Source: Leucocoprinus leucothites
Taxonomy: Eukaryota; Basidiomycota; Agaricomycetes; Agaricales; Agaricaceae
NCBI GenBank assembly: GCA_013368445.1
Contig: JAACJO010000024.1
Location: 372,001 to 436,000 of the forward strand
Direction: 5' to 3'
DNA length: 64,000 nucleotides
Shown: positions 1 through 64,000 of the stretch, in pieces
Numbering within the stretch: the stretch's first letter is position 1
Layout of the letters: each line of letters opens with the position of its first letter
Position numbers and translations under genes: made by a program
Notes under the pieces: generated by a model
What the model saw: only the letters and a program-made list of their open reading frames with translations
Database searches by the model: none
Told to the model about the DNA's origin: nothing

Positions 1-1105
1 CTTGGAACAGCAATGTACTGGACAAGGAGGTAAGCCTGGCTGGGCGTGGTTGAGGACGAGGAATGCGCACAGTAAGTATGCATGATAGCATGATGATACT
101 ACTCGAATTTGAGTGGTGCCTCTAAAAGACGAGTAAATCAACTCTTACCTCATAAGGCCGCTAGTAGCTATTGTGTAGCGAATGATTTGGGTCACGAGTG
201 TACTAGTTGCCCTATGTTCCATAAGCGTCGAGGATTTGGGCCGAACATACAGGTTCAAGTCATACCTCATGTCTCGAATTCCCTCGCTTCGTTTAAGCAC
301 ATAGTAGCATAGGAGAGCAGCGATCAGAATGTCGGCTTCAAGGATAAAAACCATTTACTCCTCAGTGCTCGTTGGGGTGAGGCAATGATTTTACTTACTG
401 GCAGTTCCGACAGCCAGCATCTCGAGAACACCGCCGGGGAGTCGAATTCTCAGCTGAAAAAACAATGCACATAGAAAAACAGAGACGAAAGTGCCTAGGG
501 TGCATACAAAAACCGGTCCCACTATCCAGACGCTTCCTAGGCTGAGAACCCATATCCTGAAAAGTTTGTCAGTATTCTGCGAACACGAGGAGGGGCGTGA
601 GAGACACTTGCCGATGTAGCAAGAAGAGTTGTGAAAGCAGAATTGATAAGGCAACGAAGAATAGGTGGAGGACGAGTGGAAAAATCATCCGCTTAAGGAC
701 ATGAACATTACCCCAGTTTGTGACCAGATAGTAATGGGCGGTGTATGAAATAAGGATGAGCTGGATCAAGCTGAGTATCCTGCTCGAGTTCTTGTTAGTT
801 TCTTGTAGCTAGTAACGCTCGAATGGTGCGGGCTGACCAAAGGGCGGCGACCAGTATTTTGATCCTTGGGGAGTCATCAGGGAAATCCTGGTAATATTGA
901 TACGCTTGTACGGTAAGAACACCCTGAAAGCTTTTGGAATTTCTGAATGAAAATCTCTCAGGAGGAAGATTTCACTGACAATGTCGCGAATAACACTGAA
1001 GGAAGTATGAGCAAACACAACGGGGCAGATATTGTATCCCGTACCTCCTATAAGCAATATTCCATACATGAGTTCGAGGTCCAACCCTGTTGGTTTGAAA
1101 TTCAT
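1..1105 (-). CDS. DUF6534 family multi-pass membrane protein, tandem copy 1 (3' end cut by window)
   Basis: A fungal DUF6534 protein: a seven-helix-like integral membrane protein of unknown function. The start is the ATG at 1103-1105, opening MNFKPTGLDL and ending exon 1 at a GTACGG donor after LLIGG. Further exons encode the 20-nt microexon (VLFATLS), the YYYLVTNWGN helix, the RIWVLS...GPVFVC helix pair, ADILIAALLCYYVLKRSEG and TLVTQIIRYTIATSG, all family signatures. The last exon visible, at the window edge, reads YIAVP, so roughly the final 90 residues are missing. I saw no frameshift or stop in the exons present. It is the leftmost of four copies and diverges from GCN2 pseudogene 1. Family assignment is from recalled family motifs, not a search. 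Confidence 0.8.
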
Positions 1106-1156
1106 AGCTGGCGGAAAGGAAGTGGTTGAGGATCCGCGCCTCCGACATGGGGGTAC

Positions 1157-1163
1157 TATATAT
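1157..1163 (-). promoter_or_regulatory. TATA box of DUF6534 copy 1
   Basis: A TATATAT-type element lies 52 nt upstream of the ATG. Equivalent elements stand 52, 55 and 52 nt upstream of copies 2, 3 and 4 (8328-8334, 14782-14787, 21157-21163). Retention at this spacing in all four copies suggests a real core promoter. Confidence 0.6.
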
Positions 1164-1644
1164 TGCCCTCTCCCCTACTTGAAATAAACCTGAGAGTGAG
1201 GCGCAAACTGAGCTCATCTGCTATCATCATTTGTATGGCATCCCACCTAACCGGGATCGATGGTAATATGGTGAATGTAGCTCGAAAACATATTTGTGTA
1301 TGGGTACGAGATCCGCCGTGATGTGATACGCAGCTGGGTGTAGCTATGCGACGTTTTGAGTTATATCGGCGGTCCAGCTGCTTTGCTAAAGAAGATGTGA
1401 GTGTGTGTTGTGTGTGTGTGAGAAGGATACTTTTGTGCGCTTGTGTCTCAGACAGTGGCGATATTTTCACCCAGGGTTGTTAACTCGCGGAAAATCTCAA
1501 GTTTGCTGCTATTTGTATGTCCCTTTAGTTCAACTCGACTCTTTGGCAGTATGAGTTGCTGATACAGATAATATGTATATGTCAATACTCTTTACCAAAT
1601 GGCACGAGCGTGGCCAACAGAACTGCAGAGACGGTAACGGAATC

Positions 1645-1959
1645 TGTCGGAAAAAGCCGAAATCAGTTATAATGCGTTATAATGCGTTATAATGGACTTA
1701 GCCAACCCTGAATACCTTGGGGAATTATAACGCATCATAACGGTACACTTTGTCAATAATTTAGAGTTCTAACGCGTTATAACGCTGACAATCCCGAGGC
1801 CAAAATTTAGGGGAAACTATCCCAAAATGGAAATCAAAAGTTAGAACACCGTTAGAACTCCGCCTAACTTGTTATAACCCGAGTTATAACTCCAAAAAAG
1901 TATTATAACGTGTAATTACACAAATTCGGTATTATAACGATTTTCGGCTTTTTCCGACA
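1645..1959. mobile_element. 315-bp MITE rich in GTTATAAY modules, 5-bp target duplication
   Basis: Terminal inverted repeats of 18 bp begin TGTCGGAAAAAGCCGAAA and close the element in reverse complement. The direct repeat GAATC (1640-1644 and 1960-1964) flanks it. Inside, the words GTTATAAT, GTTATAAC and TTATAACG recur many times on both strands, so the body can fold on itself. There is no open frame. A truncated relative lies at 19190-19343. A 5-bp duplication argues against Tc1/mariner (TA); the superfamily is undetermined. Confidence 0.8.
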
Positions 1960-2693
1960 GAATCATAAAATAGCGCTTTCGGCAGTGTCTGCTGACATGG
2001 GAGACTTGATCGGGGTCTCCAACTAAAATGAGAGTGGCGGTGGAGGTGATCTCTTCCTCGAACCGGTGTCTATCCCAGTGTACGCCCCACTACGTCGTGT
2101 ATTGAACTGGAGACAGGCATGACAAAATGGTGCCGACATACTCTGCATTAGTAAGACTGCACTATCACTATGCTGCTCGAGAGTGAAACAAGATTTATCC
2201 GACTACATATATTATACGATGTAAATCGCCCCAGCAACAGGAAGTGGAAAAGAGTTGAGAATGGAGTGTTCCTTTTCGAGTTCTTAGCATTAGAGACATA
2301 CATCATGCCGGCTCTTCAAGTTCACGTTATCATCGCTGGAACTTCAAGGCACTGACTTTCAGCCTCAGACAATAAGGGAGATCTAGCGCTGGTTTTGGGT
2401 AGAGGTGGTATGAACGGAATCACGAGTTGAAGGAATATGAATGGCGGGGTTACCCCCATGATCCAGAGTCCGTTGGCTGAAGTATCCTGCCGAGCGCCTG
2501 TCGACGCCAAGAAAGTTTACATATGATCGTGGCTCATCCCTATGTTGGCTCATTGGAAAGACCATAGGAGACTTGAGCTGGTTCTTGATTGAATAATAAC
2601 TCACAGTAGCAACGAGCCCATCGACGTCTAGTCTCTCAGCTTCAGACACGAAGCGACAGGCCAGGGATTGAGTGGTATTGGTGAATAGACATA

Positions 2694-3655
2694 CAGTCGT
2701 CTCTGTAATAACCCATAGCAGTTCGTGGAAGGTCCGAGCTATAGGTTATGACAGAGTATGGGTTATGAGAAAGATCGAAAAATACTATTAAAATAATAGA
2801 ATAAAATATATTTAGAATACCCCAGGCTCTCCTGAAGTCAATGAGCTCGTGTATAAGTCAAATGTAACGAGTGAAAGCTACTGTCTAGTAAAATAATCAT
2901 CAATACGGGTATCTTTTAGCTTTTCTACCTCATCCGTGAACTTGTTGGTTGAAGGTGCGAAGAACTTGCTCCATCTTGCGAGCAAAAGGATCGGAGTTTG
3001 TTGCTAAGTGTCTTGTTAGCAACGAAGAGTTTGCTAAGAGTTGGGGGCTAAATTTTATCCACACCATCACCAGAGTCATCATCACCCCCATTGACCTCAC
3101 TAAGCTCTCGTAGCTCCCATGATTGCATTACCGACTCGTAAATTTCCTTGTCCGTTCTCTCATTCATAGTGCCATTTTCGTGTTCCGGGTTGGGGAGTGA
3201 GTCAATTGACATGCAATTATTCTCTTGTAGTACACCGTGGGCCTGGAGCTGATCAAGCAGTGTCTCGAGATCTTTGCTTGTTCTGAAGAAGAATCCCACG
3301 AGAATGAGACTGTTGCTCGAGTTTTCTGAGCCCTTTTTCAAGTATCTCAACTAAGTTATTAGGAAGCATAATGGGCGCAGAAACTGTTTTGTACAGCTAG
3401 GTCTATTCAAAATTCTGTCCTCGGTAGCCGGCGCAGTACAAGCGCCCAAATGTCGAGCTCCAAATTCACTTTTTTACCATATATGGTCACCGGCGCTATG
3501 GGTTTTTTCCGCCTCGGAGCTATGGGTTACGGGTTAGTGCAGAGTTATGGGTTTTGCCATCAAATCCCCTGCAAACCAACTTGGGAGACCCGAAAATCTA
3601 TGGGTTACGACAGAGTATGGGTTATTACAGGTATGGGTTATTACAGAGAAGACTG
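2694..3655 (-). mobile_element. 962-bp pogo/Fot1-like DNA transposon, internally deleted
   Basis: The 24-bp terminal inverted repeats start CAGTC[G/T]TCTCTGTAATAA and differ at one position. TA dinucleotides at 2692-2693 and 3656-3657 form the target duplication, as expected for Tc1/mariner/pogo. Subterminal copies of TATGGGTTAY recur near both ends. The interior keeps only the 3' part of a pogo-type transposase on the minus strand, so the element cannot move itself. It is absent from the other three units, so it inserted after duplication. Confidence 0.8.
2890..3350 (-). pseudogene. C-terminal remnant of a pogo-type (DDE/CENP-B-like) transposase
   Basis: The minus strand reads IYESVMQSWELRELSEVNGG followed by an acidic DDDSGDG run. 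After a stop it continues as ARWSKFFAPSTNKFTDEVEK and LKDTRIDDYF. An acidic linker followed by a conserved LK.T.I.DYF tail is typical of fungal pogo transposases as I recall them. The catalytic DDE domain and the DNA-binding N-terminus are missing, and the open frame starts at TTG, so this is a fragment. Family assignment rests on the tail motif plus the TA target and CAGT terminus. Confidence 0.6.
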
Positions 3656-4742
3656 TATTGGCATGGACACGAGCGTTAGAACTCGGTCAGGAATATATAT
3701 AGGTAAGGGTTGTATATAGAAAGGAGGAAATCTGAATTGTGGGTGACTGTTGGCGACCACGATGACGCTAGCTTGGTTTAAGTATGGCGCATCGGGACTG
3801 GGGGGAATCTTCATTTGTTTACCAAGCCATTGTTAGAGAGGGCAAGGTGGATGTAGGCCTGGTATTGGAGTAATGAGAAAAGAGGACGATCATCGTTATG
3901 GACCACTGGATAGCGAGGGAGGCGCTGGAAGGAGACAACAGTCGGTAACATCGAGTATTCGATGGAATATGTGAAATTTGTATGGGTCATTCATTACTCA
4001 TTCATGAAAGTTCTGCCGCTGCCAATGGAATATTGGTGAATCGAGCGTCGGGGGCAATCGAAGATTGTGGATATCGAATGGAGGATGATTACAATATAAA
4101 CACCGCATAGATCGTGTTCAGGGTAAAGATACTATGAGCAAAGATAGATATCAAAGGGCTAGCAGATGTTCGCGAACTTGAGATGAGCCGTAGTACGACC
4201 ATCGGGGACCGAAATGAATTGAGAGAGTCTTCGGACATAATCGTCAAGTTTGAGTCACTAGGTCTTGCTGGATAAAGAGTCGACCCATGATCAAGGTGTA
4301 CATCTGGTGCATGGAGCAAGATGAATACCAGTCAATAATACGTTGTGGAACCCCGTCGATTGTGGATGAGTCGGTAAGAGATGATGCCAATCGAATGTTC
4401 TAGTAAAAGAGTGGAAGAGATCTACAGGGTTGGTGATATTGGAGAAGGCTAATGTCAGGGCTTACATCACGCCCTGAAGCACCTCATCCACAAACACCTT
4501 TTCCCTGCCACCCCTACACACAACACACTCATGGAAACTTGGGTTGCCGAGTGCCTTTGCGGCTCTCCCCTTCTTGAGTTTGGTTATTGACATATTCCTG
4601 AGCGTACTTTTTGTTCTTGCACACTTTTCTTCATTTGTCATTTGACCTACCGCGAGGTTGGAGACGTTTCACGTACAAAGGACAAGCCGGCGAAGGAAAG
4701 GAGACGACTTTATCACACGATTTTCGAGAATACTTGATCAGA

Positions 4743-6145
4743 ATGGATTCGACGGAAGAGCTGCAACAATTGGAGATCACGGCACTGCAGAGGATGTATG
4801 CGGAGGATTTTGCCGAGCGTCCGCTTCCCAAGGCATGGAAGGTGTGTGTTTGTCGTTTTCCATTTCTCTGTCGGGGAAATCTGAACTCGTGTGCTAGAGT
4901 TCATCGTATGCGTGCTTCACCCTGATCCTGAGCACGCGTCCAAAGTCGGATTCTCCTTGAATGTCCGGTGCGCATGTCGCGTTATCTGTTGCGATCTACA
5001 TTATGATTGATGAGGCAATGCTTCCAGATTCCAAAGACATACCCTCCGCTCACATGTCCAGCATTCACAAACCCGCGAAGAGTTTGTGGATGCTCTATGG
5101 CAGATCGTGACTTTTGCCCAAAGGTTTAAACGAGGGGGTTGTCTAGGCGAGATCCTATCACGAGATTTATCATAGCTGGAATGAGATTGAGCGTAGGGGT
5201 GGTGGTGGAGGAGAAAGGAGGGGGTCAAGTAAGAGAGCAGCTGGAGGTGATAGAAATGCTGCTGCTCTGACGACGCTGCATCCTACGGCCACCCGACTAC
5301 TCTCCCGAGTAGCGGTGGTGCGAATGGAAATGGGGTGGGATGGAGGATGGAGATGCCGTGTCCGCTGAATACGATGCCGCATGTGATGAAGACGCTGTAT
5401 ATTCAGACGGAGTTTGTCGAGAGGCAGTCGTTATGGTTGGTTTGTTACTAGCGCTCTCTCATGAAATTGTGCCAGAGGATTGACGAGGGGATTACGGAGG
5501 ATGAGGCTTGGAGGTTGTTTGGCCAGACTGTGGATGTATTGGTGCATATGTCTACGTTGGGGATATTGCACCGGGATATCAAATTGACGAATATATTTAT
5601 TGGTGGGTCTCGCCCTGCTTTGCTATGACGCGTTGCTGAGCTTGATGCTTTCGCAGATGCGAATGGGGGTTGTGGAGTGAGGGATTTCGGATTGGCTACA
5701 TCGAGTCTGGCTGTTGTGGACCTTTTGGATGTGACCAGACATCCGATCTATCCCGAGGCCGGTATGACTCTCGATGTGTTGATTCAAACTTGGACCCCGT
5801 GGTGGTTGATTAATAGTCAATGTAGAGGTCGGTACAAGGTTGTATTTTGCTCCCCGAGGTACAATCGAGGAAGAAGGGACCAAGAAATCACTCGAAAGTT
5901 GACATGTATTCTCTTGGTGTGCGCGCTCTTTCTTCTTCTGTCTGGCGGGTCTCTTAACGCGCTGGGTCGTAGATTGTCTTTTTTGAGATGAATTACACGC
6001 TCTCCACCGGTTCGGAACGTATACCGTCATTGAGAATTTACGGACGCCAGGGATATTTTCTCCTGCTACTTGGAACCCTCATCGTTCTTGGCATCGACGG
6101 AGTACGTTTCTCAAGTTTTGACCACTACGATCATACCATACGCTT
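4743..6145 (+). pseudogene. GCN2 pseudogene 1 (RWD start plus broken kinase C-lobe)
   Basis: Exon 1 is intact (MDSTEELQQLEITALQ) and matches the functional gene at 23899. Intron 1 lost its 3' splice site by a deletion between two near-identical CTYGTGTGC words. The RWD exons follow to the reading IVTFAQ near 5120. The sequence then jumps to the parent's kinase-insert region (parent about 27.4 kb), removing about 2.9 kb with the pseudokinase and N-lobe. Exons with HRDIKLTNIF, DFGLAT and the following C-lobe survive in order with their introns, so it arose by DNA duplication rather than retroposition. Homology stops near the NYM...STGSER exon. No kinase can be made. Confidence 0.88.
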
Positions 6146-6683
6146 GAACATGAGACCGCACCGACCCATATATACCAAAGGAAGGCATGAGACAGGTGGT
6201 CAGTCTACATACGCAGGCCGATGTTGGATTTATGAATAGTTAGACGTTGGTGCTCAGGCCCAGGCCTCAGGCACTGGCCAAAGTTAAGCTCAGTGTTGGT
6301 TATGACTAAGCGAGAGAGGAATGCAGAAGATATATTTTGATTGGATTTTTAATCAAGGGCCATTCTATTGTGGCAAGTGATCACCGTCACCGTCACTGAC
6401 TTTGGTATATAACATTGTTGAGCCCAAGCTCAAAGAAGAAACAGATCGGCAAGCATAGCAGTGACAGCGAAACTGTCATGTCACTTTTTGTCAGAGCCAG
6501 GCTGTCCATTCTGAGTCTCTGAGTCTCGACCCCCAACTCCAAAGGCAAAATCACATCAGAGCTAAAAGATGCGTTAATCTACAACACCATGCATACTCCA
6601 CCCAGACCCGTAAATACTAATAGAGTAGACTTCTACCGGGAGATAGAGTCTGCTTGTGGGAGTGCTAGTATGTGTTACAGAAG
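6146..6683. other. Spacer between GCN2 pseudogene 1 and DUF6534 copy 2
   Basis: Convergent 3' flanks. The part from about 6240 aligns by eye with 12550-13000 in unit 2, so it belongs to the repeated unit. No coding signal seen. Confidence 0.5.
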
Positions 6684-8276
6684 CTACGGTAGCGAGTGGC
6701 GAAAAGGTCGTGGTGGGTAAGTATCTGACGGAACTTGCACGACAGGCTGAGAACGTGAACTTGTAAGGGCAAATAAAATGTTGACTACGCTTGTAGACGT
6801 ACCTTAATTTCTCTGGCAGCCGACCGCGACGAAATTGTGGTGAAGTGAGATGAATGTTCATATGTGCTTGCGCCAAGTCTTGGCAGCCTTCGGATGATGC
6901 TTGAGCTTCCACCCAATTCTGTTGTCTTCGCAAAGGATGGCTCCATCTTGTCGAGTGTTTCCCGAAGCTTACTTCGTCCATTCAAGCTGTGGATTCATGA
7001 GTCGCGAGAGAGGAGATGGTGGTCCCTGGGAAGATGCTCACTTCACGAGGACGGCATTCGCGTATGTTCGTCCAGAGGAAAAGTGTAATGCCTGTGTTAA
7101 AGAGTTGGATTTTCGTAGTCGCTACGTAAGATAAGAGCACCCTCACTATGCAAATAAATGGGCTTGGGAAGGCGATGTACTAGACGTGAAGGAGGTAAGC
7201 CTGGCTAGGTGTGGTTGAGGACGAGGAATGCGCACAGTAAGTATGCATGATAGCATGATGATACTACTCGACTTTGAGTGGTATATCTGGGAGACGCTTA
7301 ACTAAATCCTTACCTCGTAAGGCCGCTAGTAGCTATTGTGTAGCGAATGATTTGGGTCACGAGTGTATTAGTTACCCTACATTCCGTAAGCGTCGAGGCA
7401 TTGGGATGAAATACGGTGGTTCAAGTCATACCTCATATCTCGAGTTCCTTCGCTTCGTTTAAGCACATAGTAGCACAGGAGAGCAGCGATCATGATGTCG
7501 GCTTCAGGGATAGAAACCGTCAATCCTCAAATCTCTTTCTAGGTGAGACAATGATTTTACTTACTGACAGTTCCAACTATCAGCATCGAAAGCATACCGC
7601 CGGGGAGATGAATTCCTAGTTGAAAAAACAATCCACCTAGAACAACAGAGACGAAAGTGCCCAGGCTGCATACAAAAACCGGCCCCACTATCCAGACACT
7701 TCTGTTGCTGAGAACCCATATCCTGAGAAGCCTGTCAACATTCTGTGAATATGAGGAGGAAAATGTGAGATACTTGCCGGTGTATCAAAAACAGTTGTGA
7801 AAGCAGAATTGATAGGGCGATGAAGAATAGGTGGAGGGAGTATGGTAAAATCATCTGCTCAAGGACACGAACATTACCCCAGTTCGCGACCAGATAGTAA
7901 TAGATGATGTGTGAAATAAGGACGAGCTGGATCAAACCAAGTATCCTGCTCGAAATCTTATTAGTTTTTTGCAGTTGGTTTTAACGCTCGAATATGCAGG
8001 CTGACCAAAGGGCGGCGGCCAGTATTTTGATCCTTGGGGGGTCGTCAGGGAAATCTAGATAATATTGATACACTTGGACGGTAAGAACGCCCTGAAAGCT
8101 TTTGGGTTTTCATTCAGGAAATCTCTCGGGAGGAAAATTTCACTGACAATGTCGCGAACAACACTGAAAGAACTATGAGGGAATACAACGAGGGAGTAGA
8201 GATTATGTCCCGTACCTCCTACAAGCAGTACTCCATATGTTGGTGCAAGGTCCAACTCTGTTGGTCTGAAATTCAT
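6684..8276 (-). CDS. DUF6534 family multi-pass membrane protein, tandem copy 2 (complete)
   Basis: The best resolved copy. Twelve exons sum to 984 nt (327 residues). Exons include 8276-8216, a 20-nt microexon at 8163-8144, 8091-8006, 7945-7778, 7722-7565 and 7501-7432; six more run to the TAG at 6684. The spliced protein reads LLVGGVLFATLSGVLTVQ, then LWxLG...YYYLVANWGN, HRIWVLS, ADIMIAALLCYYVLKRSEG, IIRYTIATSG, YIAFPSPFICIALHF, TYANAVLVNLNGRSKLR and a short tail ending FRHSLP. This is the DUF6534 helix order and its C-terminal LYxNSLLxxLNxR motif. The intron after LLHR has a GC donor (GCAAGT). Function in the family is unknown. It converges on GCN2 pseudogene 1 and diverges from pseudogene 2. 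Confidence 0.85.
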
Positions 8277-8327
8277 AGCTGGCGGAAAGGAAGTGGTTGA
8301 GGATCTGAGCCTCCGACATGGGGGTGC

Positions 8328-8334
8328 TATATAT
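8328..8334 (-). promoter_or_regulatory. TATA box of DUF6534 copy 2
   Basis: TATATAT 52 nt upstream of the ATG, at the same distance as in copies 1 and 4. Confidence 0.6.
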
Positions 8335-9530
8335 TACCCTTTACCCTACTTGAAATGAACTGAGAGTGAGGCGTAAATCGAGTTCGTCTGCCGTCATCGT
8401 TTGTACGGCATCCCACCAAGGCCAAGATCGATGGTATTATGTTGAATGTAGCTCGAAAAGATATTACGTGTGTGTGCGAGATCGGCAGCATGTGATCGGC
8501 AGTTGGGTGTAGCTATGTGACGTTTTTGAGTTTTATCGGTGGTCCAGCTGCTTTGCTACAGAGAGAGAGGGAGAGAGAAGGATACTTGTGGCTCAGACAC
8601 CGGTGATACCCGTGGTTGTCAACTCGTGGAAATGTATCGAGTTTGTTGCTATTTGTACGTCAAAGTGTTCAACTCGACTAGCCTAGTCAATATCAGTCAC
8701 CAATACAGACATATGTACCTGTCAATATTCTTCACCAAATGGCGCTAGGGCGGCCCACAGGACTGTAGAGACAGTAATGGAGTCATATAACAATGCCCTC
8801 GACAGTGTCCGCTGACACGCCAAGAGAATTGATCGCCAAAGAATGAAAGAGAGTGGAGGCGGTACAGTTGATCCCTTGCTCGAACCCGTGTCTATCTCAA
8901 TTTACAGCTTGCTATGTTGTGTATTGAATTGGACAGGCATTGCTGTCGGATTGCTCTGCATTAATAGGACTGCACTACCACTATGCTACTCACGAGCGAA
9001 ACAAGATTTATTCGACTATACAGACTATACGATGTAAATCGCTCCAGTAACTGGGAACTTAGAGTTGGGAATGGAGTGTTCCTTTTCGAGTTCTTAGTAT
9101 TAGAGACACACATCATAATGCCGGCTCTTCAAGTTCACGTTATCACCGCTTCAAGGCACCGAATTTTAGCCTGAGACAAAAAGAGGAGTCTAGCGTAGTG
9201 CAGGTTTTCGCAGAGGTGGTAGGAATAGAATCAAGAGTAGAAGAAATGTGAATGGTGGGGTATACCCCCATGGTCCAGAGCCCACTGGCTGAAATATCCT
9301 GCCGAGCGTCTGTCAATTCCAAGAAGGTTTACATGTGATAGTGGCTCATCCCTCTGTCAGCTCGGCGGAAAGGTCATAGCAGACTTGAACCGGTTCTTGA
9401 TTGAATAATAACTCACGGTAGGAACGAGCCCATCGATGTCTAGTCTCTCAGTTTCAGACACGAAGTATCAGACCAGAGATTGAGTGGTGTTGACGAATAG
9501 ACATATCTAAAGTAGTATTGGCAGGGATAC

Positions 9531-9811
9531 TGTAACGCTAAGGTCACACCGTTAGGGAATAGATGATAATCTTCACTTAAATAGCACGCGCAAGTTAAAC
9601 AAGCACAACTATACTCTCGATTGTTAGAGAGGCGAAGACTGCCTCGTTCTATCGAATACAGGGGGTTTAAATACTCTACGAAACGGTTATACGAAAAAGG
9701 GAAAGATAAACAAGAACATACTAAGGAACGATATGGAACAACGGAAAGGGAACCAATAAGACGCGATCGGGGACAAGTGCCGAAGGCCCGCAATCGCTCG
9801 TGCTCCCTACA
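9531..9811. mobile_element. Solo LTR of an LTR retrotransposon (281 bp)
   Basis: Starts TGTAACGC and ends CCCTACA, the TG...CA termini of long terminal repeats. It is flanked by a perfect 5-bp direct repeat, GATAC, at 9526-9530 and 9812-9816. There is no coding frame and no terminal inversion beyond TG/CA. A TTTAAATA word inside could serve as a TATA box. The orthologous site in unit 1 runs straight from TTGGCATGG into the sequence following the insertion. This is the usual scar of recombination between the two LTRs of a retroelement; strand is not determined. Confidence 0.75.
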
Positions 9812-10812
9812 GATACGTGCGTTAGAACTTGATCAGGAATATATATAGGTAAGGGTTGTATAGAAGGAGGAGGCCGCGCCCGAGGAAATCTGAATTGTGG
9901 GCAAAGTGGATGTAGGCTTGGTATTGGAGTGGTGAGAACAGAGACGATTATTATTGTATAGACCACTGGATGGCGAGGAAGGCGCTGGAAGGAGACAACA
10001 GTCGGTGGCACCGAGTATTCGATGGAATATGTGAAATATGTACGGGACATTCATTACTCATCGATGAAAGTTCTGCCGCTGTCAATGGAAGACGGAATCC
10101 GGTGAATCGAGCGTCGGGGGTAATCGAAGATTGTGGATATCCAATAAAAGATGGCTACAATAGACGCCGTATCTATCATGTTCAGGGTAGAAATACGATG
10201 AGCAGAGATAAGTATCAAAGGGCTAGCGATGTTTTCAGACTTGAGATGAGCCGTAAATGCGACCGTCGAGGACTGAAATGAAATGAAAGAGTCTTCGGAC
10301 CTAATCGTCGAGTTCGAATCGCTAGGTCTTGCCAGATAAAGAGTCGACTCATGATCAAGAAGGTGTATATCTAGCAGGGAGCCGGATGAGTACTAGTCAA
10401 TAATATGTACTTCGTCGATGAGTCAGTAAGAGATGGTGCCAGTTGAATGTTCTAGGAGGGAAAGACGACTACAGGGTCGGAGATATTACTTAGAGAAGGC
10501 TAAAGTTTAGGGTTATATCAGCACCCCATTAACGTAACACACCCTGGAAGCACAAACGCTCTTTCCCTCCCACCCCCACGAACCACTCAAAACCGCATCA
10601 TGGAGACTTGAGCTACCGAGTGCCTTTGTGGCTCTCCCCTTCTTGAGTTTCGTTATCGACATATTCCTTGACGTACCCTTTTTTTCTTTTACACATTTTT
10701 CTTCGTTTGTCGTTCGACCTACTGCGAGGTTTGAGATGTTTTATGTCCAAAAGCAGGCCGGCTAAGGGAAGGAGGCAACCTTTCACACGATGTACGAGAA
10801 TACTTGATCGGA

Positions 10813-12395
10813 ATGGATTCGACAGAAGAGTTGCAGCAGTTGAAGATTACAGCGCTGCAGAGCATATATGCGGAGGATCTTGTCGAATGTCTGCCTCCCA
10901 AGGCGTGAAAGGTGTAGGTTTGTCGTTCTCTGTGTGTTTGTCGAGGAAATCTGAATTTGCGTGTTGCTTGATCACAGGGAGCGGCTCGTGCACTCTAATT
11001 CATCATATGTGTAGATCACCCCGATCCCCAACATGCGTTCAAGTCCGAGTTTTCCTTGAAGGTTCGGTGCGCACATCACTTTACCTGCTGCTTACCATGA
11101 CTGAAGAGCCGGTGTTTCTATGTTTCCAGGGACCTATCCTGCCCTCCCATGTCCGACGTTCACAAACCCACAAAAGAGTTTGTGCGTGTTCTATCCTAGA
11201 TCGTGACTTTTGCCCAAAGGTTCAAACGAGGGGTTGTTTAAGCGAGATCCCGTCACGGGAGTTATCACCGTTGGGTTGAGATTGAATGTAGTAGCGGTGG
11301 TGGGGTAGGAGAAAGGAGGGGGTCAAGGAAGAGAGCGGCTGGGGCGATAGGAATGCTGCTGCTCTGACAATGGTGCATCCTATGGCTATTTCGACTATTT
11401 CTCCTAGTAGTGTTGGAGCGAATGGGTATGGGAGGGAGGACAGAGATGCCAAATGTGGTGAGGACTCTGCATGTTCAGATGGAGTTTGTTGACATAGAGA
11501 GAGGTACGTGTGCTTTGCGTTTTCTTAGCGCTTGCTGATGGAATTGTACCAGAGGATTGATAGGGTATTACGGAGAATGAAGCCAGGTGGTTGTTCGGTC
11601 AGATGGTAGATGCGCTGGTCTACGCTTGGGAAATTGCGTCGTGATACCAAGTTGACGAATACTTTTATTGGTGGGTCTTGCTGTGCTTTGTCGTCCCTCC
11701 GGCCCTAATGGCTTTATAAACGTGAACGGGGACCGTAGAATGGGAGATTTTGCATTGTCACGTCGAGTCTGGCGACTGTTGACCCTTCGGATGTGACTAA
11801 ACACCTCAATCCCGAGGTTAATATGGCTCTCGGTATGTGGTTTGTTAATTAGGGACCCCGTGTCGCTGAATAGTGATCAATGCAGAGGTTGGCACGAGTT
11901 GTATACTACTTTGGAGGTACAATCTAGGAAGAAGGGGCCGAGAAATCACTCGAAAACTGACATGTATTCTCTTGGTGTACGTGCTCTTTGTTCTTCTGTC
12001 CGACAAGAGTCTTTCAACGAGTTGGGTCGTAGATTGTCTTCTTTGCGATGAATTACATGTTCTCCACTGGCTCGAAACGTATCGCCGTCATTCGGGATTC
12101 GCGGAAGCCAGGGACGTCCCTCCCAGCTACTTGAGACCCTCATCTTTCTTGGCATCGATGGAGTGCGTTTCTCAAGTTTTGACCACTGCGGTTATACAAA
12201 ACTCATTTTCCTTTTCCAGTGGTAGTTATTTCAGCACAAATAACAGGCCGACTGCGCTCAAACTTTTCGAGGGTCCGCCTATGTCGCCCAAGTTGGAGGA
12301 TGAGAGTTTCAATGAGCTTTGAACCTCATGGGTGTGCCTTGAGCCAGTTGCGGGACGTCCAACGATGACAAAGGCGGCGGTGTTCGATATAATCA
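10813..12395 (+). pseudogene. GCN2 pseudogene 2
   Basis: Exon 1 starts MDSTEELQQLKITALQSIY and is stopped by TGA at 10906-10908, where the parent has TGG (KAW). The RWD exons then join the kinase insert at the same junction as pseudogene 1 (AACGAGGGGTTGTTTA near 11226), including the same second deletion, so both descend from one damaged ancestor. Kinase C-lobe exons follow with many small lesions. The exon containing NNRPTA is present. The 29.0-29.1-kb parental exon (PVAG.P.T.KAAVFDII) follows directly, skipping the preceding exon. Homology to the HisRS-like region ends at about 12395. Confidence 0.88.
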
Positions 12396-13153
12396 GATGT
12401 AGTCAATATCACAGCAAGCAAGACCATAAAGTGATCGACTCGTTGCTGCCGAGTGGGTCGGCTCAATGGCAGCTTATTGTTCAGAATGCAATGCAACGAT
12501 CAGACCTCCGTACAATACCAGAAGCCAAAGAACCTTCACTTAAATAGATGTCAGTACCTAGGCACTGGCCGAAGTTGAACTCAATGTGGCTTCTCAATTT
12601 AGTGATTAATCGAAAAATTGACTCGATTACTGACTCTTCTCCAGTAGACACCAATGGTACCTTGAATATACTATCGCTGTATATGTGTTACAAGCAAGCA
12701 TTTGGAAAATGCTCAGCAACTGGCACTGTGAACCGAGCAGTGTGAGGCGCGTATTGTTAAAAGTGTTGGTAATGACGAAGCGATAAAGAAATGCAGAAGG
12801 GCACATTGACTAGACGTTCAATCAAAGGCAATTGTATTCTGGCAAGTGATCACGGTCTTGAGATACAGTCACTATCTTCGACATATAACGTTGTTGAGCC
12901 CAAGCTCAAAGAAATGGATCGATAAGCATAACAGTGACGACGAGACTGTCATGTTACCTTTTGTCAGAGCCATGCTGTCCACTCCAGCTCTCGGCCTTTA
13001 ACTCCAAAGGACAAACCACATCGGAACTGAAGGATGCGTTAATTTATAACACCATGCATACTCCACCCGGACCCGTAAATGCCAATAAAAAGTGGACTTC
13101 TACCCATGGGAGGTAGAGTCAGCTTGTGGGAGCGCCAGTATGTGTTACAGTAG
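12396..13153. other. Spacer between GCN2 pseudogene 2 and DUF6534 copy 3
   Basis: Convergent 3' flanks, partly the same sequence as 6240-6560. Nothing else recognised. Confidence 0.45.
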
Positions 13154-14727
13154 CTACGGTAACGAGTGGCGAAAACGTCGTGGTGGGTAAGTACCTGACG
13201 GAACCTGCACAAAAGGCTGAAAATGTTAATTGGTAATGGCAAGTAAACCGTTGACTACGCTTGTAGACGCACCTTAATTTCTCTGGCAGCCGACCGCGAC
13301 GAATTCGTGGTAAAGTGAGATGAATGCTCATGTGTGTTCGTGCCAAGTCTCGGAAAACCTCGGATGGCGCTTGAGTTTCCACCCAGCTCTATTGTTTTCA
13401 CAAAGGATGGCTCCATATTATCGAGTGTTTCTCGAAGCTTACTTCGTCTATTCAAGCTGTGAATCCATGAGTCGGGAGAGAGATGATGGTCCCTGGGAAT
13501 GTGCTCACTTGACGAGGACGGCATTCGCATACGTTCGTCCAGAAGAAAAATGTAATGCCTGTGTTGAAAAGTTGGACTTTCGTAGTCACTATACAAGATA
13601 AGAGGACCCTCACTGTGCAAATAAATGGACCTGGGAGGGCGATGTACTAGACGTGAAGGAGGTAAGCCTGGGTAGGCGCGGTTGAGGACGAAGAATGCGC
13701 ACAGTAAGTATGCATGATAGCATGATGATACTACTCGAATTTGAGTGGTATATCTGAAAGACGCTTAAATATATTCTTACCTCGTAAGGCCGCTAGTAGC
13801 TATTGTGTAGCGAATGATTTGGGTCACGAGTGTATTAGTTACCCTACGTTCCGTAAGCGTCGAGGTATTGGGCTGAAAATACGGTGGTTCAAGTCATACC
13901 TCATATCTCGAGTTCCTTCGCTTCGTTTAAGCACATAGTAGCACAGGAGAGCAGCGATCATGATGTCGGCTTCAGGGATAGAAGTCATTACTCCTCAATA
14001 CTCATCGTGGTGAGGCAACGATTTTACTTACTGGCAGTTCCAACAGCTAGCATCGAGAGCATACCGCCAGGGAGTGGAATTCCCAGTTGAAAAAACAATC
14101 CACCCAGAAAAACAGAGACGAAAGTGCCTAGGCTGCATACAAAAACTGGTCCCACTATCCAGACGCTCCCTTGGCTCAGAACCCATATCCTGAGAAGTTT
14201 GTCAGTATTCTGTGAACACGAGTGTGTGGGACACTTGCCGGTGTAACAAGAAGAGTTGTGAGAGTAGAATTGATAAGGCGACGAAGAATAGGTGGAGGGC
14301 GAATGGTAATATCATGTGCGTAAGGATCTGAACATTACCCCAGTTCGTGACCAGATAGTAATAGGCGGTGTATGAAATAAGGATGAGTTGGATTAAGCCG
14401 AGAGTCCTGTTCAAATTCTTGTGAGTTTCTTGCAGTACTCCAATGGTGCAGGCTGACCAAAGGGCGACGACCAATATTTTGATCTTTCGTGGATCGCCAG
14501 GATAATCCAGGTAATATTGATAGGCTTGTACGGTAAGAACACCCTGAAAACTTTGGGTTTTTTGAATGAAAATCTCTCAGAAGGACAATTTCACTGACAA
14601 TGTCGCGAATAACACTGGAACATGTATGAGGGAATACAACGAGGGAGCAGAGACTGTATCCCGTACCTCCTATTAATAATACTCCATATGTTGGTGTAAG
14701 GTCTAAATTTGTTGGGTTGGGATGCAT
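13154..14727 (-). CDS. DUF6534 family multi-pass membrane protein, tandem copy 3
   Basis: The start MHPNPTNLDLTPTYGVLLIG is followed by the GTACGG donor, the 20-nt microexon encoding VLFATLS, LWTLGLIQLILISYTAYYY, the GC-donor intron after LLHR and RIWVLS. Later exons mirror copy 2, including SLNRRSKLRETLDNMEPSF and a tail ending FRHSLP with TAG at 13154-13156. The same exon junctions and phases hold, and no exon-internal stop was seen. Membrane protein of unknown function. The flanking GCN2 pseudogenes are clearly dead while this gene stays open, which suggests that DUF6534, not GCN2, was under selection after duplication. Confidence 0.82.
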
Positions 14728-14781
14728 AGGTGACGGAAGAGAAGGACTTGAGGATCCGCCGCGTCCCCGACTTGGGAATAC

Positions 14782-14787
14782 TATATA
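14782..14787 (-). promoter_or_regulatory. TATA box of DUF6534 copy 3
   Basis: TATATA 55 nt upstream of the ATG, equivalent to the elements in the other copies. Confidence 0.55.
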
Positions 14788-15192
14788 CTACCCTCCCCCT
14801 CAATTTGACTTGAAATGTACCTGAGAGTAAGGTGCAAATTTAGATCAGCTTCCGTCACTGTACGTACGACACCCTATCCCTGCCCAGGATCAAATCAATG
14901 CAAATCGAGAATATATTATGTATGGACAGTAGATCTGGCGTGTGGTACGCAGCTGGATGTGACTATGCGAAGATTTATACTTGACAACTGTAACCTAGCC
15001 ACTTTGCTACGGAAGATGGGAGACTGAGAGAAAGAGAGAAGACCGCTTTGTGCGCCTGTGGCTCGATACTTTCACCCAGGGCTGTCAACTCGTGGAAATA
15101 TCTCAAGCTGGCTACCATTTGAATTTTGTACTTATGTCAATGCGTCCCTTTGTTTGATCCCTTGTTGGCTAGCACGTATATTAAACAGAATA

Positions 15193-15556
15193 CTGTAAGA
15201 TCCTTAATTCGAAAAGCAGGGGTTGCGTCTGTGACAGAAAAGCGTGTTTTGTCCCGAAAAGCAGCGGGGTCAGGGAACGTGACCAACCAAAAGTACTGAT
15301 AGAATCGTGATTAGGATTGAGATTTGATTATCTAGAGATTGTGCCAAGGAATAGGCAGAGTCAGCTATGAATGACGTGGAAAAGGCAAACAAGAATAGAG
15401 AGAGTGCTGGAACCAGGAGGCAATGTTAGAGGGTAAGGCAGAAATGGTTTTTTTCTGAATAAAACCCCGTGACATTTGGGTCGTTACTCCGAGATGACCG
15501 AACGCCAAAAGGGCTTTTCGTGCCGTGAGTTGCTTTTCGAATTAAGGATCCTACAG
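15193..15556. mobile_element. 364-bp TA-target MITE
   Basis: Terminal inverted repeats of about 26 bp, starting CTGTARGATCCTTAATTCG, with one mismatch. TA at 15191-15192 and 15557-15558 is the target duplication. No open frame of note. Units 1 and 2 have an uninterrupted related site (ACAGATAATATGTAT near 1566 in unit 1). Probably a non-autonomous Tc1/mariner-type derivative; the CTGTA terminus resembles that of the element at 22749-23089. Confidence 0.78.
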
Positions 15557-16160
15557 TACTATGTATTCTTCGGTGTATGGAGTGAGTGTGGCCAAAAGAG
15601 TTACTTCGGAACTACTACAGAGATAGGAATGAAGTCATTTTGCTTTCGACAGCATCCGTCGAAGTGAGAAACTTGATCAGACTCTTCGAGGAATGAGAGT
15701 GGCGCCGGTGGAGGTGATGGGGGTTTCGGTGTACCACCTTATGTCGTGCATTGAACAGGAGACAACTAACGACAAAGAGCTGTCAGCATGTTCCGCATTG
15801 GTACCACTGGTCCTACTACGACGGCTTACTTATTCGGCTACATGCGTAGGTCGCCCCAGCAACAGTAACGGAGAATGCGTCGCGCCGAACAGTACCCGAG
15901 CCCTCAGCATTCTAACATGGCGCATATCGGGTCCTCCGAAAGCTCACGTTGTCACTTTTCAAATTTCCCTCGATGAATGTACTGAACATCAGCCTGAGAG
16001 AGAATCACAAGGGACTTTCTCACAGAAGTGGGTCGATGAGTAGGAACAGAAACACGAATGGAAGGAATGCGTATCGGTACGCATGTTTGTCGCGGTCGGC
16101 GATAGCATGTGCGGTAGGTCCGCATTGAGTCGGAGTTGTAGCATTACAGAAAGTACAAGG

Positions 16161-16181
16161 CCCCAGACCCCAGACCCCAGA
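16161..16181. repeat. Three tandem CCCCAGA units
   Basis: Three perfect 7-bp units in the spacer of unit 3. Minisatellite-like; no inferred role. Confidence 0.7.
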
Positions 16182-17534
16182 CTGAAAGTATCTTGACCGT
16201 TTCAGATATGTATTAATGAACGGGTATTGAGCCAGTGTCTGAAATACGGTTGCCAAGGACACGAGCATTGGGATCGGTTTAACATCAGTTGGGAGCATCG
16301 AAAGGTGCGAGGTTGCACCGTAGGGCCGGATGATAGAGAAGTTTAGACGTGGAAATGTAGGTGATTGTTGGTAGCTGTGGTGATGCTTGCTTGTTACGTG
16401 GGGCCTTGAAAGGAGAATGGTCATGTGTTTAGAAAGTTATTAGTGGGCTCAGTCAGAATGGCCGATCACCGGTCAAGAGTTTGGTCAGAAAATCGATCTT
16501 GGGTTCAACTCGGTGAGAAGACCGTAGATTGACTTCCAGGACTTGCCCGACTAACTTAGCATAAACCCAGTTTATGATTTGCTTGTGTTACAATAGAACT
16601 CATAGGTCGAGAATGTGCGGGGTGGTTAGAGTAGAGCGGATATATGTCTGATATGGGAGCATTGAAAACAGATGACGGTCATTAATATTGTGCTAGACAA
16701 CTCTAGAGGGTGAGCAAGGTACTGGAAGGAGACAAGAGGCAGTGGCGCCAAACAGTTGACGGAATGTACGAGCTTGTATGAGGCATTATTCATTCATAAG
16801 TGATGCCATTGTCAATGGGAGATGATATCCTGTGGTATAGAGCTTCAAGGGCGATCGAAGATTTACTGTTGGTGGATATCAATAAAAGACGAAGACAATA
16901 AATGCTGTGTATGTCGTATTCAGGGTGGAGATGCTATGAGGACAATCAACGGATTACTACGTATGTAACGGATGTTCGCGGACATGAGATGAGCCGTAAG
17001 TGCGACCGTCGTGGACACAAATGAATTGAGAGAGTCTTCAGACATAAACCATCCAGCCGAGTCACTACTAGGTTTTGTCAGATAAAGAGTCAACTCATGA
17101 TCAAGTGCATGGAGCCAGATAAATATCAGTCGATAATACGTTCTTTGCAGTCGATCAGTCAGTAAAAGATGATGCCAGTCGAATATTCTAGTAAATGGGC
17201 GAAAGACGGTCATAGGGGAGGGGAAGACTACGGTTAGGGCTCACATCAGTGCCCCATTAATGCAACACCCATGAAGCACCCCACACACAACACACTCGAA
17301 ACCACGTCATGTAGATCTGAGTTCCCGCGTGCCTTTACGGCTCTCCCCTTCTTGAGTTTAGTTATTGACATATTCCTTGACGTACTCTTTTTGCTTTTAC
17401 ACGCTTTTCTTCCTTTGTCGTTCAACCTACCACGAGGTTCGAGACGTTCTGTGTGCAAAGAGCAGGGCGATGAAGGAAAAGAAGGAACTCTATCAGAAGA
17501 TTCGAAACATACACTTGATTTCTGAGAACGGACT

Positions 17535-19105
17535 TGACGGAAGAGTTGCAGCAGTTGGAGATTACGGCGCTGCAAAGTATATATGCGGGAGATTTTGTCG
17601 AGTGCCCGCATCATAAGGCACGGAAGGTGTGTGTTCTTTGTTAACTGTGTCTCTGTCGGGAAAATCTGAACTTGTGTGCGGCTTGATCACAGGGAGCGGC
17701 TCGTGTGCCAGAGTTCATCATACGCATACATCACCCTGATCCTGAACACGCGCCTGAGGTTGGATTCTCCTTGAACGTCCGGTGCGCATTGTATGTTGCT
17801 ATCTGCATCGTGATTAATGAGTCGATGCTTCTAGATTTCCAAAGACGTACCCGACCCTCGTGTGTCCGACGTTCACCATCCAGACACCCAAGAAAAGCAT
17901 CACACCAGAGCAATCGCAAGGGATCATGCAAGAGGCACAGAAAGGTCGTGGTTCGGAGATGGTATTCCAGGTACGTTCTATACTGTTAAATACGCGTTGA
18001 TGATAGCCCGTCGTCGTCTATCGCTGGTGGATTTCCTCATGCAGATCATGACTTTTACACAAAGGTTCCCACGAGGGCCCCAACTGCGTTTCAGGCTCCG
18101 GGTCAGGCGAGAGTGAATTGGGAAGGGGAGGTTGTTCAGGAGATATTCCATCACGGGCATTAGTATTACCGCTGGAATGAGACCGAGTCATCGTCATGAT
18201 GCTGCTGCGGTGGTGGAGAGCTGAGGGGACCGAGGAAGTGGGATGAAGAAATTACGGTACTCTCTTGGTGTACATGGTTATCCAATTCTTTCTTCTCGAA
18301 TGTTCTGTCATCCGACAAAAGTTCTCCAACAGGTTGTAGATCGTCTTTTGTGAGATGAATTATATGCTCCTCCCTGGTTTGGAATGGATTGCTGTCCTTG
18401 CGGACCATATCACGGATGTTTGTCGACCTAGATAAGCTCTGCCGGCTACTTATGAGAGTTCACTAATTGAGCGTTTGCGCCTACGTAACCCAATTGCGGG
18501 TCACCTAAAGTCGACGAAGGTGCTAGTTTTTAAAATAATTATGCAGGACATTACATTGAGGCCGACAGCAGCTGGTACGGTAATCGTAGCTGTCCTCAAT
18601 AATATTCTCAATTTCCCAGCCTGTCGCAGAGTTACAAGATCCATTGTCCCACTCCAAGAGTACGCTTCCTGTATTCGCTTTACTTGTCTCCAGTGTTGCT
18701 GATTTTGAGATACAGGTGGCAGTTATCGAGCTCGCGATGAATAGGATCCCGGGTGCCCATAGAAATGCGGCTGTAGAAATCAGTAACCAGGCCAAGAGTT
18801 CGCCGTCGCAGAAGTAAGCATTGGTTTCGAGGAATGGCCTTTTGCGGAGTACGAAGGATAAACCTGAGCTTTTGTCCGGAAATTTGCAGCTCTCTTACAG
18901 CGCTGAAATTAGTCTTTGTAGATGAGCATGTTGATAACGTTGTATCCCTGCTGGAAAAGATTTTGTCCTCTCTCGTAACGCCCATCCAGCCTTTGATTGC
19001 TGAAATCCAGAACACGCTTCGATTTTCTGCAACTGCTAGTGTTCTGAAACCTTACATTCATCCGCTCATGCTGGGAAGTCATCAGTCGTTGTTCAATCTT
19101 TGAAG
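17535..19105 (+). pseudogene. GCN2 pseudogene 3 (RWD plus HisRS-like remnant)
   Basis: The RWD exon reads ELQQLEITALQSIYAGDF, but the initiator ATG is gone (parent GTGATGGATTC replaced by GGACTT). The second exon reads AARVPEFIIRIHHPDPEHAP. After GACTTTTACACAAAGG it joins the parent's kinase insert, keeping about 50 bases that pseudogenes 1 and 2 lack, so it preserves the first version of the shared deletion. A private second deletion (about 18200-18240) removes the kinase C-lobe. Fragments matching parent exons near 28.2 kb and the HisRS-like exons (29.07-29.7 kb) follow to about 19105. Introns are retained. Confidence 0.86.
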
Positions 19106-19189
19106 CTGTGAAGAAGAACAGAAGACTGGATGTTTCTGCCGCATCTGAACAGTATCTCGGCAGTTTCGAAAAGAGTGACCCCTGATGTT

Positions 19190-19343
19190 TAGCCCCGGGA
19201 TTGTTGCAGCGTTATAACACTAAATTATTGACTAACTTGATCGTTATGATGCATTATAATTCCTGGAAGTACAGTATTCAGGGCCGACCAAGTCTATTAT
19301 AACGCATCATAACGCATTGTAACTTATTTCGGCTTCTTCCGAC
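19190..19343 (-). mobile_element. Truncated copy of the 1645-1959 MITE
   Basis: Read on the minus strand, it starts GTCGGAAGAAGCCGAAATAA and follows the left half of the 315-bp MITE through TGAATAC, TCAATAATTTAG and AATCCCGGGGC. The right half and second terminus are missing. It sits just beyond the end of DUF6534 copy 4. It shows that the element family has moved more than once in this genome. Confidence 0.7.
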
Positions 19344-19508
19344 TTAAACTCTAAAGGCGAGGGTACTACGTCAGAACTAAAGGATGCGCCGACCACAACA
19401 CCAACGCAGACTCCATCCAGACCCATAAATCCCAGTAACAGGAAAAATTCAAATTGTGAAAGGCAGAGTCGATTTGTAGGAGTGCTGGTGTGTGTGTTAC
19501 AGTGACTA

Positions 19509-21105
19509 CTACGGTAGCGAGTGGCGGAAGCTTCGTGGTGGGTAAGCGCTTGACGGGACCCGCACGAAAGGCTGAAACTGTGAATTAGCATGAGCAAATA
19601 AACCCTTGACTAGGTCAATGAACACGCCTTTGTTTCTCCGGTAAGCGATCGTGCCGGATTGGTACTTAAATGGGATGAATGATCATGTGTGCTTCTACCG
19701 AGTCTCGGCAGCCTTCGAATGACGCTCGAGCTTCCACCCAGCTCTATTGTCTTTGCAAAGGTTGGCTCCATATTTTCGAGTGTTTCCCGAAGCTTACTTC
19801 GTGCATTTAGGCTATGAATTAACGAGTCGGGAGAGAGATGTTAGTCCCTAGAGAGAGGATGCTCACTTCACGAGAACGGCATTTGCGTATGTTCGTCCGG
19901 AGGAGAAATGCAATGCCTGTGTTGAAGAGTTGGGCTTTCGTAGTCACTTTGTAAGATAAAGAATGTCCTCACAATGGAAATCAATGAACCTGGAAAAGCA
20001 ATGAACTAGACGTCATCAATGAGCTAAGCCTGGGTAGGCGTGGTTGAGGACCAGGGATGCGCACAGTGAATAAACATGATAGCATGATGATACTACTCGA
20101 CTTTGAGTGGTGAGTCCGAAAGGCCAGTGAGTACACTCTTACCTCGTAAGTCCGCTAGTAGCTATTGTGTAGCGAATGACTTGGGTGACGAGTGTACTAG
20201 TTACTCTATACTTGGTAAGCGTCCTGGTATTAGACTAATAATACATTAATACAAACCATACCTCATTTCTCGAGTTCCCTCGCTTCGTTTAAGCACATAG
20301 TAACATAGGAGAGCAGCGATCAAGATGTCAGCTTTAGGTATAGAAGCCATTACTGAAGGCTCGTCGAGGTGAGAGAACGATTTCACTCACTGACAGTTCC
20401 AACAATCAGCATCTCGATCATGCCCCCGGGAAGTTGAATTTCCAATAAAGAAAAAAATGCACCTAGAAAAGCTAAAACGAATGTGCCCAGGATGCATACG
20501 AAAACTGGACCCGCAATCCAGACACTTCCTTGGCTGAGAATCCATATCCTGAGAAGCTTGTCAATATTATGTAAGGACGAGGAGGAGTATGTGTGACACT
20601 TGCCGATGTAACAAGAAAAGTTGTGAAAGTAGAATTGAGAAGGCAACGAAGAGCGGGTGAAGAAATAATGGAACGATCCTCTGTGGAAGGACATGAACAT
20701 TTCCCCAGTTCATGACCAGATAATAATAGACAGTGTATGAAATAAGAACGAGCTGGATGAAGCCAAGTATCCTGTTCAAATCGATGTTAGTTCCTTGTAG
20801 CTGGTTGTAGTACTTCGATGGTGCAGGCTGACCAAAGGGCGGCGACCAATATTTTGATCCTTCGTGGATCATCAGGAAAATCGAGGTAATATTGATACGT
20901 TTGTACGGTAAGGACGCCCTGGAAGCTGTGGATTTTCTGAATGAAAAAAAATCTGTCGGAAATTTTTCTCACTGACAACGTCGCGAATAACACTGACAGA
21001 AGCGTGAGGGAATACAACGAGGGAGAAGCGATTGTATTCCGTACCTCCTATTAACAACATTCCATGTGTTGGTGCGAGGTCCAACGCTGTTGGATTGGGC
21101 TTCAT
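19509..21105 (-). CDS. DUF6534 family multi-pass membrane protein, tandem copy 4
   Basis: The start MKPNPTALDLAPTHGMLLIG is followed by the conserved 20-nt microexon, GVLTVQTYQYYLDFPDDP, LWILGFIQLVLISYTVYYY, the GC-donor intron and RIWILSQGSVWIAGPV. Then come ADILIAALLCYYVLKRSEG, TLVTQVIRYTIATSG, FIAFPGSLISI, TYANAVLV and LNARSKLRETLENMEPTF. The donor of the last intron is GCGTGT where other copies have GTACGT. If it is not spliced, translation ends at 19610; if it is, the tail ends FRHSLP at 19509 like its sisters. This copy is the divergent neighbour of the functional GCN2 and probably represents the ancestral unit. Confidence 0.8.
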
Positions 21106-21156
21106 AGCTGGCGGAAAGGAAGTACTTGAGGAACGTTACCTCCGACATGGCGGCAC

Positions 21157-21163
21157 TATATAG
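21157..21163 (-). promoter_or_regulatory. TATA box of DUF6534 copy 4
   Basis: TATATAG 52 nt upstream of the ATG, in register with copies 1 and 2. Confidence 0.55.
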
Positions 21164-22748
21164 TATATATCGCGCCTCCGACCCCGAACTTGAAAGCCGC
21201 TCATCTGTTGTCATCATTTGTACGACATCCCAAGCCAGGCCAAGATCAACGGTAATATGTTGAATGCAACTTGAAAACACACTATGCGTGGGTAGTAGAT
21301 CTGGCGTGTGAAGCGCAGCTAGGTGTAGCTATGGGATGTTCCGAATTTTTTCGGTGGCCCGGTTGCTTTGCTATAGGAGATGCGGGGGAGAGCGAGAGAA
21401 GGCCACCCCTGTGCGCTTGTGGCTTGGACCATGAGCGATACATTCACCCAGGGTTATCGAATTGTGGAAATGTGTCGAGTTCGCCGCCATTTGTACTTAT
21501 GTCAAAAGGTCCCTTTAGCTTAATTAGACTCCTTGTTGGCATAAGTTGATAGGACATACGTATATACTACTCTTGGCCACGTGGGGCGGGTGTGGTCAGC
21601 AGAACTGTAGAGGCGGTAATGAAGTCATATTGTCCTCGATAGTGTCCGCTGATACTGGGAGAAACTCGATCGCATTCGCTTACAGAATGAGTGATGGTGG
21701 AGGTGATCCCTTTGCTCGAACCGACGTCTATGCCGTGTATTGAACTGGAGACAGGCATGACAGAGAGGTGTGGACATACTCTGCATTGGTAAGGCCGCTG
21801 CTCGGGAGTGAAATAAGGTTTATCTGACTATATAGATCATATGGTCTAAATCACCCCAGCAACAGTAACGGGGAATGACTTGGGAATAGACTGTTTCGCA
21901 TACCCGGGTTCTTCGCATTAGAGACATACATCATGCCGGGACTTCAAGTTCACGTTATCAGCGCTTGAGCTTCAAGGCAATGTAATTCTGCCTGAGAGAA
22001 TGAGGGAGGTCGAGAGCGGGTTTTCACAAAGGTGGTAAGTAGGAATAGAATCATGAGTTGAGGGAATGTGTAATGGCAGGGTGCACCCTTTGAAAAAAGA
22101 CCCTTGGAGACTGGGGCTGTTTTTAGTTTACGAGAACAATGACAACGCGCAGTACTTGGGAACGAGGGAATCAAGGTCTATGTAGTCTTTCAGTTTCAGC
22201 TTCTTGAAGAAATAAGAAAAAACAAAGCGGTTATTCCTGTTCTCCTGTTCGTTCTTTGTGTTATGAGTGACTCAAAATCTGCTGCTGAAGTGCTCGTGGT
22301 TCATCGTGGTCATCGATAACATGTGCGATAGGTGTCTTAAGACAAGGGATAGGAGTGACGAGCTGGGGAAGGCCCATTGGCGATGGAGGCACACAAAGTA
22401 TCAGACCCAAGATTGAGCGGGATTGGTAAACAGACATAAGGCCAACGTTTAAGGTTGTGTTACCAGGAACACGGGCGTTGGAACTCGATCAGGAACATAG
22501 AAGGATTGTATAGAGAGAGGAGGAAGTCTGGATTGCGGGTGACTGAGGGTAGTCACGACGACGCTGGTTTGGTATAGGTATGGTGTGATATTAGGACTGG
22601 GGGGGGTGCCTTTGATTATTTACGAAGTTATTCGACGGAGAGCAAAGTAGATGTGGGCTTGGTAGATGATCGTCGTTGTATAGACTAGATGGTGAAGAAG
22701 ATGCCGGAAGGGGATAACAGTCAGTAACGCCGAGCGTTGGATGGAATA

Positions 22749-23089
22749 CTGTAACCGTTTGTATGGTGGCAACCGTAAGGCCTAACGCTGACCCTCTATG
22801 TTGCCTAATTGACCTCATGTAACGCAGACTTTGGGGGCTCACTGGCAAATGGGCGCTAAACTCAGGCTTAATTCCCAAGAAAATGAATAATAATAATAAG
22901 ACCTGGAAGCGACTTATTTACTGCAATCTAGGCTGTTTTTCAACCAGAAAGGCCTGCTCTAAGAAATTTGGGCTCCGGAAATGGCACATTCCTAGCCAAC
23001 GTAACGCATAACATGGAAGGCGTTGCCTCAACAAAGTCGTTGGTGGCGTAACGCTCCCAAGTCCGTTGCCACCATACACACGGTTACAG
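22749..23089. mobile_element. 341-bp TA-target MITE with empty sites in sister units
   Basis: Inverted termini start CTGTAACCGTKTGTATGGTG; TA at 22747-22748 and 23090-23091 is the target duplication. Units 1 and 2 show the uninterrupted target GGAATATGTGAA at the equivalent positions (about 3965 and 10025), proving a precise insertion after duplication. No coding frame. Confidence 0.85.
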
Positions 23090-23898
23090 TATGTGAACCC
23101 GTGTGGGTCATTAACTCATTCATAAAAGTGCTGCCGCTTGATCTTCTTGAATCGAGCGTCAGGGGAATAAAAATTGTTGATAAACCAATGAAAGACAATT
23201 AGAACAGGTGCCGTGTACATTGTGTTCCAGGGTATGGATGTTATGAGCACAATTAAATGTATTATAGTACTAGTGGGTATTCGCGGACTTGGGATGAGCC
23301 GTAAGTACGACCGTCGAGGACCGAAATGAATTGCAAGGGTCTTCGGATATGGTTGTCCAGTCGAGTCAATAGATCTTGTCAGATAAAAAGTCGACCCATG
23401 ATCAGGAAGGTGTATATCTGGTGCATGGAGCGAGATGAATACCAGGCAATACTACATTCTTTGATTCGTAACTCCATTGTGGATGAGTCAGTACAAGATG
23501 ATGCCAGTCGAATGTTCTAGTGAATGATCATGCGAGGGACAATTAAGGGTCGGAGGAGAAGACTAAGGTTAGGTGTTACATAAGTGCCCCATTAATGCAG
23601 CACCCCTGAAGCATTTCAACCACAAACACCTCTTCCCTCCCACCCCCACATACAACAACACGAAACTGCGTCATGGAGACTTGAGTTGCCGAGTGCCTTT
23701 GTGGCTCTCCCCTTCTTGAGTTTAGGTATCGACATATTCCTTGACGTACTCTTTTTGCTTTTATACGCTTTTCTTCGTTTGTCGTTCGACCCACCGCGAG
23801 GTTTGAGACGTTCTGTGCACAAAGAACAAGGCGACGAAGGAAACGAGTCATTTGATCACACGACTTACGAGAATACTTCATATCTGAGGAGAACAGTG

Positions 23899-26800
23899 AT
23901 GGATTCGACGGAAGAGTTGCAGCAGTTAGAGATAACAGCGCTGCAGAGCATATATGCGGAAGATTTTGTCGAGTGTCCGCCTCCCAAGGCATGGAAGGTG
24001 TGTTCTTCGTTCTCTGTTTTTCCGCCGGGAACATCTGAACTTGTGTGCGACCTGATTACAGGGGGCAGCTCGTGTGCCAGAGTTCATCATACGCGTGCAT
24101 CACCCTGATCCTGAACATGCGTCCAAGGTCGGATTCTCCTTGAACGTCCGGTGCGCACATTCCATTATCTGTTGCTATCTGCATCGTGATTGACTAGCCG
24201 ATGCTTCTAGATTTCCAAAGACATACCCGACCCTCGCATGTCCGACGTTCACTATCCAGAAGCCTACGAAAAGCATCACACCAGAGCAAGTCAATAAACT
24301 TACGCAAGCGATCACGCGAGAGGCGCAGAAATGTCGTGGTTCGGAGATGGTATTCCAGGTATGTTCTGTGGTATTGATTGTGTATAGCTATTGATAGCCC
24401 GACGTCGCCGATCGTTTGTGGATGTTCTATTGCAGATCGTGACATTTGCACAAGAATGGATTGTAGCGAATGTTATACCGCCGGTAGAGGTTACCGGGTC
24501 TTTGGCTCTGCAAATGAACCAACGTGCGATGGATGAGGAAAGGGCGAGTCTCTGTCACGGTCACCTTTACTTCTTGATACTTACTCTGTTCTCCTCATGT
24601 TTTCCACCCACCCACCCTCAACCCAAACCAGGCACGAAGAGAAAAAGAAGCCGAAGCTCAGCGTCTCCTTCTCCTCCAACAAGCCAAAGAAGAAGAGGAA
24701 CTCCAAACCCAGATTCGCGCCGAACAGTCTAAACAACAGCAGCAACAGCAACAGAATCAACGAGTGCATAGCAGTGCGATGATGATGCTCAGAACGACGA
24801 GTACTGGAAGTACCAATACTTCGGAAGCGTTTACACCTGCTAGCGCGGGAGGATTTGCGATACCGGTTATGGCTGCAGGTGATACACCCGTTGAGAGATT
24901 TGGAAAAGAGTTTTGTGTCGATGGTGTAAGGTTTTCAAGTGTCAAGTTATTTCATCCTCGCCAAGGTACATTGCTCCGTTGTACCTGTGGCGTGCTTATT
25001 CTTATCCCTCTATTCACTTTTAAAAACATATTATTTATAGAGGCCCTCGGAATGGTATATATGGCCGATCCCATCTGCGACGATATCAACACGAGTCTAC
25101 CACTCGAACTCTATGCCATCACTTTTGATTCCCCATACTACACAACCACTCAAGGCCGAAAGAAACTCACGCACCTACAAGAAGAAATCCAGCGCCTAAC
25201 GAATATTCGACATCCGAATCTACTTAGCGTATTTGCTGTAAAACTTGTTCATCCGCACACGTCGTCGTTTTCTGGGGCGAGGATATCTGCTGCTGTCGGG
25301 GGCTCGCCGTCCTCGTCTTTGGTAGGGGGTAGTAGTCTTGGTGTTGGACTGGGGTTGGGCCTAGGGCTGGGGCAGGGAAGACCAAGCTCACCAGTGGTGT
25401 ATACTGGGAATGCGCCGCAGTTGATGATTTTGACGGAGAGAATGCCGGGGTTGACATTATGGGACGTGTTGGAAGATTGTGATACTGTACGGGAGGAGCG
25501 AGCTTCGGTGAGTCCTAGCATCTTCGTTCTACTGTGATACTTATATGAATTGGGTTGTAGGGGTATCTGAGTCAGATTCTGGGCGCATTGAATGCTGTTC
25601 ATTTGAGGGAAATCGTCCACCGAGGTACGCTCTTCCAGTTTCTCGGGTTGCATCGCCTGGCGATTGTTGATGTACGTTATTGTGCTCAGGTATCACAGCA
25701 AAGTGTATTGGCCTCACTCCACCTTCCCCTCCTCCCACTGGTGCTTCCACGTCAACGTCAGGGTCAACCGCATCTTCAGCAAAAGTTATCAAACTAGGAA
25801 AAGTATCCTACCACACTCAGCTTCTCGATCTACACCGCTCGAATCCGTTTAATGGTTCATCGAGTGCGGTCCTGCCTATGGGCGATGAGATCGATATTCC
25901 CGAAGCCTGGTACGCAAACACCATTTTTACGCTTACGGTGACATGGGTCATTAATTTCGAAATTAACCAGGCTCTCAAACGACGCGAAGAATGAGTCGTC
26001 GTTGCTTTATACGAGGAGGAGAGATATCCATTCGGTTGGGATTGTGTTTTTGCAGGTGCTGCTTGGGCTGGATGTAATGCAGAGGTTTGATGATGCTCGA
26101 GAGGCGTTACAGAGTTGTATGTAGAGCCCTCCCATGCCTTCACAACGTAACTGACATACCCCTTTGTATACAGCCAACATCTCACCGGGTCTAGCACACA
26201 TTGCACTCAACATGCTCTCACCGCCCAAGAAGAACCATATCACGTGTATAACACTCCTCGCCGAGCTTGCTGAGAATTCCGTTCACAATACTGGTACTAC
26301 TGCCACTAGTAGTAGTAGCACTACCGTGACTCGGCGAGGCCATAGGTGGAGTGGGTCAAAGGCGAGGCATAGTGATGCCGCTGGTGGGTATAACACGTTG
26401 GCGAGCTCGACATCGACTATTATGGGCGGTGGCGGTGGGGATGGGTTTGGATTTGGTATGACTGTGGGTGTGGGTGCGGGAATGGGAGGAGGAGGGGGCG
26501 GCGATCTCGTTGGCCCAGTGTCGAGAAGTCCCACGTGGGTTGACCCGAAGACGCCTGTCCCGACACCTAGGATGTTTGCACAACAAGGATATGGATATGG
26601 GCATACGCATGCACATGGCCATTTTATCGGTAGCCCGGAGATGGAGTATTTTAGGATGCCGCCGAAGACGAGGCAGGCTAGTCGGTGGAAGGAGGATTGG
26701 GAAGAGTTGGAGTTGCTCGTGAGCTTCCTCCCTTTTTTATCCTTGAAAATTCCCTCAACGTGATTTTTTAACGAAACAGGGCAAAGGCGCGTTCGGGTCG

Positions 26801-29800
26801 GTGGTCAAAGCTCGAAACAAGATTGACAATCGGATTTATGCGGTCAAGAAGATTCGACTCAAGACACAACAATCTGATACTAAGATTTTTAGAGAAGTCA
26901 ATGCTCTCTCTAGATTGTCACATCGCTTCATCGTTCGATACTTTACAACCTGGGTCGAGACGAGCGAGAACCAGAATTCCTCTAGTGTCGCTCCGAGTGC
27001 GAGCAGTGCGGATGATAGTAATGGCATCATGACGTTTTCTATACCGTCTTCGCCTGTGGCTTCTCGGTCTAGGTCAAGGTCACGTTCGAGTGATGATGGG
27101 GATGATGAAAAGGAGGACGATGATAGTGACAGGTTGGACAATTCGGCTTCGACGGTGTCCGAGCGCCATTTGCCGACGAATGGGGGTGGGTTTAGTATTG
27201 AAGACTTTTCGGATTTTGATACGACCACCACTGAGATATCGGGTGCCTCGAGAGGTTCGTTCCCGAGTATTCACTTTGATCGCTCGGATTCGCCCGGTGG
27301 GTCAACAGAGGAAGAAGAGGAGGATACGGAGGAAGAAGGCGGTTCTAATGAGGGCTCCAATGGCAGTTCGGGCTCTGGCTCAGGTGAAAGTGGCTTTGGG
27401 GGGTTGTTTAGGAGGGATCCCGTCACGGGCGTTATCATGGCTGGAGTGGGCGGAGGAGGAGGAGGAGAAAGGAAGGGATCGAGGAAGAGAGCTGGGACGG
27501 TTGTGGGTGATAGGAATGCTGCTGCTTTGATAATGACGACTACTACGGCGCATCCTATGGCTATTACAGCTACTTCCCCGACTGGTATTGGTGCGAATGG
27601 GAATGGGGTGGGAGGGAGGACGGAGATGCCGTATCCGTTAAATACGATGCCGAATGTGACGAGGACGCTGTATATTCAGATGGAGTTTGTGGAGAGGCAG
27701 ACGTTGAGAGAGGTATCTGTGCTTTGGTTGGTTTATTATTAGCGCTCGCTGATGCAATTGTGCCAGAGGATTGATGAGGGGATTACGGAGGATGAGGCTT
27801 GGAGGTTGTTTGGCCAGATTGTGGATGCGTTGGTGCATATGTCTACGTTGGGGATATTGCATCGGGATATTAAGTTGACGAATATCTTTATTGGTGGGTC
27901 TCATTCGCTGCGTTATGTCGCCTTACTGACCTTTACAATTTCGCAGATGCCAATGGTGATTGTAAAGTGGGAGATTTTGGGCTGGCTACGTCGAGTCTGG
28001 CTGCTGTAGACCCTTCGGATGTGACTAGACATCCCATTTATCCTGAGGCTGATATGACTCTTGGTACGTGTCCCGTTAGACTTGGACCTCATGCCCGTTG
28101 ATTAATAGCCAACCCAGAGGTCGGCACGAGGTTATATATTGCTCCGGAGGTTCAGTCGAGGAAGAAGGGGCCGAGAAACCACTCGAAAGCTGATATGTAC
28201 TCTCTCGGTGTACGTGTTCTTGCTTCTTGAGTTTTGTTTTGTCTGATAAAAGCTTTGGGCTGTAGATTGTCTTCTTTGAGATGAATTACATGTTCTCCAC
28301 AGGCTCGGAACGTATCGCCGTCATTGAAGATCTACGGAAGCCGGGCATATTCTTCCCTGCTACTTGGGACCCCCATCGTTCTCGGCAGCGACAGAGTGCG
28401 TTTCTCAGATTATGACCACTGCGATTATACAAGGCTCATTTTGTTTTTTCAACGATAGTCATTACCCAGCTGCTTCAGCATGATCCGAATAACAGGCCGA
28501 CTGCGCTTGAGCTTTCTGAAAGCCCGCTTATGCCACCAAAGTTGGAAGACGAGAGTTTCAGGGGAGCTTTGAACCTCATGGGTATGTCTCCAGTTGGGTA
28601 CATTGGATATCTGGCTGATACGATCGCGTTATGTAGCCAAGCAAGATTCACCGTGGCACCAAGCTGTCATCTCGTCGCTCTTCACTCAGACGCCCAAACC
28701 TTCCCGTTCCTTCCTTTATGATTCCCAGGCTGACCCACCTGAACAACATGCTGCGCTCAATTCGACCGTCCATGAACACTTGGCAGCGATCTTCCGGCTC
28801 CATGGAGCGGTAGATATGGAGCCGCCCTTGTTGATGCCTGTGGTGGATTTGCAAGAGGATCAGAAGAACCATGCGACTTTTATTGATCGATGTGGTGATC
28901 TCGTGAGCTTGCCAAATAATCTGTTGGTGCCGTTTGCTAGGATGGCTGCGAGGACCGGGATCAAGAGGATCAAGAGGTTTCATATTACGAATGCTTATCG
29001 GCCGAGGTAAGCGCTGGCGGCTACTTGATGAGAGACCATTGATTGAACACTCCGGCCTGTTTAGTCCAGTTGCGGGTCACCCGAAGACAACGAAGGCGGC
29101 GGTGTTTGATATAATTACGCCAGACATTGCATTGGGACCGACAGCAGCTGGCGCGGAGATTGTAGCTGTGCTCAATGACATTCTTAATTCCTTCCCCAAT
29201 CTGTCGCAGAGTTACGAGATTCATGTGTCTCATTCCAAGAGTGGGTTTCCTGTATTCGCTTCATTCGTTTATGGTGTTTCTGATTTCGGCGTATACTTGG
29301 CAGTTATCGAGCTTGCGATGAATAGGATTCCGGATGTCCATCGAAGTGCGGTTGTGGAGATTATCAATCAAACCAAGAGTTCGCCATCGCAGAAGCGAGC
29401 TTTGCTTTTGAGGAAGGGCCTTTTGCGGAGTACGACGGATGAGCTCGAGATTCTGTCCGAAATTGGTGAGTGTCGATGTGATTGTAATTCTATTTACAGC
29501 GTTGAAATCGGTTTTTGTAGATGAGGATATCGAGAACGTTGTATTCAGACTGGAAAAGATCTCGTCCTCTCTCGTAACGCCTATACGGCCTTTGATCGCT
29601 GAAATCCAGAACACGCTTCGATTTGCTGCATCTGCCGGTGCTCTGAGACCTGTGTACATTCACCCGCTTATGTTGGGGAGCCATCAGTCGTTGTTCAAGG
29701 ATGGAGTGATCTTCGAAGTTGTGAAGAAGAATAAGAGGATGGACGTTCTTGCTGCAGGCGGACGGTATGTCTGCGGTTTTGACGCTTTCGGCACTTTTCT

Positions 29801-30907
29801 CATCTATTTCTAGATATGATCACCTCATCGGTCGCTTTTCTCCCACCAAGCAGAATCTCGATGCCGTCTGCGCGTCTGGGCTACAAATTGCAGTTGAGAA
29901 GATTACGGCAGCACTCGCTACTTTCCAGAGTACCTCTGTCAAGACCCTTGTCAAGGAAGAACGCTCATTTGGCTTCTGGAGTCCTCGACGATGTGATGTT
30001 TACGTAGTATCGCATCATCCAGGACACCTGCAAGATCGACTGGAAGTTGTGGCGTATTTGTGGCAACATAACATCAGCGCGGACCTCATGTACGAGTTTG
30101 GGATAAGTAATGCGGACACCCATGAAAGTCATATTGATTTGTGCTGTCGGGAGGGAATTCTGTGAGTAATGTTGCTTGCCGTCATAATGTTGCACTGTTA
30201 ATGTATTGTGGCTGCAGATTTGCAGTGTATCCTAGACCCAGAACAGGGAGACGAGACCAAGCCGCGTTCAAGGTTAAGAGCATCCTGAAAGGCACCGAGT
30301 ACGAACGTGCGTTATACAATCCTTTAAAGGGCTCATTTGTTAATCTCACACGTGTAGTGTCACGCCAGGAACTTGTCGGGTGGCTCCAACAGCAGATCGC
30401 CGAACAGAAACGTGCAGATCTAACTACGTCTGCAGCGCCTGTTGTGGCTGACAACATTTCTGGTGGAGCTGTACCGTCAAGAGACGCTTCAATACCGCCC
30501 GACGTACAACTTATCCTACCGATTGATACCAAGAAGCAGAGGAAACAAGTCAAGCAGTTGTTCCTTGATCGAGGTGCTTTGACCTCTCCCACCAAGTTAT
30601 TTGTATTGGCTAATGGTAATACCTAGCTTTCGAGACTGCAATGGATGTACGATCCTCTGTACAGAACGGTATGCCAACGATCGCTGTGGATGTTTCTCCT
30701 GATGTGTTCGACTCGATGGTCCGTAGCCCCAAATGGGTCAGCGAGGAAGATGCTTGGAAACCTTTGGCTGCTGCTTTCCCACCTCAGTCGTCGGCGTATG
30801 CTCATCAAGTCCGTGAAGCAGTTGCGAAACGAAAAGCTGAAGGGCACCCTTATGTCCTTTTGTTCGCCGTTCGCGATGAACGTGTCCAGCTTCTCGACCT
30901 CTCCTGA
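23899..30907 (+). CDS. GCN2: GCN2-type eIF2-alpha kinase (functional copy, about 24 exons)
   Basis: Senses uncharged tRNA and phosphorylates eIF2-alpha, lowering general translation and inducing amino-acid synthesis. All GCN2 domains occur in order over about 1,870 residues: RWD (MDSTEELQQLEITALQ..., GCN1 contact), a charged/Gln-rich linker, a pseudokinase with HRG in place of HRD, and a true kinase. The kinase has the glycine loop LGKGAFGSVVKAR, lysine YAVKKIRL, a long acidic Ser-rich insert, HRDIKLTNIF, DFGLAT and the T-loop GTRLYIAPEV. A HisRS-like domain (YDHLIGRFSP, FAVYPRPRTG) and a C-terminal dimer/ribosome region ending LLDLS follow. Intron 4 appears to use a GC donor (GCGAGT). Acidic and Gly-rich inserts make it longer than yeast Gcn2. 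Start is the ATG at 23899; stop TGA at 30905-30907. Confidence 0.93.
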
Positions 30908-30957
30908 TCTTGTATTTTTTTTGTATCGTTTCTGCATTCCTTCCACCCCTCCCCACT

Positions 30958-30979
30958 CATACATACATACATACATACA
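30958..30979. repeat. CATA microsatellite
   Basis: Five CATA units in the short region between the converging GCN2 and methyltransferase genes. Confidence 0.8.
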
Positions 30980-31114
30980 ACACATCTTTTCAATCAATTT
31001 CGATCTTCCAGGGTTTATTGACTAGTACAGTTTCTGCTACAATAATTCATGTATAGTAGTCTCCGGATGACTTTTTCCATCTCTGTACCCGTAGGCCTCT
31101 GCATTTAAAATGTC

Positions 31115-32335
31115 TTATATCCATCCAATTTTATAATATGCATATTCCACCTCCTCTCCCGTTTCCGTATCACATACAAGAGTATCTTTCGTCATAATCC
31201 GAAGTGAAGGGTTGCCAGCACTACTTTTCCCTGAGAAGATAGGCTCGACGGTGCTGGACTCAAGCAAATGAGTTGTACGAAGGGGCAAGACAAGGTGAAA
31301 GAAGGCGCTGTGGGTGTCAGGACCCGATTTCGGCAAATCTGAGGGTCTCCGTAGAAGATGTGTGAGGCATGAATGGATCCATTCTGCGTGCTTGGGCTCG
31401 TAAACGATGTCGGCACCCAAGACTAAGTCAAAAGGTTGGTCAAACGGCGGGAGTTTGGTGTCTTCGGACCCAAAGCTTGACCAATCTAGCGAGTGTGTTA
31501 GCACTGTGACGGGGGATTCTGTGTCTGTATGGATATTAGTCTGAATGTTCGAGCGGAGATTTGCAAGGACGGATGGATAATAATCCGTTGCTATGATCTC
31601 AACCTGACATGACGCTGCTACTCCAATTTGTCGCAGCAATCTTGCTACAATAAGGCTGACGAGGCCAGTTCCTGCGCCCAACTCGAGAACTCGGAACACG
31701 GCTTGTCCCTGGGTGTTCAACTGATCAGCGCTGATTCCAAATGACCTTGGATCCTCGACCAGCATTTCCGACAATACACATGCGCCACCCCACGTCTGAG
31801 CACCCATACTTCCAAAGTCGTCGTTATCCAGCGGTATATCCGTGATTGTCACCACAATGGGTATGGGCCCAGACGATTCCGAGAGACTGGTTTGTGGTGG
31901 GTGATAGGTGAACAAGAAGTCCCGTAGAACAGTTCCGGCGGCCGAGGTGCCTGCGCAGACTGCGAGGAGAGAAGCAGCATTGTGTATTGTTATTTCTCTC
32001 GCTTGCGCATCGGAAGCGAATTCATCGTCTTCAGCAGGGTCAAGAGCAGAGATGAGTGCGGTAAGCCATTTAATGGCGTAGACGCGCTCGAACGGATCTG
32101 TCCGCACATGATTAAGAGAGGCAAAAGCTGGTACATCGGCAGTAGTAAGCTTGGGATGAACATTCAATTGGGATGATTTTCGTCGGCGCCTGGAGCCTCG
32201 AACTTCAGGGTTGTAGATGGAACGTAGGTAGTGAATGGAGGCATTCAGGGATTCGAAGCTCTCCAAGGGTATCTTTTTGAAGGAAGGAAGGTAAGATGTC
32301 GGTGGTATTGCTCCAAGGTTTGCTCCAAACATCAT
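31115..32335 (-). CDS. Class I SAM-dependent methyltransferase, lysine methyltransferase (METTL21/PF10294) type
   Basis: A single exon of 406 residues, ATG at 32333-32335, stop TAA at 31115. The C-terminal half carries a Rossmann methyltransferase: motif I VLELGAGTGLVSLIVARLL (SAM binding), VEIIATDYYPSVLANL (acidic residue after strand 2) and DLVLGADIVYEPKHAEWIHS, the post-motif pattern of METTL21/Methyltransf_16 enzymes that methylate lysines on proteins such as translation factors and chaperones. The N-terminal half is an alpha-helical region with an RRRRKSS stretch. The product probably acts in cytosol or nucleus. It converges on GCN2 with 207 bp between stops. The substrate cannot be read from sequence. 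Confidence 0.85.
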   Translation of the reverse strand: MMFGANLGAIPPTSYLPSFKKIPLESFESLNASIHYLRSIYNPEVRGSRRRRKSSQLNVHPKLTTADVPAFASLNHVRTDPFERVYAIKWLTALISALDPAEDDEFASDAQAREITIHNAASLLAVCAGTSAAGTVLRDFLFTYHPPQTSLSESSGPIPIVVTITDIPLDNDDFGSMGAQTWGGACVLSEMLVEDPRSFGISADQLNTQGQAVFRVLELGAGTGLVSLIVARLLRQIGVAASCQVEIIATDYYPSVLANLRSNIQTNIHTDTESPVTVLTHSLDWSSFGSEDTKLPPFDQPFDLVLGADIVYEPKHAEWIHSCLTHLLRRPSDLPKSGPDTHSAFFHLVLPLRTTHLLESSTVEPIFSGKSSAGNPSLRIMTKDTLVCDTETGEEVEYAYYKIGWI

Positions 32336-32848
32336 GATAAGTAGAGCTTCCCGTGATCTACCCTAAAATGCCAGTGAGATCGAAGCATCCCGCCTGAAGA
32401 CTGAGTTTAATTACAGACTCACAAGAAGACGTGCCACGGCCGTGCAGCGAGAATTTCGGTTTATCTGGAGGGTTGAAGTGGTGGGAGATGCTTGGGCTCG
32501 GTACCGACATGCTCGAAAAGATTCCCTTAGTTTTTTTTTTAGTTTTTGAGTTCCGGAGTTGTTCGGCAAAAATTCGGCCCGATGCCCCAGATTTGGGGCC
32601 GAACCACACAGCAATATATTGGCACGGCTGAAAGGTTCCAACTTTTGAGTCCCGAATATTCATCCTCGACTCACCCGATGAAGGCATGGTTTGCTAGCCC
32701 ATCCAATCAATCAACAACACTGGATGGCACCGAAAGGTATGTAGCATGGTCGTATTAACAACCTTCACACAAAACTGGATTCGCGATCACGTTTCATGAT
32801 TAATATTCGAGATAATACAATGATAAAGCAGAATCAATAATGAGGAAA
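32336..32848. other. Spacer upstream of the methyltransferase
   Basis: About 510 bp with the methyltransferase promoter and the 3' flank of the next gene. A poly-T run lies near 32530. No gene seen. Confidence 0.5.
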
Positions 32849-34613
32849 TCAAATGTGCGGGAAAACATCAGCCCAATCTACGGCCACATACATCTCTTCG
32901 GGGAGGCTAATCAATGTGAAAAATGACATGAAGATGAGAATGAGACGAGCAAATGTGTAAACGAGAAGAGTCAATCCGACGGCGGCATAAGCTGCACTCG
33001 GTGACTCTGGCTTCAGCAATCTCATAGCAAAGAAAGCAGCGAAGAAGAGGAGAGGTTCAGCAGTGATATATATCGCAGAAGCCCTCCAAAGCCATTTTTC
33101 TGCTGAGTTTTGAAATGTTGACGACCAGAGAGTCAAATGAATTCCCCCAAATATGAGGGGAACAATTATGGTAGAAGACCAGAAGGCGGGGGAATTGACG
33201 AAGTCCCGTTCCTCCGCATAAAACATGGGAACACGGGTTCTGCCCACCGCAAACTTAGTGCTGGAACTTCCTCCCTCAGAAGGTTTTTTCGACTCCAAGT
33301 TCATTTCAGTTTTTGCCGCGGTGCGAAGTGGATACTGAATCTGGAGGAAACATATATACGCCAGGGCTTTGAGAAGCGACGAAATGCGCTGTAAAGGCGT
33401 CATATCGGAACTTTGGAGAGAGAGAAGCACCTTGGATAACTTGCGATATATCCAGTGAAAGCTCTCTTTATCGAACAGTTCCTCGACGACTGGCTGTGTA
33501 CCCCTTCGGATTTCACCGTCTTCATTCGCTTCTGTTGATTCCGGGATGGAGTCACCAGAGGATTTGCGGTGAGAAAGAGGTGGTGATTCTGAACTGTTAT
33601 GAGACCTGGCATCGTGTGAAGATGACACTACCTCGGGATCGGTGGTATTATGGGTGGAGGTGATGGACGCAGAAGAGCGGCGGGAAGATTCGAGGGTCTT
33701 GTTAGCCGATGTCGATTGGGTCTTGAACTCGAGCTTTATTGGGTAGATAATACTCTGAGGTTTTGACCACCACATATAATAGAAAAACGCATTCAATACT
33801 GCGAATGCAAGAGTCACGACTTCAAGCTCCGCCAGTGGCAATCGAGCCTTCAAACGACCCATGCATTGAGCAACAAACCACATAGTCTGGAGGACTACAA
33901 TCAGTTTGCTAAGCCCATCACCTTTGCTCTTGTCCATGATATCTTCCTCTGGAATATGAGGTACATCTATTTCGCCTCTTGCAATAGCCTTCAGTAATCG
34001 ATCAAATGTGAGTACCTGGACGGGCTTTCCCTCGTGGTACATCATGAAACCCCCCATCTGTACGAAAAATCCGTGCGCTAAAGTCCAACCACTTTTAATC
34101 TCGTCTTTTGGAGGACCTGTGAACCACTGTTTGGCTTTCCTCCAAACGGAGAGTTCAGGGTCAGCTAGAGATAGTGCTTCAGCGCATCGCCTTGGAATTC
34201 TTGACTAAACCGAACCCACTTCCGTCGTTAAACTGATCATTAAATTCTTTCTTGATGATTTTCGCAGCATGTCGCTGCCTGGTTGCCCATACCGCCATAA
34301 ACTCCGGTGTAATAATCACACCAATCGCCACAAAAATCCTCCTCCTGAGTTGTTGGAACCCAGACTCATGAAGACCGGGGAGATTGGGGTGAACGGCTAC
34401 CCATGTACACGCGAACATTGTGGCAAGACAGGCCCAAACGATTTGTGCAGTTGTACGATATTGGGATCCAAGCTTCAGGCATTCCGGTATTTCTCGTGTA
34501 TGGGGAGAGAGGGAGGGAGACGCATCGATGTTGATATTCATTGGATGTGATGAATTGCGTACGGGGGTGCCGGATGCACTGGCTAATAATGTGAGCAGGA
34601 GAGTGAAGAGCAT
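32849..34613 (-). CDS. Fungal multi-pass membrane protein, MGGFM family, copy A (complete)
   Basis: Two exons, 34613-34220 and 34164-32849, separated by a 55-nt intron with GTGGGT donor and CTCTAG acceptor. It starts with a signal-like hydrophobic stretch (MLFTLLLTLLASASG). Family blocks follow: ECLKLGS, QIVWACLATMFACTWVAVHP, ITPEFMAVWA, GWTLAHGFFVQMGGFMMYHE, VPHIPEEDI, VVLQTMWFVAQCMGR and RVPMFYAEE, then several C-terminal hydrophobic segments. I do not recognise a named domain; similar proteins occur as hypothetical proteins in agaricomycetes, often in clusters. A Ser-rich, poorly conserved loop lies in the middle. It is one of four copies in 32.8-50.1 kb, all on the same strand. Function unknown. 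Confidence 0.8.
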
Positions 34614-35673
34614 AATTCAGGTGGACGGTGGTCAGGATGGCTTGACATCGGTACATATATTGAATCTGTAGGACTGACAAATACTTCTTGACACTGAGAA
34701 GTCAGCCTGTGAGACGAAAGCACTATTGTTCCAAAGACGAACAAAGGATGGCTTAAGCGAGTTACAGTTTCATGTTTGGCATTTGTGTACACAGTGTTAC
34801 ACACCGTTATTCAGGGACCTACGCTGTAACCTCATTGAGGTACAGTGTGTGATGGTTGTCTGCACAACCTTCACCCGGGATGAACGGCAAATTGCCATAT
34901 AGTTGAAATTCTTACTTCCTTTGGCTCAATAATAAAAGAGTTTACTTGTGTCGCGAACTACAATAATCGGAACTTTTAGTCACCAAGGCAAACGAGATAA
35001 CACAAGTATATGTTTCGCACGGAAATCAGGGGGCCAATGATTCTTGATGGCAACCGAAGCGATGATTGGAGAAAGCGAAAGCACAAGGGGCCTTCAGAAC
35101 CCGGTTCTCTGATCTGCCCTTGTGTAACTCATTGACCCTGTGATGCAAGACGAGGGCAGGTGAAGATTGTGGAACAACGAATCACGAGGCTAAGTAATCA
35201 TTTGACTTTTGTCGCTCGAGACCCAAATCAGAGAACTCCTGAAAAATCAATAGTACAGCGAAGCGGTTCATAATCCAATATTATCCCGCTATAATCATAT
35301 TACAAAATGTTTCACTGTGCTATCGGGCCTAACCGGTTTTTCAGGAATTCTCTAGTTGGTGACCAGCCAAAATATCAAATGGGTGGTCCGAGAGATTGTC
35401 CCCCTCTTGATGATACCACGTCTTGTCAGTTGCCAATTTTAACATAGTTATAATTTTTCGTTTGATTTTGTTTGAAGGATCAGAGGTTATGGCATTGGCA
35501 GATGTGGGTACGGGAATTTTCAATTGATGCAGGGGTAACCTGGATCAGGTCTAGGATTTGAACTCCAACTCGAAATCATGCTCGGTCCGAGGATTAGCTA
35601 GATACAATTCTAGACATGAATAAAGACATTAAGTAATGTGTATATTATCATTGTGAGATCAAGTGGACTAATG
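34614..35673. other. Spacer between copies A and B
   Basis: About 1.06 kb without a coding signal. AT-rich toward 35.3 kb. Presumably holds the promoter of copy A. No repeat or RNA gene recognised. Confidence 0.5.
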
Positions 35674-37418
35674 TTATATGTGGGAAAGAATGTCGGTCCA
35701 TTCAGCATCAAGATAAGTGCCATCCGGGAGATGACGAAGAGTATACAGTGAAAGGAAGATCAAAACACACCGAGCCACTATGTATGGAAGCATGGTGATT
35801 CCAGCCACTGCAGTGCTGATGCCAATATACTTATCTCCGAAGCAAGTTAGACCCATCATCAAAAATAATGCAAGCCAGAAAAGGAGTGGCTTGACAGTAA
35901 TATAGACTGCTGATGCCCTCCAGAGAAACTGCTCGTATGGAGTGTGAAAAGAGGTTGACCATAAGGTCAAGTGGAGGCCACCAAAAATCAGAGGGATAAT
36001 CAGTACAGTGATCCAGAAAGCAAGGCAATCAAAGTCAGGATTGTGATGTTGCTCTGCATAAAACATAGGAACATGGGTTTTTCCCATGTCAAATTTAGTG
36101 CCAGGATGACCAGATATTTTCTTGAAACCCAGGTTCCAAAATGTTTTGGCAGCTGCATGGAACATATATGGGAAGATAAAGAAACATGCATGTGATAGAT
36201 TTTCGAGGAATAACCTGGCTCTGCCCAAGGGATTTGCAGATTGAGGAGCCTGTAGCTTGGTGAATTTATGCCATATCCAATGGAAGTTTCCTTTGTCCAA
36301 CAATTCTTGGACAGTGGGATGGGTTCTTATTACATGTTGATCATTGGTATGAGTAGCTAACAACAAAACTAGCTCAACCTGAATATCACCAGAAGGGGAA
36401 GTGGAGTGGGTAATTGGGGTTATTTCTGAGCCAGCAGCCAACTGTGGAACATGTGGAGGAGATTCTAATAAAAAGTTGGATTGTGGGTGATGAGGAAAGC
36501 TAGTATTATTGCAGGAAGAGGGTGACTGGGTTGTAGGAGGACACTTGCACTCCAGCTTGATTGGAATAAGAATGTCTTGAGGCTTTGACCACCAAAACCC
36601 ATAAATAATGGTGTTGAGCACTGCAAATGTGAGTGTCAACACCTTAAGATCTGTTGATGGCAAGTGCATAATCCAGCAGCCAATGCACTGAGCAACAAAC
36701 CAGGTGGTCTGGAGGACTACAACCAACTTTGTGAGTCCATCAATTCTGCTTTTATCGGAAATTTCCTCCTCTGGGATGTGTGGCACATTGATCTCACTGC
36801 CCTCTATTGCCATTAGTAAGCGGTTAAAGGTTAGGACATAAATGGGCTTTCCCTCATGATACATCATGAAGCCTCCCATCTGCATGAAAAATCCATGCAT
36901 GAGAGTTCATCTCCTTTGGGCCTTGTCTGGAGGTCCAGTGAACCAGAGTTTAAGTTGCTTGCAAAATGAAATTTCAAGATCCACTAATGGCAATATGGTA
37001 TTAGCACTTCAGTCAAAATTAACTGAGAGGCACTCACATCCATCATTGAACTTGTCATTGAATTCCTTTTTAATTGCCTTAGCAGTGACTCTTTGCCTTA
37101 TTGCAAAAAGAGTGATGAACTCAGGACCAATCACAGCAAGAATTGCCATAGTGATCCTCCTTCTCAGGCATTGAAAATCAGATTCATGTGGGCCTGGTAG
37201 ATTAGAGTAAATAGTGACCCAAGTGCATGTAAATATGGTGGTAAGACAAGACCAAATAATTTGTAAGCTGTTTGGTAGCTGCCTGATTGCAAGCAATCTG
37301 GTGCCTCTTGAGGAGAGACAATGCTGAGGAAGGTATATGTTTTGGCTTTGAGTGGAGGATTGGTGAGTGGAATACCACCTGATGTGGTGAAGTGCATGAA
37401 CAGGAGGAGAGCAAGCAT
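35674..37418 (-). pseudogene. Fungal multi-pass membrane protein, MGGFM family, copy B (frameshifted)
   Basis: Clearly homologous to copy A throughout (IIWSCLTTIFTCTWVTIYSN, MHGFFMQMGGFMMYHEGKP, VPHIPEEEI, VVVLQTTWFVAQC, HVPMFYAEQ). A frameshift lies near 37270, between CLQSGSYQTA and QIIWSC. The invariant tryptophan before THGFF-type sequence is a TGA stop near 36910 (copies A and D have GWTLAHGFF). The remaining 400-codon frame (start at 36900) is open, which may reflect recent loss. The region has few CpG dinucleotides compared with copies A and D. Confidence 0.8.
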
Positions 37419-38548
37419 CTTAACTTGCACAATGAAACTCTCAACCTCTAGAGACTATCTCATATAAGTATTGAGTGAGCTTATTCCTGTGTCCAGAGTG
37501 ACAAATCCCCAATAATAATACATCAGCCTGCTTCACAGAGTACCTGAACATAGCTCTGGGAAACAGCATCATATTTTTACACAATAAGCTACAAGCCTTT
37601 TCATAGATGCACAGTAATTCCTAGTCCTGAAACAGGTCCACAATTAAAAAATGACTCAGTTGAGGATCAGGGCAAGCCAGAACATTGTTAGCTACACCAG
37701 TTTTGAACAGAGTGATTTGCCCAATCCATGAGGTAATGAGATTCAAGAGTTCAATAGATATACCAAATGACCACCTGGCCTTGAGAAAGTTAGATTCCAG
37801 CCCTTATATCCTTTTAATTCATTGTCATCAGAAACTGTACCCATCTATCTGATTCACCTTGGGGGATAAGGTGAACAATACATTCCTAATTCTGTGTTCT
37901 TCCTCTCATGTTGCCAGGTTTTATGGGCATACTCATCTAGAAACTACCTCCATTCCAATTTGAAATGAGACTTAGTTACTGAAAAGTGTTGATAATGATA
38001 TGAGGTATGCATTTACCCACTTAATAGCAGCACAGGTCACTGACTTATATTGTACTTGGCAGATGGCACTTTGATTGTTGGGGGCTTGGTACACTATTTG
38101 TATCCTTGGATTGATATCTGTCAGAGATCTATGCCTGTCAGTTGCACAGATGTGTTGTACTATCTAGATAGTACAATGGATAAAGGTGCAGGATTCTGAC
38201 TCAGAATTCCAGATCAGCTGGGATGGCAGCTGGTGACAGTTTTGATTGCTGATGCTTGCTCCTTTGCTAGTACAGGCTAAATTGGTTCTCTCTCTCTTTT
38301 ACCAATAATTACTGCTTTGAGCTCAGATTTATATCTTTTCTTGAGAAAGGAATTTCTTTGGGAGACATTTTGGACTCACATGGCATCATCATTCACTGCT
38401 TTTGACTCTTCATTACTAGTGGCTACACTATCAGAAGGAAGCCATCCTTAAACAAACAAGCCCTTGACTAAACTAGAGGCACAAAACACAAAGAGCACAA
38501 TTCCTGGCTAAGAAAGCAGAGAGAATAACCACTAGAAAGTATCAACAA
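37419..38548. other. CpG-poor spacer between copy B and the C fragment
   Basis: About 1.1 kb, almost without CpG and without a convincing frame. The last 170 bases match the 3' flank of copy D (48130-48298), so the C/D duplication includes flanking DNA. A tRNA-like look near 38170-38240 was not accepted. Confidence 0.5.
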
Positions 38549-39141
38549 TTAAACATGTGGAAGAAAGTTGGGCTATTCAACATTGCAATACATATCTTCA
38601 GGGAGGTAAGGAATTGAAGAGAACACAATGAAAATCAGAATACATTGTGCAACAGCATGAACAAGAACAATAACCAAGACTAATCCACAAGAAATCTGAG
38701 CCGCTCTGCCTGTTAGGGTAGTTTGTCAGACCATACCAAAGTTTACAGCAAGGAAAAGCATGGGCTCAGCAGCAATACAAAATGTGGATACTTTCCAGAG
38801 CAGCTGTTCAAGTGGGGTATAAAACGAGATTGACTATCATAGGGTTAAGTGGAGTCTGCCAAATATAAGGGGGACATTGAAGACTGGAAACATCAAAATG
38901 GGAGTATCCACAGCAGGATTGTAGGTTTGCTCAGTGTAGAACATTGGCACATATGTTCTCCCAATCTTGAACACAGATGTATATATGCCATTGGAAGGCC
39001 TGTTGTAGTCCACATTTGCTGAGGTTTTGTAGGCTACATAGGTGGGGTACATGGCAGTGGGGAAGCAAACATAGAGCAAGTTGGCAAAAGCATCCCTGGT
39101 ATGTTTGAGGGGAGTCTGTAGCCAAAGGGGTAGTTCGCTGA
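38549..39141 (-). pseudogene. Copy C, C-terminal fragment of MGGFM family membrane protein
   Basis: Reads PLWLQTPLKHTRDAFANLLY, FKIGRTYVPMFYTEQTYNPA and FNVPLIFGRLHLTL, matching the C-terminal third of copy D, then breaks at a stop (TTL*). Degraded homology continues to the equivalent TAA at 38549. Its upstream part is displaced to 42763-44052 by an insertion. Compared with copy D, many CG sites have become TG or CA (for example GATCGTAAC against GATTGTAGG). Confidence 0.78.
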
Positions 39142-39501
39142 TGTAGAGGCTCATTGATGTATGGATATAACATCAAGTAGAGTACTAGCTAGTTAGCTAG
39201 AATGTAACCTCAAATGAATTCAAGGGGAAGTATGAGAAATAGATGAGGATTTATGTAGCTACTGCTGAATAATGCAAAATGTGCAATGAAATTAAATGCT
39301 GTTTTATTTACTTTGGGAAATTCTCAAACACTGTACTAGGATCCTGACTAAGTGTGCAGTTTGTGATGCTTAGCTGACTTCTATAACTAAGATCTTTTAT
39401 CCTGAGGCTGTCTCTGGTTCTCTCTAAGGTCAACTGGACCTTGTCTATAATCACCCACTCAGTCACACACTGGTGCTGGTGCAGTTGATATGCTTTAACT
39501 A

Positions 39502-40827
39502 CTCGTGACAATCAAAAGTGAGTCACATTTTGTGACAAACACGCTCGTGTGATTTTGAGAACCAAGAATTGTTTCGCGTATTGCTCCTACTATACTTGCT
39601 CAATCTACTCAATATGTCACCTTCTGAGAACTCACGTCTTGAATATGATACTCCAATAAAAAATCGACTGGTTGGATACTACCAAGCCACCCAAAATATT
39701 GCTGAAGCCTTGAGAGAGGTTGGGGTGAAATATCATGCAGCTCGGAAAATCATCCATAAATTTGAAGACACTGGCTCAACAGACAATTGCTCCCGGTCAG
39801 GCCATCCCAGGGCCCTAACAGACCACATGGAACGCTGAGTTATCCGCGAATCCCTCAAGAACCGCCAAAAACCATTTGCTGATATTGCAAATGATCTTAG
39901 TTTGGAGGGTGGTGGACAATCAGTCTGTCGTGCACTTGCGAGGGCTGGTTATCACCGGAGAGTTGCTAGAAGGGTTCCTTTCTTAACCAAAAGGCATCGT
40001 CGCCAGCGATTGGCATGGGCACGACAGTTTAGAAGGTGGAAGAAGAAGCAGTTCTCGCAGATCATCTTTTCAGATGAATGCTATATTTATCTTGGTAATA
40101 AAAATGGCCGAGTTTATGTGACGCAACGTCCTGATGAAGTCCTCCGAGAGGATTGCCTTGTTCCACAGTTCACACAGTCACCAATACGCGTCATGGTGTG
40201 GGGGTGTATCATGGATGGGAAGAAGGGGCCACTGGTTGTTTTGGACTATCCTGGTGGTAAATGTGGTGGAATGACCTCTGCCCGCTATCAGCAGCAAGTC
40301 CTTGATGGGGTGTTGGAGGACTTCTATTGGGATGCACGTGAGGAACATAGTCGTATTTTTTTCCAGCAGGACAATGCTGCTTCACACATGAGTAATTCAA
40401 CGAAGGCTTGGTTTATGTCACATCACATACCCCTCTTTCCCCATCCGGCATCATCTCCTGACATGAATCCCATCGAGGGCATTTGGCACGAACTCAAAAA
40501 AATTATTAGACAGTCCCCTCATCCCCCCTCATCACTTGATACACTCAAAGCTACAGTCCGGGCTGCATGGGATGAGTTATCTATTGATATAATCAACAAA
40601 TATGTTGGATCCATGGAACATCGTGTTCAGTCTGTCATCCTAGCTCAAGGTGGTCACACTCGATACTAACTATCTACTATGAATGTATACCATGTATATA
40701 ATTCTATCATATAAAAATTTGGCAGTGTTTTGATGTTTGAGGGTTGAAGTGCACCGGAAAGTTTTGCCCAGTATTGAGAATCAGAGTCTCATATTATGTA
40801 ATGTGACTCACTTTTGATTGTCACGAG
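39502..40827 (+). mobile_element. Tc1-type transposon 1 (1326 bp)
   Basis: Perfect 28-bp terminal inverted repeats start CTCGTGACAATCAAAAGTG. TA at 39500-39501 and 40828-40829 is the target duplication. It encodes one transposase with a single in-frame stop. It is nested inside the older 3.6-kb insertion and keeps more CpG than its surroundings, so it arrived later. Confidence 0.93.
39614..40669 (+). pseudogene. Tc1-type DD34E transposase with one nonsense codon
   Basis: Cut-and-paste transposase of about 351 codons, first in-frame ATG at 39614. An N-terminal helix-turn-helix region (NIAEALREVGVKYHAARKII) is followed by the catalytic core: D in IIFSDECYIYL, D in FFQQDNAASHMS, E in SPDMNPIEGIWHELKK, with 34 residues between the last two (DD34E). 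It ends QGGHTRY. The only lesion is TGA at 39836-39838, in the frame between HMER and VIRESL; CGA to TGA by cytosine deamination would explain it. The rest of the frame is open, so this is a young, freshly inactivated copy. Confidence 0.9.
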
Positions 40828-42497
40828 TACAAGCCTTCTTAGCTTGATAGCTACTTCACTGTGACACTAGGCTGAACTCAAGATGTCTTAAAATATTTCT
40901 TAGATTAACTAGTAGAAGTCTTTTCTGTTAGAGTTTTCTTAGAAGGTTGATCACTTATTGACTCAAAAATGCTTAGTTTGTGGTCTGCACACCCTATAGC
41001 ACTACGGAGGCATAGGATTCCTTGCCTATCTGCACACTGTTGGGCCCTTTTTATATTATTTGAGAGATATGAAAATAGACGAAATATTCTAGAAAGAAAT
41101 AGGTATGACTCAAAATTGACTAATAGAAAATGACTGAATTGTCCTGGATTTGGCAGGGTATACTTTTACAATGTGACACCAACTGGTAGGTCCGTTCAAT
41201 TGCTAGGTTGTCATGTGGGTAGCAGAGTAGCTACCATGTGAGTTTCTTTCATTAAACCTTTATTAATCATAGATAATCATTTCAGCTGTGATATTTTCTT
41301 TACCCAAGGACCTCTGCCATGTTAGTGTGACCACTGGTTTGCTTGGCCAGTACAGTTTGTATGACTGCACAGTGTGGAAATAATGTAGCTAAGCAGCAGG
41401 GTAGCTAGGTTCTTGTCTTGTACATGTGGAAAATGCGGATTGTTGTCTGTTGATCCTTCTGATCCAGTCCTAGACCCTTGTAGAGATCGGACGCCTGCTG
41501 ATATCAGATCACTGCCATCAGCTGCCCTCCCTCTACCACTGAGTCTGCAGACTATTTCCCCATTCACCGCTGCTACTACACTATCTCAACAACCTCGCAA
41601 TCATCAAGAACAGCCGCCGCCTATACACATCAAGCCAACCCATCACATCTAATCAAGAATAACTGCTGCTTGCACCCACAATCTCTCCCTTATTTTCCCC
41701 TCATTTCTTAAATTTCAAATTTCGTCCCTCATTTCCCCATTATCATTTCCCTTTACAGCTTCTAACCCACTCTTTTTACTCGGTTTTGATGGCTTCAACA
41801 CCGCCAAGTTAGGACTTGTCATTCAACTGACAGAAGTCCGCTCTTTTTTCATTTTTCTTTATCCAATCATTTTCTTTCCACTCATACCTTGCTCGAAAAA
41901 TCTCCATAAAATCGTCATATGCGCCCCACTCTGCTCTCTCTTACCTTGTCTCATTGCTTCGTCTAATAGTGGGGATCCAGGCGACCGCATGTATTCTCTC
42001 TCCACTCCCTTTTCCACCACTAATATTTCTCAGATATATCCTTATGACCTTAAAATATCGGAAAATCGTCGCCATAAACACTTGTCTCTACTTGTCTCTA
42101 TTGTCTCTAACATTCGTAGGTACTACCAGGTGGTTAGTATAAATACTATCATGTATCTACGAATATTCCTTAGTGAAATCTACCCCTGCTTTCTATCTTA
42201 TTCTTGTCTGAACTTAGGAGCTTAAGACCGACCCTACAGCTCAAAAGCACACTCTACCACTCGATCTCACTCCTCAGCAACGATTTGCATCGTCGCATTC
42301 GCGCTGAGCCTTCATTCCAATTTATTTTCCACTCAAAATTCTAACTACTCTGGTTTATATTTGGGTCACTAGCCAGCAACAGACGGATGCTGTCGTGCTC
42401 GCATTCAATTTCGGACGAACTTGCTTCATCATCTCTTCACCCTGGTCCTTATTTTTTTAGATCACTTGGATTGTTCTCAGTGTGGAGGTTTCCCTCA
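40828..42497. other. Right part of the 3.6-kb insertion
   Basis: No coding frame accepted. It contains a long pyrimidine-rich tract around 41500-41950 of the kind found in fungal promoters or untranslated regions. Confidence 0.4.
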
Positions 42498-42565
42498 AGT
42501 CCCAAAGTGGTAATTCAGTGATGGTAGTGTCCTGAAGTCAAGGGTTCAAATCCCTGGAATGGTTC
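42498..42565 (+). ncRNA. tRNA-like stretch with pol III A and B boxes (possible SINE head)
   Basis: Contains an A-box-like TGGTAATTCAGTG and, 35 nt on, a perfect B box GGTTCAAATCC inside a 4-bp stem (AGGG/CCCT). The anticodon arm does not fold properly, so it is not a tRNA gene. Position inside an inserted segment fits a tRNA-derived SINE. No poly-A or simple tail was identified. Confidence 0.3.
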
Positions 42566-42762
42566 ACAACAGTGGACAGCTGTACTAGATTACCAGTCTC
42601 ACCTGCTGTATTGGTTGACTATATTACTTCTTAGTAAGTAGCTTTGTAGCTACACTGCTAACACACTATAGGGCTCTTAGTCATAGAATTATTCTTTTAT
42701 AATACTAAGTGTGAAATCGCGAAAATATTAGTATTTCTTGTTTATTTTCGGTTTTTGCATCA

Positions 42763-44052
42763 CACTGAGCTTTTGCCAAATCCAGTGGAAGCTTTCTTTA
42801 TCATATTTCTCTTTGATAACTAGATAAATGCCATTTCCAGCTTGATCAGCTTTCAGAGAGCTCAAGGTCACAGCTGATGTTGAGTCAGAATAAGGAGTGG
42901 CATTATAGGGAGATAACCATAGCAGTCCTAAGCTGGGGAAAGATTCTGAGGTAACAGGAGGAGATGACAAAGGCAATTGTTCTAAAAGAGTGGAAGCTTG
43001 ATCACATTGAAAATGATAAAGCGATGTTCAGCTGTCTTTGGAAAATGATGAAGAGCTGGAGCACTCCATAAACTCCAATTGTATTGGAACCATAACTCCT
43101 TGAGGCTTTGACCACCAAAAAATATAAACCATGCCATTAAGCAACATGAATGCAAGTGTCAGCAGTTTGAGTTCAGCCATGGGAAGTTCCATAATCCACC
43201 CCTGGCCAAGGCATTGTCCAACAAACAAGGTAGTCTAGGCTATAACAACTAATTTGCTGAGGCCATCACCTTTACTCTTGTCCATGATATCTTCTTTGGG
43301 AATATGAGGCATGTCTATCTCACCTCAATCTATGGCAGTAACCAAGTGATTGAAGGTCAGAACTTGCACCAGTTTCCCTGCATGGTACATTATAAAGCCA
43401 CCCATCTGGGCAAAAAAGCCATGCATCATAGTCCAACCTTTATTACTAGCCCCATCAGCAGAGGACCAGTGAACCACTGCTTGATTGAGGTTCCCAATGA
43501 GAGCTTGGAATCAGCTAGTAGAAGCAGTTCCATGAGAAAAAAGTAACACTGAATGACTGGTGTACACTTACTGCTATTGTTGAATCTATTGTTAAATTCT
43601 TTCTTTATAGCCTCTGCAGCAATCCACTGTCGCATTGCAAACATTACAATAAATTCAGGAGTGATGACAGCAATGATTGTAATGGTTATCTTCCTCCTGA
43701 AACACTGGAACTTAGATTCCCAAGGGCCAGGAAGATTGGGGTGAATGGCCACCCATGTGCATGCAAAGACAGTGGCGAGACAGGACCACACAATTTGTGA
43801 TGTTGTTCTATAGCTGCCAAGCTTCAGGCATTTGGGAAGCTCTCTAGTAGTGAAGTTGAGAGGAAGAGAATGGATCTCAGTGTCTATAATGTAAGCTAAT
43901 GAGTGTGTCAGTGGAACAGCAACTAAAGCATAGCTAGGAGCTAGTGAGTATGCAAGCAGAAGGAAGGCCAAGATCGTGGCTTGTTTGAGGTGACATTCAA
44001 TTGACTCAAGAGTTCTCCATATATAATCTGCAAGCTTGTGGTCAGAAACCAT
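42763..44052 (-). pseudogene. Copy C, N-terminal and central part of MGGFM family membrane protein
   Basis: Begins near 44052 and reads ECHLKQATILAFLLLAYSLA, QIVWSCLATVFACTWVAIHP, VITPEFIVMFAMRQWIAAEA, HGFFAQMGGFIMYHAGK and FHWIWQKLS. There it is cut at 42763; the remainder lies at 38549-39141. The start codon of copy D is ACG here. The intron acceptor ATAG is ATGG. DRGE has become D*GE (CGA to TGA) and VQTTWF has become *TTLF (CAG to TAG). Several lesions are CpG or CpN deaminations. Confidence 0.85.
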
Positions 44053-44364
44053 GCTTCAAATAATGGTGGTGTGGAAATAGGCTATGAAGCTTGGAAATCA
44101 GACCAAAATATTCAGTTTGAGAGACAGGAAGTTCATGCAGGGACTCAGAGGGAGTACATGTATCAGAAGTATGGTTGAACAGCACATCTTGGATATATGT
44201 AGATCATTTGTCTCATGTCATGGTGATGAACAAGGTGGCTCGATTCTCAGACTCTTGACTCAGAGGCAATGCCTGCAGACTTAAGCCCCAGGAAAATCAC
44301 AGTGCAGATTCATCATCAGGCAGCCAGACCCTGTTGGCAAGATAGACAACATCTGAGTTGATTA

Positions 44365-45957
44365 CAGTGGCTCAAAAAACTGTCCCAATGTTTTCGCATT
44401 TTGGACATATTTGCTAATACCAGGGCAGATATATGGCCTAGCATCCTGAAAATATTCACACAGGTACCTTGACATATTGGGCGCATATATTCCCATGATC
44501 ACATGACCTTGTCCATCAATGAATTAATAATGAATTATCGAAAATATCTACTCATTGGGACAGTTTTTTGACCCCCTGTCAGCCTCCCAGTATCTACCTT
44601 GTAACATGCCAGGGGAGCATCAGGGCAGGCGTGGGAGTAATAAACAAGATCATGTGACCTTGGTTGACATGTTGAGATGGCTACAGCTGTCTTTCTTCCT
44701 GCCACTACATCATGAAAGCTATCTCCTCTACCCAATACTCCCAAGTCACTTCTCTTCTCAAAGATGGCTATTCCTTGCGCCAGATTGAACATAAAACTGG
44801 TCTAGGAAAGTCTACTGTTGGGAGGATCAAGAAAGAAGTTGATGGGGACAAGGAAAACAACAAGGGAGGACGTCCTTCCAAGCTTTCTCCTCGTGATAAA
44901 AAAGCAATAATTCACCAAATAACCTCTGGAAAGCTAGACAATGCTGTCCAGGCTACAACTTTCATTAACTCTACTCTGTCTGACCCTGTCACACCCCAAA
45001 CTGTCAGAAATACCCTTCAGGATAATGGATTTCGCTCTGTAACCAAGATCAAACGACCTCTACTCAAAAAGCGACATCGTGAGGAACACCTTGACTTTGC
45101 ACATGAACATAGGAATTGGACAGTGGAGGACTGGAAGAGGGTGTTGTGGACAGATGAAACAAAGATCAACAGGATTGGGTCAGATGGAAAGGTGTATACC
45201 TGGAAGGAGAGGGGGGAACCACTGTCAGATAGGACCACTCTCCCTACTGTCAAACATGGAGGAGGTGGTAACATGATGGTGTGGGGGTGTATGGGGTGGA
45301 ATGGGGTAGGAAAGCTAATAGAGGTTCAAGGGAATATGGATGCAGTGCAATACTGCGAGATTTTGGACAATGGGGTGGTGGAAAGCTTTGAAAAGTTGGA
45401 GATGGAGGAGGAGGAGAGGATATTCCAGCAGGATAATGACCCAAAACACACCTCAAAACTGGGACAACAATGGTTTGTGGACAACAACATTCAAGTTCTA
45501 CCATGGCCTGCACAATCCCCTGACCTAAATCCCATTGAACACCTCTGGACCTACCTGAAGGACCAGCTGAAGGCATATGAAAGACCACCCAAGGGAGTAT
45601 TTGAATTGTGGGAGAGGCTAGTAGAGGAGTGGAATAAGATTCCAGCAGAAAGGTGCCAAAGGCTGATAGAAAGCATGCCCAGAAGGATTGAGGCAGTTAT
45701 CAGGGCAAGAGGAGGTCATACAAAGTATTGAGTAGGTAGATAACAGAGGGTCAAAAAACTGTCCCAATGAGTAGATATTTTCGATAATTCATTATTAATT
45801 CATTGATGGACAAGGTCATGTGATCATGGGAATATATGCGCCCAATATGTCAAGGTACCTGTGTGAATATTTTCAGGATGCTAGGCCATATATCTGCCCT
45901 GGTATTAGCAAATATGTCCAAAATGCGAAAACATTGGGACAGTTTTTTGAGCCACTG
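44365..45957 (+). mobile_element. Tc1-type transposon 2 (1593 bp, apparently intact, 210-bp inverted repeats)
   Basis: TA at 44363-44364 and 45958-45959 flanks the element. Its two arms, 44365-44574 and 45748-45957, are near-perfect inverted copies of 210 bp. Each arm begins with CAGTGGCTCAAAAAACTG and ends with an inverted version of that end sequence (GACAGTTTTTTGACCC), so the motif TCAAAAAACTGTCCCAATG occurs four times. The transposase frame between the arms is uninterrupted. Transposition competence is inferred, not shown. Confidence 0.93.
44712..45731 (+). CDS. Tc1-type DD34E transposase (intact)
   Basis: 339 residues in one exon, ATG at 44712. The N-terminus has a paired helix-turn-helix region (LLKDGYSLRQIEHKTGLGKS) and a GRPSKLSPRDKK linker of the AT-hook/GRPR type. 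The catalytic triad is D in VLWTDETKIN, D in IFQQDNDPKHTS and E in SPDLNPIEHLWTYLK, with 34 residues between the second and third. It ends ARGGHTKY. The length is normal for the family and no lesion is visible. It would bind the element's inverted repeats and cut and paste into TA sites. It is not closely related to transposase 1, although both are Tc1-type. Confidence 0.95.
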   Translation: MKAISSTQYSQVTSLLKDGYSLRQIEHKTGLGKSTVGRIKKEVDGDKENNKGGRPSKLSPRDKKAIIHQITSGKLDNAVQATTFINSTLSDPVTPQTVRNTLQDNGFRSVTKIKRPLLKKRHREEHLDFAHEHRNWTVEDWKRVLWTDETKINRIGSDGKVYTWKERGEPLSDRTTLPTVKHGGGGNMMVWGCMGWNGVGKLIEVQGNMDAVQYCEILDNGVVESFEKLEMEEEERIFQQDNDPKHTSKLGQQWFVDNNIQVLPWPAQSPDLNPIEHLWTYLKDQLKAYERPPKGVFELWERLVEEWNKIPAERCQRLIESMPRRIEAVIRARGGHTKY

Positions 45958-45959
45958 TA

Positions 45960-48298
45960 TGTAGCATAGTCGATAGGAATCCTATAAGTTACAAAGGTGT
46001 ATATCATTGTAAACCATTGTTGCCTAGTTGCCCAATGGATTGAATACCAATCAGTTTGGCAATTTGACACCTGGAGGTTGTGGCTTGAGGACTCCTGTTG
46101 TTGATTATTCGAAGGGGATGGGAGTGGTAAGCAACTGAAGAGCCCCATGTGTATGTGAGGGGGACTTGATAGTTGATCAGAGAAGAAAGGCATGGGAACC
46201 TGGTAGACCAAGAATAACCTTCAGTTGGCATTGGACTTTGAAACCAGACCATACCGCATCCAAGAAAAGCAAGCTCTCATCTGAGTGGGTTGGAGCTTGA
46301 TATTGCACTCACTCAACTCCAAAAGCTTGTTCTTCCATTATTGTTGAGGAGGTTCCAGAGTCTGACCCCACGCCAGCTGATACATTCACCAATCAGCTCG
46401 ACAGCATGATTGCCACACTCATGAGTTAACAACCCACTGGTATAGCTATTATTCTCTTATTACCTCATTTGCAGTATCTCATTTGTCTTAGTCACCCCTA
46501 TCCTCAGTTACTGGTGAGAAAGCTTTGGAAAGGTTCAATATTGTCTGAAAGGGCCTGCTCTACCCTATCCAGAGGGCAGACTTTGTGAGGCAATTATCAG
46601 CTCTCAGATTATTGGCTCTGATAAACTGTGGTCAAAAGATACCATGTATAGGCATTTCTCCTCCCTCGTCAGCTCCTTCGTGTCAAAAGTTTGTTTTTGC
46701 TCCCTCATGTCCAGTAATGTTCTATTATTAATAGCAGCTACATAATAAAACCTCTTCCCAGATGGTCATTGACACCTTCAGATCAACTGCCATGGTTCCA
46801 CCTCAGAAGGTGACTATGATGCTGGAGAATCAGGTTCATGTTATCCACCTGAGGCTGTCGCAGATGGAAACAATTTCAGGTATAATTGACTTCACAGCCA
46901 TCATCATGGAATCGTCTATCACAGGTTCATGTTTGTCTTGTTCTTGTACCTCTGTGTCATGTGACAGAGTGCGCAGAGGACTATATTCACATCCCCCAAC
47001 AGTAAAACGGAAGTGGAAGACCAAGTGAAGCGAGTCCTACCTCAGGGAATATGCCTTATTGAAGAAACCTCCAACGAGTCCGATCCCACCCTCATTGCTG
47101 ACATCCTTTCATCATTGGTGAGTATGCTTACTAGAAATGAAGAAAGGGGCTGACATATATTGTTGTCAGATTCTGGAGTGCTTTATGGAATTCACTATCA
47201 ATCGATGATTTTTCAAGCGGCCTCGAGGAGATGTGTGAATGACCTAATTGACTGCTGGTAGCAATTTCTTTCGAGTTAATGTTCACTGTTTGTCAGATTG
47301 TCAATGGGTTACACAAAGGAAGGAATGTTCCTAACCTTTAGAAGGACCAATGTGTCGTATTCTTCAACATGGAGCCCACCAGCAAAAGCAATATCCCAAT
47401 CGGTGTTCACAATGATCCGAGGAAAGTTATGTTCTTCAAATGTTGTGTGTAGCTTGGGCCATACCTGACCTGTGTTATCTTTTAATACCTTATTTCTTAA
47501 TAGCGTATCTTTTCACAATCCTGAATATCCTTCCATCGAAACCTGGGGCTTTGGACTGTCAGAGCCCAGTTGTGATCTAACTACCGGTTTGGTAAATATA
47601 TTTTGCATACCTGTCTGGGGCACACTGAGAGCCTCTGACAATTTCAAGATGTTGAAGTTTTTGGGATTGCGTCGGACTTCAGATGTGGGGGTTTTCACTG
47701 GAGCCTGAGGTATGTACCCCACCTCCCGAGCAACCAGGCCATCCAAGCTAGTTGGAGAAATGATCTGCTAGGAGAAGGATCATACTATCTAATGACTGGG
47801 ATTACCTAAAAGCTACCAGTGCACTTTACATATTTATCTCTTTTTTATGTTGTCCAATGTCATCCACGTGGAATTAGGGAAATTGTGGTATTATTGAGTG
47901 ATGTTAATTGTACAGTAGGCTGGAGTAACCAGCTGGTCTGGCTTCACTGTCTGAGTTCGTCTGAATTTCCCAAAGCCCGTCATATACTGCAGCAGCCATT
48001 TAAACCGAGTCAAGTCCAAGTGTTTGTCTCTGGCTTTCCCTCACTTTCCGTAATTGCTACTAATAAGCACCTCTCCGAGGTCAAATACTACATCTTCTCT
48101 TGACAGACCACTATTTTGGAGGCATTTCGGATGCACATCGCACTGTCATTCGCTGTTTCTGACTCTTGATCACCAGATACGGTATCATTAAAAGAAGTAT
48201 CCTAAAATAAGCAACCTCCGGACTATTGGCGTAAAGCACAAAGAGCACCACTCCTGGTTAAGAAAGTAGTGGGAATAACCACTAGAAAGTATCGAAAA
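45960..48298. other. CpG-poor island DNA between Tc1 element 2 and copy D
   Basis: About 2.3 kb with no gene I can support. Two coding-like plus-strand snippets, SSIIVEEVPESDPTPADTF (near 46350) and CLIEETSNESDPTLIADILS (near 47060), look like diverged versions of each other. Broken frames near 46760-47030 and 47470-47750 could be remnants of the same unknown gene. The last 170 bases are the 3' flank shared with copy C. Confidence 0.4.
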
Positions 48299-50098
48299 TT
48301 AAACATGTGGAAGAAAACTGAGCCATTCAACATCACGATACACATCTTCAGGGAGGCGAGAAATTGAAGAGAAAGCAATGAAAATCAATATGCATCGCGC
48401 GACAGCATAGACAAGAACAGTGGCCAGAACTAATCCACGAGAAATGTGAGCCGCTCTACCTGTCTGGGTACTTGGCCAAACTAAACCAAAGTTCACAACA
48501 AGGAAAAGCATGGGCTCCGCAGCTATACAAAATGCGGATGCTCTCCAGAGCACCTGTTCAAGTGGGGTATAAAATGAGATTGACCACCATAGGGTTAAAT
48601 GGAGTCCGCCAAATATAAGAGGGACGTTGAACACCGAAAACAGGAAAACGGGAGTATCCACACTGGGATCGTAACTTTGCTCGGCGTAGAACATCGGCAC
48701 GCGTGTTCTCCCTACCTTAAATGTGGAAGCCGCTTGGCTGCCACTACAAGGTCTCTCACAGTCCACATTTACCAGAGTTTTGTAAATTACGCGAAATGGG
48801 TACGCGGCAACGAGGAAGCAAACATGTGGCAGATTAACAAGAGCAGACCTTGTACGTTTGAAGGGACCCCTGGAATGGAGGGGTATCTCGCTGAGCTTTT
48901 GCCGTATCCAGTGGAAGCTTACTTTATCGAAATTCTCCTCGATGACAGGATAAGCACCTTTGCTAGCGTGATCATCTCCCAGAGCACTCAGCAATGTAGC
49001 TGAGTTCGAGTCAGCACAAGGAGGTGTGATGTAATGGGGAAATGACTGCAGCAAGTTTGAGCTGCAGGAGGGTTCTGAAGCCACCGGAGTAGATGGTGAT
49101 GGCGATTGATTTGAAGGAGTGGAAATTCGATCATGTTGAAAATGATGAAACGTCGTTTGATTGTCTTTGGAAAAAGATGGAGAGGTGGAGAGTGTCTTGA
49201 ACTCCAATTGTATCGGTACCATAACCCCTTGAGGTTTTGCCCACCAAAAAAGATAAACCATGCCATTAAGCAACGCGAATGCAAGCGTGAGCAGTTCGAG
49301 CTCGGCCATGGGAAGTCCCATGATCCACCCCCGGCCAAGACATTGTCCAACAAACCAGGTGGTCTGGACTACAACGACTAATTTGCTAAGGCCGTCGCCT
49401 TTGCTCTTGTCTATGATTTCCTCTTCTGGAATATGCGGCACGTCGATCTCGCCTCGATCTATCGCAGAAATCAAGCGATCAAAGGTGAGAACTTGCACTG
49501 GTTTCCCCTCGTGGTATATCATAAAGCCACCCATCTGGGCAAAAAACCCATGCGCCAGAGTCCAGCCTTTACTGGCCCCATCAGCCGGAGAACCGGTGAA
49601 CCACCGCTTGATTGAAGTTCCCAACGAGAGCTCAGGATCAGCTGGTAGAACCAGTTCTATGAGAAGACAATGACGCTGATTGATTGGAGTAGGCTTACCC
49701 CCGCCGTTAAATCTGTCGTTGAATTCTTTCTTTATCGCCTCCGCAGCCATCCACTGTCTCATTGCAAACATCGCGATGAATTCGGGAGCAATGACGGCAA
49801 GGATTGTAATGGTTATCTTCCTCCTAAAACGCTGATATCCAGATTCATAAGGGCCGGGAAGATTGGGGTGAATGGCTACCCAGGTGCACGCAAAGACTGT
49901 GGCGAGACAGGACCACACAATCTGTGGTGTCGTTCTATAACTGCCAACCTTCAAGCATTCGGGAAGCTCTCTAGCGATGAGGGGCAGAGAAGTCATCTCA
50001 GCGTCTATATCGAGGTTTAATGAGTGTGTCGACCGAATAGCGACTAGAGCACGGCCAGGAGCGAATGAGCACACGAACAGAAGGAAGACCAGGATCAT
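48299..50098 (-). CDS. Fungal multi-pass membrane protein, MGGFM family, copy D (complete)
   Basis: 599 residues read straight through from the ATG at 50096-50098 (MILVFLLFVCSFAPG, signal-like) to TAA at 48299. Family blocks: ELPECLKVGSYRTT, IVWSCLATVFACTWVAIHP, VIAPEFIAMFAMRQWMAAEA, GWTLAHGFFAQMGGFMIYHE, VPHIPEEEI, VVVVQTTWFVGQCLGRGW, FHWIRQKLSE, RTRVPMFYAEQ and PLIFGGLHLTLWW, with several hydrophobic helices after it. A 42-nt segment (49657-49698) has GTAAGC and CTCATAG splice ends where copy A has its intron; its length is a multiple of three, so spliced and unspliced forms both stay in frame (585 or 599 residues). CpG content looks normal, unlike copy C. Function unknown. Confidence 0.85.
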   Translation of the reverse strand: MILVFLLFVCSFAPGRALVAIRSTHSLNLDIDAEMTSLPLIARELPECLKVGSYRTTPQIVWSCLATVFACTWVAIHPNLPGPYESGYQRFRRKITITILAVIAPEFIAMFAMRQWMAAEAIKKEFNDRFNGGGKPTPINQRHCLLIELVLPADPELSLGTSIKRWFTGSPADGASKGWTLAHGFFAQMGGFMIYHEGKPVQVLTFDRLISAIDRGEIDVPHIPEEEIIDKSKGDGLSKLVVVVQTTWFVGQCLGRGWIMGLPMAELELLTLAFALLNGMVYLFWWAKPQGVMVPIQLEFKTLSTSPSFSKDNQTTFHHFQHDRISTPSNQSPSPSTPVASEPSCSSNLLQSFPHYITPPCADSNSATLLSALGDDHASKGAYPVIEENFDKVSFHWIRQKLSEIPLHSRGPFKRTRSALVNLPHVCFLVAAYPFRVIYKTLVNVDCERPCSGSQAASTFKVGRTRVPMFYAEQSYDPSVDTPVFLFSVFNVPLIFGGLHLTLWWSISFYTPLEQVLWRASAFCIAAEPMLFLVVNFGLVWPSTQTGRAAHISRGLVLATVLVYAVARCILIFIAFSSISRLPEDVYRDVEWLSFLPHV

Positions 50099-50362
50099 GA
50101 CTTGTTGAGATAATGTTCAATTGACTGAAGGGTTGTTCATATATAATCTATAGTCCTGTGCTCCGGAACCTTGTTTCAAACAATGTCAGCACAGCGGTGG
50201 GTTGTGAAGTCGCTTGGGAACAAGATCAAGATATACGGAAGTTTCCCGGTTTTGAAATCTAGGTCCTCTTGATACGCCACGCGGAGAAGCACAGGTGTCA
50301 GAAGCATGATTGAACAGGACATGTAACCATTCATATCTTGTGATGATGCGTTGACGCATTGA

Positions 50363-51075
50363 TTGAAAGGATTGAGTTCAAGGCAAGAAAGGGAAGAAGA
50401 GCGTACGAGGAAACGTAAATGCAACGCCTGGGAAAAGTTCTGGGCCAAATATGGCCCACGTCAGATTCGTCATCAGGCCCAGCGATTGGGCTCAAGCATC
50501 CAAGGCCCTTCATCCGCAAATTCGGCTATGTACTCGCAAAACATGAATTACGCGTATGGTTTTCATACTGATCAAGGTGCTGATCCAAACTCTACGGAAG
50601 CTTTCGAGCAGAATCTTCAAATGACTCTGCAACACGTCGCAACACTTCGTGAACATGCGAGGCGGGGTCTTGCTGGAATGTACGTTCCGACTCTTCATTT
50701 TTAGGTTATCTTATTGATCTATTCCAGCCAGTACGCATATCATGTTGGTAGAAACCCCTCGCAAACACAACGTACGTTTGCTTCATCTACTATCCTCCTG
50801 ACTCTTCAGTTCAATGAATCCAAACAGTCGACATCGCAGCGGCAAAGCAGACGTTAGCTGCTATCATTGATCTTATGCAGAAGAGTGGTGTAGGAGCATT
50901 ACCACTTCTTGAAGCAGATGCTAGTGGGCATACGGAAGTTCCTACGGAGGCGCAGCTCATGGAGAAAGCGACAAAGGGCGTTCAAGCAAACTTTGAGAAG
51001 CTGAAGAGGGCACAAGAGAGTGCTGCTGTCGTTGCCAACCTACTTGGAACCGAGCACCGCCCGCAGAAGCCATGA
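50363..51075 (+). CDS. Hypothetical soluble helical protein, divergent from copy D (5' end unresolved)
   Basis: Three exons join cleanly: about 50363-50679, 50728-50771 and 50828-51075, total about 200 residues. The N-terminus is basic (REEERTRKRKCNAWEKFW), the middle reads AFEQNLQMTLQHVATLREHA and the C-terminus is helical (ATKGVQANFEKLKRAQESAA), ending EHRPQKP. No membrane segment or signal. The frame opens at TTG (50363) after an in-frame TGA, with no ATG in this exon before MYSQNM, so either translation starts there or a short upstream exon exists. It lies head to head with copy D, sharing about 260 bp of promoter space. I do not recognise a domain. Confidence 0.6.
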
Positions 51076-52664
51076 GAGGAAGGGGGAATCCCTCCTCATG
51101 TGAGTATTACTATGCCACTAAGACAGCATGTGTCTTATGTCACCCTTGGACACCCACAGAGAATTTTACATTACAGCCTCTAATTCACATCGCTTCCAAA
51201 CACCGACTCACGAGAAGCTGGATAGCAACGGCTCGCACATGCCTCGTCACTAATCATCACCCCATCTTATATCATATCACATACAGAACTTTCGCGATCT
51301 CCGTCATCCGCCTCTCCGGCTTCCTGCAGCTCTGCTTCAAAGGCGGCTCGGGAGGTAGGAAATCGCTGGCTATCCTCGATAACGAGCCTACATTTCCGGG
51401 ACACTGTTCTCTGACAGGCTCTAACAAATGGACGCAACCGCTGCAATGAAAGGTGCCTAATGATAGCGATGGAGCTTCGTTCCAGATTTTGAAGAAGTGT
51501 GAAGAGATCCATGTATTGTCTTTCACGCCCTTCGACAGCCTCATTTGACGAATGGAGCGGACCACTCTTAGGACCGTCCCCCTGTAGCTACGATCCCGTT
51601 GCACCTACTTAGGCCTTCTGGCTCGGCCCGCATACTAGCACCAGTTTGCGTGTTGCGGTATATAAATATAGAATCCTCCCTCTTTCTTCTTGATCATCAA
51701 GATTTCTCGGCTTGTCAGCGGTCAGCAATAATACTTGGGTGGCTTTATTAGCTCGGCCTAACCGGGACTCTTCTGAAACTTGATTCTCCATCATCTCTAT
51801 GCCTTCTAATTTAATCTCCATCCATTCTCCTCTCATCCTCTAGTAGGTCGCTATCACGCAAACCTCATCATCTAGGCCACTTAGTCGACCAGTCGAAACT
51901 GAGTATCGTGCTCCCACTTCTCATTTGTCGAAAGGACTTGATAAGTTTAGTACAAGGTCCCGCCGCCTTAATGTTCTCCGCATCTTATGAGAGACGGAAA
52001 ACCTGAAGTTGATTGATAAACCACCCCTACCAGTTTATGGCTCCTCGGGCCAGCCGCTGTACCGGGACATGAGTCACTTTCACTTGACTCTACAGTTACT
52101 GATGAATGACTTGTCCATTGCTCTCCGTCGCCAGTGGGGACGCAAGTTAATTCAGGATGCTTGTTGGTCGAGATCGGGGTACAGGGAGTTCGCAACGTTC
52201 GCTGTTTATTCCTGGTGGACTCGGAGGACCACTAGCCACATAGCCGACTATCACGGTCGGTTATGCTTGTAGTGATGTCTCGTCCGGGAGGTCGTCTCTT
52301 GGGAAAAGAACTTAGTTTAAATTTGCACCTGTAGTAGTACCAAACCAAAGCTTTGGCGCTGGGACATTTGCCAAAATAGGAGATCCTTGGGGTAGGTTGC
52401 TGGGAGCTTTAGTAAAGAGGGGTTTCATAGTGATGATAAGGTGACTCATATGAATCGTCCCGCATGTTCCGACGTTCACGTAGGTAATGATTTTGGCTTA
52501 TTAAAATACTCGATGATTATCTTCATTTCTACGTCTGAGTATCGAAAATTATTTTTAAGGAATATTAATGCAAAAGCACAATTATATGGACAAACAATGT
52601 AATTATTAATAAGTTGTTAATCGTTCTCGTGTTCCACGATGAAATATGACATTACGTGCTCGCT
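51076..52664. other. Spacer between the hypothetical gene and the prenyltransferase
   Basis: About 1.6 kb. Open frames such as 51272-51604 (minus) and 52009-52272 (plus) carry no motif, do not join to neighbours by splice sites that I can see, and are not accepted. The last 350 bases are AT-rich. Confidence 0.5.
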
Positions 52665-54180
52665 CTAAACATTCCGTTCAGGAGCAAAAACCTCGGGGCT
52701 CATATACATGGACAGCTGTGGACCACCTCTACGCACACAACAACCAACGTATGTGTGGACCCCTGTTCGGCTGGACAGGTTTCTATGACGACTGCGAGAG
52801 TTTCTGAGTATCATAACAAGACAGATCAAGAAGCAGAGACCCACAAAATGTTATGTAAATCATGCAAATAGCGTTTCGAGAAATCATCGTTGTATGGAGC
52901 ATAGAACTTGGAAATTGCGTTCGCGATAAAAGTGTCGCTTTCGCAGTATTGACGAACCGGGAAATAAACCTTCGGCCACATGCGATTCGACCCCAATTTC
53001 ATCTCGAAATAAATTAAAAATCCGTGGGCGAGTTTTCTCGGACGCGAAGGTGTAATGTGCTCGAAGCGTCCGAGTCCAGGGAAGAAATGACCCCACAGTT
53101 CTTCGATTAAGTCGGTTATTTCTTTGATTAGCGGGTCATTATCAAGTGCACCACCCAAACGAACAATATGGATGACTTCATCCAGTGAAGTAACGTCGCA
53201 TCGAAAATAAACCTTTATTCGGTTTTGTGTAGATGGCATGCAGTCGATAGCAACCATGTCCGGCACAGGGCGTTCATTCTTGGGAATGGTGCTCATGAAC
53301 GAGAGGACCCGTGACCAAGGATCCGTGAGCCCGATACGAGATATGCACTCAGTGACAAGGTCTTCTTGTGAAACTTCGGTTTTGGTTGCTCTAAAATGAG
53401 GAAGAAAGTACAATTTTCCAACCATCGAATCCTGAGAAAAGTCTCCTCCTATTATTCAGGTGAGTGTATAGCGACACTAGCCATCAAAATAAACACACCG
53501 AGGAAAAAATGGGAGGGGTATTGTATTCTTTCATCAACTTCCGAGTCGTCAATTATCAGCGTCTCCCGACAGATATCAGCCCACTCGAGAGACCATGTTC
53601 TTGTGCGATGCCAGGAACACAAGTTATGGAGGGCCGACATCCAGACCCTAGATGGGCTGGGCGTTCCATTGAGACAGTTCAGAGGTTCCATGGCGAAGCG
53701 GATGGACATTTTCCCATCTGCCTCGACGGCCCAGATGAGCTCCACGGGGGTGTGATCGTCTGAGAAGAACGTGGATGGTCTCATACCCTGCTCCTTGAAC
53801 TCTTGGGGAGTAGGCCCAAGGAGTGGGGCGATTTGATGGTTGAAGTAATCCATGAAGTCGTGACATGCCGCTGTGGGTAGGGACACGCGCTCAAAAAGGT
53901 ACTGAAGTCCGCGACCGATTTCCTGGTTCCAAAAGGCAGATCGCGGCGGGGACTCGCTCTCGTACTATATTTCGAGAAGCATTCAATCGCAAAAAGAGAC
54001 TACAGTAGAAATCCAGTTGCTTACGACGAGTGTGTTGTTTGAAGTGCAGTGGGCAGGGGATCGACCGAATGTTGGGATATCAGAGCCCTTGGCTCCATCC
54101 CCCGTTGAAGCTTTTGAAAGGCACTCTGAGTGTAGAGTCATTCTGAGTGGGGGAAATAACGATGTCAGTGGAATACTCAT
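52665..54180 (-). CDS. DMATS-type aromatic (indole) prenyltransferase
   Basis: Transfers a prenyl group from a diphosphate such as DMAPP to an aromatic substrate, usually an indole, without the Mg-binding DDxxD motif. Four exons, 54180-54025, 53964-53497, 53431-52845 and 52803-52665, give exactly 450 codons. Family landmarks are in order: FWNQEIGRGLQYLF, TFFSDDHTPVELIW (Glu near residue 127 matches the catalytic glutamate), VAIDC...RIKVYFR (Arg/Lys near 279-281), GGALD, LIYFEM, KVYFPVRQY (near 362-369, diphosphate shield) and a terminal TGVHTYVG...SMYMSPEVFAPE. The 449-residue length is normal for the family. Introns are 60, 65 and 41 nt. A second ATG (MTLHSECL) is an alternative start. No P450, NRPS or other cluster genes are visible nearby, so the substrate is unknown. 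Confidence 0.9.
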
Positions 54181-55900
54181 AATTCATGTAGCACTGGTTT
54201 ATATGTACTGTATGGCGATATGGACATGTTTGTCGGTCTGCATGAATACCTTAGCACCGATGTCAATTACTGCATGCTGATTATGGAGCCAGGACCCATA
54301 TATTGGAACGGAACGACGGCTATCCGAGGATCTGGAATACTCTTCCATCTATTTCCTCTGTGTTTGTAGCTATTTCTTATTCAGAGATCTGTCGGACCAT
54401 CCCCAATATCGGTCTTTCTGGAGGCCGGAAAACATGAGAAGGCCGTAACCTACTGTTGAATATTTGCGCAGATCTCTTAACTCGATTTCGGCAGGAGTAA
54501 GAACATCATTCCATTGGCGCCAAAATCGCGGTTAAATTTCCCTTTAGTAACGGAACAAAGTTTCCACAGCTCTAATCCAGATCTCCAGAAGATATTCAGA
54601 AAATAGCTATACAACATCAGAGCCAGCATTTGATGTAATAGACTCGAGTCAGGCAGCATGAGATGTGAGATAGGGTAGAGATGGATCTACCATTTGTAAA
54701 CGACCTACGGTTTCCCTCCAGCTCAACTTGACTTTTTAGGTTACATATAGCTACATATGTTTGATATACTTGGTAACCCGAGCGAGTCTCACCTCTAACT
54801 AAACCTATGCTACCTCACGCTTCTAGAGGCATCGTACTAGATGACACCTGTTTTCCATGGTACACGGTTCAGGTGGTAGAAAGTAACATCGATCTGATGT
54901 CGGGAATGCAAATGCTTGCCGGCTCTGGAGGTTCTCTATTTCTTCGGTAGTACTTCTATGGTCTACATTTCAGGTAGTAACTACACCCGCCGTATATTTC
55001 CCCCGCTTCTTATTGTTGTCTTCGTATATCTAAGTTATATATTGACTATAAGGTAAACAACTGAATTACCGCAGCTTTGCCTGGATAATACGACCCGCTG
55101 TTCCGGCCCCTCAGCTCTCACGTTGTAGCCGGGCGGAGCCTATTTTTCAAGCTATTATTCGTGCTAATGTCCCTCTTGGTAAGTATTGGACTTCTATTGC
55201 GTCTTCGGGTACTTTACACAGGTTCGAAGCCAAGAGGCTCAACCTGATTAATTTGCTAGCGGATCTTCACTATCCTCTCTAGACCCCGATCAATCCCGCG
55301 GGAAGTGGGACGACATCTAATTCGTTTTATTGAAGTAGCGGGAAGAATGTTGGAGCAAAGACTTGTTATGCGCATTTCGGGTAACTTTGGCAGGTACGAT
55401 TTGATCAGACAGACGCGGGTCATCGGACATGATGCCAGGCGCAATGACAGCCTGAATAGATCATAGAGAAGATAGTAAGCGTCATTCATCAGTTGTCTGA
55501 AGGCGGCTTGTCACTATATAAATAAGGAGGTGGAATGAAATGAAACCTCATTCCATAGTTGACTAGTACGTTGCCTAATTTAAAGGAAATATCTCAGCAT
55601 CACATGCAGGCTGCCTTAAATTATTTGTTGTGTTTTTAGGTGGACATTATGCCTAGCCTATCCACTGAATCTGGAAACCATTTTAATTGATCTAAAAAGA
55701 AGAATGCATCTACGCTTCTTCAATTCGCCATACTACATCCCAATTTCTTCCACCGTTGACGGAATGGCTTCATCAACTCGACCATAGCTGCCTCAACACT
55801 GCCTTGATAATCAGCTGTACCCTGGACTCACGTAGTGTCAATGTCGATACCGAATTGAGAATCAATGCCAAAGGCCTCATGTAGATAGCTAATCGGCAGG
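54181..55900. other. Spacer downstream of 54.2 kb
   Basis: About 1.7 kb including the prenyltransferase promoter. Short frames only, for example 55256-55489 (minus), with no motif. No repeat or RNA gene recognised. Confidence 0.5.
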
Positions 55901-56957
55901 AGAGGAAGCCGCTTAAAGTGACGTCACTAAATGAGTGCGAAGGGAACGACCGTGAGAGTCGCGACCCGGTTATGGCCCAAGAATGTTTGTCGTATGATCA
56001 CCATGCGTCAGCGCTCACTTACGTCGAAGACTATGTTACGACTCGTGGTCAATTTCAGCCAAAGCAACTCAAGAAGATCATTGCTATTGACGGTATGCGA
56101 ATGGTCACTAGTAGTATCGTGCATTTACTGAATGGTGAGAAAGTCTCTGAAGACGAATCGACTGTTCTCAATTGGCCTGCTAAATTGCCACGAAACTCTT
56201 CAGAATTGATAAGGGTTGCTACACCACGAGTCCTGCAATCAGCGGAAAAGAGACCCTTGCGTCTTCAACATCTACAGAATCCTCCGGTGGCCGCTGGTTA
56301 AAATGATTCAATCCTCAGCGAGCTCTCTGAGCGTGCATAAACATCTTCCAAACTGGAGCGATCATCTTAACTGTGCATCTATGTTCTCATATCTAATTGA
56401 TATATACATTATACAATCAGACGGGAACGCTTTCACCGGTAGAGCTGCAATATTTCATTTTCAGAAGGTGAGTTTCAGTTTACTTCCAGCATTTCTCCTA
56501 CTGATTTTTATTTTGCAGGACTTTGCGTTTGTCGGTGTGCGTTTGGCGATGTCCCTCTCAATTCCGAAATTGCCCGCTGCCGACATGCGATTGCCGCTCT
56601 CCTGGTGGCTATGATAAAATACGTTCAGTCTGTTCCAAAGGACGTGGATATGAACTAGAACGCAAAAGGATATTCCACTTAGCGGGACAGATGGATTCTA
56701 TTATATCAGTCTATCTGCGAACAATCGAGCGGGGGAAGGCTCCTCAAACTGGCTACATTGTCTACCGTGGCGTAAAATGGGGTCAACTCTGGTTCCCAAT
56801 GCAGAAGTCGGCCGAGGCACTTGGTAATTTTATCGATGCAGCTGGTTATGGTGGTCTGGTGGATCCCGGTGATGGATCCAAATATATCATGGTATCAGTG
56901 GAAGAGAGCGCCTGGAATCTTGTCTATGATCTCACTTGCCTAAGAAAGCCCCAATGA
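55900..56957 (+). other. Coding-like region, gene structure unresolved (possible decayed gene)
   Basis: Three plus-strand segments have protein-like composition: 55918-56301 (ALTYVEDYVTTRG, LKKIIAIDGMRMVTSSIVHL), 56410-56614 joined across a GTGAGT...TTTGCAG intron (GRAAIFHFQKDFAFVGV) and 56690-56957 (ISVYLRTIERGKAPQTGYIV, YGGLVDPGDGSKYIMVSVEE). They are in different frames, and I could not build one model joining them. Either a multi-exon gene with introns I mis-place or a frameshifted pseudogene. No domain recognised. Confidence 0.3.
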
Positions 56958-58178
56958 CAGTAATGGCTTGTCGAAGCCCATTGTCTTTTGTACCCAGTTT
57001 CCATCTACCGCGGTTGTCGCAAATTTTCAGTGTGGTATACTTACTTAGTAAGTTCTTTAAAGACTTCCTGGTCTACTGTATTTCAAAGACTTGCTTGTAG
57101 AACTCCGACGATTTCTTCGTTAGGACAAGCAAAGGTAACTGAGGCTTCGGGCCGGTGCCGGATTATGCCGAGGCTGGTCCAAGCTCGTAACTGTAGTCTG
57201 CCAATTCACCCCGCTATGCTCTGGCACGTCTCTCCCCGCTGTCCGTCAATCGTCTATGGTCTCGCTCACTCCCAATGCGCTGCATTACCCTTGTCAAATC
57301 TTACGCGATCTGCGGAAGTATTTTTCTTCGGGACGCACAATCCGCTATGAATGCACAAACGCGCATTCATTAGGGAGGTGTTTATGCCGATACATGACGT
57401 AGGATAATGGTATGTCCTGAATAGGCTCGGGACTGTCATGCTAACGAGTGTGGAGACATGCATGCTCACTCGAGCCTATTGCAGTGAACTTGTAGTCGCC
57501 GTGTATGTTTCCATAATCTTGCCTTTCGGTTAAATTCTAAAAACAAATTGCAGTACGTGTGGCTTGGCTGTTGATTGTGCACTGCCATGAACACATACAC
57601 CTGTCAATGAAGGCTCGTTACCACAAACTTACCCTTGACGAACGCCGACACTTATCAATTCCAGGGAGAACACGAGGGAAGTTGGGTTCGACTTTTAGGG
57701 GATCTACCCAAATAGTTGAATCGATCCTTCACGATGCCCCTTATCATCCCCGTTGCAAAGTTCCTCCCGCGCCTTTCACTTGAATTCGAGTCCATCATTT
57801 ACTGGACCTCTGTGCCGACTCTGTTTATTGTCGATCATTGCTGTTCGTTGATGATCATCGCCTTTAATGCACGTTGTTTATCAGCATCGGGCTCATTTTC
57901 AAATAGCCATCAACTGCCGCTTACCTTCGTGCATTGATCGGTCGCATAACCCTGACTCTGCCGACTCCCTTCCCCTAAAAAAGTGGCTAGACTCCTTGGC
58001 CTAATTTTTTGGAGATGTTTGTCAGCATCAACAACGCAACGGATGGGTTGTGACATGCATATCTCTTAAATACCTTCGTGGTTGAATGGTTTATTCTATT
58101 CGTTCCACCATCCACTCATTGTGAATCTCTCCATCCCGCCCGTTTATTGTCTTGCGTTGATCTCTGTTTTCACTTCGG
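56958..58178. other. Spacer upstream of the zinc-finger gene
   Basis: About 1.2 kb with no supported gene. The final 150 bases, rich in CATTC/CCATCC and CT tracts, are probably the promoter and leader of the next gene. Confidence 0.5.
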
Positions 58179-60049
58179 ATGAGGCGCCATGATACCAACG
58201 GAGGCGGTCGTCGTAGCCCACCACTACGCCCGAATTTTCAATTCAATAGCTACCCCAATTTCGATCCCTCCAACACAGACAACCAACCTTACCTCAACCC
58301 TCTTCAGTTTACTGGTGACCCGTTCCTAGATCTCGTTCAGTATGTGCTTCTACATTTGAGCTTCGTCGACAGGCCTGACATTTTTTCTCTACTAATAGGC
58401 CGTCGAATTTCGCTCCCCGGCTGGACGTGTCGACCGGCCTGCTGCGCACAGATTATGTGGATTTCGGATCGTATCATCACTCCGGACTTCCTCAGAATTA
58501 CCTCTCCTTTCACGGAGGCTATTCTGGCGCGTTTAATGGTACCGACATGTACAACAGTCAGGCCTCTAGCAGCAGACCACCCGTATCCGCCGATCCCTGG
58601 AACGCGGCTCACCCAACAGCTCCTTCGGACTCACATCCCATACTTCTTTCGAACCCTAACGCGTTTGATCACCTGTGGGTGGCTATTTTTCTCCAATCGT
58701 AATCTGCTAACGGTGTCAATACTAGCGCGCCATGGATGCGGCAAGCTGTCATCCAGTCCTTCGACGACTCCCGAGTTCATAATCATCCCCCGCCTACTGG
58801 TGTTCAACCGGCGACTGTTGAAACCTACTCGAGAACGACATATCCAACTCCACTCCCGACGCCGGAAGCCTCGGTGAACAACCTAACATCCTCCCAACAA
58901 TTTTCCTTCGATATGCTTTCGAATCAATTTGGGCAAGCCCAGGATTTACTTAGTCCAGCCGCTTTCGACATGCCGCCCAATGGATTTGAAGATCCCTTCC
59001 AATGGGCTTCCGTCAACGGTCGCTTCATGGATAGCTACTGTTCTTCTGCCATGACCCATGCCGCCCCTTCCATTTCTGGCTCTAGTAGTGATATCCCGTC
59101 CACTTCCATTGATACAGCTCCTCTTCTTGAATGGCCCGTGGTTCAGACAACTCAGTCCAACTATTATCCACCTTCGATTTCAGGAAGTGATGGTGACCAC
59201 CCAGTCCCCAGCCAACCACCGCCGCCCGAACGTTCCCGACACGTTCACGAAACATCGAGCGCCATTGGTCCACAGCGGCGGACCAAAGCCTCGAGGGCCA
59301 AAAGCCGCGTGGACAAACCTTACAGGGAAAAGCTGAAGGCCAAGGCCAAAACAAAAGATCCTACTAGTACGAAGGCTAACGATTCCAGACTTGACGCGTG
59401 CAGTGTCCCAGCGCCTCCATCTCCTGAGATCACGGTCAAGTCTATCAGCAAAAAACGAGAAAAGGGAAAGGTAGCTAAAATGGCCCATATTCGGGGTGGT
59501 TTTGGTCCGACAGAGTCCCAAATTGTCGTCACTGGTCCTGTCGGTGCCTCACATGTACCGTTCAAGAGCGCAAAAACCATCTTCCCACAGGATGGCGACT
59601 GGTATAGATGCCGTTGGAACGGGTGTAGGTACAAGGTTCGAGCCACCCTTGAACATCTCAGGGCCCATATGCGAAACACACATAACATCGAGTCCGGAGG
59701 GAGATTATCATGTCAATGGCGTCCGCCGCTTCGCGTCCAGTTGCCCGGAAGACCAGAGCCTACTTTTGTCACCAACCACCAGCATTCTTATTTATGTGGA
59801 ACGGAGTTAAATGCAATTAGTGTGCCGAACCATGTCGGCAGTCACCTCTGGCACGAATGTCAGCCTAATCCTTCGGCAAAAAACTGCTCTTGTGGTCACA
59901 CGAGTGAAAAGGCTTTCGTTAGACGAGGTGGGCACCATTGCGTTGAGCAGGGCCAAGAGGATTCCCCAGAGACAAACAACTCGGAAGATAGCGAGGAAAA
60001 AAGTAAGCCGCCGAAAAAGAGAGGTAGACCCCGGAAAAAGAAGGACTGA
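58179..60049 (+). CDS. C2H2 zinc-finger and AT-hook protein (putative transcriptional regulator)
   Basis: Three exons: 58179-58338, an exon joined as DLVQPSNFAPRL, and a third entered as DHLAPWMRQAV, with GTATGT and GTGGGT donors. The long N-terminal part is rich in Ser, Pro, Gln and Asn (activation-type low complexity). A basic stretch (KASRAKSRVDKPYREKLKAK) is a likely nuclear signal. A C2H2 finger reads YRCRWNGCRYKVRATLEHLR with two histidines beyond (AHMRNTH). A second, degenerate Cys/His cluster follows (YLCGTELNAI...NHVGSHLWHEC). The C-terminus is a classic AT-hook, KKRGRPRKKKD. These features predict nuclear DNA binding; targets are unknown. Start is the ATG at 58179, following a CT-rich leader. 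Confidence 0.82.
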
Positions 60050-60516
60050 ATGCGACTATCTATCGCAGAGACAAAGTTCTATCAGTAGTTTATACGATAT
60101 CATAGGCTTCTCTTATTATTTACCTAGACTTGCATTGTAGGTGACGTTCTGCGGCTGGTGTCTTTCTTACTTATAGTACTCCGTCAAATACATAAACGTG
60201 ACATTGATCGTCCTTCGTGGTTTTGAGCGCGCCGTGTGTACTATCATTTTTCTAGAGTGCTTTATCGCGCCACATTGTTCGGCAATCGGCTTACGGTAAA
60301 GGGCGGCATTAAGACAAAACACTGAACAATAATCCGGATAGCGGTAACGGTGATAACCGGTCAGATGTCCGATCAACCCAGAAATGCCCGCGATGTGTTC
60401 CGTCATCACAGCACTTTCCTTTCAGCCACCAACACTCATTAAAGTGAGGAGGTGACGGTCTTTTCATTGATTTTTGTATATTTTCTAACATATATATCAG
60501 GTTTAAATAGCAAGGC
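60050..60516. other. Spacer between the zinc-finger and thioesterase genes
   Basis: About 470 bp containing a 3' flank and the thioesterase promoter. No RNA gene or repeat seen. Confidence 0.5.
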
Positions 60517-61570
60517 ATGTCGTCTGCCCTTCTTTCTCGTGTCGCTTTACGAACGAGAAATACTCTTCCAGCTCGGAGAGGCCTCCGTTTTTCATCTGGT
60601 ACAAGAGCAACGGAACCGGGTACAAGACCATGGACGTCTCGACCATTGACGACACTGTCAGCTTCTGCCGCACTTGCAATAGGTGCCTATACCATTGGCG
60701 TAATATACCCACCCTCGACTTTGTCCCTTTTGTTTCCGCGTCCAGCCCCTGGACCACCTACCGATCCTGCCTCCCCGGAGTCGATAGCTTTGATGGATGA
60801 GCTAGAAGCCAAGCTTCAGAATCTACCTCAGCTACAACGACTAAGGGAATCCCCGGATGCCAACGATTGGTACGAAACGCGTCCCTATCGAAACTTCCCA
60901 GAGGAGAGGCGGGTAAACAGCTTAACGGCTGGAACGCTACGTGGTCCTGGGAAGCTTGGCTGTATACCTCTCATTCGAGCGAGGAAGGATGAAAGCGAGA
61001 GTATGGTGTTCATCCATGTTGGTAGAGCGCTGTGCGGTCACGACGGAATTGTGCATGGCGGATTGTTGGCTACATTGCTAGATGAAGCACTGGCTAGAAC
61101 TGTACGTATTCGTTATTGTGTTGCTGTAGGGAATCGAGCTGAGATAATTTCGTTATTAGGCCATCGTTAACCTTCCCGACAAGGTCGGTGTAACGGCGAA
61201 CCTAGCGCTCAATTATCGTGCACCCACCCGCGCCGATCAGGTACGGTACTTTGCTTGTTGCTTCTGCCCGGCCTCACATTGCAAAGTTCATCGTCATTCG
61301 GACTTCGCTGATAGAAGCTAAAGGTCGTAAGACCATTGTCAAGGGACGGGTCGAGGAATTGAACGGCGCTCTCTTGGTAGAAGCTGAGTCAGTTATGGCT
61401 ATTTGAGCTCTAGAATTATCATACTTACTATTCACAGCGCTACTTTTGTGCAACCCCGGTATGCCAAGCTCCTCAACACAAAGCAGCTTAGAGAAGCCAT
61501 CGGCGAACCTCCTAAGGGCGAACCCATCTTGTTAGCTGATGGAGAGAAATTGAAGGCTCCGAAACATTAG
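60517..61570 (+). CDS. 4HBT/PaaI-type hotdog thioesterase, probably mitochondrial
   Basis: Four exons (60517-61101, 61160-61240, 61287-61387, 61438-61570) give exactly 300 codons. The N-terminus is basic with few acidic residues (MSSALLSRVALRTRN, LPARRGLRFSSG), as in mitochondrial presequences. One hydrophobic segment follows (LSASAALAIGAYTIGVIYPP), probably an inner-membrane anchor. The hotdog fold is marked by CGHDGIVHGGLLATLLDEAL, with the HGG motif and an acidic residue typical of PaaI/THEM4-like acyl-CoA thioesterases, then VTANLALNYRAPTRADQ and KGRVEELNGALLVEADATFV. Expected to hydrolyse acyl-CoA or a related thioester; the substrate is not evident. Confidence 0.85.
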
Positions 61571-62558
61571 TTCCAAGGCTCGGACCCGCTGAATTGAGTT
61601 AATGAACGAAGAGACTGGCAGGAGTATGTGGTATGCTTTGGTGCCGCTTTATTGATAACGGCTCATAATCCTGTAGATGAATATGTGTGCTAAGTAGAAT
61701 GCCTCTCGGGTACTATTTTTGTACGTCCTATTGGAACTACTTCAAATAGAAGCGGAGGCCCGAAGCGAGCCCCGGCTTCGGTGTACAGCCATCATGATGG
61801 ACACTTCATCTCACCTCAGCATAAAAACTGTACCCCGGGTTGTTGCAGTATGCTGTGCTTTTGCCTTTTATTGAAATCTCTTAAAGTGGATTCGTGAAGT
61901 TCAGGCTGAAGCGGACCATCATTCCACATTGACGGTCAGGCTGGATTAACCCAATTCGCTCTGTTCATGGCCTGTAAGGTGGCCATCAAACTTGGGGCTC
62001 CCTCATGGAGCTGAGCGTGTCAACATACTGTTCGTTAATCATTATAGAATGAATTGACCCCCTAGAGACCGACATTCAACCGCACTTCATTTCTTGATTG
62101 TGATCACAGTGACCTCAGTATGACTGATGGTGATAGTTGAGATATGTAGATGATACAACAGAAGCCAACCAGCGCCATGACTTCAAGGAATACTACAGAA
62201 ATTTATATTCCGCCTGGTTATAGAGCAGATGTGACCCCAGAGTTCTATTGTATCCACTGTCGGCACATCATCATCACAAATATCCGGCTTGAAATGATTC
62301 CTTGATCTAATCCCCCTGCGAAGAGAATTCGTGTTTGCATCATCAGATGCCTATTCAATGCGCAAAACTTCTTCCGACTCTGACGACTTGTGTATTTGCC
62401 CATTACATTCCCACCATCACAGGCATCGAAGTCATTCGGGCAGATACGTTTCATCCAGTTGCGCCGAGCTTGTGCCTCTCCTGATATTAGGCTGTAACAG
62501 CTTTGGTGCTGTGCTGAACCCCATCTACCCTAAAGCCCGACTGTCACCTATCACCATT
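61571..62558. other. Spacer downstream of the thioesterase
   Basis: About 1 kb without a supported gene. Short frames at 62245-62454 (minus) and 62331-62678 (plus) were not accepted, apart from the in-frame start at 62559. Confidence 0.5.
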
Positions 62559-64000
62559 ATGCCGCCCGCAGCTTACTCAAGTAGGAGGAGGCCCAAAACG
62601 TCTCCAACCGCAGAAACGTCCGCTTTCCCCCCGTTCCCACCCTCCTCATCGACTCTCCCAGATAGTTACCGTGAGTGACCCTCTCGCTTGCTGCAGGTCG
62701 ACACAACCCAATGTGACTGGTCGATTATTAGACAGTCAGAGGACTAACCCTGACGCAGGACAATCAGGAAAGGACCATCGAGTGGTTGAGCCAAAGAGAT
62801 CCACAACAGAGGTTCGTGCATGGAGTCTGGACTCCGCATATTAGCCTGACCAGGGTCTTATCTTCTTGGTTTCTAGGACACAATGCATGCTATCGCAACC
62901 ATGGGCCGTGCTCATAAATCCAACTTCTCCGTCACATCTCTATTAGGCGCGCAACCAGATACCAAATTCGGGCCCAAGCCCCGCCAGCTTGATCCGAAAT
63001 CGCCTGGCAACCTGGAGGATAATCGTGCACGTTTCCCTAGTCAGGGGCCTTACCGTTATCCATTGGCCGGAAGTAGTGGCGCTAGTGCCTTCGAACCCTG
63101 GAAGGCGTTAGAACCACCAGGTCCTTCTGGGGAATCACGGAACCTCCAATCGACGATCTCGCTCAAACTCAAAATACCTAATTTCAAGAATTTTGGCAAG
63201 TCCAGGAGTCGCTCAGATGAAGGACAGCAGGCTGCCTCGTTAACTTCTCGTCCGCAAACACCATCGATGTGGTCCCCTCTTCTCGGCACCCGTCCGTTAT
63301 TCCCAAATGACACATTGCCCCTCGGCGCCATGCAATTTGAACACTCCAACCCTAACAACTCTTACCTCATCCCAAGCCGAGCACCAAAATCAGAAGAAGG
63401 TTCTGATTCATGGAATTCTCGTCCATTCTCCCCAACGTCTACCCTTGGGTCTCAGGAAGAGTCTCTGCCACAAACTCCCTGTACAATAAGATCGGGCTTT
63501 TTCCAACCAGGATCACCTGCTTTGTCGGGAATTGCGCCGTCACATCGGGAGGAAGATGATTTAAAATACAACACGTTCCTTCGTGACAACGTGCCATCAT
63601 CATTGTCCGATGTGGTACACAACGCTGAATTATTGAAAACCCGGACGCGGTCCATTCCCACAATAACACAAGATGACATGTCAATCAATACACAAAACTT
63701 GACTGAAAAGAGTAAATCCTTAAACCGCATGAGCCGCCGCGCCAGTCTTTCCACTACCAGCATGTTGTCCTCCTCCACCACTCCCTCTCAGATTCCAAAC
63801 TCAACCTCGCATAGCGACGGTAGCGACAGCCAAGCTGTTCACGCTCTTCAAAGCGCTACCACACCAACAAGCCATGGATACCAAGGAGGTGGGCAAGGTG
63901 CTTCCCCGATCACACCTTTGTCGCCAATAACCTTTGAATCTATTGCCTCGTCCGAACTTGACCCCACGCGAATTCCCGTTGCAGACCTCGTTGCACCCGA
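62559..64000 (+). CDS. Large Ser/Pro-rich protein, 5' part only (runs off window end)
   Basis: Exon 1 at 62559-62670 (MPPAAYSSRRRPKTSPTAET), exon 2 at 62759-62811 and exon 3 from 62877 onward, open in the same frame to base 64000. The protein so far is disordered and rich in Ser, Pro and Thr, with SP and TP sites (for example FSPTSTLGSQEE, SPITPLSPITFES) and a basic patch LKIPNFKNFGKSRSRS. This composition is common in the regulatory N-terminal half of fungal signalling kinases or cytoskeletal regulators, but no folded domain is visible, so no function is assigned. Confidence 0.65.

What the first reader, a model, noticed from the sequence alone, without database searches (positions are those of the whole stretch)
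1..30907. Four-unit tandem array in which DUF6534 genes stay open while three GCN2 copies die
An anchor sequence (ACAGTAAGTATGCATGATAG and close variants) recurs at 69, 7234, 13701 and 20063. Each unit pairs a minus-strand DUF6534 gene with a divergent plus-strand GCN2 start. Only the rightmost GCN2 is complete; the others carry deletions, stops or a lost ATG. All DUF6534 copies keep splice sites, frame and TATA box. This implies amplification selected for the membrane protein, with the essential kinase gene carried along.
Basis: partly seen in the sequence, partly recalled or inferred. Interest (0 to 1): 0.75.

Follow-up and report, generated by a model that had tools for sequence, protein, structure and literature searches.

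The report
Ten receptor-like genes, dead kinase passengers
In the mushroom Leucocoprinus leucothites a gene for a seven-helix membrane protein was copied into a row of ten intact genes, while a fragment of the neighbouring nutrient-sensing kinase gene GCN2, probably already broken before it was copied, was multiplied with it as debris.

Summary
The array continues about 36 kb left of the window: ten DUF6534 genes, all on the minus strand, one intact GCN2 at the right edge, five GCN2 fragments and two short relics. All ten DUF6534 genes keep frame, GT/GC-AG ends at 110 of 110 introns and a TATATA box 51-60 bp upstream. They are under purifying selection (dN/dS 0.23-0.45; no internal stop where about 25 are expected by chance), and one (6684-8276) equals a protein from a public contig too short to be anything but spliced cDNA. 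Deletions and tree fit best a duplicated unit of dead GCN2 plus the DUF6534 to its right, not the head-to-head pair, though fine branching conflicts. Intact GCN2 still adjoins the methyltransferase that it adjoins in relatives. The layout works like yeast CUP1/RSC30 arrays. DUF6534 models are seven-helix bundles whose best match is the class D receptor Ste2, without sequence support. Selection for the amplification itself is not shown.

The parts
1..1105 (-). DUF6534 copy w0, 328 aa; ATG at 1105; the gene runs out of the window to coordinate -476; TATATA 1157-1162
   Evidence: 12-exon model, GT/GC-AG throughout
6684..8276 (-). DUF6534 copy w6, 328 aa; ATG 8276; TATATA 8328-8333
   Evidence: model identical to public protein P0001 from a 1384-bp contig, shorter than the 1593-bp gene
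13154..14727 (-). DUF6534 copy w13, 328 aa; ATG 14727; TATATA 14782-14787
19509..21105 (-). DUF6534 copy w20, 328 aa; ATG 21105; TATATA 21157-21162; last intron has an unusual GC donor (GCGTGT)
4472..6136 (+). GCN2 fragment u4.5 (exons 1-2, parts of 3, 4 and 11, exons 12-15); 5 frameshifting indels, 0 stops in 327 codons compared
10548..12393 (+). GCN2 fragment u10.5; 15 frameshifting indels, 5 stops in 360 codons compared
17279..19169 (+). GCN2 fragment u17.3; shares the big deletion, lacks the other three shared ones; keeps pieces of exons 15 and 17-19; ATG gone; 7 frameshifting indels, 1 stop in 386 codons compared
23899..30907 (+). intact GCN2, 22 exons, 1913 aa (RWD, kinase, anticodon-binding domain)
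   Evidence: 79% identical to L. birnbaumii NP233_g6910 over 100% of the query; constrained substitution pattern
31118..32335 (-). lysine methyltransferase (Methyltransf_16), conserved right neighbour of GCN2
   Evidence: Pfam; NP233_g6911 beside GCN2 NP233_g6910 in L. birnbaumii

Best explanation
A lineage-specific tandem array of a seven-helix, GPCR-like gene (DUF6534) beside the ancestral GCN2 locus. Likely course: DUF6534 sat upstream of GCN2; a tandem duplication made a second GCN2; that copy lost about 2.9 kb (exons 4-10 and parts of its neighbours) and was dead; later unequal exchanges multiplied segments of [dead GCN2 + DUF6534]. Selection removed damage from the DUF6534 genes and let the GCN2 debris decay. 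Shown: copy number, shared deletions, purifying selection on DUF6534, lesions and near-neutral change in the fragments, cDNA-type sequence of one copy. Inferred: order of events, unequal exchange as the mechanism, and that the copies act as membrane receptors that have come to differ in ligand.
For: Ten copies on one strand. 3270 codons without frameshift or internal stop, apart from small differences at the C-terminal end; random placement of the 898 terminal-branch substitutions gives 25 stops on average and at least 13 in 500 runs, last 20 codons left out. dN/dS 0.23-0.45 in 45 of 45 pairs; IQ-TREE codon model 0.438. Shared deletions: about 24454-27340 in 5 of 5 fragments; about 24253-24259, 24274-24413 and 27341-27398 in 4 of 5; losses of 11 and 5 nt in exon 16 in 3 of the 3 fragments that keep that exon (coordinates read by eye). 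Fragments: 49 frameshifting indels and 12 stops in 1784 codons. Private substitutions in the kinase part of four fragments .080/.079/.092 by codon position, noncoding .088; intact GCN2 .035/.028/.130, noncoding .182. The ten copies separate from 12 relatives with ultrafast bootstrap 100. GCN2-methyltransferase adjacency in relatives.
Against: Fine branching differs between the DUF6534 and fragment trees, so exchange or conversion between units has mixed the record and could itself have spread a deletion. Change in the fragments is not perfectly flat: pooled pairwise differences .177/.162/.240 (noncoding .237) in the kinase part and .191/.119/.322 (noncoding .214) in exons 1-3; by likelihood position 2 (range .259-.402) lies just below position 3 (.403-.622) in the kinase part, and internal branches read .042/.045/.126, noncoding .167. 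A strictly dead ancestor would give none of this. Only 3 of 10 DUF6534 copies matched spliced-type public proteins, one of them firmly cDNA. No expression level or protein data.
Confidence: 0.75

Rival explanations
1. Deletions were spread by gene conversion: several GCN2 copies existed intact, one suffered the deletion, and conversion or exchange carried it to the rest.
For: Discordant fine trees; fragment u4.5 groups with intact GCN2 in the kinase part, bootstrap 100; partly constrained internal branches and pairwise differences.
Against: One event followed by duplication needs fewer steps; the nested pattern (one deletion in five, three more in four) follows the tree split of w20 from the other four right-hand copies.
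Confidence: 0.17
2. One reading: intact DUF6534-GCN2 pairs were amplified and each GCN2 copy died separately afterwards, without conversion.
For: Each fragment also has private lesions.
Against: The same internal deletion in 5 of 5 fragments and three more shared by 4 of 5.
Confidence: 0.04
3. The truncated GCN2 gene was for a time a useful gene of its own, for example an RWD-domain decoy for GCN1 (that RWD binds GCN1 is recalled).
For: In exons 1-3 of four fragments private changes hit second positions less than third: 15 of 251 against 29 of 152; branch sums .243 against .919; pairwise .119 against .322.
Against: Only about 78 sites per codon position; third positions exceed the noncoding rate, which selection does not explain; all five fragments now carry disabling lesions, four of them within exons 1-3, and u-10 lacks exon 1.
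Confidence: 0.07
4. Assembly artefact (uncollapsed haplotypes or false tandem).
For: The assembly seems to hold at least one duplicated stretch elsewhere (C8 and C77).
Against: Copies differ by 11-24% in exons, far more than alleles; genome searches with a DUF6534 copy and with a 3' part of GCN2 found no near-identical second locus (such searches give lower bounds).
Confidence: 0.02

Closest known systems
CUP1 tandem arrays of Saccharomyces cerevisiae (PMC4232551, passages read)
   Same: A gene is tandemly repeated; in the S288c-type repeat each unit carries a piece of a neighbouring gene (YHR054C, identical to the terminal 1 kb of RSC30) and a complete RSC30 stands at one end of the array.
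   Different: There the truncation is the repeat's own breakpoint within RSC30; here the fragment has a large internal deletion and further decay, the units are old (11-24% exon divergence), and the repeated gene encodes a membrane protein.
DUF6534 (PF20152) family of Agaricomycetes
   Same: Over the Pfam cut-off for 3 of 3 copies tested; further members and clusters in the same genome.
   Different: Here the repeats carry GCN2 debris, which lets the order of duplications be partly read. Whether other clusters carry such debris was not examined.
Class D fungal pheromone receptor Ste2 (PDB 7ad3)
   Different: Other Ste2 entries score only 16.0 and 16.1, tied with rhodopsins and taste receptors. 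Identity 8-9%. Foldseek alone has no match at E<=0.001 and ranks 7ad3 second and 15th. No sequence match. PMC12842992 (passages) says Ste2-like receptors are found only in Ascomycota.

Membership tests
DUF6534 (PF20152) | Pfam model over its gathering score | tested here: met
   P0001 59.6, P0002 58.0, P0003 64.6 bits against 28.2; they equal copies w6, w-22, w-29. The other seven copies were placed by alignment, not scanned whole.
GCN2 (eIF2-alpha kinase) | RWD, kinase and anticodon-binding domains in one protein, full length against orthologues: the copy at 23899-30907 | tested here: met
   pieces match RWD (19.8 bits, under the cut-off of 22.8, in a piece holding only exon 1), Pkinase (46) and HGTP_anticodon2 (50.3); 79% identity over 100% to NP233_g6910, whose record has all three
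GCN2 (eIF2-alpha kinase) | the same, for the five fragments | tested here: not met
   large internal deletion, frameshifts, stops
CUP1-like array with truncated passenger | repeated gene, partial neighbour in the repeats, complete neighbour at the array end | tested here: met
   (7 of 10 intervals between or beside DUF6534 genes hold GCN2 pieces, one more the intact gene); compared with passages of PMC4232551
CUP1-like array with truncated passenger | copy number changes fitness under some condition | not testable with these tools
   needs strains and growth tests
GPCR, class D (Ste2-like) | seven-helix fold with Ste2 as best structural match | tested here: met
   7ad3 best in both VIA-align runs, two models from overlapping alignments, pLDDT 72.6 and 76.4; other Ste2 entries tied with non-Ste2 ones
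GPCR, class D (Ste2-like) | sequence match to STE2 (PF02116) or to Ste2 chains | tested here: not met
   no PF02116 hit at E<=0.1 for 3 proteins; profile of A1 matches no PDB sequence at E<=10
GPCR, class D (Ste2-like) | couples to a G protein | not testable with these tools
   PMC12842992 reports in-silico G-alpha pairing for predicted new GPCRs, many with DUF6534 (passages read)

The most novel reading that the evidence does not exclude
DUF6534 is the basidiomycete counterpart of the class D receptor Ste2, hidden by sequence divergence, and this array is a set of ten diverging chemoreceptors whose outer side changes faster than the rest; the GCN2 debris serves as a clock for the order in which receptors were added.
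Probability: 0.2. Interest if true: 0.75.

Novelty: new member of a known kind. Interest (0 to 1): 0.42.

Why it matters
Most repeats hold a natural control: two neighbouring genes of similar age, one kept and one left to decay. That makes retention of the DUF6534 copies measurable instead of assumed, and it corrects the order of events. If the Ste2-like fold is right, the largest cluster of unclassified seven-helix fungal proteins (so called in PMC12842992) would gain a structural class and testable receptors.

Tried and rejected
Independent death of the GCN2 copies: disfavoured by shared deletion junctions. Head-to-head pair as the duplicated unit: disfavoured, since it would pair u-10 with w-14, whose DUF6534 belongs to the left-hand group, while u-10 shares all four deletions with u-3.5, u4.5 and u10.5. 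Assembly artefact: rejected on divergence.

GCN2 relics beside the two leftmost DUF6534 genes (w-36, w-29): tblastn with three GCN2 proteins gave only matches at E 3.6 and 5.5 there, taken as chance, and blastn matched only sequence upstream of DUF6534/GCN2, not the gene. Residual constraint on fragment exons 1-3: seen in three counts but given little weight, because third positions exceed the noncoding rate. Sequence link DUF6534-Ste2: none. Foldseek alone did not single out Ste2. My first gene models put the acceptor of intron 7 three nt too early and that of intron 11 too late in seven copies, and took one GCN2 intron as 30 nt; corrected. The DUF6534 corrections were guided by P0001-P0003, so the identity is by construction at introns 7 and 11 and independent at the other nine.

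Paper searches: GCN2 + pseudogene + tandem duplication + basidiomycete, 0 papers; DUF6534, 4 (passages of two read; the other two seen in the listing only); PF20152, 2; Leucoagaricus leucothites + genome, 7, listing plus passages of one; Ste2/DUF terms, 8, passages of one read, in which none of the passages shown names DUF6534.

Rows dropped: searches used four fragments in each block (u-10 not in the 5' block, u17.3 not in the 3' block, as those parts are missing or short there). The protein tree used 12 of 46 homologues; alignments A1 and A2 used 34 and 37 of 46. The stretch 136-163 was chosen after looking at the alignment. Tag comparison covers eight genomes picked by eye from the two hit lists, of which only the best 120 of 171 and of 452 were shown.

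Full report
What is there. The window is G000:C23:372001-436000 of a 47.0-Mb assembly. C23 is 516,313 bp, and proteins D9756_010690 and D9756_010691 of Leucocoprinus leucothites lie on a contig of that length and correspond to two array copies. So the organism is taken to be L. leucothites, a litter-decomposing mushroom (so listed in PMC9469724, passages read). Coordinates below are window coordinates; negative ones lie left of the window. Copies are named after their approximate left end in kb (w-36 ... w20 for DUF6534, u-10 ... u17.3 for GCN2 fragments).

Extent. blastn of the window and its left flank shows ten DUF6534 genes on the minus strand, ATGs at -34669, -27904, -20558, -17207, -13282, -5888, 1105, 8276, 14727 and 21105. 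GCN2 fragments lie at about -10.2, -3.5, 4.5, 10.5 and 17.3 kb, with two relics of exons 13-14 at -19220..-18979 and -15285..-15057, and the intact gene at 23899-30907. Beside the two leftmost copies no GCN2 relic was found.

DUF6534 genes. All ten have 12 exons; 110 of 110 introns have GT or GC donors and AG acceptors, and all ten have TATATA 51-60 bp before the ATG. Proteins are 323-331 aa; exon lengths differ only by multiples of three in exons 1-11. Public proteins P0001, P0002 and P0003 are identical to w6, w-22 and w-29 after I set the acceptors of introns 7 and 11 by them; the other nine introns agree independently. P0001 comes from a 1384-bp contig, shorter than the 1593-bp gene, so that contig must be spliced cDNA. 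For P0002 and P0003 the longest contigs exceed the gene, so splicing is inferred. 'lgn' is taken to mean assemblies of public reads; that is my inference. The other seven copies did not appear as such in that search, which only looks at proteins of similar length.

Selection. Pairwise dN/dS (Nei-Gojobori, my script) is 0.23-0.45 in 45 of 45 pairs; IQ-TREE's codon model gives 0.438. Over 3270 codons there is no frameshift and no internal stop apart from small differences at the C-terminal end. Scattering the 898 terminal-branch substitutions at random gives 25 stops on average and never under 13 in 500 runs, last 20 codons left out. In the same array the five GCN2 fragments have 49 frameshifting indels and 12 stops in 1784 codons. 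Private substitutions in the kinase part of four fragments fall evenly on codon positions (.080.079.092; noncoding .088), against .035.028.130 in intact GCN2 (noncoding .182). Two other counts are less clean. Pooled pairwise differences are .177/.162/.240, noncoding .237. Likelihood branch sums are .381/.326/.484, noncoding .412; positions 1, 3 and noncoding overlap in bootstrap range, position 2 (.259-.402) lies just under position 3 (.403-.622). So the fragments are near-neutral, with some trace of earlier constraint.

Order of events. 5 of 5 fragments lack the same stretch, about 24454-27340 of the intact gene (exons 4-10 and parts around them). 4 of 5 (u-10, u-3.5, u4.5, u10.5) also share losses of about 24253-24259, 24274-24413 and 27341-27398; the fifth, u17.3, lies next to the intact gene (breakpoints read by eye). 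The three fragments that keep exon 16 share losses of 11 and 5 nt there. Common junctions suggest descent from one copy that was already broken. The DUF6534 tree joins w-7, w0, w6 and w13 with ultrafast bootstrap 100 and sets w20 beside them, also 100. This matches the deletions if each fragment is paired with the DUF6534 to its right: u17.3 with w20, the other four with w-7, w0, w6, w13. Pairing to the left fails because w-14 belongs to the left-hand group. So the unit that was copied was most likely dead GCN2 and DUF6534 facing each other. Against this, the finer branching does not agree between the two trees, u4.5 groups with intact GCN2 in the kinase part, and internal branches of the fragment tree look partly constrained (.042/.045/.126). 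Exchange or conversion between units is the likely reason, and conversion remains a serious rival.

Ancestral locus. In L. birnbaumii GCN2 and the methyltransferase are NP233_g6910 and g6911 on a contig of the same length, 30,116 bp. Of seven further genomes whose tags I compared, four have consecutive numbers and three have numbers 3, 7 and 18 apart, each pair on contigs of equal length. In the window the methyltransferase is at 31118-32335. So the intact GCN2 is probably at the old place and the array grew on its upstream side. The ten copies separate from 12 relatives, L. birnbaumii included, with ultrafast bootstrap 100, so the amplification is specific to this lineage or was lost there.

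Comparison. CUP1 repeats of S288c carry the terminal 1 kb of RSC30 and have the complete RSC30 at one end (PMC4232551, passages read). The L. leucothites array works the same way and is a new member of that kind, older and more decayed, with an internal deletion instead of a simple truncation. No paper with GCN2, pseudogene, tandem duplication and basidiomycete together is in the library searched.

Verdict.

Noticed in passing
window 32849-34204, 35674-36906, 43426-44055, 48299-50116 (-) and L010:4741-6287 (-): A second family of large membrane-like proteins (motif HGFFVQMGGFM or close in most) right of GCN2, with a member between two DUF6534 copies left of the window; no Pfam family at E<=0.01 for 4 of 4 pieces tested.
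   Followed up: partly
window 44676-45731 (+), 39839-40669 (+); L018:2571-3395 (+): Tc1/mariner-like transposase genes on both sides of the locus; two of the three were scanned and match Pfam transposase models. A 217-bp inverted pair at 44363-44579 and 45743-45959, 99.5% identical, brackets the first, so it may be a young element.
   Followed up: partly
contigs C8 (1982324-2000003) and C77 (9781-27454): Pairs of DUF6534 matches with equal scores and nearly equal spacing on two contigs, likely an uncollapsed haplotype.
   Followed up: no
DUF6534 intron 4 in w-7, w0, w6, w13, w20: All five right-hand copies have a GC donor where the five left-hand copies have GT; the cDNA-type sequence P0001 shows that it is spliced in w6.
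   Followed up: yes
window -16792..-16488 and 15185-15492: An inverted pair, 82% identical, outside the tandem register.
   Followed up: no
window -36264..30907: In the searches only two of the ten DUF6534 genes appeared as annotated L. leucothites proteins (D9756_010690, D9756_010691), and no L. leucothites GCN2 of comparable length among the 120 of 171 listed hits.
   Followed up: no
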